Part shown: piece by piece, positions 1 through 64,000 of the stretch
Layout of the letters: each line of letters opens with the position of its first letter
Position numbering within the stretch: position 1 is the stretch's first letter
Source of the DNA: Ridgeia piscesae
Taxonomy: Eukaryota > Annelida > Polychaeta > Sabellida > Siboglinidae
Direction: 5' to 3'
NCBI GenBank assembly: GCA_025642075.2
Contig: JAODUO010000890.1
Location: forward strand, 62,001-126,000
Length of the DNA: 64,000 nucleotides
Notes under the pieces: model-generated
Database searches by the model: none
Told to the model about the DNA's origin: nothing
What the model saw: the letters and a program-made list of their open reading frames with translations, nothing else
Made by a program: the position numbers and the translations under genes

Positions 1-61
1 TGAGTTAATGTTAGATATAGCATAACATGTTTCGTCCATGATGTTTGTGGGTCAGAGAGCA

Positions 62-240
62 TCAGGCACATAGGTGAGAGAACTGGATTTGAATCGTGCC
101 ATTCTGTCAAACCTTTCGCAAGTTTGTTCACTCAGTGCTGTCCCAGTTCACTGCAGTGTGGCTGAATGCTTCCCAGAGAAGTCAAAATGTTGGTTGATTG
201 AACAGTCTACCATGGAGCAGAAATTATCAACTGTGAGCAG
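62..240 (+). mobile_element. SINE-A fragment next to the 24-bp minisatellite
   Basis: This stretch matches the middle and 3' part of the tRNA-derived SINE seen better at 4414, 18481 and 36930. The shared words are a TTTGAATC B-box-like segment, TCAAACCTT, CAGTTCACTGCAGTG, GTGTGGCTGAATGCTTCCC, AGAGAAGT and TTGATTGAACAG. It runs straight into the 24-bp tandem array, so the array may have expanded from the SINE 3' region. The match is by eye and boundaries are approximate. Confidence 0.6.
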
Positions 241-1778
241 TACTGCAGACTGGGTACCACATGGTACTGCAGACTGGGTACCACAGGGTACTACAGACTG
301 GGTACCACACGGTACTACAGACTGGGTACCACACGGTACTACAGACTGGGTACCACACGGTACTGCAGACTGGGTACCACACGGTACTACAGACTGGGTA
401 CCACACGGTACTGCAGACTGGGTACTACACGGTACTGCAGACTGGGTACCACACGATACTACAGACTGGGTACCACACAGTACTACAGACTGGGTACCAC
501 AGGGTACTACAGACTGGGTACCACACGGTACTACAGACTGGATACCACATGGTACTACAGACTGGGTACCACACGGTACTGCAGACTGGGTACCACACAG
601 TACTACAGACTGGGTACCACACGATACTGCAGACTGGATACCATACGGTATTGCAGACTGGGTACCACACAGTACTACAGACTGGGTACCACACAGTACT
701 ACAGACTGGGTACCACACAGTACTACAGAATGGGTACCACATGGTACTGCAGACTGGGTAACACACGGTACTACAGACTGGGTACCACACGGTAGTGCAG
801 ACTGGGTAACACACGTTACTACAGACTGGGTATCACAGGGTACTACAGACTGGGTACCACACGGTACTACAGACTGGGTACCACACGGTACTACAGACTG
901 GGTACCACACGGTACTACAGACTGGGTACCACACGGTACTACAGACTGGGTACCACGACACAGGGTACTACAGACTGGGTACCACACGGTACTACAGACT
1001 GGGTACCACACGGTACTACAGACTGGGTACAACACGGTACTGCAGACTGGGTACCACACGGTACTACAGACTGGGTACCATACAGTACTGCAGACTGGGT
1101 ACCACAAGGTACTACAGACTGGGTACCATACAGTACTGCAGACTGGGTACCACACGGTACTACAGACTGGGTACTACACGGTACTGCAGACTGGGTACCA
1201 CACAGTACTACAGACTGGGTACCACACGATACTACAGACTGGGTACCACACAGTACTACAGACTGGGTACCACAAGGTACTACAGACTGGGTACCACACG
1301 GTACTACAGACTGGATACCACACGGTACTACAGACTGGGTACCACACGGTACTACAGACTGGGTACCACATGGTACTGCAGACTGGGTACACACGGTACT
1401 ACAGACTGGGTACCACACGGTACTACAGACTGGGTACCACACGGTACTACAGACTGGGTATCAAACGGTACTACAGACTGGGTACCACACGGTACTACAG
1501 ACTGGGTACCACACGGTACTACAGACTGGGTACCACACGGTACTGCAGACTGGGTACCACACGGTACTGCAGACTGGGTACCACACGGTACTACAGACTG
1601 GGTACCACACGGTACTACATACTGGGTACCACACAGTACTACAGACTGGGTACCACAGGCTACTACAGACTGGGTACCACATGGTACTACAGACTGGGTA
1701 CCACACGGTACTGCAGACTGGGTACCACACGGTACTGCAGACTGGGTACCACACGGTACTACAGACTGGGTACCACAC
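241..1778. repeat. 24-bp minisatellite, about 64 units
   Basis: The unit is close to TACTRCAGACTGGGTACCACACGG, a 24-bp period repeated almost without interruption. The main variation is TACAG versus TGCAG, plus CACAG or CATGG at the unit end. A few units carry small indels, near 954 and 1390. Each unit contains GTACC-ACAC-GGTAC, a 5-bp stem with a 4-base loop. Because 24 is a multiple of three, long open frames appear on both strands, giving an 8-residue TTDWVPHG-like repeat in one frame. They lack a credible ATG or splice context and are not called as genes. Confidence 0.95.
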
Positions 1779-2250
1779 TGCATAACAATCTCTCTATTAC
1801 CTTAGGTTACCATAAAAAGCAGTTTCCTGTAAGTTACACAACAGTTGAGATCAGAGGGGTTTCCCTTTGAAATGGACTGGGTTCACGCTGCAGTGGGACA
1901 TAATTTCCCACTGGTAAACAATCCTACAATTACTATTGAACCTCCGGTCTGAAACCACACGGTACTGCAGACTGGGTACCACACGGTACTGCAGACTGGG
2001 TACCACAGGGTACTACAGACTGGGTACCACACGGTACTACAGACTGGGTAACACACTGCATAACAATCTCTCTATTACCTTAGGTTACCATAAAAAGCAG
2101 TTTCCCGTAAGTTACACAACAGTTGAGATCAGAGGGATTTCCCTTTGAAATGGTTACTGGGTTCACGCTGCAGTGGGACATAATTTCCCGGATTGGTGGG
2201 AAACGAATCCCTACTAATTACTATTGAAACCTTCCGGCTCTGAAACCTGG
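1779..2250. repeat. Tandem duplication of minisatellite flank with a second short array
   Basis: About 180 bp following the main array (1779-1958) is repeated at 2057-2250. Both copies begin TGCATAACAATCTCTC and end near CTGAAACC. Between them lie four more 24-bp units (1959-2056). The two flank copies differ by a few substitutions and short indels, for example AATGGACTGGG versus AATGGTTACTGGG. This fits duplication of a block made of several minisatellite units plus unique flank. Confidence 0.9.
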
Positions 2251-4413
2251 TGCTGGGGCCGTTCTCCTGAGAGCATTATGTCGAGAACTGGGACACAGAC
2301 AGAGCGTTACGCAACTGGTTTTATTGGTTTCCTATCCAATTAATCAGTGCGTCAGGGACAGGGGAATATGTAAAATCGATCGTCCACAACTGAGATGCTT
2401 CAGTAAATGTCAGGGCGCGTGATATTGATGAGGATATAGCTGTCGTCCCGAGCCAATGTAGCCTGATTGCAGATTGCTGATTGGTGTCTATGCTGATATT
2501 TCATACATCGATATTACTACATGCTGATTGCCATTGTGGGAGCTAAACTGATGCAGTATAGGCAGTACATCTTTGTGTGTAATCTTGGGTATGGTTAGAA
2601 ATATCTGGATCTCCTGGCGCAAATGGACAGGAATGGTGACATCAGGCACAGACAAAAACAGTGTTTGCAAACCTTCTTTTTCCAGATATGACAAAACAAT
2701 ACATCCACAAATCTACTGAGGACATAACATTGATTTATGATATAAAAGAACATGACTGTGTTCCTTATTTATTTTACCTTTTTAGAAGAAATGTTATGAT
2801 AACTATCGTTCGTATTTTTACAAAGGACTGCAAATGAATGTTACAGATTATCTGCTGATTGTGTGGGTGCTAGTAGCGTGAATACATTTAAAAACAATGG
2901 AATTGGTATGAACCTAAAAAAGGTGGGATAAGGTGAAATATGAGATAAATAGTTGGACTCTGGATAAACATCCTTGTCCACCTTCCATCTAGAGTTAATT
3001 CTTCTAATTCTATTGGCATCTTGTTAAATCTTGTTATTTATGTATCAGTTAAAACTAGCCAAAACCCTGCATTGGGAGTCATTGACAGATCTGTATATTT
3101 TCTATGGGGAGTATTCAGCCATATGTGAACTAGGCAAAGGGCAAATTGTGCCACACCCCCTACTTATGTCATAAATTTATAGCCTGCAATAAACACGAAA
3201 AAAACCAAACGAGCATGCGGCTTGGCAGCCTCGAAGCAGCTGTGAAGTCATGTACAGCAATGTGTGAAACTTTATCGAATCAATAGTCATGGTTATTGGC
3301 ATCTGGAAAGCCCTTTCCCATAAAACCAGCCCTGACAGATCGGTGGGAGATCAGTCGGGTTGGAGGTTTGGGTGCGATGCAGTTGTAAAATGACTGGCAC
3401 TTGTCCAACTTCACCTGAATAACAACTCAGGATGTCACATTTTTAGCTGTTACATTTACATGTGAGTGGCAGGTGTGATGGTTGGTTTATAATGTCACCT
3501 GCATTAACCCTGCAGCCTCTTTTACCAGTTGATTCATGACTTGTGGTTTGATGGTATATATTTAGGGTCAGTGCAATGTACCAGTGCAATTAGAGTGTAA
3601 GATTTAGTAAAAGTTGATTAATAATATTAATAGTAAGGTAATTGTTTTTGCTTTCTTTGAAACTAAAGGTATTCCTTACGACAAAAGGTTGGTCAGTCTC
3701 AGAATCAGTATTCAAGATGCAAACATATATGGATATGCCAAGTAGCTAAGTTGAGTTATAGCATAAAGATTGGCAACTGTACTACAGAAGTAACTTAAAC
3801 TTAGCATCCTACTTCCAACGATGGGGTACTTCTGGTATACACTGTATGTACCCTGCTTCTCTACCCTACTTTATCCCCCAGTCATCTTATCATCATACCA
3901 ATTTGCTGCCTGGCTTGCATTACAAACTTTGTGTATTGCCTAAAGTAATTTGTGTATTCCCCACAGTTCTCTCACTCCATGATCCTTTAGAGGGAGGTGG
4001 TGGGGAGAGGGGGGGGGGTTAGGGTACAGAACTATGGAAGGCAGTGGGGGTATATCTTAGTTCATTCCATCCCCTCTACTCCCCTCTTTATGTACTGCTT
4101 TGTTTGGCCATTGTTGTTAACTCTTGATTTACATTTCTCTCCTTTTATCTTCAAGATCTCTTAACACACCCACCATCTTAATCTTCCTCTTCCCTTCTGT
4201 TCCCACAGTCTGTGTCCCACCCACTCTCATCACTCATTCCCTTCGTGTTATATCAACATTTTCTTAACCTGCTCCAAAACAACTTTCATTTTCTCATGTT
4301 CTGTCATCCCAATCACTCTGGTTAACTCTCACATATGCCTTACGTCTTCTCAACGTCAGGTGCATATTCTACTTACTTAATACACGTAACTAGGTCCTTG
4401 TACTTACTCATAA
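2251..4413. other. Non-coding stretch, no gene seen
   Basis: AT-rich single-copy-looking DNA. No open frame with splice signals or a recognisable protein was found on either strand. A G-run occurs at about 3990-4020. Otherwise I see nothing in it. Confidence 0.6.
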
Positions 4414-4738
4414 CAGTGCAGTGGTACTGCTTTGGAGTCTCGATTAAGAGAACCCGGGTTTGAATCCTGTGCTGCTGTGTGAAACCTTGGGTAGATTTTT
4501 CACTCTACATTGCTCCAGTTCACTCAGCTGTATGAAGGAGTACCTGGGTATAGACAGTGGTGGAAGTTTGTACAAGTAGCCTTCATGTATTAATTGTGTG
4601 ACAGCGTGCTTCCCAGAGAAGTTGAGATTGTGTGTAAGTAGAGAACAGGTGTGCCAGGGAGGAAATTGTAAAGCACTTTGAGCAATCCCAAGGATTGGAT
4701 ACTGTGCAGTATAAGAACTTATCTTTTACCTTTTTAAG
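4414..4738 (+). mobile_element. tRNA-derived SINE-A, near full length
   Basis: The 5' head is tRNA-like: GTGGTACTGCTTTGGAGTC and then a B-box-like GGGTTTGAATCC. A family body follows (CAGTTCACTCAGCTGTATG, GAGTACCTGGGTATAGACAG, TTCCCAGAGAAGTTGA). The tail is AAAGCACTTTGAGCAATCCC followed by ATACTGTGCAGTATAAGAAC. The same order of blocks is present at 18481 and 36930, and in reverse at 12862, 14530 and 40300. The A box is weak by eye. Dependence on RNA polymerase III and on a partner LINE for mobility is inferred from the class. Confidence 0.75.
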
Positions 4739-7700
4739 AAAATGTGGATAGAAAAAACTAATGCACAATTGTAAGGGTAACATCTACCTCCACAAGGGGT
4801 TAAACTCAATCATCAGGGTCAGCTACTACAGGCTGACCCACAGTACGGGGTGACCACAAAGCTGACTCCTAAATGACATTCTTATCTGCTCTAACTACCA
4901 AACGGACCAACTGATTTCCTAAAACTCTAGATAGTGCCATTAATTAGGTTGTAGGCTGAAGATTCTAGGAATGTCTGCAACTAACATGATAACGTATAAG
5001 TTGTAGATTTGGGAATAGCGTCTGACTCTTGAAGCAATGTAATTGAAGCTGACAGCGTGTAATTATAGTAAATTTACTGACACCTAGAAATATCTAAAGA
5101 CTGAACAAGATGGTGGGTTTCTAATATTTTTTGGAAAGTATTTTGTTGTAAACATTATATATATATATATAAAAATATTTTGATATATATATATATATAT
5201 AATATATATGTATATATATATATATAAATTATGACATTTTAAAATCTGGCTTTATCTCCAGGCAGGGTTTGAGTAATGTTATGGGCTTTCTAAGTTTTGT
5301 GTTACAACAATGACTGGAAATATATTTATTGGGTTGTAATCTTTACTTTTTCACTATCGGTTCTGTTGAACAACTTCATCAGCCTACTTTATTGGACATG
5401 CAACAAACCTACTCACAAATCATTTTAGAAGACGAATTGTCCAGTCAATCTGGTATGCCAGTTGACATGTTCATTGATATAAGACAGCTGTCATTTACCC
5501 CAATGGAAATGCACTTCGGAAGCAATCACCTGAACCCTGTTTTACCCTGTTATTTCCCAGTCGCATTCCTTGCGCCATTCATCAAACTCAACTTCCATTT
5601 CATTTCCCATATTTCTTCTTCCCTTAGCTCAAGTTTATCAGCTGACACCCACTTCCCCATTTGGGGCTTTTAAACTTTAATGGATGCCGGTAAGTGTAAG
5701 TGGGAAATTGCAAGATAGCTTCTTAATAGCTATGCAGTAAAAACAAATAATAAATAAAAGGAAATTATTATGCTTTTTGTAGCCAGATCTGGGAAATCAC
5801 TTTCACTTCATTTCTGACAGACGTGTTCATTCAAACATCAATTTGACTTCTCTTGAAGGCATTCAGCCGAATCCCATTCAACCATGCTCCTCAGTACAAG
5901 TGTGGTAATTGTTTGCCACATATATCCACCTGTCTCACATATCTAAGTGCCCTTACCTGGAGCAATGTGGGATGGATCAAATTGTTGAAACTTTGAAATG
6001 ATCGAAAGAGGATTTGGCAGCGACAGTGCTTACATAAATAAGTCAATCACCTCCAGTCAGTCTAGACAATGCATTCTGTATATTCGTGTTTATTGGTAAG
6101 TGTATGCAAGTGTATGAAACATATACAAATGTATATACTGCCTACATGGTTGACAGATATCATTTACTTGTACTCTCTTGCAAAAGCAACCTGTTGGTTG
6201 TGAGATACAATACATGCAATATCATTTCCATCCACTTCTTGCCTGTTATCAAAGGCCAATATGCAGACTGGTCACTTCTAAAAGAAATCACTTCATAGTG
6301 ATACAACCTGGTATGTTGAGCATTGCACTCATTCAGTTCTATGCATGAAGGATCACAGGCATTTTATTGCCTTCCTTGTTGGACCACATCTAACAAACAA
6401 GTACATCTTATTCCGCCTCTAATTAACTATCAATAGAATGCATTCATGGGCTTCACTCTTGCCTTTGAGTACCAATCAGAGGAACAAGTACATCTTTTCT
6501 TTAGAAAATTAGCCATCAATAGATGTTATTCTTTGGCGCTGTTCCGTGGCTTCGGTAAAGAATAAAACTCCACTGTTAATGTGGCAATAAAAACTTGTAA
6601 ACGTCGTATGTTTAGTCTGGTAGTGGGAAGACGGAGACAAAAATGGGGGTGTGGGTAAATTTATGTGTTGCACCACACCCGGGGAATGAGAGGTAGACGT
6701 GTGGGGTGATTTACTCCCTCTCGGAAAATATTTCTCCTGGGAGTTGGCAGAGTATGAGGGAATTCAGCATTGCCTCAGTTTGTGAGTGATCACTGATGAC
6801 ATGGCTGGAATGTAATCCCTGATTGGGAAAGTAATCATCCCTGGAAGCAATGTATCAAATTCAGTTTGTTACTTGAATGAGAGGATCGTGTTGATTCCGT
6901 GTAATTAACAGTGGGTAGATTTAGGCCTGAAGTTGTGTCTGATGAAAAGTGAAGTGATAGGGTGTCATCACAAAGATCAGAGGTAAATATGGGTTATTTA
7001 CTTAATTTCTGATCTGCTGCTTGGTATTTACATTCAAAGGGTATAAGTGAACGACAGGATGGGTCCATGGCATATGTCTAGCTGTGACCGTTGGTATACA
7101 TTGAAGTACACACGCTTGAGTCTAGTTCTGTATTCAGTCTAATATTTTGAATGAAAAAGTGTATGTTTATCCACAGAATATTCCACATAATTTCTGTATC
7201 CTCGTGTAACACACATCTTCATTCATACAAATTAGTTGGACAAATCTTCAGTACACTTTGAAAAAGAACTCTTTATTATCAGCGGGTATCACTGTTATTT
7301 GCATAAGACAAGACTGACCAGAACAGGTTAACATTATTCAACCGGTTGACCAGGACAGTTGACCACTGCCAATTATGATAGACTGACCAGTAGTCAGGGA
7401 TTGGATTTGGAGTTGAAACATGAGGCAGTAGCCAGGTAAGTGGACTTGACCCACAGACTGGACCAGTGGTCAGCTTCCTAAATCATCACCCCCTATGCTT
7501 GGCTTGGAGGGTTTCAGGTGCCCCACTGACCACAGTTAACCCTTTGACGTACTGTAGCTGTCATTTTAACCCTTTCCATTTCAATGATATGTCACCAGAC
7601 AAAACTTTCATTAACTATTTCGTTTCCGTAACTTGGGCAGTCCATCTAACCAGGTATTTCTCTTTCATCTTGTAAGCCCTTTATAGGACTGAACTTCAAA

Positions 7701-8284
7701 TGTCTATCAAGCAAGCTTATTAAAAAAGGCTGGCTTTATATTCTCATCAAACAGTTTTTTTCTGCTGATATGCAAGGACTCTGATATCAAGCATTTGAAG
7801 TCATTTTTATCCAATAAGAAGCATAAAAAATTTCATTAGGAGTTTCTTGCATTGGTCTTCTTGAGATAATCCCTGGTCGAATGACCAACTGATCCAGAGC
7901 AGGGTCATAATTCACTGGCCGCAGGAAGGTCACACAGTGCTAACTCAAGGTCATGTGGTTCATATAAACATGACTGGTGTATTCAGGAAGTCATTCTCGA
8001 AGTTGTCAAAAATAGAAATGCCAGCATGTGTGACCACTGGTAATTGTTTGTACATGACCAATTGACCACACAGAGAAATAATTACACTGGTCATGGTCTT
8101 GTGCCAGAGTGCTTTGTGGTGATGTGTAATAGCGGTGTGCACCCTGGGGTCAGGCCGCGGTGCAGGTGATGAAGGTTGGCTGTTGTAAATCAGCATTCCT
8201 GTTCACACTGTAACTGTGGATGGAGATTCCCGGTGACAAACTGTCCTCCTTCTTTCCCACCTTTTATTAGTCCCTGCCTGGGAT
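4739..8284. other. Non-coding stretch with a TA microsatellite
   Basis: Interrupted (TA)n tracts occupy about 5155-5226. The open frame at 5329-5673 has no splice context or protein-like pattern I trust. Around 7290-7460 and 7860-8130 the words TGACCA and TTGACCACTGG recur irregularly on both strands, possibly a very degraded repeat. No gene is supported. Confidence 0.55.
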
Positions 8285-8684
8285 TACAAGTGGGCTGGGC
8301 TGGGCTGGGCTGGGCTGGGGCTGGGCTGGGCTGGGGTGGTGGGGTGTGGTGGGTGGGCTGGGCTGGGCTGGGCTGGGCTGGGCTGGGCTGGGCTGGGGCG
8401 GGCTGGGCTGGGCTGGGCTGGGCTGGGCTGGGTGGGCGGTGGGGGCTGGGCGGTGGGCTGGGCTGGGCTGGCTGGGCTGGGCTGGGCGGGGCTGGGCTGG
8501 GCTGGGCTGGGCGGCGGGCTGGGCTGGGCTGGGCTGGGCTGGGGGCTGGGCTGGGCTGGGCTGGGGGCGGGGGGGGCTGGGCGGGGCGCCGGCGGGCGGC
8601 GGCGGCGGCGCTGGGGGGGGGCGGGGCGGGGCGGGGCGGGGCTGGGCGGGGCGGGGCTGGGCTGGGCTGGGCTGGGCCAGGGGT
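8285..8684. repeat. GGGCT pentanucleotide array, extremely G-rich
   Basis: About 400 bp is built from GGGCT repeats with GGGGC and GGCGG variants; the region near 8570-8660 degenerates into nearly pure G/C. The + strand has a GGG run about every five bases, so it satisfies G-quadruplex spacing throughout. All three + frames stay open for a long way only because the repeat has no T-led stop; the Gly/Trp/Ala-rich translations are artefacts. Confidence 0.95.
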
Positions 8685-9594
8685 GGATACTACTTCAGTT
8701 CACTATTGAAAGCTGAAGGGTTCAGCTGACAAACTTGAAGACGGAATCAATACCTGAGGAGATACCTCTTTGTTCTTGATGCTTATGGACAATAATAATA
8801 ACAGATAATAATAGTAAAATACGATATTTATATAGCGCCATAATCACACGGTGTTCTATGGCACTTTACAATACACTAATATTAAATCTACAAATCTACA
8901 GTTGTATGTTGAATTAAACAGTTAAAATGCATTTAAAATATAAGGGCAGTAAGCCTAAACTGTATAAGTACAAGAAATAATTTAAGTGATAAATTACATG
9001 AAGAACCATCAAAATAATAGTTACAGTAAAAATAAAAAATGAAGTGGGATTAAAATAATAAGATAGATATATTATGATGGATGAAATGTTAATTCATGGC
9101 ATTACATTAAATAAACTAGTAGGAGTGAATATTGAATGATATTAAAATGGTTGTCATTATTGTTTTGTTGTGTCTACACTGTATGTTGCTGTTGGAACAG
9201 GAATGTCTTTAGCTTCCTTGGAGAGTTGGTGCAGTTGTCACTTGTCACTATGTCAGATGTTAACAGGCAAACTGTTCTACTGAGTCGTTGCTGCTTTGTA
9301 AAAGTTCGATTTTCATACATGATGTAATGAATGTACACTCATCCTCATTCTCTTTCTCTCCATCCCCATCCCCCATCATGACGCCAGCATTCCAGTGGTC
9401 TAGACCTCTGGCAGGATGAAATGAACCTTGAAAACAAAGTGCACACAAAGTCACAGACTAATCAATCCAGACAGTCCAGTTCCATCTGTTGCCATGTCTG
9501 AGTGAACTGTTCATGTTTCTAGGTGCCCTTGTCCCTGTCCCTGTCCACAAAATACACTCCACACTTCTTTGATTCAAACGCAGTCTGGACGTCT
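8685..9594. other. Non-coding, possible SINE/LINE tail on the minus strand
   Basis: At about 8825-8880 the reverse complement reads TGTAAAGTGCCATAGAACAC and, further on, GGCGCTATATAAATAT. This is the 3'-tail type shared by many marine invertebrate retroposons, so a truncated retroposon may lie here. Nothing else is recognisable. Confidence 0.4.
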
Positions 9595-9964
9595 GCTGCC
9601 ATCCGCCTGTCGTCCATCCATACATATGTCCACAACTCCAGCCCTCTGTCAGTCTATCCATCCATCTATCCGTCTGTCTGTTTGTATTTCAGTTGGTCTG
9701 TCTTTCTGTTGTCCATTCCTCTCCTCTGTCCACATGTCTGTGTGTCCTTCATTCCACCTGTCCATCTGCCTGTACCTTCATCAATCTGTCTGTCTGTGTT
9801 GTCCATCATGATCTCATTGTCTGCCTTTCCATCTGTCTGTCTGTGCCTACAACCCTGTGTCCGTCCGTCCGTCCGTCCGTCCGTCCGTCCGTCCGTCCGT
9901 CCGTCCGTCCGTCCGTCCGTCCGTCCGTCCGTCCGTCCGTCCGTCCGTCCGTCCGTCCGTCCGT

Positions 9965-9996
<32 letters not shown>

Positions 9997-10039
9997 CAGT
10001 CAGTCAGGCTCGCCTTAGGGTGGTAGCCATATTGGTTAT

Positions 10040-10104
<65 letters not shown>
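9595..10104. repeat. Compound microsatellite: degenerate CTGT/CCAT, then (CCGT)n, (CAGT)n, (TA)n
   Basis: Degenerate tetranucleotide DNA (CTGT, CCAT, CCGT words) fills about 9595-9858. Nearly perfect (CCGT)n follows to about 9971, then (CAGT)n to about 10008, about 35 bp of unique sequence, and (TA)n at 10043-10104. The neighbouring tetranucleotide units differ by one or two substitutions, as expected if one array seeded the next. Long open frames here are repeat artefacts. Confidence 0.95.
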
Positions 10105-11630
10105 TATTATAATTTTAATATAAAAAAAATTTTTAAAAATATAAAAATTAATTTAAAAAAAATATAATTTATAAAAATATATTTGGGGGTAATGTAAATT
10201 CAAAATGTTCCCAAACCCCATTAACCAGCATTGGAACTTTTAGGGGATATTTCCTGCACTGGCAGAACTAACACGTTCTTTCTGTGGCCTAAAAGTACAT
10301 AGAGGGGAAAGGGCCTTTCCAAATAACCACCAAATGGGGCAGTCACATGGTTCAGTCAGTAACACCCTCCGGCATGAATAAGAGATGGGGTGAAAGGTGT
10401 AAGATTCAACAATGTCTGCCAACCCTCCATGTGAACTCAGCATCCTACGGAAAACATTGTATGTGGGAGGTATTTCTCCTTGTCACTGGGGTAATAGATT
10501 TTTGTTATCTGACCTACAGTATTTAGAGAGGAAATGCCTTCATCTTCTGTATCATAAAACAGTCTCGGTCGGTCGGTTCGTAGATTCTGCCACAAATGAA
10601 CAATTTTGTCATGAAAGTGGTGTAATGTAATTCTGGAACAAACTGAAACAGTATAATACAATTTTCAAATGTTTTAGCACAGGAGACTGTTTTTTCTCTC
10701 CAAAAGCTAGATTTAACTCTGCTAGTATATTTATTCAAGGGATGGGGATAAGACATCGGGATTGCAATTTTCACAAGTTCCAGGCTGTGGCTTTTTCCCC
10801 AAGCATCGCTGGGCTACTTGGCTAGTTATCAGTTCATTTGATGGAGACTTTGCATCATTACCTTATCTAGTTTATGTAATTATCTGGTGAATTCCACGCA
10901 ATCTTTAGAAATACTCATTGTGCAGACTGCATTCCACCATGTTTGTTTATTTACGAGTACACAAACTTAATGACGAATTTGCGCAAGATTACACAAATAA
11001 AAAGATGAAAAGCATTAGTTAAAAAAATAATCCATCACTTTAATTTCCATCTTATAGAATCCATTATGTTTTTGAACAGAAACATGTTTACAATTTATCA
11101 TAAATTTATTCTCATTTTATTCACGTATATGATGTGTGGGGGGACCACCCAATATTATACAGGGCACAAATCATGACAAGATGGTGTGGGATGGGTAATA
11201 ACCCCTCATATTACATTCCGTCTAGGACTGTTTTTATGGCATACCACACATACTGAATTGACTTATGGGGTGCAGGTATTTTTCTTGATGGTCGAGAAAT
11301 AAGATCGCTCTTTGTCTATGAACAGGCCACTTTCTATGTGTCGTCATTTGTCTTTGGTTGCTTTGTGGCTGTCAGAAACAAGGAGAGTATGTCACTAGAT
11401 ATATCTACTGTCATGATTGGAATGGATGTGTGGTTTACACTAGAGTGGTGCGTATTTTGTGGTTGACTTGTTCGTTAGCCGATTAAACAGGGTGGAAATC
11501 ACACCTCTAACAAAATTCGTTGGAATGTTTCTGACTGAAAGTGCTCAAATTGGTGATTTATGTGTAATTAAGGTTGCATAAGTAATGTATGCCATTTACA
11601 GGGTATGTGTGTCATGTTCCTCTCTGCAGT
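10105..11630. other. Non-coding stretch, no gene seen
   Basis: AT-rich DNA. Short open frames on both strands at 10240-10775 overlap each other, have no donor or acceptor pattern and show no protein-like signature. Nothing supported. Confidence 0.55.
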
Positions 11631-11634
11631 GTGT

Positions 11635-11721
<87 letters not shown>

Positions 11722-11738
11722 GTGTGTGTGTGTGTGGG

Positions 11739-11794
<56 letters not shown>

Positions 11795-11812
11795 TGATGA
11801 TACATACATGTA

Positions 11813-11849
<37 letters not shown>

Positions 11850-11872
11850 CATGTATGTATCATCAGTATGTT
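11631..11872. repeat. (TG)n-(TA)n compound microsatellite inside a palindrome
   Basis: (TG)n at about 11631-11738 is followed by (TA)n to about 11793. An arm ACTGATGATACATACATGTA follows, then a second TA tract, and then the reverse complement of the arm (TACATGTATGTATCATCAGT). The two arms with the TA spacer can form a long hairpin or cruciform. Confidence 0.9.
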
Positions 11873-12110
11873 TTGTACGATTGTCAAACTTTACGCCTTT
11901 TATTCACCAGTGACTCAGACACCTTGCTTGGTTTCTGAATATCTGCCCTTACAAACCAGTATTCCCTTTTTTGGAGCCTGGCAGTTTTGCTAACGAAAAT
12001 TATGTACAATCAGGAACACTTTGATCAACAGACATCACTAATTTCACGGGTGTAACAATCAAGGTGAATGGCACATTAGTGGTCTATGTGCTGTAGTAAC
12101 TACTCAGGGG

Positions 12111-12368
12111 TTTACGCAGGATAAAAAAGTGCCGGTCACACATTTTGGTGGACCTGTGGATGTTAACTCACATACATACAAGCCAGTTGAGATGTGTTTT
12201 ATGACCTGAAATAAACTACAAACACACTTGTGACACCCCCTTATTTTCAAAGGATATCTATGATTTTATGCTCCTTTTTTATCACCACCCGTCCACCAAT
12301 ATTTCTCTCCGTCCTCATTAGGTTTTACCTATTCAAATGACAGGTGGATTGGTCTCTGCATAAAGCTA
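12111..12368 (-). mobile_element. MITE-like element, copy 1 (minus orientation)
   Basis: The ends are short inverted repeats: TTTACGCAGGATAA on the left and TCTGCATAAAGC on the right. The interior shares TTAACTCACATACATACAAG, CAGTTGAGATGTGTTTTATG and AAATAAACTACAAACACA with the copies at 30519, 36517 and 57023. It has no coding capacity, so it is a non-autonomous DNA element by inference. Confidence 0.65.
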
Positions 12369-12861
12369 CTGTATGGCTCACAAACATAGAACACCCAGGA
12401 CCCTAGGTATATATAGGAACATTGTATAAGCCAGATATGTGCCAAGAGCAAAAAGCCATCACTTATAGTGCATATACCTTACTATTAATACACACAAATA
12501 TTCCTCTGAAGCAGTGACCATACAGCTTCGACATCAGACACAGCTAGAACTGTCAGGCAGACACTGCATATAAATCCTTAGTTGAATAATAATAAGTTAG
12601 CCTGCATATTGCATGGACTGACTGCTAGTTAGTAGCCAGGTGCAACAGGTAAATCTTCCTTCAGCAAAGACCCTAGAGACAGAAAATGGCTGATTAAAGA
12701 CACAGCACCAGGTGTGGTCTGGCGGGCTTAGTTGGTGGTAGAGGTAAATTGTAATATAGTGCAGTCCAGTCCAAAGTCCTGCACTGGTCAAAGTCCTGTA
12801 CAGGCTGGCTCTGTCACTTCATCAGCCTACTTGCCAAAAAGAATGAAAAAAGATGATCCTT
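12369..12861. other. Non-coding stretch between two mobile elements
   Basis: Unique-looking sequence with no gene on either strand. The words TGCACTGG, GTCCAGTCC and AAAGTCCTG recur at 12757-12800 but do not form a regular repeat. Confidence 0.5.
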
Positions 12862-13138
12862 CACTCCTTGGCAGACCTGTTGAATTGAACACTGACTCAG
12901 CTTCTCAGGAAAGCATCCAGCCACGGTACAATTAATGCACAACAATTATTCATCATATACAAACATCCACCACTGTCTACAGCCTGGTACTCATTCCATT
13001 CATAAATGTAAGTGAACTGGAACAATGCAGATTGAATGAACTTACCCAATAATTAACATAACAGCACAAGATTCGAACCAAGGTTTTCTCGATTGAGAGC
13101 TTGGTGATCTAGCCGCGGTGTGACTGCGATCCACACAG
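12862..13138 (-). mobile_element. SINE-A copy, minus orientation, tail-truncated
   Basis: The reverse complement carries the family blocks in order: TTGTGCATTAATTGTAC, GGCTGGATGCTTTCC, TACAGTGGTGGATG and the B-box-like GGTTCGAATC. The terminal ATATAAGAAC tail is missing, so the copy is truncated at about 12862. Confidence 0.65.
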
Positions 13139-13460
13139 AAACAGATAGTGAACAAATAGTTGACTTATAAAGACAACATTTCACCATTTCATGTAAGTCA
13201 ATAATTCACTTATAAATACAACACTCACTGTCTCGTGTTGATCAATAATTTACTTACAAAAACATTGTAGATCTGTGTAAACAGGCAATATGTATCTTGC
13301 ATAGAGACCAACAGTTGATTCATACATCTACGTTAAAAATTTATGTGTTGTGTGAATCAAAGGTTAACTTTATATTCGAAATGTAGTTATGTGTTATGTG
13401 AATAACTTTATATTCAGAATGTCACCCACCATCTATCATTAATGCATAATTGACTTGTAA
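13139..13460. repeat. Degenerate short tandem duplications
   Basis: Two local repeats occur. A unit of about 60 bp (AATAGTTGACTTATAAAGAC, then AATAATTCACTTATAAATAC, then AATAATTTACTTACAAAAAC) spans about 13155-13262. A unit of about 50 bp beginning TTATGTGTTGTGTGAATC, then TTATGTGTTATGTGAATA, spans about 13340-13422. Copies are diverged, so both duplications look old. Confidence 0.55.
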
Positions 13461-14529
13461 AGACAATAGTAACAGACCATCAAGTTATGACATGGAAAAC
13501 ATCACCCTGTGTACACAATTGAATAACCAATGATGACGGGATAACTGATCAGAACTGTGCATGATCAGAGGATTATCATCATGACAAGCATCTGTAGAGC
13601 GCCAACGGAATGGCAATTTGTTGAAAGTAGGACATGACCTAATCTAGATAAAAAATGTAGCTGGTATTACCGGGTAATATAGAACTATTGCTCCAAAACC
13701 AATTGGGTTAAAAACATATCTCCGAAAACCGGGTTAATGATTGATATGTAAAAATGTTGGGATTATTAATAAGCAGAAGAATGTTTCCGTTTGCTCACCC
13801 ATCTTGGTGTTTGCTTTAATGGGCAGTCTTGTTCAATGTTATTGAAACAGGAGTTATTGTTGGTGGAAACCTGACATCTTCATCAAGAGGTGATCTTTTG
13901 GGCCATGAACTGAGGCAATCTCGGACCCATAAACACACATATAGATGGCCTCATGAACCCAAGTTTCCATGTCAATGGGTGGTTTGACGGGAGCAGATAT
14001 TTGATGTTAATGGCCCCGTTGCAATCATCCCGGGAAGTGGAAGGAAGGATGGGGATAATTGAGCCCTGTTTTGTTGATGGTATGTCAGTGTTGATGATGG
14101 ATTATAGATGGAATTTACCAGCATGAAACTGTGGTTGTCGTAATTAGGTGACCCAGTGCCTGAACCCTGTTGTGAAGCCTTGAAATGTTTATTATGTAAC
14201 GACTGGCCATTGTGCAGTCAGTGGACTATTAAGCATCTCTGTGTTTGGTTGTGAGAACTCACCTCTACTGGAGACAGTTGTTGAAAGAGTGAATCAACAA
14301 GAATGATCAATGACATTTGGTGATCTCACATTTTCCAAAAACAAGAGACACCACTCACAGAATACATCTCAGTTTGGCTTATTGTCAGATCCTTTCAGCT
14401 TGCTGAAAGCAATTTGTGCTGCTCTCCGTGGTTCAGTCAAACACCATCACTACGTCACCAGGAAGCATTCAGGCATGCTGACGTGGATGTGCAAAGCATG
14501 CTTGTACACATACATACACAACTGTCAGC
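13461..14529. other. Non-coding stretch, no gene seen
   Basis: No repeat family or splice-flanked open frame was recognised. The open frame at 14310-14555 runs into a SINE and is not credible as an exon. Confidence 0.5.
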
Positions 14530-14690
14530 AGTCAAGTTCTCAGTCATACAGTTGAGTGAACTGGAGCAATGTAGATGAATGAACTTGTCCAGCTATTGAA
14601 ATGGCAGTGAGAGGATTTGCAACCCAGGTTTTTTTCTGATTGAGGGTCTGATGTTCCAACTACTGCCCAGCACAAAGTTGGCCTCACAAT
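14530..14690 (-). mobile_element. SINE-A head fragment, minus orientation
   Basis: The words AGTGAACTGGAGCAATGTAG, GATGAATGAACTTG and a reversed B-box-like segment (GGATTTGCAACCC) match the 5' third of the SINE-A family in reverse. The rest of the element is missing. Confidence 0.55.
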
Positions 14691-15161
14691 AAGACGTAAG
14701 ACCACATTTTAGTTTAGGCGGCCATTATAACGTTACGTTCATTGCCTGCCAGGTTTTTCTACTAGGGTATTCACATTTTCAGACATTAATTAGCCTTCAT
14801 TCACACACGTGGTGTATAACATTTGTAAATTTCTAATATCTCATTTTCTCACTAACCAATCTCTAACCTGACATCCCTTAATTTATGCTAAAACCAGACA
14901 ATAATTTCCCTGGTTCGCATCACCAATGAAACTGTATCTATACACAGAAAAACACTGACTGACTGTCATAATTTGACAGCTCTGATATCACACTGCACAA
15001 ATGGTCATTTCTACTCACTCAACACTAAGCAAATCATCACAGCAATTCAAACAACCTGCATAACACCATTCGTATTGGGAACTCTTTCTTCGGGTAATGC
15101 CAGACGAACCTGTTATTGTGGTCTTACACAAGTATATCTCCATAAGGAATTACCGTTAAAA

Positions 15162-15420
15162 AACATCTGACATCGATTGCAACTCACAGCAACCTTCTGC
15201 AATGTTTAATAATGCCAGATACATCAAAAGACCACACAGATTTCATTGAAAATCGTGCACGACCGCGCAGGAAATGTTCAAAAGTTCAATGAGAACACAT
15301 CTCACATCGACTGCAACTGTCGGCAGCCCTCTGCAATGTCTAATCATGCAAGACACATCAAAAGACCACCCAGATCTCATTGAAAATCATGCATGAAAAT
15401 ATTCAAAAATAATTCAATCA
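15162..15420. repeat. 135-bp tandem duplication, two copies
   Basis: Copy 1 starts ACATCTGACATCGATTGCAA and copy 2 starts ACATCTCACATCGACTGCAA, 135 bp later. Both continue through CTCTGCAATGT or TTCTGCAATGT, ACATCAAAAGACCAC, and CAGATTTCATTGAAAATC or CAGATCTCATTGAAAATC. The copies have clearly diverged. Confidence 0.85.
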
Positions 15421-16432
15421 AGGTAGCTTGCATTACACATGAAAGCAGCCGGCAGTGTTGTGTACAGGTTTGTCTGTCAGTTTGACTGTAACCGAAGCTG
15501 GATATTGCAGACCTTGTAGCACTGGTTCCAGCTGCTACTTATGATTTGTGGGGAGAGTCACTTAACCGCTTTGATTATATGTCAATTATCCCAACATTTC
15601 ATTCCCTTTCCCTGTCATTATACGTCCCAGCAGCTGACGACAGACCTGTGAAAATGGAGCGTGTGGGCGGAGGTTAATTGTGGGACTTAATTCAAGGGCC
15701 GCTATCAGGGCTTTGCAGCTGTAATTACCAAGGGCTCTACTGATGGGATTACGGGTGATTGGGAAGTGGGGAAGTGGCCTCTCCCAGGGATTGTGGGATC
15801 GGTCTGGTCCAACCGACCACTGGAGTAGTGAGTTTCTGGGTTAGTTGGAGTCTCTGTGATCTGAATAATTGTTCTATTCTTCGTGTCAGAAATCTGGTGT
15901 TTGGCTGGTTGCAATATTTGTCCAAAATACCTGTTTCCCAGTGTATATTAGTGATTTCAGTTTACACTGCTCCATTTCTTCTTTTCCCTTCAGTGAAATC
16001 TCTATTGATGTACAGTCATTTATACAAAGCGAAAATACATGAAATAATATAGGGGTCTCTTGCTTGTTGCTTCATAACGTCTAGAACACCTGACTGGTGC
16101 AATATAGGACAGGGTAAGGCGGGGAAATGGTGACATTATATTGGTTTAATCAGCTGGAGATCAGCTGGAGTTGCCGTTTATTCACTAATGAACTGTGAGA
16201 ATTGCTGGGAAATTGGCAAAGTGGATTGAGGCAATTGTGTTACGTAACATTGTTGTAAGTGCACAACACATGGTAGTTATTGGGTGTATTACGGAGCAGT
16301 GTTGGTAGTGTTTCAAGTGAGGGCATTTAGACAAAAACTGTCCTTATGTTCATTTCATATTGAGCAGCAATGGTTGGGTGGCAAAGACCATGTGCGGAAA
16401 TGCAAAACGTATTAATAAAGTGCATTTACTAA
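15421..16432. other. Non-coding stretch, no gene seen
   Basis: Unique-looking sequence. The overlapping open frames on both strands at 15705-16052 lack splice signals or protein-like composition. Nothing supported. Confidence 0.5.
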
Positions 16433-16622
16433 CATACACACAAATCCAGCACACACAAAAACACACATATGCACACACACATGCCACACACGCGCGTGCG
16501 CACACGCACGCACGCACGCACCACACACACACACACAGATAATGCACAAAAACATGTATACCACACACAAACACAAAAACATACACGCCATAACCTGACA
16601 GATATACGCAGTCATACATACA
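16433..16622. repeat. Degenerate (CA)n / CACG-rich microsatellite
   Basis: CA-rich DNA with interspersed ACGC and CACG words (for example around 16485-16525). The Cys/Val and His/Thr open frames over it come from the repeat. Confidence 0.85.
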
Positions 16623-18480
16623 CGTGATCACGTGTTTATGTAGAAGAAACGGCAGAGGGCAGAGAGATCTCTGGCGTTCATTACTGTACCGCTGTTTGAA
16701 GTCTGAGTAATTGCCTGAGTTCAGTCAGGCATGAAACCGAGTTACCTGACTCTAACTGCGGGGAGAGGTAATCGGGTAATTGCTGGTCCCGAATCAGCTC
16801 AAGTGTGTAATATTCCATCTGTTGCACTCGCATAAACTGCAAATTATTCCGTGCCAGAAACACCACTTTTTGGCAGTTTTTTGCTTAAAAATATATGAGT
16901 ATAAACAGCTTGTTCGTGGATAAATTCACTGTGAAAATAAACAAGATTAATGTAATTTCTTTTAACGTATAAATATAATAATAATACAATGTAGTATTTC
17001 TATAATATAATTCTATAATGCAGCTAACTGGGAGATTGTTGGGCAATAACGAAAACTATATATGATTGATCTAAGGCAGGGTGGAATAAACAAAATCGCC
17101 CAATCTTCAAAACTGCAGACTGAGAGTCTGAGCCCTGGATCACTGCAGTGGTAGGTAAGGTTGATTATGCTCTTTCCCATGTAACAAACCTACGGCTACG
17201 TTCCGTTCCCATCATAGCTGCTGGGGTCCAAAAACAGCCCTATGCCTATTGGTATAAATAAAACAAGCATTCCATGCTACCTTTCCAGAAACTTTCTGTA
17301 AGACTTAATATTCTAAAAACCAATCATCATCATCACCATCACCACCATCATCATCATCATCACATCATCACCATCACCATCACCACCACCCCATCACCAC
17401 CACCATCACCATCACCATCACCATCATCATGGGATGATAACATTATTGTAAGGTCTTCATCAACTGCTTATGGTATTTGTAGCATCATCTAGTAATTGTC
17501 TTTCAGGTGCGATATAAAAAAATTGTTTGTAAAAGGCTAGAATGTCTCGTACAACAAAAGGTCTGTCAAGTTTATTTAGCTACAGAGCAAACAGTTAGCT
17601 ATATTTAATAAAACCTTTATAGAATGAAACAAACAGGTGTTTTGTTTATAGACAACATATTTAATTATTAAAGAAAAGTGACTCACCAGGCTGACCATAG
17701 TCATTTGTAGCAACACCGAAGAATAACCACGACTGAACGCTGCTGGACCAACCAACCAGTCACGGTTCACTGCACGTGGCTTTACAATAAGTGTAAATTA
17801 GCCCGTTTCAGTATACTTGACATCGTTTGATCAGCATTCAGTGCAGCTGTTTGATGTAACAGTGCTTTGTTGCGTCTGTAGGTCAATATTACCATTCCTC
17901 AGGTAGGCAGATACTTAGGCTACAGGACCGCCAGGTAATAAGTTGGAGCCAGCAGCTGTGTGGGGTACTTCTCCAGGTTAATGTCTCATAAGTTATTGCC
18001 AGTTAATATTCGAGTGATCACTGACGCTGTCACGTGAGGTGTCTGTAGGGTAAAGGTCAGTACATTTGCCGGGCAACCTACAGATAACTGACACCTTTCT
18101 TTCAAGGCACTAGCGTTATATCGGTGTGTTGATAAGATTGCGTCGAGAATGAGCTTGTTAGAGGTGCTTGCATTAGCTGTTAATAGTTATATTATGTGTT
18201 AATAAGAATAATGGTATCGTTTAATGGTTAATAAATGCAACGTTGTTGGTTTTAGTCTGCGGGGAATTGGAAGATTGAGCTGATTAGTGGTGACATTTAG
18301 TGGATTTGGAAATCGTTTTTATTATAGGGCTTCTGTTATAAGGTTCTCACATAAATGATGTGCACATGTACAGATGGGCATCCTCCCGCACTTGAAGTCA
18401 CTGCGACTAATTGGCCATTGTATTTAAATAACTGCTACAGCTGTACAACCAAATTTATTTACAAATGGACGTTTTATGGA
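16623..18480. other. Non-coding stretch containing an (ATC)n/(ACC)n tract
   Basis: A trinucleotide tract of CAT and CAC words at about 17322-17430 encodes poly-His or poly-Ser/Pro in shadow frames. No exon was recognised on either strand in the remainder. Confidence 0.6.
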
Positions 18481-18797
18481 ATGCAGTGGCACAGTGATTA
18501 GAACTTTCAATCTAGAGTTCAGATCCTGGGCTGACATGTTGAAGCTTGTGTAGGGGCAGTTACTCTATATAAGTTCCAGTTCACCCAGCTATATGATGAG
18601 TACTTGGCTATAAACATTGGTGGATATTTATGTATGCTTAGCCTTTGTGCATTGATTGCAGTGTGGCTGAAATATGCACAGAGACGTGGACATGGTGTAT
18701 GATTGAACACGTCTGCCAGGAGTAGAACATAATGCAATTAGATCGGTCCTAACAACCAGATACTACTCTTTGAAAGAACTTGCCTTTTTATTTTTTC
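18481..18797 (+). mobile_element. SINE-A copy, diverged, full span
   Basis: The head GCAGTGGCACAGTGATTAGA leads into the family body: TTCCAGTTCACCCAGCTATA, GAGTACTTGGCTATAAACAT and TGCATTGATTGCAGTGTGGC. It ends in a diverged tail and T/A-rich end at about 18797, about 150 bp before the acceptor of the large exon. Confidence 0.7.
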
Positions 18798-18950
18798 CAA
18801 GCTGACTGAGCAGTATGTATGAGTCCATAGTTGTATGTACAAATCAGTCCAGCAGAAACAAATCCTATATAGTGTATATGTTTATATATTTCACACCTGA
18901 CTTCTTCGAATAAATTGCGTGCCTTAATGTAATGTTTGTGTTGTCTTCAG

Positions 18951-21506
18951 GACTTCCTCGCCATCTTTGCTCAGAATGATCTCCTGGCAGACCATCGTAG
19001 TTTGGACCTGCTTCGACGGGCAGCACCTGGCAGCCAAACATGGAACTACACACTGCCGAATCTCCGAAAGCGTCCCTCTCGTCCGACTACGCTAGCGCCA
19101 TCTGTGTGGGCTTCGCACAGCAGCTTTGCTTCGACCACGAAACAAGGACTGGAGAACGTATGTGAATGGTAGCACGGATTACGTCTTACCGCACCAGGAC
19201 ACAAAAGTGGTTGTAGGAAATAGGACAGTGCATCTGGGAAGTAGATCCGGACAATGGGCAAGTTTGCATGACCGTCGAAATAACAATTTCATTGGCGGAC
19301 AGCGTAGAGTCATGACCACCCACTGTTTCAATTCTCCATCGATATCTTCGAAAACTGTCTCTGGGGACGTCTCAAGTACAAAGACAATGACAAATTGTGT
19401 TATGAAAAATAACCACCGCAGTAATTCGCAGCCGGATATGGCAGATGTGGAAACGATTTACACGGCAGAAACAAAAGTCACAAAAGATGTAAAAATGGCA
19501 AACACAACATCTTCTTCGTTGGATTTGCCAAACGGTCATGCTGCTGGTGCTGCCACCAATGGGTGGCCGTCAGTACAACCTGTGCGTGCGTACGAGTGCA
19601 AATCGCTGTCTTCTACTTCCTCATCGGAATTGTCGTCATCGCCGATGTCTGATTTGAGTAAACCGGTTTTGTGTATCCCTCCGCCTCCCCCTACTGACAA
19701 TGAGGGGAACTATCAGAATGGACACAATCACGACGACAGACTGTCAAGGTCCTGTAGTGACAAAGGTCCAATTGCTCAGTCAAAAAATGTGGTCAATCGC
19801 AGTGAAAGAATTGATGTATCAAAATCTGTCCCGACCACAGAAGATGCAGCCAGCATCCGACTAAAGTATGTTGAGGCCGCACTGAGGAGTCGACCACAGC
19901 GCCCGAAGAATCACATCATCGATGACGCGATCCCCCGAATGCAAGAAGTCAATGAGAAAGCATATGAAGCATAGCCCCGACTGTCGCAAGATGTCAACGC
20001 TGAAGGTGTGGAACAGTTCCAGCATTCTTCTGCGGCAACGGAGTCGAAGCGTGAGTCCAGATGAGAGGGGAGCGAGGCGGGGCAAGTTCATTGAGGAAGA
20101 GGAACTCGAGCTCTGTGACAGGGGATAATGACTGTCAGTGTTGGACAAATGATACGGGAGGTTCATCGACTGACGACACTGGTTTTGTTGGTTTCACCGA
20201 GTTGGATCCTGACGTAGTTGAAAAGGAACTACATGACACGGAGGTGCTGATAGAGAAGACCAATGCCATCGCGGCGTGCTTGGAGTGCTGCGATGACGAC
20301 AACGTTGCACTCTTGCAGTCGATTGGACGACATGAATGCGACACAGGTCACGGTGATATGAGCGAGATAAGTTCAGAGGTCAAGCTGAATTTTGCCGATG
20401 TACAGACCGTCTCGTGCGAAGAGGTACACGACATGTTGAATTGCAAGATTCAGACTGGCAATGATGTTGCACCTGCTGAGAACAAGACGGCAAAATCTGT
20501 CATGAAAGACAAAATGGATACAATGAATAAGTCACAGGGGAATACGAAGAAAGATACAAAAACCGAGAAGTCTGCGATATTGGTGATCATGTCGGAAATG
20601 CCGCAGACCGACGATGCAGAATGGACGGAATGCACGGAGATAATTGCGACGCGAAACATCAAAACCACGACGGCCGTAGTCGCCAATGAGTCGGTGGTTT
20701 CAACCGAGATGAAAGTTGCCGATTGCAGTGTCCAGTGTGATTTGCGCAAAGAGGTTTCGGGAGATATTGAGGGTGATGCAGAGGTTACATTTCGACCGTC
20801 AACTCCACGAGAACAGCGACGGTGTACACGGTCGGCCAGACCAAAGATGCCTGTTATTGTAGAAGATGTGATGCGGATGAGTGATCCAGAAGATGACTTC
20901 ACGGAGAGCAGTAGTGCAGCATCGTCGCTACGGAAACCCGTCTCTGGTGGTGATGATAAAACCTGTAGCGAGAATTCTCTAGAGGGACAAGTGAAGAATG
21001 ACGGAGAAGGTAGCTCGAAAGCGTCACCGAAAAGTCTACTTGACATGCTACATAAAAAATACTACCCGAGCCAGTATAAAGGTCGAGACAAGGTCAAATC
21101 GGCCGAGTCTTTGTGTAGCAAGGATCCAAGCTCACCAGATATGACATCGCATCATTGTTCCACCAGGGGGAGTTGTCATGCATCTGGCGCTCACAGTGCA
21201 GAAAATATACTCAAGGCAGTTACTCCCTCTGATGAGAGAAAGTTGCCACTGATGGAGCCACTTGTATCGATGTTACCTACCCCACTTGTTGGACTGTGCG
21301 ATAAAAATGCAGGGAAACAGATGGCGCCACAGCAGTCGTTGACGTTGCCTCGGGCACGATCTGTGTCGCCGCGGTTACCGTCGATGTCGCCACGGTTACC
21401 ATCTATGTCACCACGCCTACCGTTCTTGTCACAACGGGAACGGTCGATGTCTCCGAAGGAGGGCCAAGATTCGCCAGATATGCGGAGGTGTCACCTATGT
21501 CAGGAG
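18951..21506 (+). CDS. Very large exon of an unrecognised disordered Ser/Pro-rich acidic protein; three frame changes
   Basis: I do not recognise the family. The exon begins after a good acceptor (TGTGTTGTCTTCAG) with codons for DFLAIFAQNDLLADHRS and ends at GAG|GTAAGT. Upstream coding sequence is presumably outside the window. The frame runs in four blocks: from 18951 to about 19160; from about 19150 to 19935 (stop at 19972); from about 19925 to 20125; and from about 20120 to 21506. Each step is +1. The second and third steps fall at C5 and G4 runs, and the combined reading totals about 851 codons. I infer single-base assembly errors rather than decay, since the blocks are otherwise open and look protein-like. 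Features: a polyproline stretch (IPPPPPTDN), an acidic patch FIEEEELELCD, a basic patch LHKKYYPSQYKGRDKVK, and SP-rich repeats near the end (SPRLPSM three times). A GTATGT at 19158 could instead be a donor for the first step. Predicted intracellular; role unknown. Confidence 0.72.
21363..21470 (+). repeat. Coding 21-bp repeat: three SPRLPSM-like heptads plus SP sites
   Basis: Three heptads, SPRLPSM, SPRLPSM and SPRLPFL, follow one another in frame within the large exon. They are flanked by RARSV on one side and RERSMSPKEG on the other. The units use different synonymous codons (CCG/CCA, CGG/CGC, TCG/TCT/TCA), so the peptide is more conserved than the DNA. SP dipeptides preceded by basic residues suggest proline-directed kinase sites (inference). 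Confidence 0.7.
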
Positions 21507-21574
21507 GTAAGTCTCATGTTGCCAGTGACCCACTGGGTATTATGAAATTCAACAGGCCTACTCCAAGTCTTTGT

Positions 21575-22386
21575 AGCATGCTCCCACCGCCTCTGCCTCC
21601 GCCTCCACCTCTTCCCTGCCTCTGCCTCTGCCTCTGCCTCTCTTGCTCTCCATGCCTCTTCCTCATGCCTCTGCCTCTGCCTCTGCCTCTTCCCCTGTCT
21701 CTTCCCATGCCACTGCCTCTGCCTCCTCCCTGCCTCATCCTGCCTCTGCCTCTTCCCCTGTCTCTTCCCCTGTCTCTTCCTCTGCCTCTGCCTCTGCCTC
21801 TGCCTCTTCCCCTGTCTCTTCCCATGCCACTGCCTCTGCCTCTGCCTCTGCCTCTCCCCTGTCTCTTCCCATGCCACTGCCTCTGCCTCTTCCCCTGTCT
21901 CTTCCCATGCCTCTGCCTCTGCCTCTGCCTCTGCCTCTGCCTCTCCTGTCTCTTCCCAGCCACTGCCTCTGCCTCTGCCTCTTCCCCTGTCTCTTCCCAT
22001 GCCACTGCCTCTGCCTCTGCCTCTGCCTCTGTCCCTGCCTTCCCATGCCACTGCCTCTGCCTCTTCCCCTGTCTCTTCCCATGCCACTGCCTCTGCCTCT
22101 GCCTCTGCCTCTGCCTCTGCCTCTGCCTCTGCCTCTGCCTCTGCCTCTGCCTCTGCCTCTGCCTCTGCCTCTCCCATGCCTCTGCCTCTGCCTCTCCTCG
22201 CCTCTGTCTCTTCCCATGCCTCTGCCTCTGCCTCTTCCCCTGTCTCTCCTGCCTCTGCCTCTGCCTCTCCCTGCCTCTGCCTCTGCCACTGCCTCTGCCT
22301 CTGCCTCTGCCTCTTCCCCTGTCTCTTCCCATGCCCCTGCCGCAGCCCCTGACCCTGCCCCTGTCTCTGTCTCTCCATATCCCTCT
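21575..22386. repeat. (TCTGCC)n hexanucleotide array of about 810 bp in intron 1
   Basis: Near-continuous TCTGCC units are interrupted by TCTTCCC and ATGCCACTG variants. The array starts about 70 bp after the donor of the large exon. It is almost purely pyrimidine on the + strand, apart from one G per unit. Leu/Pro and Ser/Ala frames on + and Arg/Gln, Glu/Ala and Gly/Arg frames on - are open only because of the repeat. Confidence 0.95.
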
Positions 22387-24187
22387 ACCAAAATATGGGC
22401 ACATCAAGTTTTTGCACGTAATGTTTTTTCTTTGTTTCTTATCTAGTAAGTTCTCATAAAGACATCTTATCTGAAAGATAACTGCACAAAATGGTGCTAA
22501 ATATACCTTTAAATTTACAATTAAGCACAAAAAACTTGATAACTTTTGTCCAGGTGTTTTTGTATGTACAGTTGCAAACTATTAATCAGTCAATATTTTC
22601 AAACGCCAGTTACACAACTCATAATTTTTTTTCTAAAAGTGCCGTCTGAAAAATACCCCTTGCCTACAATAGATATGCAATTGAATCCATTGAGGCAAGA
22701 TACATGATAACTGAGTAGATGAAGCCACTGCCATATTTTGTCAAAGATAATGGTAATGGTGCGCAAAGAAATGGGTGCTGGGTACTTTTGACATTCAAGG
22801 TGAAAAGGGTTAATTAGTTTGCAAACGTTCTTGGTACACTAGCTATTCACTCATGTAGCCATTCGTCTGTATACAGTAATCTTAGCTGGGCATTAAGTAG
22901 ATGCATTAATTGAGGATGTATAAAAACTGTACCTGTTTATGTAAAGTTGGGTAAGGCTGTGTTTCCCCTGTAAACTGATTAGCATTGAATTGTGATCTGC
23001 TGCAGTGTTAGTACACAACTACATGAGTAGATAACATAACTGGTTTTACATAGGCAGACATTACAACATTCATGAGCTGTGCTTGAAAATGTAACTACAC
23101 TTTTTTAGGGTCATAGGATGTGAAGCATTAATTGTTTGATTGTGCACAGGACATTTTGTGGAAACCCCAAAGTGTTTAGAAGAGTGGGATAATAAACATA
23201 TAAGACCCAAGCATAGATGCAATTGTAATACATTTATGGGTTACGCAATAACAATGACACCAGTTACGCTTAATTACAGTAATGTTTATGTCGCATACAT
23301 CACGTGAAAAGCATAGTGAGACAGAACTGTCTCGCACATTTTTATACAATTTTATAGCCGAATATCAACATTTAAATTTACCAACACCCAGTAGGGCCAC
23401 AGCAGCTTCTGTGACGGGAATCGTTCAACGTCAGAAAAATGACGGAAATGTTAATGGAAAATATTGATGGAAAAGTCACATATCTCGTCTCATTGCTGTG
23501 GGGGAGTAGGATGCTGGGCATTTTGTGTATGGGAGGAGAAGGAAAATAGGGATGGAAATGCCAAATACCTGAGATGGCAGAGACGTCAGTGTGGTAGGCT
23601 GATTAAGACGCATGTCTGTGAAGAATGTTTGTATGTTTTGAATCTGGGTAAACAGAAGTGGCAACATGTCTGTGTGATGTGTAGCTAACAGGAAGAGGAT
23701 TTTTTATGAGGTGTTGTGGCTGGTACTTGCTGGTGATGTTTGTTTCAGAGCTGCCACCTGGCGACCAGTGTGCATATTAAATGTCCTTTTTCCTTGGCAT
23801 ACTGTAGTTAATGTAATATTGTTTATCGTAATGATGGCATTAAATTATTCGTTTTACATTTATTAATTTAATATTAATGTATTTTTGTGTGTGCAGGTTT
23901 AGTGATATCTGTGTCCGTTTACTGTGACGTACAATAACAATTTAGAAAGACCTTCCAAATGTTTATCTTATTTAAAGAAAGCACCTTTGGGATCTGAAGG
24001 TAGCCCAATATATTGAGCAACAATCTTCTCTTCTCCTGAAATTTTAGCTTAACTTAATAATTGTATAAATATATTTTTAAACAAAATTGGATGCATTCAA
24101 TTGTAATTGTAAATATAATTTTAAATGATATTTTAGTCCTCTTATAATGTATGTTTACTAATTTAAATTATATTTTTAGAATATAAT
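22387..24187 (+). other. Intron 1 interior, no other feature
   Basis: AT-rich intronic DNA between the donor at 21507 and the acceptor at 24833. Small open frames near 23282-23688 on both strands have no splice or start context that I trust. Confidence 0.55.
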
Positions 24188-24224
24188 TTATATATATATA
24201 TACATATATATATACACAAACACA

Positions 24225-24256
<32 letters not shown>
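24188..24256. repeat. (TA)n microsatellite
   Basis: Two interrupted TA tracts separated by a short CACAAACACATA word, in intron 1. Confidence 0.9.
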
Positions 24257-24260
<4 letters not shown>

Positions 24261-24459
24261 CATACACACACATAGTTTAAACAATTTTAAAGGACATTAT
24301 ATATATATTTATTTATTAACTAGTTTACACCACAATTATTGTTAAATAGATAATTTATTATAAAAAAATTGTCTTTATTTATTATATTAAAAAAACATTT
24401 TAAAGAACAAATTATGTACAATGTATATGTTATATCTATATCTTATATTTATTTGCCAT

Positions 24460-24634
24460 ATTTCATTTTATTGTATATATAGGCACTATATGAGTCAACG
24501 CCAGACTACATTCCAATTCATCATGTAACGCACGTTGAATATGGCAATAAAGCTTTATTATTATATTATATTATATTATATTATATTATATTATATTATA
24601 TTATATTATATTATATTATATTATATTATATTAT
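24460..24634 (+). mobile_element. LINE-like 3' end with (ATTAT)n tail
   Basis: GCCATATTTC and then GAATATGGCAATAAAGCTTT, containing an AATAAA signal, lead into about 70 bp of TATTA repeats (24560-24634). A 3' UTR that ends in a short-unit microsatellite is typical of CR1/L2-type LINE insertions (established for that class). No coding part is attached. Confidence 0.45.
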
Positions 24635-24833
24635 AAGTAAGCACACGCATGGTGTACTGTGACATTTCAGTGTTCTTATGAAATAATCCATAAATGAGTT
24701 TGAAAGAAAAACACGTTGAATTTTACTACTTTGCTCACTTGTGATAAATGGTTGCCATGACTACGTGGTGACTACTCACTAATATTTCTGTTGTTTGTGC
24801 ATGACAGTGTATAATGTTGCGTTATGTTTTCAG

Positions 24834-24870
24834 AGTCAACATTCTGCAGACAGCACTGGTAACTTTGAAG
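24834..24870 (+). CDS. 37-nt internal exon of the same gene
   Basis: Acceptor GTTATGTTTTCAG, then 37 nt, then donor GAAG|GTGAGT. Entered in phase 0, as required by the end of the 18951-21506 exon, it reads SQHSADSTGNFE and leaves one base (G), so it exits in phase 1. The Ser/Asn/acidic composition continues that of the large exon. The exon is called from splice signals and frame continuity only; a transcript read across 21506/24834 would confirm it. Confidence 0.65.
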
Positions 24871-26611
24871 GTGAGTTGAACGCTTTGTATTATTCAGCCT
24901 TGCCTGCAAACAATGGACCATTGTTTACTTTTTGGGTACAAAGTATGAGCACATCTTATTACTGATTATAAATTAATTGGTAATGTTTACCTCGCAGTTG
25001 TCCAAATGTATATTTTTCATTAATATTTGTAAAATTGTATTTTATATAATGTTTTTATACACAAATGATATCTTGAAGGGTAGCCGCATCGAATTTGCAT
25101 TTAATTATTTGCATTTCATTTATTTATTATTCACCATTTCAAACATTAAGATGTAAACAAAATGTACAATTTGAAAATGTTTTGATGCAGACAAAATATT
25201 TGAAGATCACATTTTCCCCCTGCAAAAACGTATCAGACTTTGTACTAAATTTGCACTTAGTAAATCATTTTTCTCATTAGATGGGACTTTTTTACTACCT
25301 GGGGTAGTCAAAGTCAAGGCAACTTGACAGCTTGTATTATTTTGTGAAATAATACAGGTCTACTGAAACTGTGACTGTCATGTGCATGAGAGAGATTTCT
25401 CACCGTTTTGGAGACGGTATATAATTTATATAAGTTTAACAGGTCAGTCATGCCAAATTCTGTGTTACGTTTACATTTTATGTTAATTGTTGTGTACTAT
25501 GCATGTATAGTTTGTGTTGTAGTTACACTCACTAGACGGCTGTACTGTTTAGAGTTTCTCATTCTGGTCACCAGATGGCAGCATCTGTTGGATCACCTTC
25601 CTTTTCAGTGCCCTCTTGACTTGTGTTCTGTACTAGATTAAGTGCATCAATGTTTCAGCAAGTGCCATTTATATCACTTATTTGTTGGTTTATGGCCACC
25701 CTAATTACTACAAGTTAGATTTACTATGTTTTTACCTTCTGGATGGTTATTTGCTAAATTGTTGCAGAATAATGTAAGTGGTTTGAGACTAGGTGGAATT
25801 TCCCACTCCAATTAAGGTCGGCCTTAACATCTTCATAAATCAAGTAATTAGAACAGGCTTAGGGTTACCTTGTTTTTTACCAATTATGTTTGTTTGCCTT
25901 TAGATGAGTAATACCCTTTAAAAATCCATATTATGTTGGCTCTTGGTATCAGCATGTTTTACTTATTGATATAGTGGTGTTGGGTGTCTGTGTTATATTT
26001 TATAACAAAGTAAGAAAGCTTGCATCAAGACTAAAACAAGACAACAATATTAAATTGTCAAATTGTTTTGGTTTAATCATTAATGTGAACAACTGTTATG
26101 TTTTACTTTGCATATGAAGGATTTGTTTTACATGTAACATAGTGTAATTATCTCTTAACCTTTCACAAATACAAAAAACAAGATATACTAGTTTTATGAC
26201 ATTTGTAGAGACACCTTTAGGGCATTAAGTGGCAGACCAGTAAATCACCACCGTGACATGTTTCATGATGTTTACTTACAGATCAGTCAGTCATATGTTT
26301 TGCGGTTTTTGTGTATTTCAGCCACTCCGTTGGTGAAATCATATGTGGTATATGATTAACGTGTGGGCTAGATAATAGGATTGCTTCAAGGCGGGTTTAT
26401 GTTTGTTGAGATTGATAGTACAGCCTGTATTACACTTGTCAGTTGAAGTGTTTCTTTGGCCTCGTTGCTTATTCCTAGCGCTTTCAATCACTTCCTCATG
26501 TCAGTCGACTTAAAATGAAGAGAGCCTTGTTGAACTATGTCAAGGATGAGCTAAATATAAGAAAGGAGGACAGAGAATATAATTATGTGTTTCTGTGTGA
26601 GGGGTGTACCA
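24871..26611 (+). other. Intron 2, first part, no other feature
   Basis: AT-rich intronic DNA. The open frames at 25095-25641 are short, lack splice context and have no recognisable composition. Confidence 0.5.
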
Positions 26612-26925
26612 CAGGTGGGGGAGCGTTGGTCGCGCGGTAGAGCGCTGGACTGTCAATCAAAGGGACAGTGGTTCAATCCCATTTCGAAACTTAGGCAATT
26701 TTGTTCACCCCACATTTGCCTGTGTCTTTTGGAAGAGACACTAAAAGCCGGTGGTCCCTTCTATCTGGTGTCTATGCCAGGGGAAGTAAAAGATGTCACA
26801 CAGGGGGTAAATGTGGAACCTGTAGTGTACTCACTAAGTCTAGAGAAGGACAACTCCTGCGTTAGCCCAATTTTGGGCTGTTTGAAGGTAACCACCTGAG
26901 ACCTGAGTCAAACACGTGCAACAGG
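26612..26925 (+). mobile_element. SINE-B: tRNA-derived SINE with a different body
   Basis: The head reads GTTGGTCGCGCGGTAGAGCG (A-box-like) and later GTGGTTCAATCCC (B-box-like), a spacing close to that of a tRNA. The body differs from SINE-A: GGAAGAGACACTAAAAGCCG, GTGGTCCC, GTGTCTATGCCAGGGGAAG. The cloverleaf downstream of the B box is poor, so it is not a functional tRNA gene. Confidence 0.65.
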
Positions 26926-28284
26926 GGGTTGTACGGGATTGGGGAAAAGTGGGATTGGGGAAAAGAAAATTGAATGTGGCGTGTTCTCTGGTGGATGCAA
27001 TTCTTTCGTTGGAGTCATGCGGAAAGGGTGTTGACCTTTCCATGACCTCAGTGGTTTGTTTACGTTACCAGTTGCATCAGGACCGGCTCCATCTGTTTGA
27101 TTCATCCAAGTTGTCAGCTTCCTGATTGAATGTGATCCTTGTTTCTTTCTGGCATTCCTGCCAAATTATTTTAATGTGACGGTAAGGGGCTGTTGCGTAA
27201 GTTTGAAAAGCCCCACAATGTGCTACATGTTACATAAGTTGTAAATAAATTGCAGCAATTGTGTAACAAGTTGAGTGATTCATGTTACTCCAAACTGATG
27301 TTATTAACAATTTTGGATAGAAAAATGCAAGTTTCACACAATGTAAGGGGCCTGAGGTAAATGGAGTGCATAGTTTTTACACTGTAAACAAGCCATTCAT
27401 AGCCGATCTTATTTATTAAATTGTTTTATCTATATTCAAATATATTTGTTCCACAGACATGTTTTAACAAGCAGGCTTTTTGTATAATTAGACCGTTATC
27501 TGTTTAGCAATGTTGCCATTGTAATTCTGCATGCAACGTTCAAATTAAAAAGATAGTGGACAAATTATATCGAAAAAGTGTAATTCACAGAAACACATTT
27601 GGATGGGCCAGATGTTAAAATAGATATGGTTTATATTATATAACAGATGATGTCAAATGAGTGTCTGCTTCAAATGTTTTTACTGACCGATGTATAATTA
27701 CAGTTTTACATGTGACTCATGTTGTCAAAATTTGACACATTTGAATGTGTCTTTTATTAGATTTTTTCACTGCCACATCCCCATCGAGCAGTGAGAACAT
27801 TTCAATATTAATTTCAATTATTTGATGTTGCATATTTTACATTTATGAGGAATGTTGGAAATTAGCAATTATCAATCCAAGCATATCTGGCTCGATTTAT
27901 CGGAATAACGGATAGCAGAAATGACCCTAGTAAAATCTGATGCCGGCGTTCCCTACTTCTATGTATTTAGTGTTGTGTGTATACTTGTTATTATGTTATT
28001 CCCAGCCACAAGGTTCAGCATACAAATAACATGCAGGGTCGAAATGTCTGTAAATTTGCATAGCCCGAAAATAAATTCCAGAAACGGAGGGCTTTTGTTT
28101 ATTTGTAACGTAAACATCTGTAAGTGCCACTTCTGCAGGGGTCCATAAGTGTGCCCTTGGTTCACCAGGGAAAGCTGGGAATTGTGGGAAATCTACTGTC
28201 ACCACTTATTTTCGCTTAATTTAATACTTATATGCTTAAGACATGACATGTTTTATTTTATCATTTTTTTTAATTTAGATAGTT
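26926..28284 (+). other. Intron 2 continued, no other feature
   Basis: No exon signature was found. Overlapping open frames on both strands at 26840-27125 and 27921-28205 are not supported by splice sites or composition. Confidence 0.5.
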
Positions 28285-28530
28285 TCTATTCAACAACCGA
28301 CATACTTAGTTAATCTGCTACATTTCTCTGATATCTCTAGGATCCTTCGTTCATCTGTTTCCAAACAACCTTTTGTTCCTAAAACAAAGCAACATATTGG
28401 CAACTGTGCTGTCTCTGTAGCTGGGCCAACAATCTGGAATCAACTCCCAATTACAATAAAATCTGAAATATAGTCACCTTTCATAAAAAACCTCTAAACA
28501 TATTTGTTTTAAATAGCTTTTCCACCATAA
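28285..28530 (+). pseudogene. LINE reverse-transcriptase C-terminal fossil
   Basis: The + strand reads PTYLVNLLHFSDISRILRSS, then PFVPKTKQHIGN, then CAVSVAGPTIWNQLPITIKS, a stop, then PFIKNL, a stop, and TYLF. The order YLxxLL - LRSS - VAGPxxWNxLPxxI - FxxxL-(K)TYLF is the well-known C-terminal signature of CR1/L2/Jockey-type LINE ORF2 proteins. Two in-frame stops and the lack of any upstream RT domain show a dead, 5'-truncated copy. The exact clade cannot be assigned from this piece. Confidence 0.8.
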
Positions 28531-29686
28531 TTTTTTGGCAGTTTCAGTGACGTCTTGCCTGTCCCCGTTTATGATTACACCAAATTATTGTGTTTGTTGC
28601 ACTACAGAGGTTGAATTGTCAAGGTTATAGGTGCTGTAGACATGTTACAATTGTTATTGTCCTGCATGTATTGTAATATACAGTCATGTCTTCTTTATTC
28701 GGTTTTCAATAATCCAGTTGTTTTGCAGTCCGCACTTTTTGTGTGGGAACCGTCTTTATACCAAGTATAATTTGGGGTCTTGCTAATGTGCATTTTTCAC
28801 TTATCCGACCAAAAACCTTGGGAATAAACGTGTGTGGATATACGAGACATTACAATAACAAAACGATCAGTTACCCGGCACTCATGTGTTCATATTAATA
28901 ATTTTATAAATTATTGACACACTCTTATATAACGTAATCAGATTGGTTAGGAAGTGTTTCTTTGAAGCATTTCCTTACCTTACACTTACAGTGTTTTGGG
29001 GAATCATGATTTTGAATTGTACAGTTAATTTTCAGATGTCAGAAAATTATCAACCCCACCCCCCCACCACCTCACAGGGTTCCTTTCAGTTGCTTTTTAA
29101 AAAATATTAGCAGCTGTCACTTGAGTAAGATCAGTGAAACTGTAGACAGGAGATGTTGACAGATACAGAGAAGGCGTTGACACTCTGACATGGGTCGCCT
29201 GTTGACGACAAGCAGACGTTGAGTGGCTGTTGTTTATCTCTTATTTTCGGTTATGTTCTAGGGTTACATTCTTGCAGTAGCACAGGGGTTGTGGCCCCAG
29301 AAATGTGGGATCTGTCTCCCTGCCATTGGGTTGGGAGGGTTATGCAACAGATTCTTGCTGTAAATTCTCTGAGAAAATGTGTGGATTTTTTGTTCTGTGT
29401 TTGCTCCCCACAGATGGTTGGTGACCTGAGTGGGGTGGAAAGACAAGAAGTGGCTATATATAGTGACATACACATAACTCATGTCAAAGAAAAGGCACTT
29501 ATTAAGTGAGGTACACACACACATTCACACACAATGTTTAAAAATGGCACGCGTTATTCTTTTCCGCTTGCATTGTGATAGATGATGCGACTGTTCAAGG
29601 CATTGTTTGGAATGTTAAAAATGTGATCACGTTGTTTTGTGTGAATATTTAGATACAAATCCACACATGGAAATAACGTATAAGTT
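28531..29686 (+). other. Intron 2 continued; LINE 3' flank and unique DNA
   Basis: The first 150 bp may be LINE 3' UTR. The rest has no gene. Open frames on both strands at 29219-29524 lack start and splice context. Confidence 0.45.
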
Positions 29687-29845
29687 GTTTTGTAAGAAAT
29701 CCACTTACTTTGGAGCATATTTTGCGGAACAAAACATTTCAACGCATCAGCTATAAATCTTGGCCATGTACTGGTGTCACATGAGATGGTTTCATAAAAT
29801 ATGTTCCAAAGTAAGTACATTTCTGACAAAATAACAACATTTTGG
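29687..29845. repeat. Fold-back element with imperfect arms of about 50 bp
   Basis: The left arm includes CACTTACTTTGGAGCATATT (29702 onward) and the right arm includes ATATGTTCCAAAGTAAGTAC, its near reverse complement. Pairing extends to the outer words GTTGTTTTGTAAGAAAT and GACAAAATAACAACAT. About 55 bp of spacer lies between the arms. No coding capacity; probably a small non-autonomous element. Confidence 0.65.
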
Positions 29846-30518
29846 AGCCATGAACAAAATATTCCATGAAGATAACGTTATTATACAGATACAGTTATCA
29901 TAATCTATAACAGACAGGCTTTTGTGATGGCTGCTAATTACTGTTGATGTCGGTATTTTTGTTTACAGAGTAAACCAATCTCATTGCCTCTTATGTCTAC
30001 CAGATTTACCTCCCCTGGCTTATTTCTAATCGAAACGAAGAGATGAATAAATCTGATCGAATATCGCTGATATTTGAGAAGTGCCTTTCCCAGTAATCCA
30101 CTGGTCTGATCACCTCAACGTAATCATTTACCTCCCTCCCATGGTTATCAATCAAGGTTGTGAATCACAACTTTAATGTTAACTTACTCCCCTTGCTGGG
30201 ATGTGTATATCTGCTCTACAACCCAATCGCTTCCTCCTGATAGCCCGGGATTAATGGGGTTGGCAGTGGAGCATCCTGGGTCTACGACCTTGACTCTGTT
30301 GATTAGACCCATCCTTGGAAATTGGAAGAGTCTGGGGGGAAAAACCGGGACACACGTGGGTTTGTTTAAAGAACTCCGGAGACTCTTCCCAGGGGTCATA
30401 GGGAAAGTGTGTGGGGCTCAGTATGCCACCAGACGGACACCCAGACGAAGTACGGGAATGTGGTCATGTGACTAGATGTGATCATGACGGGGCTGGTGAT
30501 GTTTCGGTGTAGTTTAGT

Positions 30519-30794
30519 AGCTTTATGAAGAAACCTGTTCACCCGTCATTTGGACGTGTACAACCTGATGTGGACAGGTAGAAATGTCACTGGACGGCTG
30601 GTGGATGGATTAAAAAATAAGGAGCAAAAAAGGTCTTAAAAATCATTGATATTCCTTGAAAATGAGTGTAAATGGGGGTCACGCATGTGTTTGTGGTTTA
30701 TTTCAGGTCATGAAACATCTCAACTGGCTTGTATGTATGTGAGTTAACATCCACAAAAAGTGTGTGTCTGGCAAAAATGTTATCCTGCCTAAAG
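30519..30794 (+). mobile_element. MITE-like element, copy 2
   Basis: Left end TAGCTTTATGAAGAAACCTG and right end TTATCCTGCCTAAAGG, with interior blocks shared with the other copies (TGTGTTTGTGGTTTATTTCA, CAACTGGCTTGTATGTATG, GAGTTAACATCCAC). The second CCTGCATAAATGG 13 bp later could be the true right terminus. Confidence 0.65.
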
Positions 30795-32302
30795 GCCCTG
30801 CATAAATGGTGTGATCCAGATTGATGATTTCAAGAAGTTAATAAGGATTTGTCTTACTGATCTCATGTAGCTGAGACATCAAGTGTACACATTTCCTGGA
30901 GATTATAATGAAATTTCCAGCTCCTCCGTACAATTGGGACAGTGTGATAATTATATTCTACTATGTCTTGCGATTAAATAACTAACACTAACAAATGCAT
31001 CAATGTCGCTGTGAAATTATATCCAATTTGCTATACGGTGTTTTATGATTGCTGTCAATCCCAGAGTGTAATTATTGCGTAATAAACTGAGAAACAGTTT
31101 TGGTAAAGGGTTTCAGAAACATGCTGTAGAATATTTTTGTATTTTCCGAGTGTACAGTGGGCTTGCCTGAATTATGTTTGAGCTGCAAATGGTGATTTTA
31201 ACACAGAGAACAAAACGAAAGTATAAAACATTGCTTGATTAGTAATGTGTGTATTTAGAAATTGTGATGAAGGAGCCAGGGTTGTTAGGCTAGGTTGGAG
31301 TGGACTGGGGAAGGGTGGACAAGTAATTTGGAGTGATGATAGTGATAGTTCAGGGTCAGTGTCTAAGGTCACGGGCTTGACCACTCTGATTAGAGTCCAA
31401 TCATCAGTTTAGTTTGATTGATCATGTATAGTTTCCATTCCTTGTTTGAGGAGGAATGCCTCATATTTTTTGCAGCTTCTCCCTTTACCAAGTGCTCCCA
31501 ACATCCCAGATAGGACTGAGGGAGGGGAGAACAAGGCCCCAATTGTGGACTCTGGGAGAGGGGACATAAACAGGGTGAAAGAGGAACAGTACATCACTCA
31601 ATGCATGGCTACTTTCCTATGGGACTGTGGCCCGCTACAACTACAAGTTGATCTAGATCAGGTGAACTGATAGGGTTTAGCAGGCCTGTGCTGGGTGGGT
31701 GGGGTGGTGGGAGTTGCAGCCCGCCCAGTACACTAACAGTGTATGTCTCTACATGCCTCCGTTGCCAACCGCAACGCAATCGGAGTCCGTTTTCCCGGCC
31801 TGCCAAAGTCTGCCTCCTCTTTCCGTCTGTGGCTTACTGTCGAATCAATCGCCGCCCAGTCATCTGCGACGGATCGCTGAAGCACGACTTCTCGCATGAC
31901 GTTTGTGTCACTGCCATCGGGCGCTGCGGTAATTCCGACCTCGGCTCCGTTTCACGCTGTTAGTTAACGCTGCATGGTCGTGATGTTAAGCTATTCACTC
32001 TAAGACACAGGAGAACGGCATCGATACGCCGCTGATCAGATTGCGTGATTAATTCATTTTGCAGTGTTGATTTCCGGAGCTGCCCTGCCCCGGGGACGAA
32101 CCTATGACGTGGGAAATGGACCCAAAATGCAGTGATTGGATTATGATCGTTGGATCCAGATTATCCCCGGATCATCCGTTGCATCGATTCTGATTGGCGG
32201 ATTACACATGCAACCGAACTAGCAGTGGTAGTTAATAGGCGTACATTAGGGCATCTGTTATGACTGCACCTGGCTGACACACTGGTCTGCATTCCTTCGC
32301 AG
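30795..32302 (+). other. End of intron 2, with a CpG-richer block at about 31700-32260
   Basis: About 600 bp before the exon at 32303 is visibly richer in C, G and CpG than its surroundings. It holds several overlapping short open frames but no convincing start or splice pair. It could contain regulatory sequence or a missed 5' exon; I see no direct evidence for either. Confidence 0.4.
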
Positions 32303-32389
32303 ATGACACATGGGATAATGGTGATAATTACCCGCCATGGCCAGAATTTCTAGAACATTACGATGTCACCGACTGCGACTACGACTCTG
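32303..32389 (+). CDS. 87-nt internal exon, acidic and aromatic, phase 1 to phase 1
   Basis: Acceptor CTGCATTCCTTCGCAG and donor ACTCTG|GTAAAA bound 87 nt. Joined to the G left by the 24834-24870 exon, it reads DDTWDNGDNYPPWPEFLEH, then YDVTDCDYDS, with one base left over. There is no stop in the required frame, and the acidic/aromatic composition differs from random intron. This exit phase is the key for comparing the candidate first exons downstream. The protein family is not recognised. Confidence 0.65.
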
Positions 32390-33221
32390 GTAAAATTCTG
32401 TGTCATTAAAACCGAACACTCTGTGTGCGTTTGATCACCGCTGTCATCACCTGATTACTGCAAAACAGCATACGATATTGTAGCTGCGCAATTGATTGAT
32501 GCTGTTGTTTTTAACCAGATCCGTTTGCCCTCTCGCCGGGCATAGGGAAACCGTCGGGCATAGGGAAGCTGCTTTGGGGATGATTTAGTCCTGCTGGCCA
32601 TTCGCCGGGTGCAATTTCGGGAGCCAGTACGGCACGGCAATTTTGGGGGCTTGTCCCAAGTGACCTGGAGCCCGGGATTGCGGGATAACCTGCGGACATA
32701 TAGAAGCCCCTCCCACCTCAGTGGGGAATATCTGTGGCTTCTCTGTGTCAGTAAACAGGTTTATCAAGTCGTGACAGCCGCAGTGGTTCTGGAGTGTAGT
32801 GTACATGTGGCAGCAGTGATGATCTGACCAGATGCAAGGGAGGGAGGTTTGTCACCAATGCATCGCCAGTGCTTTTGTAAACAAAACGGAGGACACCGAT
32901 TGATCATGAAGTGTTTTTGATTGTAACTGATTTCTATATCTAGAGTGCTGCATATCGAAGGGACAATGTGGGTTTTTAGTTAAACTTTTATCACTGCATT
33001 GCTTCACATTGTTCAGTGTTTCGCATGCTTAGCACTTCAGACGTTGAAGTAAGCAACATCCAGGAGGAATTGTAAATTTCCTGAGCACTCGTGAGCTGCC
33101 TCACAATGTTGACAACATCTTGCCAGCGAAGTGCGTTAAAAACTTGTGGTGGAATCTAACACCTCCGGTTGGTGGGTAGACCTGACTTTTATCGTAAGAA
33201 CTATAAGTAACTGGGTCAAAA
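32390..33221 (+). promoter_or_regulatory. Candidate internal promoter before the 33222 exon
   Basis: The stretch is richer in C, G and CpG than neighbouring intron, especially 32515-32700, and lies immediately upstream of an isolated ATG exon. No TATA box at a convincing distance was seen. A promoter is inferred from position and composition only. Confidence 0.35.
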
Positions 33222-33369
33222 ATGGCGGAGTCTTGCGATTCTTCGGACGACGGTGCAAAGTGGTACTATGATTTCAAGTGGAGTCGAAGTCTAAGTGAAC
33301 GGGTGCGGGGAATTCGAGACAGCACTCTGAACCGCGTGTGGAAGAAATTCCGTGAACACAAATTGGCAG
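33222..33369 (+). CDS. Alternative first coding exon 1 (starts MAESCDSSDDG)
   Basis: ATG in the context CAAAAATGG opens a frame of 49 codons plus one base, ending at TTGGCAG|GTAACA. The peptide starts MAESCDSSDDGAKWYYD, continues with a basic/aromatic amphipathic region (KWSRSLSERVRGIRD), and ends KKFREHKLA. The frame stays open past the donor to 33515, but the Lys/Arg/Trp-rich coding character fades after 33369. It ends in phase 1, matching the exit phase of the 32303-32389 exon, so it could splice into the same downstream exon. No homologue was recognised; an independent gene is possible. Confidence 0.65.
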
Positions 33370-35769
33370 GTAACACGCTTTTTACTGTTTGTTCATCTGT
33401 GTTTAATCTTGCGTTAGATCGGTGTCATTTATTAATTTATCGCACAACGTACCATTTAAGTTATAAAAATATGGATATTGTTATAAAATATATGTGTGTT
33501 TTCAGGTACTTGTAGTGTTCTAATTTCCAAAATTATGTCAGCTTTTTATACAGTAATAATTGTATAGTGTAAGTGAGCTATTTTAGCGCTGTTACATCAA
33601 CTATTTGGTGCCAGAAAACAGTTTTTGATCCACACATTTTGTATGTAGGTGAGGTATTGTAAAATGTTCTCTGATGGAATGAACGTATTGGTGACAAAAA
33701 ATATGTAAGAATGTAATACACAATTTAACCCAGTCTATTATATAATTACCCCTACTGGAAAAAAAGCGAATCGATAAAGAGCGCAGTGGTGTAAAGTAGA
33801 AATACTGAGTGCTTTACCAAGCCGCCCTAGGTTTTGTTTACATGTTCTGCATGGATCATTGAGGGGGTAAGGGGCGCTCCAGGTAGCCGACCCCTGGCGT
33901 TTGATATCAAAGGCCTTTGTTGTGCCTGTAGAAATGTAACATGCAATAGAGTTGTATCTGATCTGTGGGCAAGACATCGTCACGGACGCTCCGGTGTCAT
34001 TGTTACGTTTCTTGTCACTACACGTCACCAAATTGAGAAGCAGCTAACAAAAACCGTATAATACAGCTCTTTCATGCCACCTGGGGGGGCAAAGATGAAG
34101 TGATATCACAGGGGAGGGTGTTTTGTATGCCAACAGCCCCACCCACCAAAATCTCCCAGCCACTTTTTGGACCATAATAGCTGACTGTCATTTTTTGTTC
34201 AAGAAAATGGGTGGGGTAATCCTTTCAAATTGGCCTTAATAAATATATCTGTTTTGTGTTGCAACCTTGCAGTAGTTGATATCGTGCTTGTGTTTGCTGA
34301 TAAATATATATGATTGATTAAATGTGTTGTTGATAATCAAAGACAGAATGATAAGCGATCTGTCTCGCATTACGTAACCCCGGGCAGTTTTTGGGGTCCA
34401 TTTCTCTAGGGTTGTATTACTATTCACTGCATTCATTGTGTACATTTTTAAATGTTTAAATAAGGATTTTGTAATATAAATGTAACTTATCCATATTGTT
34501 ATATTAATAAAATTGCTGTTAAAATATTGACACTTACAGATGTGTGTTGTCTTTACACTACATCCCTAGATGTGATACATAGTAGCTGTACAGTTACTGA
34601 GTAATGGGCTTACACAATCTGAATTAAACGACCTTGAGATCATGTACAAATGTAATGTGTTACAAAAATTGAGATATGTTTGCACTGATGGTCTGATTTG
34701 TTATGGTATAAATTCTTTTGCAGAGAACACTTCCAGCTTTTCATTTTTGGTCCACTGGTCATTGCTCAAAAACTACTGAATGGAATTTCTTTCGACTTGG
34801 CACTTGGTTGGTCATAAAGGTGAAACCAATTTTTTTTAACATAACAGTTTTTTGTGGCAATTAAGTTAGTGGGCATTGTATAAAATATTCTAGTGTGACA
34901 AGAAAATTATATTATACAGAGTACACTTGTCAGTTAATTGATTGTAAATAGTATATTATGATAGTCTTATCTGGTGTTGCATTTTTGACCGACATGATAA
35001 GTAGATTTCTTAATACGTGTAATTGACTTTTCTGGAGAAAAATGCGGTCAGGTTATAATTAAAAGTTGATGTGGGCCTCTTATCAACAAAGAAATGTTGA
35101 GATATATTAAATTGGTTCACCCAGTTATATATCAGGTATTTGCCTACCTCTTGACATAAATGTGAGTAACATTTTAACCAACTGACTTAGCAGACTAATG
35201 TTATGCTAACCTAATCATCATGTTTATGCAAGTTACTGGTGTGTGGTTTTATCATTATAATGATTGACACATATATTTAAAGCAATTAAATGTCGCTTAA
35301 AATAGTTTATTAATTTCCTTTAGGGTAATCTCACATCCGATGGCGGTTACATAGGTTATGTTTAATTAATGATATCAAGTTGTAAAAAAATTGATTACGA
35401 TCCTCGTTATGAATATTTGCTTGCGTGTAATCTGTGTGCGTAATTCCCAGTGTAGAAACACACACATGACGTTGAGAATCTGTGTTTGTTGTTGACGTGA
35501 ATTCTAAGCAGACCGTTAAGTGGCGGCTGTGTTGATAATTACAGGTTTCAGTTGATGTCCAGATATCTGTATCTGCTTCTGTTGTCCAGTTGTGCCACTG
35601 GTCAAGCACTGATATGGACATCAAAGCAGTGTTTGTTGAGTAGACATAAGTTATTTACATCCCTTCAAGGCTCGTAGACTGCCGAGATATTTTTCCGTGT
35701 TGGTTTTGGTGTCGTATGGACAATTTCAACATCTCAGTTATTATCTGCGAGACAAACTTTAGTAGGGTA
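33370..35769 (+). other. Long intron, no exon seen
   Basis: AT-rich intronic DNA. Overlapping small open frames on both strands (33738-34061, 34236-34445, 35331-35624) have no splice or start support. Confidence 0.5.
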
Positions 35770-35965
35770 CTGTAGCGCTGTGGTTAGAAAATCAGCTTGT
35801 GAATTAATTTTGTTCATGCTACATCACCTTAGTTCATTCAGCTGTTTAAAGTAGTACCTGGCCTTATTTAATTATGGCATGGGTGTAATAATTGCTACAC
35901 GGCTGAATACTTTCCATCCAAACAGACCTAGTGTTGAAACAGGCTCACCAAGGGTTCAAGCATTA
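35770..35965 (+). mobile_element. Strongly diverged SINE-A copy
   Basis: GTAGCGCTGTGGTTAGAAAA, TTAGTTCATTCAGCTG, AGTAGTACCTGGC, ACACGGCTGAATACTTTCC and AACAGACCTAGTGTTGA match SINE-A blocks in the correct order with many substitutions. Confidence 0.5.
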
Positions 35966-36516
35966 AGAATGGCGAAATATTGTTATTTGTGAGATGGACG
36001 ATCTGAAGATCATTTAATTTAAATTTGTCGGCGAGCTCCTCGAACACATTCCATTCATGAATAGAGAAAGTCAGGTTCTGGTGGTGAAATGTTCTCTCTG
36101 GATATAATTGAAGTGACGGTAGGTTTTGAAATGGTCACCATTTTGCAGAACCCAGAACTATTGGCTGTTGCGGCAAGTGTGTTCTGAGAGGTAAACAGCA
36201 AGGAGCTCTTTGGCAGTGAGTACAAAGATGTGGGAGGTCTTGCTTCACTTGCTCCACTGTGGCCTGAGATCCATGAAACCGGGAAAAACTACTGTTCCAC
36301 TGAGATAAAGGAATCCGAGACTGTGCCCTGGCCCTAGTCAAGCACCCTGGTGGCCCCTTAAAATGGGACACCCAGCTGGATTTGCACTACCCTGCTTTTT
36401 GTCTCTGTGCCCTTAAGACTTTCTGGCACCAGAGCCATTACACCCAGTGATATAAGGTCATAGGTCAACTGTCTGATAGCTCCAGAGGGTAGGTTACACT
36501 TCCCCCTTCAGATAGA
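35966..36516 (+). other. Intronic, no feature seen
   Basis: The open frame on the minus strand at 36135-36371 has neither a recognisable product nor splice sites. Nothing else noted. Confidence 0.45.
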
Positions 36517-36812
36517 CCTTTATGCAGAATAAAATATTTGTCAGTCCAAATATTTCATGTTAGACACATAAGTTAACTGATATACATGCACATACAAACT
36601 AGTCGAGATGTCTGTTATGTTCTGAAATAAACAACTAACACATGCATGACATCTACATTCAAAGCCGACAATATTCATGACTTCTGAAGATCATTTTTAG
36701 TTCCTGATATTGTTACCCGTACACCACAGTCCCATAAAATCCATTCCCATCCCAAATGGGTTTTACCTATCCAAACGACAGGTGGTCGGGTCTGTAGATA
36801 TAGCTATGCCTT
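36517..36812 (-). mobile_element. MITE-like element, copy 3 (minus orientation)
   Basis: Left end CCTTTATGCAGAATAAAATA and right end ATATAGCTATGC. Shared interior: TTAACTGATATACATGCACA, AGTCGAGATGTCTGTTATG, GAAATAAACAACTAACACATG, TTTTACCTATCCAAACGACA. The last block also occurs in copy 1 (TTTTACCTATTCAAATGACA). Confidence 0.65.
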
Positions 36813-36929
36813 CGAACTTAATGAAATATTAATGGCTACCCCAATATGTTTGAATTTGACAAATGTTTTCATTTTGTTTTTGCGTCTTTATATGCATGCT
36901 GTGTGGATGTGTGCACGTGCATGTGTCTA

Positions 36930-37183
36930 TGTAGTCTTTGGACTGTCAACTAAGAGGACCTGCGTTCAAATCCTGTCAGCTGTATATATGAGTACCTGGC
37001 TATAGACAGTGGTGGATATGTGTAGAGCAGCCTTTGCGCATTAATTGTAGCGTCTGGCTGGATGCTTCCCAGAGAAGTTGATATGGTGCCTAATTGAATA
37101 GGTCTGCCAGTGAAGCAAAGTGTATAGCGCTTTGAGCAATCCCGAGGATTGGACACTGCGCTATATAAGAACTTACCTTTTAC
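36930..37183 (+). mobile_element. SINE-A copy with the best-preserved tail
   Basis: The head contains GTCTTTGGACTGTCAACTAA and the B-box-like GTTCAAATCCTG. The body has ATGAGTACCTGGCTATAGAC, GATGCTTCCCAGAGAAGTTG and TTGAATAGGTCTGCCAG. The tail is AGCGCTTTGAGCAATCCCGA followed by TGCGCTATATAAGAACTTAC. It lacks about 60 bp of the 5' body present at 4414. Confidence 0.75.
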
Positions 37184-37713
37184 GTAGTCCTGTGTATGCA
37201 GTACCAACAGAAGAGATGAGAAAGTGATATATACATAACAGATTCTGTTAATTTTGTAATTTCATTGGTACAGCTGTACTGAAGTTCGTTGCAAGTATAC
37301 TATTTACGGACGACGGTTCCAGCGTAAATCTTGCTCACTGATACAGTAATGCGTAATGCGGTACAGAGTACAGAACATAAATACTACTTAAGAGACAATA
37401 GGGCACAGACCACGTCGTTCAAAATAGCACTTGTCTGTTTGTTCATGAATAGAAATTTGTTGGTCCACATAAGTAACATGGCTTATCACGGTTAAAATTT
37501 CAGTAAACAATGATGCATGCAACATAGTGAACTGTTTATTTGAGGAAATTTGAATGTAGATAAAGAGAACCGCATGGGAAAGGGGACATTTTGGCAGACA
37601 AGTGGACATACAATATACTTTGCAGTGGTCAAGTAAACATTCTGTATTATTCCTACCACTGCGATATGTTATTACAACAAAACTGATGTGATTTATGACA
37701 TTATGATTCTGTA
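37184..37713 (+). other. Intronic, no feature seen
   Basis: The open frame on the minus strand at 37388-37720 is not supported by splice sites or composition. Confidence 0.45.
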
Positions 37714-37876
37714 ATCTCACTAAGTCAATTGCATTTCATGGCTGCTTAATTAATTCCTACATAATTTGTTGATTAATACGGCTAAGACCGGCCACTTGAT
37801 AGAAGATACTGAGTATCAAGGAATTATATAAGTATGTGAATTAAGCAGCCATGAAATGCAGTGGACTTAGTGAGAT
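37714..37876. mobile_element. Fold-back MITE with terminal inverted repeats of about 38 bp
   Basis: The left terminus (37714-37752) begins ATCTCACTAAGTCAATTGCA and the right terminus (37839-37876) is its near-perfect reverse complement, ending GTGGACTTAGTGAGAT. Both contain GCATTTCATGGCTGCTTAAT or its complement. About 85 bp of unrelated core lies between. No coding capacity. A target-site duplication could not be fixed by eye. This element shares no ends with the CTTTATGCAG family. Confidence 0.85.
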
Positions 37877-38928
37877 GATATATGAATCATGTACGTACTA
37901 ATGTCATCAATGACATTAATTTTTTCCTGATGTTCCCGGAAAAATTCCCCCATCCATTTGTGTGGAAGGCTTATCCACATGGGATCCATGAAGTTGTTAT
38001 GTTTTGACTTCCTGGAAGAGTCCCTGGTTCCTGGAACAATCCCTACTACTGGACCATGTTTTATTTCTGATTGGTAGCCACCGTAAAATTTTACATGATT
38101 ATAAGAACACCTGTCAGACATTCAAAAGCATCCTGGCACCTGTTGATATCACTTTAAAAAGTCAAATTCTTACATTTACATTAATGGATTTTTTCACCTT
38201 AAAAACTGACAATAAATCTGTTTATTTAATATATGATTAGAATCTCAGGAATTTCTCCACCAAATCCCATCGTGCTATTCTGTCCTGAGAATCCACTTCA
38301 CAGCGCAACACCTCGCTTCCAAAAGACACAATTCAACCGTACAAACCGCACTAGTTCAGTTACAGTCACTTCTTGGCAGGTAAATCCAACAACTTAAATC
38401 GGCCACCTTTTTCTGGCACTACGTTCGTAAATGTGATCTGACCCCGGCAACTAAACTATTTCCAGAGTCTGGGTGTGTTTAGGGTTCGATGTGGGCCCGT
38501 GTTCCCTCTCCGCACCTTGGAATCTATCCCACCTGGCCAGTCCGTCTTCCTAGAACCTTTCTACCCTATTACGTCCTCCCAGGAGCCAATTCGATGCTTG
38601 CTGCTTGGGTCAAGTATTGGGGAAGTTTTTCTTGGAATAAGTAATTGGAGCAAAACGAATTACTACATCAGTGGAAATAATGTACCTGATCACATTACAA
38701 ATCCATGGCGTCGCATTAAGGGGCACTCCTCTGGTTGATTTTTTCGTTCGTCTCATTTCGACTCATCAGCTAAGAGATATTACGTGAAAAATCGTACCCC
38801 GATGGGAAATGTTGGCTCATTTGTAGAACCATTATTTAGATTTTGTGACATTACCAGACACATCATTTGATTATGTCTGACTGGATTATGTGAACATTTA
38901 GTGAAGAACCTGGATAAGAAGTCTGGCT

Positions 38929-38986
<58 letters not shown>

Positions 38987-40195
38987 GTTATATATATATA
39001 TTATATAGTTTATATATAAATTTTGGTTAATCAATCGCTTTAATGTTGGCCGACGTAATGAACAAAACAATTGTTGATGCTATATAAAATTATGCCATCT
39101 TAACCCTTTATTCCCCATGAATTTTTAACCAAATGCAGCCCAATTCCCCACATTGACTACAGAGTTGGCAGTTGCTCAACAACGGCCACTGTGAAACTGA
39201 AGGTCAAACAAACGTACCTCTGGTGTATAGCAAACAGACTTAGGTTTAAAATGATGTAGCCAACAATAATCCCACAGGTGACACAGTGTATATGAGTGGT
39301 TAAAGTGTGGATTATCTTCAAGAGGATTTCGACAGTTTGGGTCATGACGGATCGGTTGTTTGTAAGCACAGGGGATCTAAAGGGCATGTTATTTAACCTG
39401 TTTACATCAAACGACTAGTTGTAGTTATGGTAATCTAGAGTTATATCAGCAAGTTCCTTTACCTCAAAGAATATGAAATATGATTACTTCATGTGTACAT
39501 GTACGTACGTGTAATTGTCACAAACTGAATAAATGTTTTCAATGCAGAATAGCACTGAAGGAGACATTTTGCCAGAACACTTTTTATTCCTTTAGCATTG
39601 TTCTTATATTTCATCACGAAACCACAGCAAGATTTTTTCCATACTGACTTGTCCTGGTAGCCTTCTATGTGAACCAGCCAGCCATCACGTAACCGCAAAT
39701 AACCCCCTATATGAATGAAAGGGGTATTTGTTTGTCACCCCTAAAGTCACCTGTGTAAAACGCTGTGCCATTTTGATGTTATCTCTTAGTTATGAGAACT
39801 GTGACAAATTTTGCCATTATGCCCCTATATCAGACCTCCAGCATGTCACAGAGCATTTGTGAGAGTTTAACCTGTGGGCCAGTTGACTCACAGAGCAGCC
39901 TATTGACCATTGTTGCTAAGTTATCATTGGTAAATGGCACAACTGGTAGTTTACTTGCTAATAGGATGCAAGTACTGTGGTTAACTTTATATTTAGCTAC
40001 TGCAATGTGATGTGTCTGTTTCCACCGTTGTACAGAGTTTGCTTTGTGAGAGCTCTTTTTAGTTGGTCGTCTGTTTCTATGACCCAAAAAATGGCCATGG
40101 CTGTTTACCTTGAGATTCTGTGAGGAACTGTTTCGTCAGGATAAGGAGCATATCAGAAAATTCATCACTAAATAATATATGTTATTAAATTGGGA
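37877..40195 (+). other. Intronic, with a TA tract
   Basis: (TA)n at about 38929-39008, with a TTGTGT interruption. No exon signature was found in the remaining sequence. Confidence 0.5.
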
Positions 40196-40255
40196 GAGCA
40201 TTTTTATATTGGGGACACTATGATGGAGCATTTTTATATTGGGGACACTATGATG
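40196..40255. repeat. Perfect 30-bp tandem duplication
   Basis: Two identical copies of a unit beginning GAGCATTTTTATATTGGGGA and ending CACTATGATG, at 40196-40225 and 40226-40255. Perfect identity suggests a very recent duplication or an assembly artefact. Confidence 0.9.
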
Positions 40256-40299
40256 GACTGGGTCCTGGTTACAAATCCTGGTGTTGACAGTCGAAGACT

Positions 40300-40475
40300 A
40301 ATATACTCAAATATCCACCACTGCCTATAACCAGGTACTCTTACAGATGCGTGAACTGGTCCAGTGTAGAGTAAACAAACTTGCCTGAAGTTAAACATGA
40401 TAGCACAGGATTTGAACCCTTGTTCTTTCTACTGACAGTCTGGAATCCATTCGCTAAGATAAATAGCTCTTAAGG
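40300..40475 (-). mobile_element. SINE-A copy, minus orientation, partial
   Basis: ATCCACCACTGCCTATAACC, AGGTACTCTTACAGATGCGT, GAACTGGTCCAGTGTAGAGT and GGATTTGAACCCTTGTT are the reverse of the SINE-A head and body. The tail half is missing. Confidence 0.65.
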
Positions 40476-42863
40476 AAAATCCATCAATATTTAAAACAGG
40501 TTTTGTTTATTAAATGAGTTGTTTTAAATGCAAATATCCACTGGCGCGTTACAGAGGACACTATTTCCATGACACACCAGTGACAATGTCCCGCTGGCGC
40601 GTCATGGTGTTGACAGTTTTCAGGTATTCTAGGTCACGGTTAAGGATAAAAAAAATATTTAAAGAGCAAAATTGGGATTAACGGCTCTTTAAATCAATGA
40701 AATGGTCCCCTGATGTTCCAACCACTGTGCCACTGTTCGAACGGACAGCGCTACTTCATTTCCCTTCGCTGGGAAGAGGTGGAAGGTTACAAGAAACTTC
40801 TAGGAGGGAAGCTGCGATGTGTCAGAGATGGAGGTAGGGGCTGGGCTGGTTGCCTCCAATGAGGGATAATCAACGTCACAGTCCAATTCGCTCCCAGCTG
40901 TTTCCCATGCCCACCACTGCACTGTGCTCTTTTTGCTTCTGGCCCAATTTGCTTTTTTTCGGCGTTGGTTTTCAAAACTTGGCAAACGACCATCTGTTTC
41001 AGTGATGTTGCACTCGCGAACTAGGCAAATGTCTGCTACGAACACCCACGTCCTGACGGCGTATTAATATCTGGCACTTGACCTTATCACCCGTTTGACA
41101 GGCATCTAACTTGTGAAATGTCAACAGATCAAATAGCAGTGTACAAGCAAGTCTGTGAAGAGTTCTAAGTGATGAGACCACGACATAACGTTACACCATA
41201 ATACCGATTAAAGCTTACAGATCTCTGTTAGATTTAAGGTTGGTTCAGTCTCTAGTGTACAGAGTGACATAAATAGGCCTCTTGTTCCATGATTATTGTT
41301 TCACGGATGATTATTAATTAAATTCATCATATTTGTCTCGCATAACTTAAAAATAAATCATATTTGCCTCTCTTAACTCAACATTAATCAGGTTTGTCTC
41401 TCTTAACTTAAAACAATAAGAAAATGCTGCTCTCTTAACTCAAAAAGCCCTCAGATTAGGCTCTCTTAACTCATAATTAATCAGATTTGGCTCATTGCTC
41501 AAACAAATTTCAGTAATCTCTCGTATGGTATTGCTTCATAATTACTGGCATCTCATTCACATACCATCAACCCTCAAGTAAAATAATCATCTCTCCCCAT
41601 CTTGTACATTATATGGGAAAGGTTATCAGGTGACTTTTTTGTTCCATTGGTAATACAGCTGTTATACATTTTTCATGATGCACACATCATTGCTTGGAAT
41701 ATCACTAATCAGCTGTAGAACCTCTGTCGACTCCTACAGTTTTTTCTCGAGAAGATCAATGTGGGAACTATTCATGATGCTTGTTAGCAAAGCCAGAAGA
41801 CTTTATCGACATTATTGACAGGTCAAAGCATGGGCAGCCAACATAGCTGTTGTAATCCCCAAACATGTCAACCCCGTCTTAATATCTACTATTTTCTTTA
41901 ATGGTGCATATTGAACTACTTTGAAAGGGGTAACCTTTGAAGGGCCACTAATCCAGTTAGGTAAATTGTTACCACGGTTGCATCAGTTCCAAGAAATACT
42001 TCCCCAGGCCATGTTGGAATTGCAGGCGATTTATTCGATGTCATGAACAGGGAAGCAAAAACTGATCTGACCACATTAGCAAACACCCGCAACTACGCTG
42101 CTCTCTGCTGGGGCAATTAGACACCATCTGTGTTCAGTTGTCAACTGCTGTCGTCTTGTTTACGAAGTGCTAACAGTGGTTATGATAAGTTTGTATCAGC
42201 ACTCCACCCAGGGAAGATGACACCTGACATAATCCTCACCCTGACACATGTGGTCTGCGCCCTCCTGCAATAAAACAGTGCAACTGACAGTTTGATGTGC
42301 CAGACTTCCATGAGATTGATGTGAACAGAAGGTCTGCCTCCTAGTGGCAGACGCACTCATCAAAACAGTGGTTGATTCATTGGTCATGTCATTGACTAAA
42401 AATATTACTGTCTGGAATTATGTGGGAGTGAATTGGATAAGATATAAACTAATTTGCCAAACCAAGTAACATAATCCTTTATAATACTGCATTTTGTTTC
42501 GTCAACAAATATTACATAGAAAAGTTTTGACTAATATAATTTAAACACTTGTTATTATGGGTGGCTGAATTAGATTTAAAACATAAATAATGCTGTTAAA
42601 ATTGGTTATTACGTGTAAATACACATTTATTACTTTTGATTACTTATATAACTTAAATATTACACATAAGTATCTTTTATGCATTGAATTGTTTTACTGA
42701 TATATGTATTATACAAATTAGAACAAACACAGATGTGTGTCTCATTAATATGCTGCCCAATTCCACTAAACTTTTGTATATATGTGATGCACGGACATGT
42801 TTAAAATATTTACGTGAAAGCTACACGGAAAAAACAATGACTAAGTATCAGTTTTGTTACAGT

Positions 42864-42866
<3 letters not shown>
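40476..42866 (+). other. Intronic, with a degenerate short repeat at about 41330-41500
   Basis: Between about 41335 and 41500 the words CTCTCTTAACTCA (or GCATAACTT) and AATTAATCAGATTTG recur five or six times at irregular 30-50 bp spacing, an old decayed tandem array. No gene was recognised elsewhere in the stretch. Confidence 0.45.
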
Positions 42867-42925
<59 letters not shown>

Positions 42926-42936
42926 TATAGTATATA

Positions 42937-42980
<44 letters not shown>
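42867..42980. repeat. (TA)n microsatellite
   Basis: Two long TA tracts separated by a short AAATATATAGTATATATATT-type interruption. Open frames rich in Ile/Tyr across it are artefacts. Confidence 0.95.
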
Positions 42981-42981
<1 letters not shown>

Positions 42982-45900
42982 CACATATATACACCTACAC
43001 ATGCATGCACATATACAGAGACCTGATATTCATGCACACATACACGCATATATACAATGGATGCTTGTGCAAGCATGTAATATTCCCCGTACTTTGCCAG
43101 ACTTTAACATCGTTAGCGCGAACATGAAAACGCTCATGCCGATTTATGGGTAGAAAAGTGGGGCAATTGGCAGAGTATTAAGTGCGCCCGACAGAATATG
43201 TTATGATAACCCAATTTCGCTGGCATTTCTGCAATTACACAGAAGAGAGATTCCTGGCACAGCGCAGATCATCTGTTTGCATAATCCACATAACTCCATC
43301 TGGTGAAATGGCATATTGGGGAAAGTGCGCTGTTTATGTAAGTCCGAAGGTAGAACACCACCTGGTGGGGTTCGTTTTCACAAGTGCTTTTATAATTGAG
43401 ATTGCATGTGGCTCCACCTAGTGCAGACCAGCCACATTTATTGGGTTGAAATCTGCATTCTTAAAACATGTTTAAACTCGTGTAAAACTGGCCAGTTATA
43501 GTTTAGTATCGCCTGCCGTTTCTCATGTTACAGAATATGATGGCATAGAGGAAAATCTGCCAGGTTTTACCAGCAGTGACACCACTCGGTGTCTAATGTA
43601 CTTAAATAACACCAAATCTGCTGTTTAGTCAGCAATCTGCATAACATCACACATTGTTCTCTTTATGTTTGCCATTACATTTTGTACTAGCGTGATACCC
43701 ACACTTAGAAAACATGCATTTTCTATTGATTTTCCCATTTTTCAGCAAGTCTGCCTGGCTAGCGTGGTTACTGTTTCGGTGAATTTTATATCTGTGACTC
43801 TTTCTCAGCATATCATTAAACTACTCATCTAATTAACTGCTCAGCTCTGTTGGAACGTTGGTGTTTTTTGGCAAGAAATAAACAGTTCATGTACGCTCCA
43901 TACGTGTGGTTGTGTTTCCATCTGCCAGGAGACGGCAGATGTGTTTGATTCCAGACGGAAGCTTTCAATAATTCATGCTGGCCCAAGTTGCCTCCAAACG
44001 TTATTAACTGTCACCAAATAAAAATACATTGTCTGCTGTCTGATGGCAAATGAAAAATTAGGTTGGCTGCTAAATCATGTGGGATTACTCGTAAAAAGAC
44101 CAACGTAGGAGAACCATTGTAATGCCAAGAAAACATGGCTGGAAGAGTTGCTTCCACTCACTACCCTAGTGCTGCTTTTTTCTTGTCTACCGAGGGTAAT
44201 AATTGCTGCCCAGAATCATCCTGAGCAGTAATTATTAGCATCAAGTTTGCTAAATCAGGTCTCGTGATTGTGTACAGTTGTATACCCACGTGAACATGCT
44301 GAACATCAATTTGCAATTGCTGTTAGTTCTGACTGCCTCTCAAATATTTCCAGGAAAGGGTATTTACAAAACAAAATTTGTAATTATTTGATGATTTGAA
44401 AATGTCAAAGATTGAATATCAAAATTGCTGATACTGCATCTAACTAAATAAATGTATCTCAGTGATGAGTATGTTTTTTTTTGAAATTTACTGTAGAACA
44501 ATGAACACTACTTAATGATGAATACCAGCTATTAGCTTAACACACCCGGCACCTCGGTGGAGCTTTATATAGACCTATATATATTTCAATATTATGTCAG
44601 AATTATTACATGGATGCATAAACCGCATTCTGCTCTGCCTCTGGGATTGTTACGGTGGCCGTGTTTACTGCATTTACAGAAGTCCTCCATTTCGATAAGC
44701 GAATTTGAGCCGCAGTGAAGCAGATTTGGAGTCAGGTTGGAGCGCGTGACTGTCTGGCCATGACTCATGTTGTTAACATCACAGTCGCTAACTCACGCTT
44801 CTACATCAATTCACATAGCTGCCTGTAGTTGCGCCAACAGCGGGCCATGTTAATGGATGCTAGGATCATTCAATCTATTACGTGTTCCGTATTGCGATGG
44901 CTCTGTGAGACGCATTAGTTATTTATGTATCGATTCGTAATTTTGTGATACTTGTCATTCAGCAGCTATTTTATCTTAATTTGATGTATGTAGTTATTAG
45001 TATTTTAAACCTGTTGCTGCATCATACAATTATAAGTTGAATATATTTCAATATAAATGCATTTATTACTATTTGCCATTATTTCAAGATATGTGAATGT
45101 TAATATTTCACGTCATCGTAAATCCTGACATATATTGATAGTTTTACCATGGTTCCTCATAACATGCATGTATATTTACTAATATTATATTGTTTTAAAG
45201 CAATATTTTATTAATAATTTACGGTGTATTTCATATGTGACTTGGGTGTATCATCAATAAATAAGTCGTAAAACTCCCCAGTGAGACAAATTCTAACAAC
45301 ACCCAAGAATGGAATCTATCGCAAATGTCCCGCCACCGTGCTCATGTACATTTTCATGTCAAACATTACATCTTGCTGATATTCACAGGCGGAAGATAGC
45401 AAGATTGTTCCCGCTGTATAAACATGGACACATACCTAACCCGTCTGCTTAGGTTCACAGTGGCAAAAACTGCTGCTTTATTACACATACATGTTTGCGT
45501 TTTCATTTTTACTACACTCGATTTTCTGCCAAAGCGCTGTTGGGTACATAAAGGTTTGTTCTGGGTTGATGTAAAACAACACCTTGGCATCCTGCTTTGT
45601 GGCATGCACTGTTTATGGTTGAGTTATGAAGGAGCTCTGGTGAACATCAGGTCGTGGAATGTTTCATGGCTCGCTGGTACCCCTGTCTCTTTCAGTTGCC
45701 ACTTGCCAGGTGATTTTTCAGGTGCCCTGTTTACAAAGTGTCTTTTCAATTCAGTTAATTATATCCAATTTTCCAATGATTTCCCTGGGTTTGGTTTGGA
45801 TATAGTGACTCATGTGGTTGTGGGTTTTTAAGTCCACTATTGTGGTTGTGGAGTTGGTTTAACATCAGCGACTCTCTTTGTAATGACGGCTTCTGTGTCA

Positions 45901-47857
45901 TCAAAATCGATAACAAACTAAAGAATTAATATTTCATTTTTGTAAGAAATTTATCTTGTGAAACGGATTATGTTATGTAAGTAAATTTTTTTAGAAACAA
46001 AATTCTTGGAACCATTAACAATATATTCCATATTCAATATATTGATGGTTATTTTATGTAATATAAAGCACAGGATTATATATGGATGTACTGTAATTAT
46101 TATTGTCATTACAGAATAATAGCAGTGTTATATGTAAGAAAAATACAGTGTGTTTATAATTTGCTCATACATCTGTATATAAGAGTGTCACAAACCCTGA
46201 TTTTTTAATGGCAACGGCAGTCGCATTACAGTAGAATAAAGTATCACAATTCTATTACAATTACAATCATAATGTTGATGTTTTAATGAGAATTTGAGCT
46301 TCCTCTCCTATTAACAACACAAACACCATTTTTGACACTATCCCAGCATCCATTGTGGAGATTGTAATTAGTTACTATTAAGCAGCCTTACTCCAAAGGC
46401 TAGGCTGGGGCCTCGTGGTGTGTAATCTAATCGGTTTGATAAGCTCTTACTTTAGTCTGAAGAAGTGGGGAAAATACCAGACAGTAGAATGCTTGTTGGG
46501 GTGGGTTGCAGAAGAATGCTGAGCTCAGTATTTGCCCAGGGGCACAGGACTACTGGTTGGTAGGGGTTCTGTGGTGGGTTGTTTACCCCCAGTAGAAATG
46601 TTGGAGGAAAATGCTCTAACTGTGATATCAAGTACAATATGAAAACTTGTAACAGGTCAGCACATAATTTATATAATTACAGGTATGTAGAAATCCATAG
46701 AAATGTGGAAAGTTTTAAAATGTCTTTAAAGAATATGTGGCCACTATCCATACAGGCTCTAAATAATTATATAGATCTATAGAATTTGGTCACAGGAATA
46801 TATTTAGAATTATGTAAAAAAACATATTCTGTACAAATTCTTACATAAAAACAGTATTCCAGTGAAACAAAATATTCCATAGAAAGTTGTACATAAACAC
46901 GCCATAGAGTAGCATAACTTAAATATATATTCTGTAGAATATGTGGCAAGGGAAAGCCTGTATAATTAAGAACTTGGAGGCACATTAGAAGGAAAGGTTT
47001 GTTGAAGTTATGGATGGTATATAACATTAAATTCGTCAACAGATTGATGGCTATGACTTGGCCACATATGAAAAATATGATAATCATCAGAGATAGCTGG
47101 GGTGGTAGTCACTGTTTCACCCCTGTCACCATTGTCATCTGTCATCCCTTATCCTGCAGGGGCAGGTCGTTCCTTTATTTGACAGTGTAGACATTAGTTC
47201 CTGGTCTTGTGGTTTTAGTTTTCCAGAGTGACAGAGAGATACTAGACAAGACAGGACAGATCTAACTGACTGTTACATATTTGGTGATTAACATCAATGT
47301 CATATAGATTACCTTGTGTTGGTTTTTGAATAAACACAAACGTCATCAGTAATGACATTCGGCTGCGGTATTTGAGTTTGTATCGCGATACTAGAAATGA
47401 GAGTTAGATATGTCTGATTTTGATCGATATAATGTGCACACTATGTGTGCTCTATGGAATAAATGCTACGGCCTCGTCATCATATGCAGAGCAGTAACGA
47501 TCATGTCATCACTGCTGTCGACTCAGTAGTCCACAAGATGGCGCCACTTAACCCGTAGCGTTCTGGACCATTGATGCTGCGTCAATCCACACTTCCCTCC
47601 TATCTGCTCTGTTGGCTTCCTCCCGTCAGCCCATCAGTTATCCCCATCGTCTCCCAGACTCCCTATCTCCCCTGCATCCATGTCCTCCCAGCCCAGGGGA
47701 AACTCAAGGTGAATGTCAAGGTGAAGGTCAATTCACTGCCAGTATATGTTGTGTGTGTAATTGTGTATGCTAGTTATGTGCATATGCATCTGGTTATCAG
47801 TGTGTATGTGAGAATATGTACATAGTGCTTAGACATACATTATGTAATACAATTCAT
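42981..47857 (+). other. Intronic, no supported exon
   Basis: A CpG-richer patch at about 44640-44900 includes an AP-1-like ATGACTCAT. A short AT-rich hairpin occurs at about 46010-46055. The 135-residue open frame at 45424-45831 starts ATGGACACATACCTAACCCG but has no donor in a useful phase and an implausible composition. Nothing supported. Confidence 0.45.
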
Positions 47858-47912
47858 ACACACGCACGCATGCACGCACGCATGCACGCACGCACGCACG
47901 CACGCACACAGT
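47858..47912. repeat. (CGCA)n tetranucleotide microsatellite
   Basis: ACGCACGCATGC-type units, nearly perfect for about 50 bp. The Arg/Ala/Cys/Val open frame on the minus strand crosses it. Confidence 0.9.
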
Positions 47913-49953
47913 CACACACACATTTTGTATGCGTACATGCATATACAAAAATTTAATATACTTGGTGCAATACATACAATTTATATATAGTGCCCCACTG
48001 TAGAAACACTGATATCTTGTGAACCTAGACCATGGACCTGTAGTCAGCAGAAAATATTTGCCCAAACCAACACTGAGTAAATGGCCCATGTCACTGATAT
48101 TTAAACATGGACTTGGGATCTCATTTGGGGGTGGGAGGGGGTGGGAAGAAACTTCTGAGGTCAGCCCAAACACCCCCAGGATCCAGCAGGGAAATGATGG
48201 TAAAAGACTTTGGAATGTGAGCGGGAAACATAACTTCCTAAGATAGCATCTTACTCATGGTGATGCTTTTAGCACATGTAAATGTTTCTTGTATGTCAGT
48301 TAGCAGTGTTCTTGTGTTAAGTACGCATACATTGGGGACCATCTCAGGTATGCTGGGATGGGGTGGGCGAATTTGTTGCAAAAAACATTGTTCTAAGGGA
48401 TAACAGCAAAATTAACTTGTAAATAATTTTTTTTATGTAAAAATGGATTCTACTACCAGTGAAAGTTTGATAGTCATTCAGATATTTGTACAATCTCCAG
48501 TGTGTTAAAATGCTTTTTAGTTCTTCACCAAAACATCAGGTTTGTTCTGTATTATATTTAATACAGACGGTGATAAACAGACACACATTTATCATCTTTC
48601 TACTGTGTAGGATTCTCACAGACCAAAGTGCACTCTATTTCCACACGTATAACTAACTGCTCATCAACATAGATAAACAGTCAGCTATCAGAAACTCATC
48701 TTCCCAGTATCTATCAACATGGTTGAAAGAAAATCGATGCACATGCAACTTGGCCTCAACAGCAGATGCTTTCAGTGTGACTGTAGCTAACTGGGCCCTG
48801 AGAGATTGGCTGATTTTGGGGAACAGTAAATATTTAGAAATAGCAGAGCCATGTCACTGGTGGTTATCTAACGGCCAGATATCTGTTAGAGGAAGTCTGT
48901 TTATACAGCAGCAGATGCTTCTGGTTTGAATTTGGAGGCACTGTTAGCAGGCCCATAGGGAAAAGCAATGTTTATGTGTACTTTGGGATGCTTTTGGGGC
49001 ATGCATATTTCCATTCTGACCTGGTAGGGTGGAGTTTCGTGGAGTCTACCTTTTACTTTTCCTCTTCATCCTCAGTGGGACATAAGGCTACAACAACAAT
49101 GTTCCTCCACAGGCTCCTGTCCTTTGCTGAGGCCTGAGTATTGCCCCATGAGGAGTCTATAGGCAGGTGACATTGTCTGGTAAAGTTAGCCTTCGTAATA
49201 ACTCCAGCACGAAGGGCATGAGCGTAATCTCAAATGATGTCAAAATTTTATGTTCAAATTATTTCGCGATTTTTGCATTCGATTTACAGCATGTTTCCCC
49301 TTTCTTTGTCAAAATTGGCTTAGTTTGTAAAATTAGTTAACTAGTGTTATGTTGTTTCATATTTACTTTTTATCACCAGATTAACAGTTTGAAGGCAAGG
49401 TTTGCCAAACAGTTTTTGGTCCTGTATTTTGGGTTGCAACTGCAAGAAAGTTAAATAACTGCAGCTATAATATACAGGTGCCCAAATGTGTTACACAGCA
49501 GCAGTTAAAACTTACGCAGTTAGGAGCTCAGTGAACAGTTTCTCTCATGAGCATTTGCTCCTCAGCCTCATGACACTTCGGGCCAGAACTCTATGGGCCA
49601 TAATGTTTCGGGCCACTGGGCTCATGGCGTCACAGGTAGGGTGGAGTCAGATGTGAACGTACAGTGAATACCGAGTGTGATTTTCCCATGTCACATTGAC
49701 ACATCAGCCTTATGTCCCCAGTGTCACATTCCTGTCAACTCCCATCTGGGCCCACATCCCTAGGAACCCGGGAGTCAACCCATGGAGGGAAGGGGTGTTC
49801 CTTGCTCACCCTTGACTGAAACCGACAGGAAATGTCAAATGGGTGATTTGGCCAAACGATTATCGACTTTTCGTCCAATTAAAAACCCCAATTAACAGTG
49901 TTGAAATGAGTCAACCATGATGGTTATGCACCAGTGGGGTTTAGACGTCAGAA
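47913..49953 (+). other. Intronic, no feature seen
   Basis: No repeat family or exon was recognised. A G-run occurs near 48127-48145. Confidence 0.45.
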
Positions 49954-49969
49954 CTGCTGACGTCAGCAG
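49944..49969. promoter_or_regulatory. Perfect 16-bp palindromic CRE / CRE-type Maf element
   Basis: CTGCTGACGTCAGCAG (49954-49969) is fully palindromic. Its core TGACGTCA is the full cAMP-response element, and TGCTGACGTCAGCA is identical to the published CRE-type Maf recognition element. A second GACGTCA lies at 49944-49950. The pair sits about 340 bp upstream of the candidate small first exon at 50309. Function is inferred from the match and its position. Confidence 0.5.
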
Positions 49970-50308
49970 GCTGATGGATTACAGCAGGGATTGTGTGTGG
50001 ATTACTCTGCTGGGCCGGCGGGGCCCAGGGCTAAGCCTTCTTGGTCACATTCTTACATGTTCCCGGTAAAATCAGTATCAGTGACAGGCAGAAATCAGGA
50101 ATTTTATGTAATCTAGTTTGCCGTTACAGGCCTGTCTCGTCTGTCAGGATACGGGTTGTGGGTTCGGCCTGGCTGATTGTTGGTGTCCCCTTTCATTGGC
50201 GGAGGGCAGGGAGTCGGGGTTTGTGTGGAGGACAGGGGATGTGGTGGGAGTGGGTTCTTCCCGCGGGGTTGGTCACTAAACGAAGGACGAGGGATCGCTG
50301 TCATCCTG

Positions 50309-50342
50309 ATGTTTGCCTGGGCCATTGAGTTGCGGCAGTTTG
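50309..50342 (+). CDS. Weak candidate short first coding exon (MFAWAIELRQF)
   Basis: ATG in context CCTGATGT opens 11 codons plus one base before a good donor (CAGTTTG|GTAAGAAT). It ends in phase 1, like the other candidate first exons. The 300 bp upstream is CpG- and G-rich and includes TTTCATTGGCGG, an inverted CCAAT. The exon is very short and its Kozak context is poor, so the call rests mostly on phase and neighbourhood and may be chance. Confidence 0.25.
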
Positions 50343-51673
50343 GTAAGAATACACCAACATGGTTTCTGTTGTTTACTCCATGTTTTGGGACACCTGGTGG
50401 CTGATACTGTTACTTTTTTGTCGAAATATGAACATTAATAATGAGGTGTTCGTGTGTAAAAGTAACCATTTCCAGTTGTGAAATACTGGGTTTTTTTCTA
50501 CAGTGATTGCACAGTTTGGATGTAATGTTCGATTCTTAATTTTTAAATGTATATTTTTGTAGTAAGGAGTATTTGTTTATTTTGCAACTAAGATTGTGTA
50601 AGGAATATGATTATTTTGCTGTCACCAGCGGGTTCATGTTTTATTTTTAAAATATTCACCTCAAAAAGGGAACGCAATAAAAAGGTGGTTGTAAAATATG
50701 TAAATTGTCGGATTACCTCAGCAAATTTTTTAACAGCACCAGAAGAAACATTTACCTTTATGCTAACTTCGTTTTAACTCATTGCTGACTTTGTATGTTT
50801 TATGTTACAGTTTTATCTACCCCTGTAATTGGCACTGTTTACTCTTGCGGTTTCGACTGCTTTTAATTTGTATAATTTAATTGAATGAGCTAGTCGCACC
50901 ATTGGTTATTCTAAATGATGTGTCCAATTAAATTGTCATCTGTTTGCGAGATTCCTCAGGTCTGAAGTCAAGTTCTGGCACACCATGAATAGTAATGGTG
51001 GTCGTTTATCTTGTCCTGTTTACTTGTTCGCGATAACATGTTCAAATAAACGTCAACTGCCGTTCAGCTACATATTGGAATATGAATAAAGCTTGATCGC
51101 TCACAGTCGAACAGTTTTGATGGGTATTCCATGGTATTTTTTGTATATTTATTCAGTTTACTGTGGACCAGTGGAATGCTGTTCCACGTGATTATGTTGG
51201 CCACACCTGTTCAGATCGACTGGGTCTTCCTGGTGAAATTAAATTCAGGTAGCCTTGCCTTGATCTTGAAAAGAGAACGATGTTTGTAACATTGTAAGTT
51301 GGCCAAAGGGATGATTTATTTAGCCTCATTGGCATCACATCACTGGACATCGGTCACTCTGCTGGACATATTGACATCAGCTGGCCGTGGCACCAATGTC
51401 CACTGTCTTTATCAACTGAGTGGTTTACCTGGTATGACACGATCTACCTGAATCTCACCGGTCAAGGTGGTCAAAGTTTGACGGTGACATCTGTCTACAT
51501 AAACAGGTGATCTGTCACTTGTGGTCAGTGTTGACTTGACCAGTGCAGTCACAGGTAGCCAACTGGTGAGATTCATTGCTGGGTGTAGGAGTGGACACCG
51601 GTGACAGTTGGAATGTGTACACAGACAACCTAAAGCTGTAGACCCAGAAGGTGTCAGGTGTGTTTGAGGCAAC
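50343..51673 (+). other. Intronic; region upstream of the 51674 exon
   Basis: AT-rich until about 51330. The last 340 bp is more balanced in composition and repeatedly contains GGTCA, TGACC and TGGACAT words. It may act as promoter or 5' UTR for the exon at 51674 (inference); no core promoter element was recognised. Confidence 0.35.
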
Positions 51674-51776
51674 ATGGCATCCATGTTTGGACTACCCGAG
51701 TCCCTCGCGACTCCGGATCCTGACGCTGAATTCGATCCAATTCTGGATGTTTTAGCCAAAATTGCAAAGAAGTATG
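51674..51776 (+). CDS. Alternative first coding exon 2 (starts MASMFGLPESL)
   Basis: ATG in the strong context GCAACATGG opens 34 codons plus one base and ends at a consensus donor (AAGTATG|GTAAGT). The peptide starts MASMFGLPESLATPDPDAE and continues FDPILDVLAKIAKKY, a likely amphipathic helix with a basic end. It leaves in phase 1, the phase needed to join the exon that follows 32303-32389. In-frame translation past the donor loses this character. The family is not recognised. Of the isolated exons this one has the best combination of start and donor. Confidence 0.65.
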
Positions 51777-52337
51777 GTAAGTTGATATTTCAGCTGAGTT
51801 GTGTTTGTGTTTTGGATGGATCTGTAATGGTGGGGTTGTATGTCGAAAAGTTCTGTCAATACCAGAATGCAACACAAGGACACTTTGGCAATTGTGTCAC
51901 ATAAATAATGTCCTCTGTAATATCATCACTGTTTTGCATTTAGAAAAAAGCTCCTTAAATTTAATGACAGATTCTGTTTAAAGATGGATTTTCATTAAGA
52001 GCCCAATACTATAATGAAAGGGTTTCCTGGTAGTACAGAAATAAATTCATGGCTCTCAGTGACTCTTCTGAAGGACACAGGCAGTAAAATGAGGTGAATT
52101 AAATTGTAAGAGTTTCAAGTTGGCTGTAGTTGACCTTGGTCAGTAACATTGATGAACCATTCAAATATATCTAAAGATTGCTAAGACTCTTTCCTGTATA
52201 TGACAAGGAGCAAGAAGGAAAACGAAGGGACACAGTTTGGGAAATCATGTTTGGTATTTTTGGGTGCATATTAATAATATAATATTAATAATATTATTAT
52301 CTTTTGAATTTTCAAGGATATGTGTTCCAGACTTGGC

Positions 52338-52338
<1 letters not shown>
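51777..52338 (+). other. Intronic, no feature seen
   Basis: AT-rich, with a short AT palindromic stretch at about 52270-52300 (TAATAATATAATATTAATAA). No exon. Confidence 0.5.
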
Positions 52339-52382
<44 letters not shown>

Positions 52383-52464
52383 AGGGAGGAGGGAGGGAGA
52401 GGAGGGAGGGAGAGGAGGGAGGGAGGGAGGGAGGGAGGGAGGGAGGAGGGGGGGAGAGGGAGAG

Positions 52465-52499
<35 letters not shown>
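52339..52499. repeat. (GA)n / (GGGA)n mirror-type purine tract
   Basis: About 160 bp is pure purine on the + strand: (GA)n, then GGGA and GGA units, then (GA)n again. The two outer GA blocks flank a G-richer centre. Arg/Glu and Ser/Leu frames are artefacts. Confidence 0.95.
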
Positions 52500-52500
<1 letters not shown>

Positions 52501-53839
52501 GATCGGAAATGTTGCTAGTTGACAGAAAATAGAAACAGAAGCACTTAAATAACTTACCTCGCTGGAATGTTTGGGCAGAAATTGAAACTATTTCCTTATC
52601 AGGAGAATGCGACTGAGACCAGCAGTGCAAGGGACTTAGTGACATCACCCTGTTTCAAGACATGATAACGTGTTAGTAAATTAATATCAGCTAAATTGTT
52701 TTGTTCATGGGGTTGTACCTCACTAAGGGTGAATGACACTTGCCACAGGTATCTTTGTGGTGTCACATGGTGTTTGTTATTAATGTGATATTTAGCATTT
52801 GTCGTAATTTATGCTTAGTTGATGTTGTATTGCCAGTTATATGCAAAGACGAACTTGATAAATGGTACAATAATCACATGTACATAAGTACCAGGGGTAG
52901 GTCTTAAAAGTTTGTTTTAAAATCTTGTAAATTTTTACTTGTATAACAAGCAGACATATACAGATTATAACATGAGATATGTTGACAGTTATTTCACTAA
53001 TCTATTGAATAATGCAATGATTTGTAGGAACTTTTGCAATGTTTATTAGACAAAATATTGGCATTTTATAGTTTCTTTTGTGACATGTATCTTGTGTTTT
53101 CTTAATGTAATGTACTACACATACACATCAAGTTGTGAAGTTCATTTTAAGTGAACCCCTCAGACCACATCCACAACCCCCCCCCTTACAGAACACAGTT
53201 TCCAGGATTAGTTTCGAGAGTGAAATGGCGCAGTGTTTCATTACAGGCAGGCAAGGGTATGAGGTATCAAGAATAATTTAAAATGATATAAATGTCGAGC
53301 ATGTAAAAACGCACGAAAGGTGATGTTATCCGGTGCAAGCAGATTGGTGACACCACAAAGATGGTTTCTGGTTACGACAGCGTTTGCTTCAGTTTTACAG
53401 GCGGCTCGAAATCTCAGGACTTCAAATTAATGCGCGGCAAAGTGTGACTTTTCTGTGATTTCCCCTTGCGAGTTATCGCAGCAAGTGTGTAGGATGCCCA
53501 GTGAACTCCTTAGTGAACTAGGAGGAAAAAATCCTCCCTGAAATCGGACCACGTCTTTTCCTGGAATACACAAGATGAGGATGTCTCTCAGCTCTTCGGT
53601 TGGGGACAGCTGAGAGGTAGAAAAACTTGGTGGCACTGGCACTGTCATCTGTTACGCGTGTCATCAAAGTGTCATCTCTGTCGGTGGCTGTCGCTGTCGC
53701 TGGTGTCACCTGTCACTGTTGGAGAATCTTCCCAGGGTTCTTACTTCTATCTCCCGTCCCCACCCACTCTCCCAGTTTAGGATACATTCCCCCCAAGAAT
53801 GTCTTGCTGAGAGATGCCAGGTGACAGCAATCTGAAATA
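52500..53839 (+). other. Intronic, no supported exon
   Basis: A slightly CpG-richer patch at about 53280-53700 contains open frames on both strands with no splice-compatible start. A C-run occurs near 53175. Confidence 0.45.
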
Positions 53840-54372
53840 AGAAAAGTAGTGCCAGGCTGAAAGTTGGTACAGACTGAAAAGTTGTTCCAGACTGAAATGT
53901 GTTGCCAGGCTGAAAAGTGATGGAAGACTGAAAATTGGTGACAGACTAAGAGGTGCCACACTGAAATGTTGTGCTAAGCTGAAATATAGTGCCAGACTGA
54001 AATGTTGTGATAAGCTGAAATATAGTGCCAGACTGAAATGTTATGCTAAGCTGAAATATAGTGCCAGACTGAAATGTTGTGATAAGCTGAAATATAGTGC
54101 CAGACTGAAATGTTATGCTAAGCTGAAATATAGTGCCACACTGAAATGTTGTGCTAAACTGAAATGTAGTGCCACACTGAAATGTTGTGCTAAACTGAAA
54201 TGTAGTGCCACACTGAAATGTTGTGCTAAACTGAAATATAGTGCAAACTGAAATGTTATGCTAAGCTGAAATATAGTGCCACACTGAAATGTTGTGCTAA
54301 ACTGAAATGTAGTGCCACACTGAAATGTTGTGCTAAACTGAAATGTAGTGCCAGACTGAAAGTGAAAATAAT
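53840..54372. repeat. 36-bp minisatellite made of two related 18-mers, with a degenerate leading edge
   Basis: The core unit is near ACTGAAATGTTGTGCTAAGC followed by TGAAATATAGTGCCAG, and each half contains TGAAATRT. Regular units run from about 53965 to 54360. 53840-53965 holds more divergent, irregular copies of the half-unit (GACTGAAAAGTTG, GGCTGAAAAGTGA). Because 36 is a multiple of three, a minus-strand frame of 12-residue repeats stays open; it is not called a gene. Confidence 0.9.
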
Positions 54373-56228
54373 GAAGGAGAGACACTGAACTGAAACATCC
54401 ACAGATGTCAGACCAAATTAAATACTGGACTTAACAAGATGCTGGACTGAAGGAGGAATATGTTGCTGAAGGAGATTTGACACTGAAAGAAATTCACTAG
54501 ATTGAAGAAGAGACTGCGTTCTTACTTTGTTTCAGCCACACCGGCTGTCTCCAAGGCTCTCTCCTTACACAGTCAACTGTTTACAAATACCTCCATGTTT
54601 TAAGTGTGTTGTGTCTCTTGGGTCCACACTTGCTTAGACATGTCTGTCATTTTTAACCACCTGCACTGGACAGGTTCATCTTTAGCCCATGACAGCTATA
54701 TTTGGCAGCAAAGTGTACACACAGGACTTAACATAGCTTGCATTCTTCATTGCATTGTCAAGTTACTGTAGGAGCAAACCTGTAGATAAACCAACTCAAG
54801 TGGCAGCACGCAGACACGCTAATATTGCTGAGTTTTTGTCATTGAAGTAAATGTGTTTACAATTGTGTGTGTAAATTAGGCAGATGTGTGGTTTACAGTG
54901 TTCAAATTACATGACCTTTGACATGAGTGTGTTACCAGGTGGATCTTATGTTCAAATGTAGTGATTCATGTTTTATATATTTGTGAAGTTGTGATCATCT
55001 GTGTGCCACGGTTTGTGGTTAGAGAGAATAAACTTCTGTTCTGTTGCCACAAAGCAGACTGCATTCATTTGAAGGTAGTTTTTTATGAACTTTGACTGGC
55101 GAAGACACACTGCCTGGGAGGAAGGAGTACATTGGCCACAAGGGGATTTCATGTTGTTTGTTATATGAAAACTGAGATGGAAGGACTGTTCGGGGAGAGA
55201 TCTAGCAGGATAGGGAAAGGGCGACTGAGGGGTGGAGGGTAGAATGTGAAATGGCCAGGGAGGAGAGCAGAGGACTGTGAAGAAGGATTTACCTGGGTTG
55301 GATTGGATCTCTGGGAAGAAGCATGGGATGGGAATTGGGCAAAAGTGGGAGTAGAGATGACAGCGGGAAAGGAAGGAAACAAAATAAGTCAGAGACCAGT
55401 CTCACCCGATACAGGGAGAATGAAATTTAAGGTTTTGTCAATTAAGTCCACCTTTGGGTGACTGTATTAGCAGGATTAATTTTGTATATATGATATATGA
55501 CTGTGGTGAATGTAACATACGGTATGTTAATAACAGTGCAAAGCGATACACTTACAACCTTGGTTGATGGTTTTTAAGTATTGTTCAATTAAAACAACAC
55601 CTTTTCCTGGGTTGTCAGGTAAAGTGTCCAGTTAACACACCTTGTCCCGTAGGTGTAAAACACTGAGTCAGGACCCGTGTGTCAATGTAGCTGTGCCTGT
55701 GGCTGTGAGAAGACGTGATGGATGGATACGTATGCGTGTGGGATGTTCCCGCCACTCCTAGCTGTTGTGTGCACAACCTTTCATGTGTCAGTGTGATTGA
55801 GAAGCTCCGTAGCACTGGCGACAACCTCACAAGAAATCCGTCAGCGGTGCTTTGTGAGCAGAGGAAACATTTACCGAAGACATTCTTCTCCGTGAATTCC
55901 ACTTGGAGCAGTTCATAGAGAACGCTTGTCCCGCATTTCGACACCGAGTGTTTTTTTGCGATGTATTTAGTTGCACCGCACTTTATGGTCACCTCCAAAA
56001 TACAGCCACCTTGAGATTAGGATTGAAAATGTTTGACATGTTGGAGTTTTTGCGTGATGACACATGGCTGTGTATGGTGTTTTTCCATTGTTATTATTTT
56101 ATTATTGAAAATGGAACAAAACTGAGGTATTATTCTGTAGTCAGCCCTACAATGGTTGTCGTTATTTATTCTCAAAGTTAATTGTTTACTTGATGCATTA
56201 TTGATAAGGCAGGATATAAATGAATAGT
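54373..56228 (+). other. Intronic, no supported exon
   Basis: A CpG-richer patch at about 55700-55990 is open on both strands. One + frame starts MDGYVCVWDVPATP, but no donor in a convincing phase follows. Left unannotated. Confidence 0.45.
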
Positions 56229-56369
56229 ACGAATGCAGCAAAGTCCACATGTTGGACAAATGTACACGGATGACCTCGCATTGTGTACATGTGACAATAT
56301 TGTACGATTGCAGCAAATTCCACACATGTACATGGATGACCTCGGATTGTGTACATGTGACAAAATTGT
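56229..56369. repeat. Tandem duplication of about 70 bp, two copies
   Basis: Copy 1 (56229-56303) and copy 2 (56304-56369) share ACGAATGCAGCAAAG or ACGATTGCAGCAAAT, ATGGATGACCTCG or ACGGATGACCTCG, and ATTGTGTACATGTGACAA. Copy 2 has a 9-bp deletion near TTGGACAAA. The shared words carry GTACAC/GTGTAC dyads. Confidence 0.8.
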
Positions 56370-56857
56370 AAATGCTCATTATCTATGTTAATGTGCGGAT
56401 GTGTGCCCACATATGTATGGACGCATATATTATGTGTGAATGAGTTGTGTAGGATTGTGATTTATGACGATGTAGGTGGCCCTGATTAGATCACATTATC
56501 CCTCAGGACAGTGCGTGTTTCGCTGACCTACAAGTTATCAAATGGACGCTGCTCTATCTGCATACATTGTTCTGTCGACTGTGTAAGTAATGATTAGTTT
56601 TTGCGCCACTAGTCATTGTGGATGTGACAGGAATGAAAGTTCACTGACGTGGACAAATAAAACAGTACAATGTTGTGATAACTGCTGTCAACACAATGTC
56701 ACTGTTGACACACACAAATGTTTGTGACATTATGTCAAGGATAGTGCAATGATTCTGTGATATACTTTAATTGTAACACATACTTGGGGTTGTTGCCTTC
56801 CTGTTGTCGTCACCCAGGGACGAGGCTGGAATCGATACTGGTGTGGAGAGTAGAGCG
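56370..56857 (+). other. Intronic, no feature seen
   Basis: An ATG frame at 56542 (MDAALSAYIVLST) runs into GTAAGT but is short and its phase does not fit; I treat it as chance. Confidence 0.4.
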
Positions 56858-56960
56858 CGGTGGCATAGGGGTTAGAGCTTCAGCGTCTCAACTTGGGTTC
56901 AAATCCCGTGTTGTAATGTCAAACCTTGGGCAACTGCATTCACGGAAAAAATCATGTGTC
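56858..56960 (+). mobile_element. SINE-A head fragment, well-preserved tRNA-like part
   Basis: GCGGTGGCATAGGGGTTAGA (A-box-like) and GGGTTCAAATCCC (B-box-like) are spaced as in a tRNA gene and followed by TGTCAAACCTTGGGCAACTG, the SINE-A junction. It then breaks off shortly before the MITE at 57023. Confidence 0.65.
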
Positions 56961-57022
56961 AGAACACTGACACGTACACAAAGTTTTTTGAGCTGTTAGG
57001 GTGTATGGATACGTGTACTCGT

Positions 57023-57302
57023 AGCTTTATGCAGAGACCTGTCCACCACCCTTCATTTGAATGGGTAAAATCCAATTTGAAAGCGTAGAAATATCACTTG
57101 GACAGGTAAACAATAAAGACGAAAAAAGATCTTCCAAAATTCTAGGTATTGTCAGTTATGCTTTGAAAATGGGTGTCACATGTGTTTGTAGTTTATTTGA
57201 GTATATAAGTACAATATCAACTGGGTTGCGTGTATGTCATTTGACATGCATGTATCTACCAAAATTGGTTTGACTGGCAAAGATATTATCCTGCATAAAG
57301 CC
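57023..57302 (+). mobile_element. MITE-like element, copy 4, best-preserved termini
   Basis: Left terminus TAGCTTTATGCAGAGACCTG and right terminus TATCCTGCATAAAGCC give an inverted repeat around CTTTATGCAG. The interior shares CACATGTGTTTGTAGTTTAT, ATCAACTGGG and GATATTATCCTGC with copy 2. No coding capacity. The right terminus runs directly into the 47-bp tandem array. Confidence 0.7.
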
Positions 57303-57640
57303 TCATATGTAGTTTTTATATACGTACTGTCATTAAGGTGTTTCGTTGTTGAATAAAGCCCCATATGTACGTACTGTCATTAAGGTATTTCGTTGTTGAA
57401 TAAAGCCCCATATGTACGTACTGTCATTAAGGTATTTCGTTGTTGAATAAAGCCCCATATGTACGTACTGTCATTAAGGTATTTCGTTGTTGAATAAAGC
57501 CCCATATATACGTACTGTCATTAAGGTATTTCGTTGTTGAATAAAGCCCCATATGTACGTACTGTCATTAAGGTATTTCGTTGTTGAATAAAGCCCCATA
57601 TGTACGTACTGTCATTAAGGTATTTCGTTGTTGAATATAA
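57294..57640. repeat. 47-bp tandem array, seven units, starting at the MITE terminus
   Basis: The unit begins CCCATATGTACGTACTGTCA and ends TTCGTTGTTGAATAAAGC, with period 47 (GTTGTTGA recurs every 47 bp from 57345 to 57634). The first unit is longer and diverged; units 2 to 7 are almost identical apart from one ATATATAC variant. The unit start AATAAAGCC resembles the MITE right end GCATAAAGCC. Confidence 0.95.
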
Positions 57641-57800
57641 CTTAATGTACAGGTGCATGTTTTGATGTGTATTTTTTAAATGGTGTAATTATTTCAAAAA
57701 TATTGGCACATAAGAAGTCTCCCCATTGTAGTAATAATAATTCTGATTATTAGCATTATGATTTAACATACCCCGGGTTGGTGTTTTGTCAGGTTAAAAT
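57641..57800 (+). other. Intronic, upstream of the 57801 open frame
   Basis: AT-rich. TGTTTTGTCAG at 57782-57792 looks like an acceptor but is followed by in-frame stops in all three frames before or within the open frame. Confidence 0.45.
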
Positions 57801-57982
57801 GTGGCTTCCGTAGAACTTTTGATAGAAGAAAGACACATAAGTGATGATGACATAATTAACGACTGGTGGAGTGACAACTTTCACAGCTGGACTAACATAG
57901 TTAATTGGAGAACAACAGAATCCTTAATTCGCTTAATTGAGCGTGAACACCTGCTGCAGAGGCTAGCCACAGTGTCCAAAAG
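57801..57982 (+). CDS. Candidate exon without ATG (peptide ASVELLIEERHISDDD)
   Basis: An open frame starting at GTG (57801) encodes ASVELLIEERHISDDDIIND, then WWSDNFHSWTNIVNW and a leucine-rich helix-like end (SLIRLIEREHLLQRLATVSK), to a donor AAAAG|GTCAGT. The composition is strikingly protein-like, with acidic and Trp-rich segments. However, an in-frame TAA lies at 57795 and the nearest ATG (57799) is in another frame: AAAATGTGGCTTCC. Without one TG of the TGTG, the sequence would read AAAATGGCTTCC, a Kozak-perfect start in this frame. It would end in phase 2, unlike the other candidate first exons. Real exon of another transcript, assembly or polymorphic 2-bp indel, or chance: unresolved. 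Confidence 0.35.
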
Positions 57983-59559
57983 GTCAGTAATGACCCTGAC
58001 TGGACACAGGTGTTTGTCCAGCACCTGTGATATGAGGACAGATGTCACCAAAGAATGAGCTGTCACATCAGTTGAACAGGTGGGCGGGAGAAATATGTCA
58101 AGATTTATGACGTCCACACTAACAATGATCCGGCAGTGATAGGCCAGGATGGTGTGGAATAGAATTCGGTCAGATAAAAGGATGATGGATTGGGACTATA
58201 ACAGGGCAAAGAATGATCTGTGACTCCAAAAGAGGTCCAAAAAAACCCAAAAATATTGCATGATGTTTTGACATCATAATAAAAAAATATGTGTAGTTAA
58301 GACATGAAAAAGACGGTTATAAAATGAAAAAAATTGAAACATTATAATAAAAACACCATGATCGAGGAGGGGTGAAATTTTGAACGTGACAGAAAATGTG
58401 TAGAGTTTCTTTGAGATTGTAGACATGCGTTTTGTTTGTTGAGTTTTGTGTACTGAAAGGAATGCTAAGAAAGTGCTATGTGAGATATGGCTTTCCTGTT
58501 TATTGTTCAGCGTACGTAGTGATAATCGTGCATTGCAGGAATTTTTGAAGGCTTTTTTAGCCAAGTAGACACCACAGCTAGATTCATTAGGCGCTGCTTA
58601 AAACAACACAAATATATATTGAATTGTTTGGATTTTTCTGATAGTGTATCATTATGTGTAGCAAAATATTTTATTTTGGTTGGTTGATTGATAAACTGCA
58701 GTGTAATCAGTCACTGTTTTTTTTTATCAGGAGTGACAATTGTACTGTCAAAAGTTAGCATGTCACCAGTCATTAATGTCTTCAGTAGGCTAGAATGTTG
58801 ACTTCCTTGTTGCGTCATAAGTGTAATTTATTTTTCAGTCACATGGTCCATTTCTTATCCAGCCCAGTTAGCCATGACATATTCATATATTGGACAATTG
58901 ACTGTGACTTATAGTAGCAATATAGCTTGAGGTAGAGAGTTAAAACATTAAGCACGTCTATTAAGTCCATGCTAACTGTCTGTTGGTCAAAGTCAAGGAC
59001 ATGTTGAGTTCACTGAATGAACGTTGATTCGTTGCCCTTTCAACGGTCGCATTGCTACGTTTGAATTAAGCATACTTGAAATGCCCTGCATCTAATTAAT
59101 TACTCACAACAACAGTAGGTGTTTACTTAGATAAATGGGGACAGGCCACAGTTAAGACAGTGGTCATCACACTGGACAGTGGAGAAATTGAGAAAAATAT
59201 TATAAAAGTAAATTTTTTTTTTTAATTTGAAAAATGAGTCACCTGGAAGCTGCACACATCCAGATTTGTGGACACCTGCTAACATCAGAGAATCAGAAAG
59301 GCTCATGCTTGGTCAAACGACTAGTGCTACTTGTCAACTAGAGTCAACATTGAAGGAGTAGGCCCTAGGTACACATGCCCTATGGACTGTTACTGATGAT
59401 GTCTAACTAACCGAGGTGAAGTGGCGAGGAAACAGGTATATATCTGTGGCCCAGTTCCCTGCCATTTAGTCACTAAACCCGAGAGTGTCGGCTGTCATTG
59501 TATAGAGGTCTGCACCCGCCCTCTGGAGTCAAACACACACGACAGTTGCCTGGTTACAG
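57983..59559 (+). other. Intronic, no feature seen
   Basis: AT-rich. Open frames on the minus strand at 58274-58564 and elsewhere have no support. Confidence 0.45.
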
Positions 59560-60587
59560 TGTGATATATGCAGCCATCACTCGCATGTTGTGGGACGCCA
59601 CGCCCGTGATGCGAGTACGTACGTAGGTACGTGTGTGTGTGTGCGTTTCCTGCGTCGTAACATCGACAACACTGACAATGACGACGTCGGCTAAAATAAC
59701 CCACGCCGTCTCGTTGCGTTTGTATTTACCGCGTGACACCTGTGTTTAAATAATTACGTCGTTGGCCACCAGTGGGTGGTGATGATTGGCGGACGTCCAC
59801 ACCTGGGTGTTGTCATTGGCGTGGCACTATAGCGACCAGCCGGTGTCGATTAGCATTGATGTGGTTTTCACGTGGCCGCGGTGAAAGTGCGACTGGCGTG
59901 GGCGGTGGATTTTATGCGATTGTTGTGGCATCAGTTGCACGGTCGGCCGACACGGATGCGTTGACGTGTGACAAAATAATGACATTGTCGTTGTGTCGCC
60001 AGATTCGTGCTGCCGTTGTGATTTTACAGTGCCAATGATTCCCGACGTTGCCACCGCCTGCGACCACTTTCCTTCCCGCGATGTTATCGGCAGATCTTTT
60101 GGCGTCTACGGTTACTCTCCGATGGCACATGGGATAATCGCAGCACATCTCATTTCTGCGAGACGGCAACAATGTCTCTAGTGAACAACATCCAACTGAG
60201 GATTATACACGGAGCCGTCCTATCCGCGACGATGTTGACAGTACGTTTTACTCGATACGTGTATTGTGACATTTGTGGGGATTGCAACACAAGAAGCTGA
60301 GTTGCATGACGGTTTTATTGACATTTGTACTGCTCAAGCCTGTGTCTCTCCATCTGATGAAGTTGGCCTTATGGCACGATTTATGATCAAAACACCTCAT
60401 CAGACTGACGGATACACCCACTACAGATGTATGTTCTGAAGTTGTGATTCTCAAAAACGTCGCCGTGATTCAAAATTAGAGCTGGTGATCATATTCCATC
60501 AGTAGTCAACGCAAACATTGCGGGTGAAATGAGCGCCATCTGTGCAGATATTGTCGTCGCAACGATATTGCAACTTTGGTCTTAGCC
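59560..60587 (+). promoter_or_regulatory. CpG-rich block upstream of the 60588 exon, candidate promoter
   Basis: From about 59560 to 60180 the sequence is visibly dense in CpG and C+G relative to everything around it. Two inverted CCAAT words (ATTGG at about 59786 and 59815) occur, along with ACGT words (for example 59617-59632). Overlapping open frames in several phases on both strands are typical of CpG-rich DNA and are not called. Role as promoter or 5' UTR is inferred from composition and position. Confidence 0.4.
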
Positions 60588-60726
60588 ATGGGAGGAGTGT
60601 CTTCAGTTATCCAGTCAACTGGGCAGCTGATTCTAGACAAATTGAGCTGTGCCAGCGCCAACTCTGCAGATTACCCGGATACTGTTGCCAGGTTTCCATG
60701 GCGACAGCAAGTCACAAAGTCACCTG
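60588..60726 (+). CDS. Alternative first coding exon 3, predicted N-myristoylated (MGGVSSVIQ)
   Basis: ATG in an ideal Kozak context (TTAGCCATGGGA) opens 46 codons plus one base and ends at a consensus donor (TCACCTG|GTGAGT). The peptide starts MGGVSSVIQSTGQLILDKL and continues with Ser/Ala/Asn-rich sequence to FPWRQQVTKSP. Gly2 with Ser6 fits the N-myristoyltransferase consensus (Gly at 2, small residue at 6, no Pro at 7), and Cys21 could add a palmitoylation site. It leaves in phase 1, as do the exons at 33222 and 51674. An isoform with this start would be expected at membranes (inference). The family is not recognised. Confidence 0.6.
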
Positions 60727-63326
60727 GTGAGTGAAACTGTACAATATGGTAGTGACTTTGTGATAATTCCACCTGTAAAAAAGTCACATGAGAAATCATT
60801 TATAAGGTATTGGTCATTGTTAAAGTCTGTAATTTTAACTACAAAATTAGTGGTGTCGTTTTTTAGGTAGTTAAAAGTTTATCTAATTAATATTAGAGTG
60901 CGGAAATAAGATTATATGTGATATAGTAGAACAAATGCGTTGGAATATTAATGGATTGGGAGTGAAAATTAATTTATCTGATTAGATAAAACAATATCAT
61001 TGAGAATGGCTGTTGATTAAGAACACCTTGATACAAATGCCTGACTATTGTGATTCACTTGGCTTCAATAGTCAGGTTATTCACTAGGTAGGGAAGAATT
61101 ACTGACCCTCCCAGAATGACACCTTCAGACATCCAACCAGTGATTATTTATTCTGGTGTCTGTTGCCCCCAACCCCCCAAACCTCACCCCATATTACCCC
61201 TAGGCTAACAGGGAGGAAGCTGCTAAGCATGGGTAAACATTTCCCCTGCCCGAAGGAAATGCTAACAAGCATGCAGTTAACACAGCCAGGTGATGTTAGT
61301 CTCACCACTGGGGGGTGAACTTTGGCCCACAGAATAGTTCACCATAAAATAGTATGCTATCATAAACACCTCATTTAGGCTTGGTAATTTTACAATATCT
61401 CAGGTGTAAAAACATTCAGGAATTTAATATCACCTGACAGGTGCGACAAATCAGGATTGTTAAGTGAAATGAGAGACATGGAAAAGTAGGAGAAGTTGGC
61501 TGATTATAGCTAACAAAATACGATAACAGAAGCGAAATGAATATGTGGACTTACAGATTAAAATGTACCGGCAAAAACACCAAAATGAAGGGTATTGTGA
61601 TTGGAATGAAATGGGTGGGATATGGACAGGGAATGGATGAGGATAGACTGACAAAAAGTGTGGGAAATGGACGAGCCAGAAGACGAGAAAACTACTTGTA
61701 TGCTGTAATGAATTTGTTTATATAAGAGCAAAATTCCCTTAAAATGTTTAACTGTTTGAAGTAAAACATTGTGCTGAATCATTACGGCATGTTTTTCCCC
61801 AGCTATTTTCCTTTGTCAATCAATATCATTATCAGTTTTGCTTGTATGTGGTAGATTAGTGAATTTCAACACAGGCTGTGGTGATGATTCCAGCAGCCTA
61901 TTTACCTTTCACTCACTATACCTCCAAGTCAGTTCAGGGTATTTTAGATGTTTTTCTCGCACGGCTCATGTCAATCCAGGCCTTCTGACGCAAACAATGG
62001 GGCCCGATTGCAAACAGGGTGTCGATACCCACCCTGTTGCTGCACCTTAGTATTGAGGCAGGGCGAGAAAGGCGTGTCGTAATTACAGCCTTTTGCTTCG
62101 GGTTTCGATACACACACAAAAACCGTGACACACGTCACAAGTGTTCAGTTGATTCGCTTGTTCGTGAGTCTTGATGGTAATTAAAACGGGAATGTTTAGA
62201 TGAAACATCAGCTCTGCTCTCTGACCCAGTTACGTCCGATTCATGAATTGATCGCGTCTGACATTTCGCCCACATCCAATGCGTTACCTGACGTTTTTGC
62301 GGAACAGGTATGCATTGACTTCACTGTGTGGTGGATGATATTACGGAAAAAAAATACGGCTGATGAATGCGAAATGGCATCGTGCCAATAGTAGTATGAT
62401 CTCACTTTCAACTGGCGGTACATGCCGGTAAATTAACTGTGATGTGCTCTGCCATCGCTAATTTAATCACATTTTTACAGTACCATTCTCAGAGATTAAT
62501 TCTGTAATAACACTGAATGATGTTAATTAAACAATCAACAAATTGTGAGGCATCTGTTCTGATCTGACATCAGATGAACCTTGTAACGAAGCCAGATGCA
62601 AGATCTATAGCGATACCATATGTACGATCTGTCAAAGTCGATAAACTTGATTGAGACAATCATGTTTATCTGTGTGGTAGATTTGAGTCTTGTATTACCA
62701 ATAACAACAATTGTTCAGTGATGTTTTTTCCACCCAGATTTAATCGACCGTGCCATCTGTTCGTATTCTGTAAATAATTCAATTTGATTGACCAGGTTAT
62801 TTTTGGCCTGATGTGTTTTCTTTGTGAAAAGTGTCTACTACAAGCACTTATCACAATTTTGTTTCAGCGATGCACAGTTACCTTCACAGATGCCAGTTGT
62901 GTTGAAGTGTACTTTACTGCATTGTTTTTGTTTGACCCAATTTCAGACATAATCGATTTGAGTGTGTTAGGCCTGGTTTGAAGTGTTTTCGTTGTATTTC
63001 CACGATTTTAACCAGATGTAGCTGGAATTGTGGCAACCAACGTGTGATCTGGTAGAATGAATAGAAACAGAGTGTGGGTGTTTCTAGTGGTTACTGGGTA
63101 GGTTGGGTCAAGTGGATGGTGCCTTACTTGTGTCATTTTACATTCGTAATTACTAGATTGGAATCATTTTTTCACTGGAGTTTCATTATAATCATACATC
63201 TTGGCAATAGATAATTCAACACACAGACACGCACATGCATGCATGCATGACTGCCCCACAGATAGACACGAATGCGTGCATATATACATGCACACAAACA
63301 TGCATGCAACATGCCCAAAAGCATAC
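60727..63326 (+). other. Intronic or intergenic, no supported exon
   Basis: An ATG frame at 62200-62307 (MKHQLCSLTQLRPIHEL) ends at a GTATGC donor in phase 0, and an open stretch follows an acceptor at 62865. Neither fits the phase-1 pattern, and both are left out. A CATGCATG-rich patch lies at about 63233-63310. Confidence 0.45.
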
Positions 63327-63334
63327 CACATGAA

Positions 63335-63388
<54 letters not shown>

Positions 63389-63392
63389 TGTG
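63327..63392. repeat. (TA)n inside a perfect CACATGAATATA palindrome
   Basis: CACATGAATATA (63327 onward) and TATATTCATGTG (to 63392) bracket a TA tract, so the whole 66 bp is close to one inverted repeat able to extrude as a cruciform. Confidence 0.9.
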
Positions 63393-64000
63393 AAATAAAC
63401 ATATAACTAAATAAAAATATTAACATTAAATACAACATAATGTTTTTAATTGAGCTAATCACAAGAAATTTATTTGCTTCAGTTCGTAACTACATAATTA
63501 TGTTAATCATTCTCAAGTGAAGAGCATCTCCAATCTAAAGATAACCCGAGCACCCATCCAGACACAAGTAGCATCTAGCTGCATCGCAAGTCATATTACA
63601 TGCATTCTCCTCATTATCTCTGTCAGTTTAAACTCATCTTTGGCGTGTCTGAAATTTGACCCAAGCACGTTTGGTTTCGCGCAAGTTCAAGAAGCTTAGA
63701 ATTCCAGATATCGGGTTTATCTGCTGAAGAAAAATAAGCCGACTTCACGTGTGATAAAAAGACGTTTGCTGGAAAAAAGAAGTTCAGACAAATGACGCCT
63801 CAGCCCGCCCTCCAAGCCAATTTTCTTTCTCTTTCATCATATTTAGTAGCAGAGTAAAACGTCTCACATTGGCGATTAGAACTTGATCCCTCTTTAGGTG
63901 GATGCCAAACAAATTCTGTGTTATCACTCGCTGGTATAATCAACCTAGCTACCCACAGCATTGTTGTAATTGTGTAAGCTCTGGAATAGCACAATATGTT
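63393..64000 (+). other. Window end, no feature seen
   Basis: No exon signature to the end of the window. The common downstream exon of the multi-promoter gene is not identifiable here. Confidence 0.45.

Follow-up and report, generated by a model that had tools for sequence, protein, structure and literature searches.

We interpret the window, a stretch of 64,000 bases read on the forward strand, as the 5′ half of a gene for a RhoGAP of the DLC/STARD type, transcribed rightwards, in which several short N-terminal tags would be spliced to one SAM–RhoGAP–START body and which would also produce a long isoform. Judged from the sequence, we put the probability of this reading at roughly 85%. The alternative first exons would sit between a large disordered exon and the first SAM exon, each presumably with its own promoter in the long introns, and each would be spliced, skipping the intervening DNA, to a single phase-1 acceptor at window coordinate 87675. 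A single SAM–RhoGAP–START body would thereby be given differing short N-terminal tags, and the long isoform would bear an extension of ~890 residues, probably disordered. By analogy with the isoforms of human DLC1, the tags may direct the site at which the enzyme acts.

The window corresponds to positions 62001–126000 of a contig, here C890, of a 628-Mb assembly, and 120 kb of DNA downstream of it were read as well. The original prediction had placed a common phase-1 exon somewhere beyond position 64000, and such an exon is found 23.7 kb beyond the window end, at C890:149675–149746 on the + strand (window coordinates 87675–87746). It is the first SAM exon, is entered in phase 1 and has scores of 9.5 for its acceptor and 11.3 for its donor. 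Because the acceptor is of phase 1, the ATG exons at 33222–33369, 51674–51776 and 60588–60726 all join it in frame; once joined, each of these, and likewise the ATG exon at 50309, reads in frame into EIEALEACTWLRAAGFPQYAQMYE with a Glu at the junction. The locus thus holds several coding first exons that share an exit phase, together with a single acceptor that takes this phase. Given that the spurious-looking exon at 50309 also fits the acceptor, agreement of phase is by itself not a strong argument.

The family to which the common exons belong is indicated by a protein search of the joined SAM exons. A peptide comprising the three SAM exons and the start of the next exon matched four PDB sequences at E ≤0.001, all of them from the human tumour suppressors DLC1 or STARD13 (E 7e-31 against DLC1 2dky and 2.4e-26 against STARD13 2h80), and reached 25.2 bits with the Pfam SAM_2 profile, for which the cut-off is 20.5. 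The exons of C890 follow one another on the + strand at 149675, 155xxx, 162740 and 168280 (SAM onward), 176219 (RhoGAP) and 179749–181148 (START), and the domains are accordingly ordered SAM, RhoGAP, START on one strand. The RhoGAP profile matched a single exon at its positions 1–41 of 148 (E 3.4e-5), with 24.2 bits, 0.3 below the Pfam cut-off of 24.5. For the START domain, three exons were joined by eye and the resulting peptide gave E 4.8e-32, above the Pfam cut-off; one exon alone gave E 4.4e-8. A motif search of the + strand of the fetched contig found no vertebrate-like stretch before the SAM domain. RhoGAPs of the DLC/STARD group had been offered in the original prediction as an analogy, with no sequence match noticed, and with SAM, RhoGAP and START exons lying downstream the family turns out to have been the right one. 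Another multi-promoter family would be PDE4, in which first exons also exit in phase 1, but downstream exons that encode SAM, RhoGAP and START rule out a PDE4-type gene for the common body, and we regard a different family of this kind as extremely improbable.

Within the window, all five stretches for which a phase-1 exit had been claimed are present: a candidate internal exon at 32303–32389 and four ATG exons on the + strand, at 33222, 50309, 51674 and 60588, which are all open, have a GT directly 3′ and have a length of 1 mod 3. The alternative first exon at 33222–33369 (148 nt, exit phase 1) encodes a tag beginning MAESCDSSDDGAKWYYDFKW, with a net charge of +3 and an amphipathic stretch. 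The tag of the alternative first exon at 51674–51776 (103 nt, exit phase 1; Kozak 4.0, donor 10.0) begins MASMFGLPESLA and is acidic, with a net charge of −3, and that of the probable alternative first exon at 60588–60726 (139 nt, exit phase 1; donor 10.8) begins MGGVSSVIQSTG, its MGG start matching a myristoylation pattern. The ATG exon candidate at 50309–50342 (34 nt, exit phase 1), previously put forward as a weaker fourth first exon, is unsupported despite its in-frame join, with a poor Kozak score of −3.0 and a coding score of −2.8. The exons at 33222, 51674 and 60588 each occur once in a search of the 628-Mb assembly and are therefore unlikely to be repeats. No Pfam hit to the large exon or to the first exons reached a cut-off, PDB searches with the large exon, 33222, 51674 and 60588 gave chance-level matches alone (best E 0.05), and an Rfam scan of the window gave nothing at gathering thresholds. 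The window also contains tandem repeats, among them a 24-base unit at 240–2056 (~64 copies, open in several frames on both strands) and a 47-base unit at 57317–57637 (6.8 copies, 98% alike).

Candidate exons were scored by combining splice and start weights with codon preferences learned from the large exon of the window. The top three ATG-to-donor candidates on the + strand of 22601–64000 are 33222 (25.5), 60588 (19.0) and 51674 (15.0). Candidates of at least 14.9 occurred at a mean of 0.025 in 40 order-4 Markov sequences of the same length, and there were none in 40 order-2 sequences. The reverse strand of the same region has one candidate at 21.7 (position 31917), and 51674 has a coding score of just 0.9, with a reverse-strand frame over the same bases reaching 5.8, so the score is to be taken as a guide and not as proof. 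The reverse-strand candidate spans 31838–31917, resembles a first exon of phase 2 and lies in a CpG-rich stretch. Over the whole distance from the large exon to the SAM exon, the + strand has nine first-exon candidates of at least 10; seven of these, the top six among them, exit in phase 1. The reverse strand has four, in phases 2, 1, 0 and 1. The six best include two further + strand, phase-1 candidates past the window, at C890:135397–135433 and C890:139673–139769 (internal ATG at 139706). CpG content looked promising as a promoter mark within the window but is weak against the wider contig background: ranked against 2357 windows of the contig taken as background, 60588 falls within the top 8% and 33222 within the top 26%, with 51674 at the median, and CpG content is no clear marker of the starts.

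Conservation between related genomes settles two of the first exons: as far as sequence comparison goes, both 33222 and 51674 have been kept as coding first exons. When the frame of 33222 was searched with read-through past its donor, all four candidates obtained were relatives, which share 49, 49, 47 and 42 residues with the 49 that the exon encodes. The two distant relatives (P0008 and P0009) match at 8 read-through residues each, of about 41 and 37 on offer, which means that the similarity to 33222 stops at the donor; it starts at most seven codons upstream of the ATG. The close relatives (P0006 and P0007) still match at 42 and 31 read-through residues, as expected for close kin. A scan of viral contigs gave no relative of 33222. 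The peptides of 51674 and 60588 were searched end to end as one query, and the three candidates obtained were all relatives of 51674, keeping 34, 32 and 27 of its 34 residues. One of them (P0010) is near-identical into the intron (41/42), and another (P0011) has 12 matches of about 15 read-through residues and similarity upstream of the ATG as well, and hence carries little information on the borders of 51674. In the distant relative P0012, with 5 matches of about 19 read-through residues and similarity starting two codons before the ATG, the similarity stops at the donor, as it does in P0008 and P0009, the other two of the three most distant relatives. The joint search gave no relative of 60588, which is a weak negative since the frame is short and the search relies on called open reading frames; on its sequence features, 60588 is probably an alternative first exon too.

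The sizes of the contigs on which these relatives were found bear on whether the exons belong together. To judge from equal contig sizes, P0002 (a relative of the large exon), P0006 (33222) and P0011 (51674) probably lie on one contig of 1,565,804 bases, P0007 and P0010 on one of 479,257 bases, and P0008 and P0012 on one of 932,881 bases. Counterparts of 33222 and 51674 would then be on the same contig in three related genomes, which argues against their opening separate genes that are nested in a long intron, with a common phase that is coincidental. Three exons would share one phase by chance in 1 of 9 cases, but no internal exon 3′ of 33222 or 51674 in the window exceeds the reverse-strand control, and the first unmistakable coding exons that follow on the + strand belong to the DLC gene, with the phase-1 entry that is required. 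We therefore consider nested genes very unlikely and retain a single DLC/STARD-type gene with several first exons as the preferred reading.

The long isoform would be built around a large internal exon at 18951–21506 on the + strand, which is probably disordered, is entered and left in phase 0 and has a donor score of 11.8. Five relatives of this exon were found among 5098 candidates, at 98, 91, 66, 50 and 49% identity, and its conservation stops at its donor. The frame shifts three times, near 19120–19130, 19934–19967 and 20064–20092, where by tblastn the relatives, including one that is 98% identical, read on uninterrupted; these three frame changes are probably errors of the present assembly. 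A hexamer array of GCCTCT (~133 copies, 21589–22374) starts ~80 bases past the donor of the large exon.

Two weak + strand candidates would link the large exon to the common body. The first, a 37-nt exon at 24834–24870 (phase 0 in, phase 1 out), would join the large exon to 32303; its acceptor of 6.8, donor of 12.2 and coding score of −0.4 sum to 18.6, compared with a mean simulated maximum of 19.1. The second, the 87-nt candidate internal exon at 32303–32389 (phase 1 in, phase 1 out), is open solely with a phase-1 entry. Its internal-exon score of 20.6, made up of 8.3 for the acceptor, 4.9 for the donor and 7.4 for coding, stands against controls of up to 21.6 on the reverse strand and a mean of 0.27 candidates of at least 20.5 in 30 simulations. 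Both scores are within the chance range. Joined to the SAM exon, the chain of 18951–21506, 24834–24870 and 32303–32389 is in frame, again with Glu at the junction, and its length agrees with the N-terminal extension of ~890 residues that had been proposed. The long isoform would probably start with an exon at C890:43979–44044, MDDTNDFDGDYKVIEQCLQQTQ, 18.0 kb before the window; this exon is the best upstream candidate (donor 12.8), its phase-0 exit suits a large exon entered in phase 0, and it would add about 22 residues.

With 24834 and 32303 inside the range of simulated scores and 60588 lacking a relative in the joint peptide search, one could take 33222 and 51674 alone to be real and these three to be chance open stretches. 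We find this rather unlikely, given that 60588, at 19.0, compares with a mean of 0.025 candidates of at least 18.9 in the order-4 simulations, is single-copy and is compatible with the SAM frame, and that the chain through 24834 and 32303 is in frame too. The preferred reading, a multi-first-exon gene with a long isoform, takes in all of these exons.

The alternative-promoter arrangement is already known for human DLC1, and by its predicted structure the present gene joins that kind. In PMC5118400, human DLC1 is described as using alternative promoters to make proteins that differ at the N-terminus, and these isoforms seem to differ in location. As in human DLC1, STARD13 (DLC2) and STARD8 (DLC3), the SAM, RhoGAP and START domains come in the same order, and as in human DLC1 and STARD13, the junction lies immediately before IEAxEAC. 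At the junction residue DLC1 has Q and STARD13 has E, as would follow from a split of the same codon. The tags and the large exon matched no PDB sequence with a meaningful E-value, so kinship of the tags with the human tags is not established. Among invertebrates, Drosophila Crossveinless-c (Cv-c) is related to DLC: according to PMC5854602, it has SAM, GAP and START domains and occurs as more than one isoform, some of them named long. The same source describes the N-terminal third of Cv-c as dispensable for activity and its SAM domain as a proposed repressor of the GAP domain, which fits tags that modulate, and do not drive, activity. The present gene resembles Cv-c in its SAM, GAP, START body and its multiple predicted isoforms. 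Literature searches of partial coverage returned nothing on STARD13 isoforms made by alternative promoters with the SAM domain, on DLC1 with STARD13 in a mollusc, or on PDE4 alternative first exons with unique N-termini and promoters.

The finding suggests that the swappable N-terminus of human DLC genes also exists where the DLC SAM exons occupy one locus, as they do in our genome search, with the junction before the SAM domain at the same position as in the human genes. It also indicates that first exons picked out by eye, standing alone in very long introns, can be genuine even with the common exon tens of kilobases off, and the conserved tags are short and directly testable as localisation signals. 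More tentatively, it is possible that this one DLC gene, apparently the sole one in the genome, has at least five first exons with tags of differing chemistry: the myristoylation-like MGG of 60588, the +3 amphipathic tag of 33222, the acidic tag of 51674 and two past the window. If this is true, promoter choice alone would send the same predicted Rho switch-off enzyme to different membranes.
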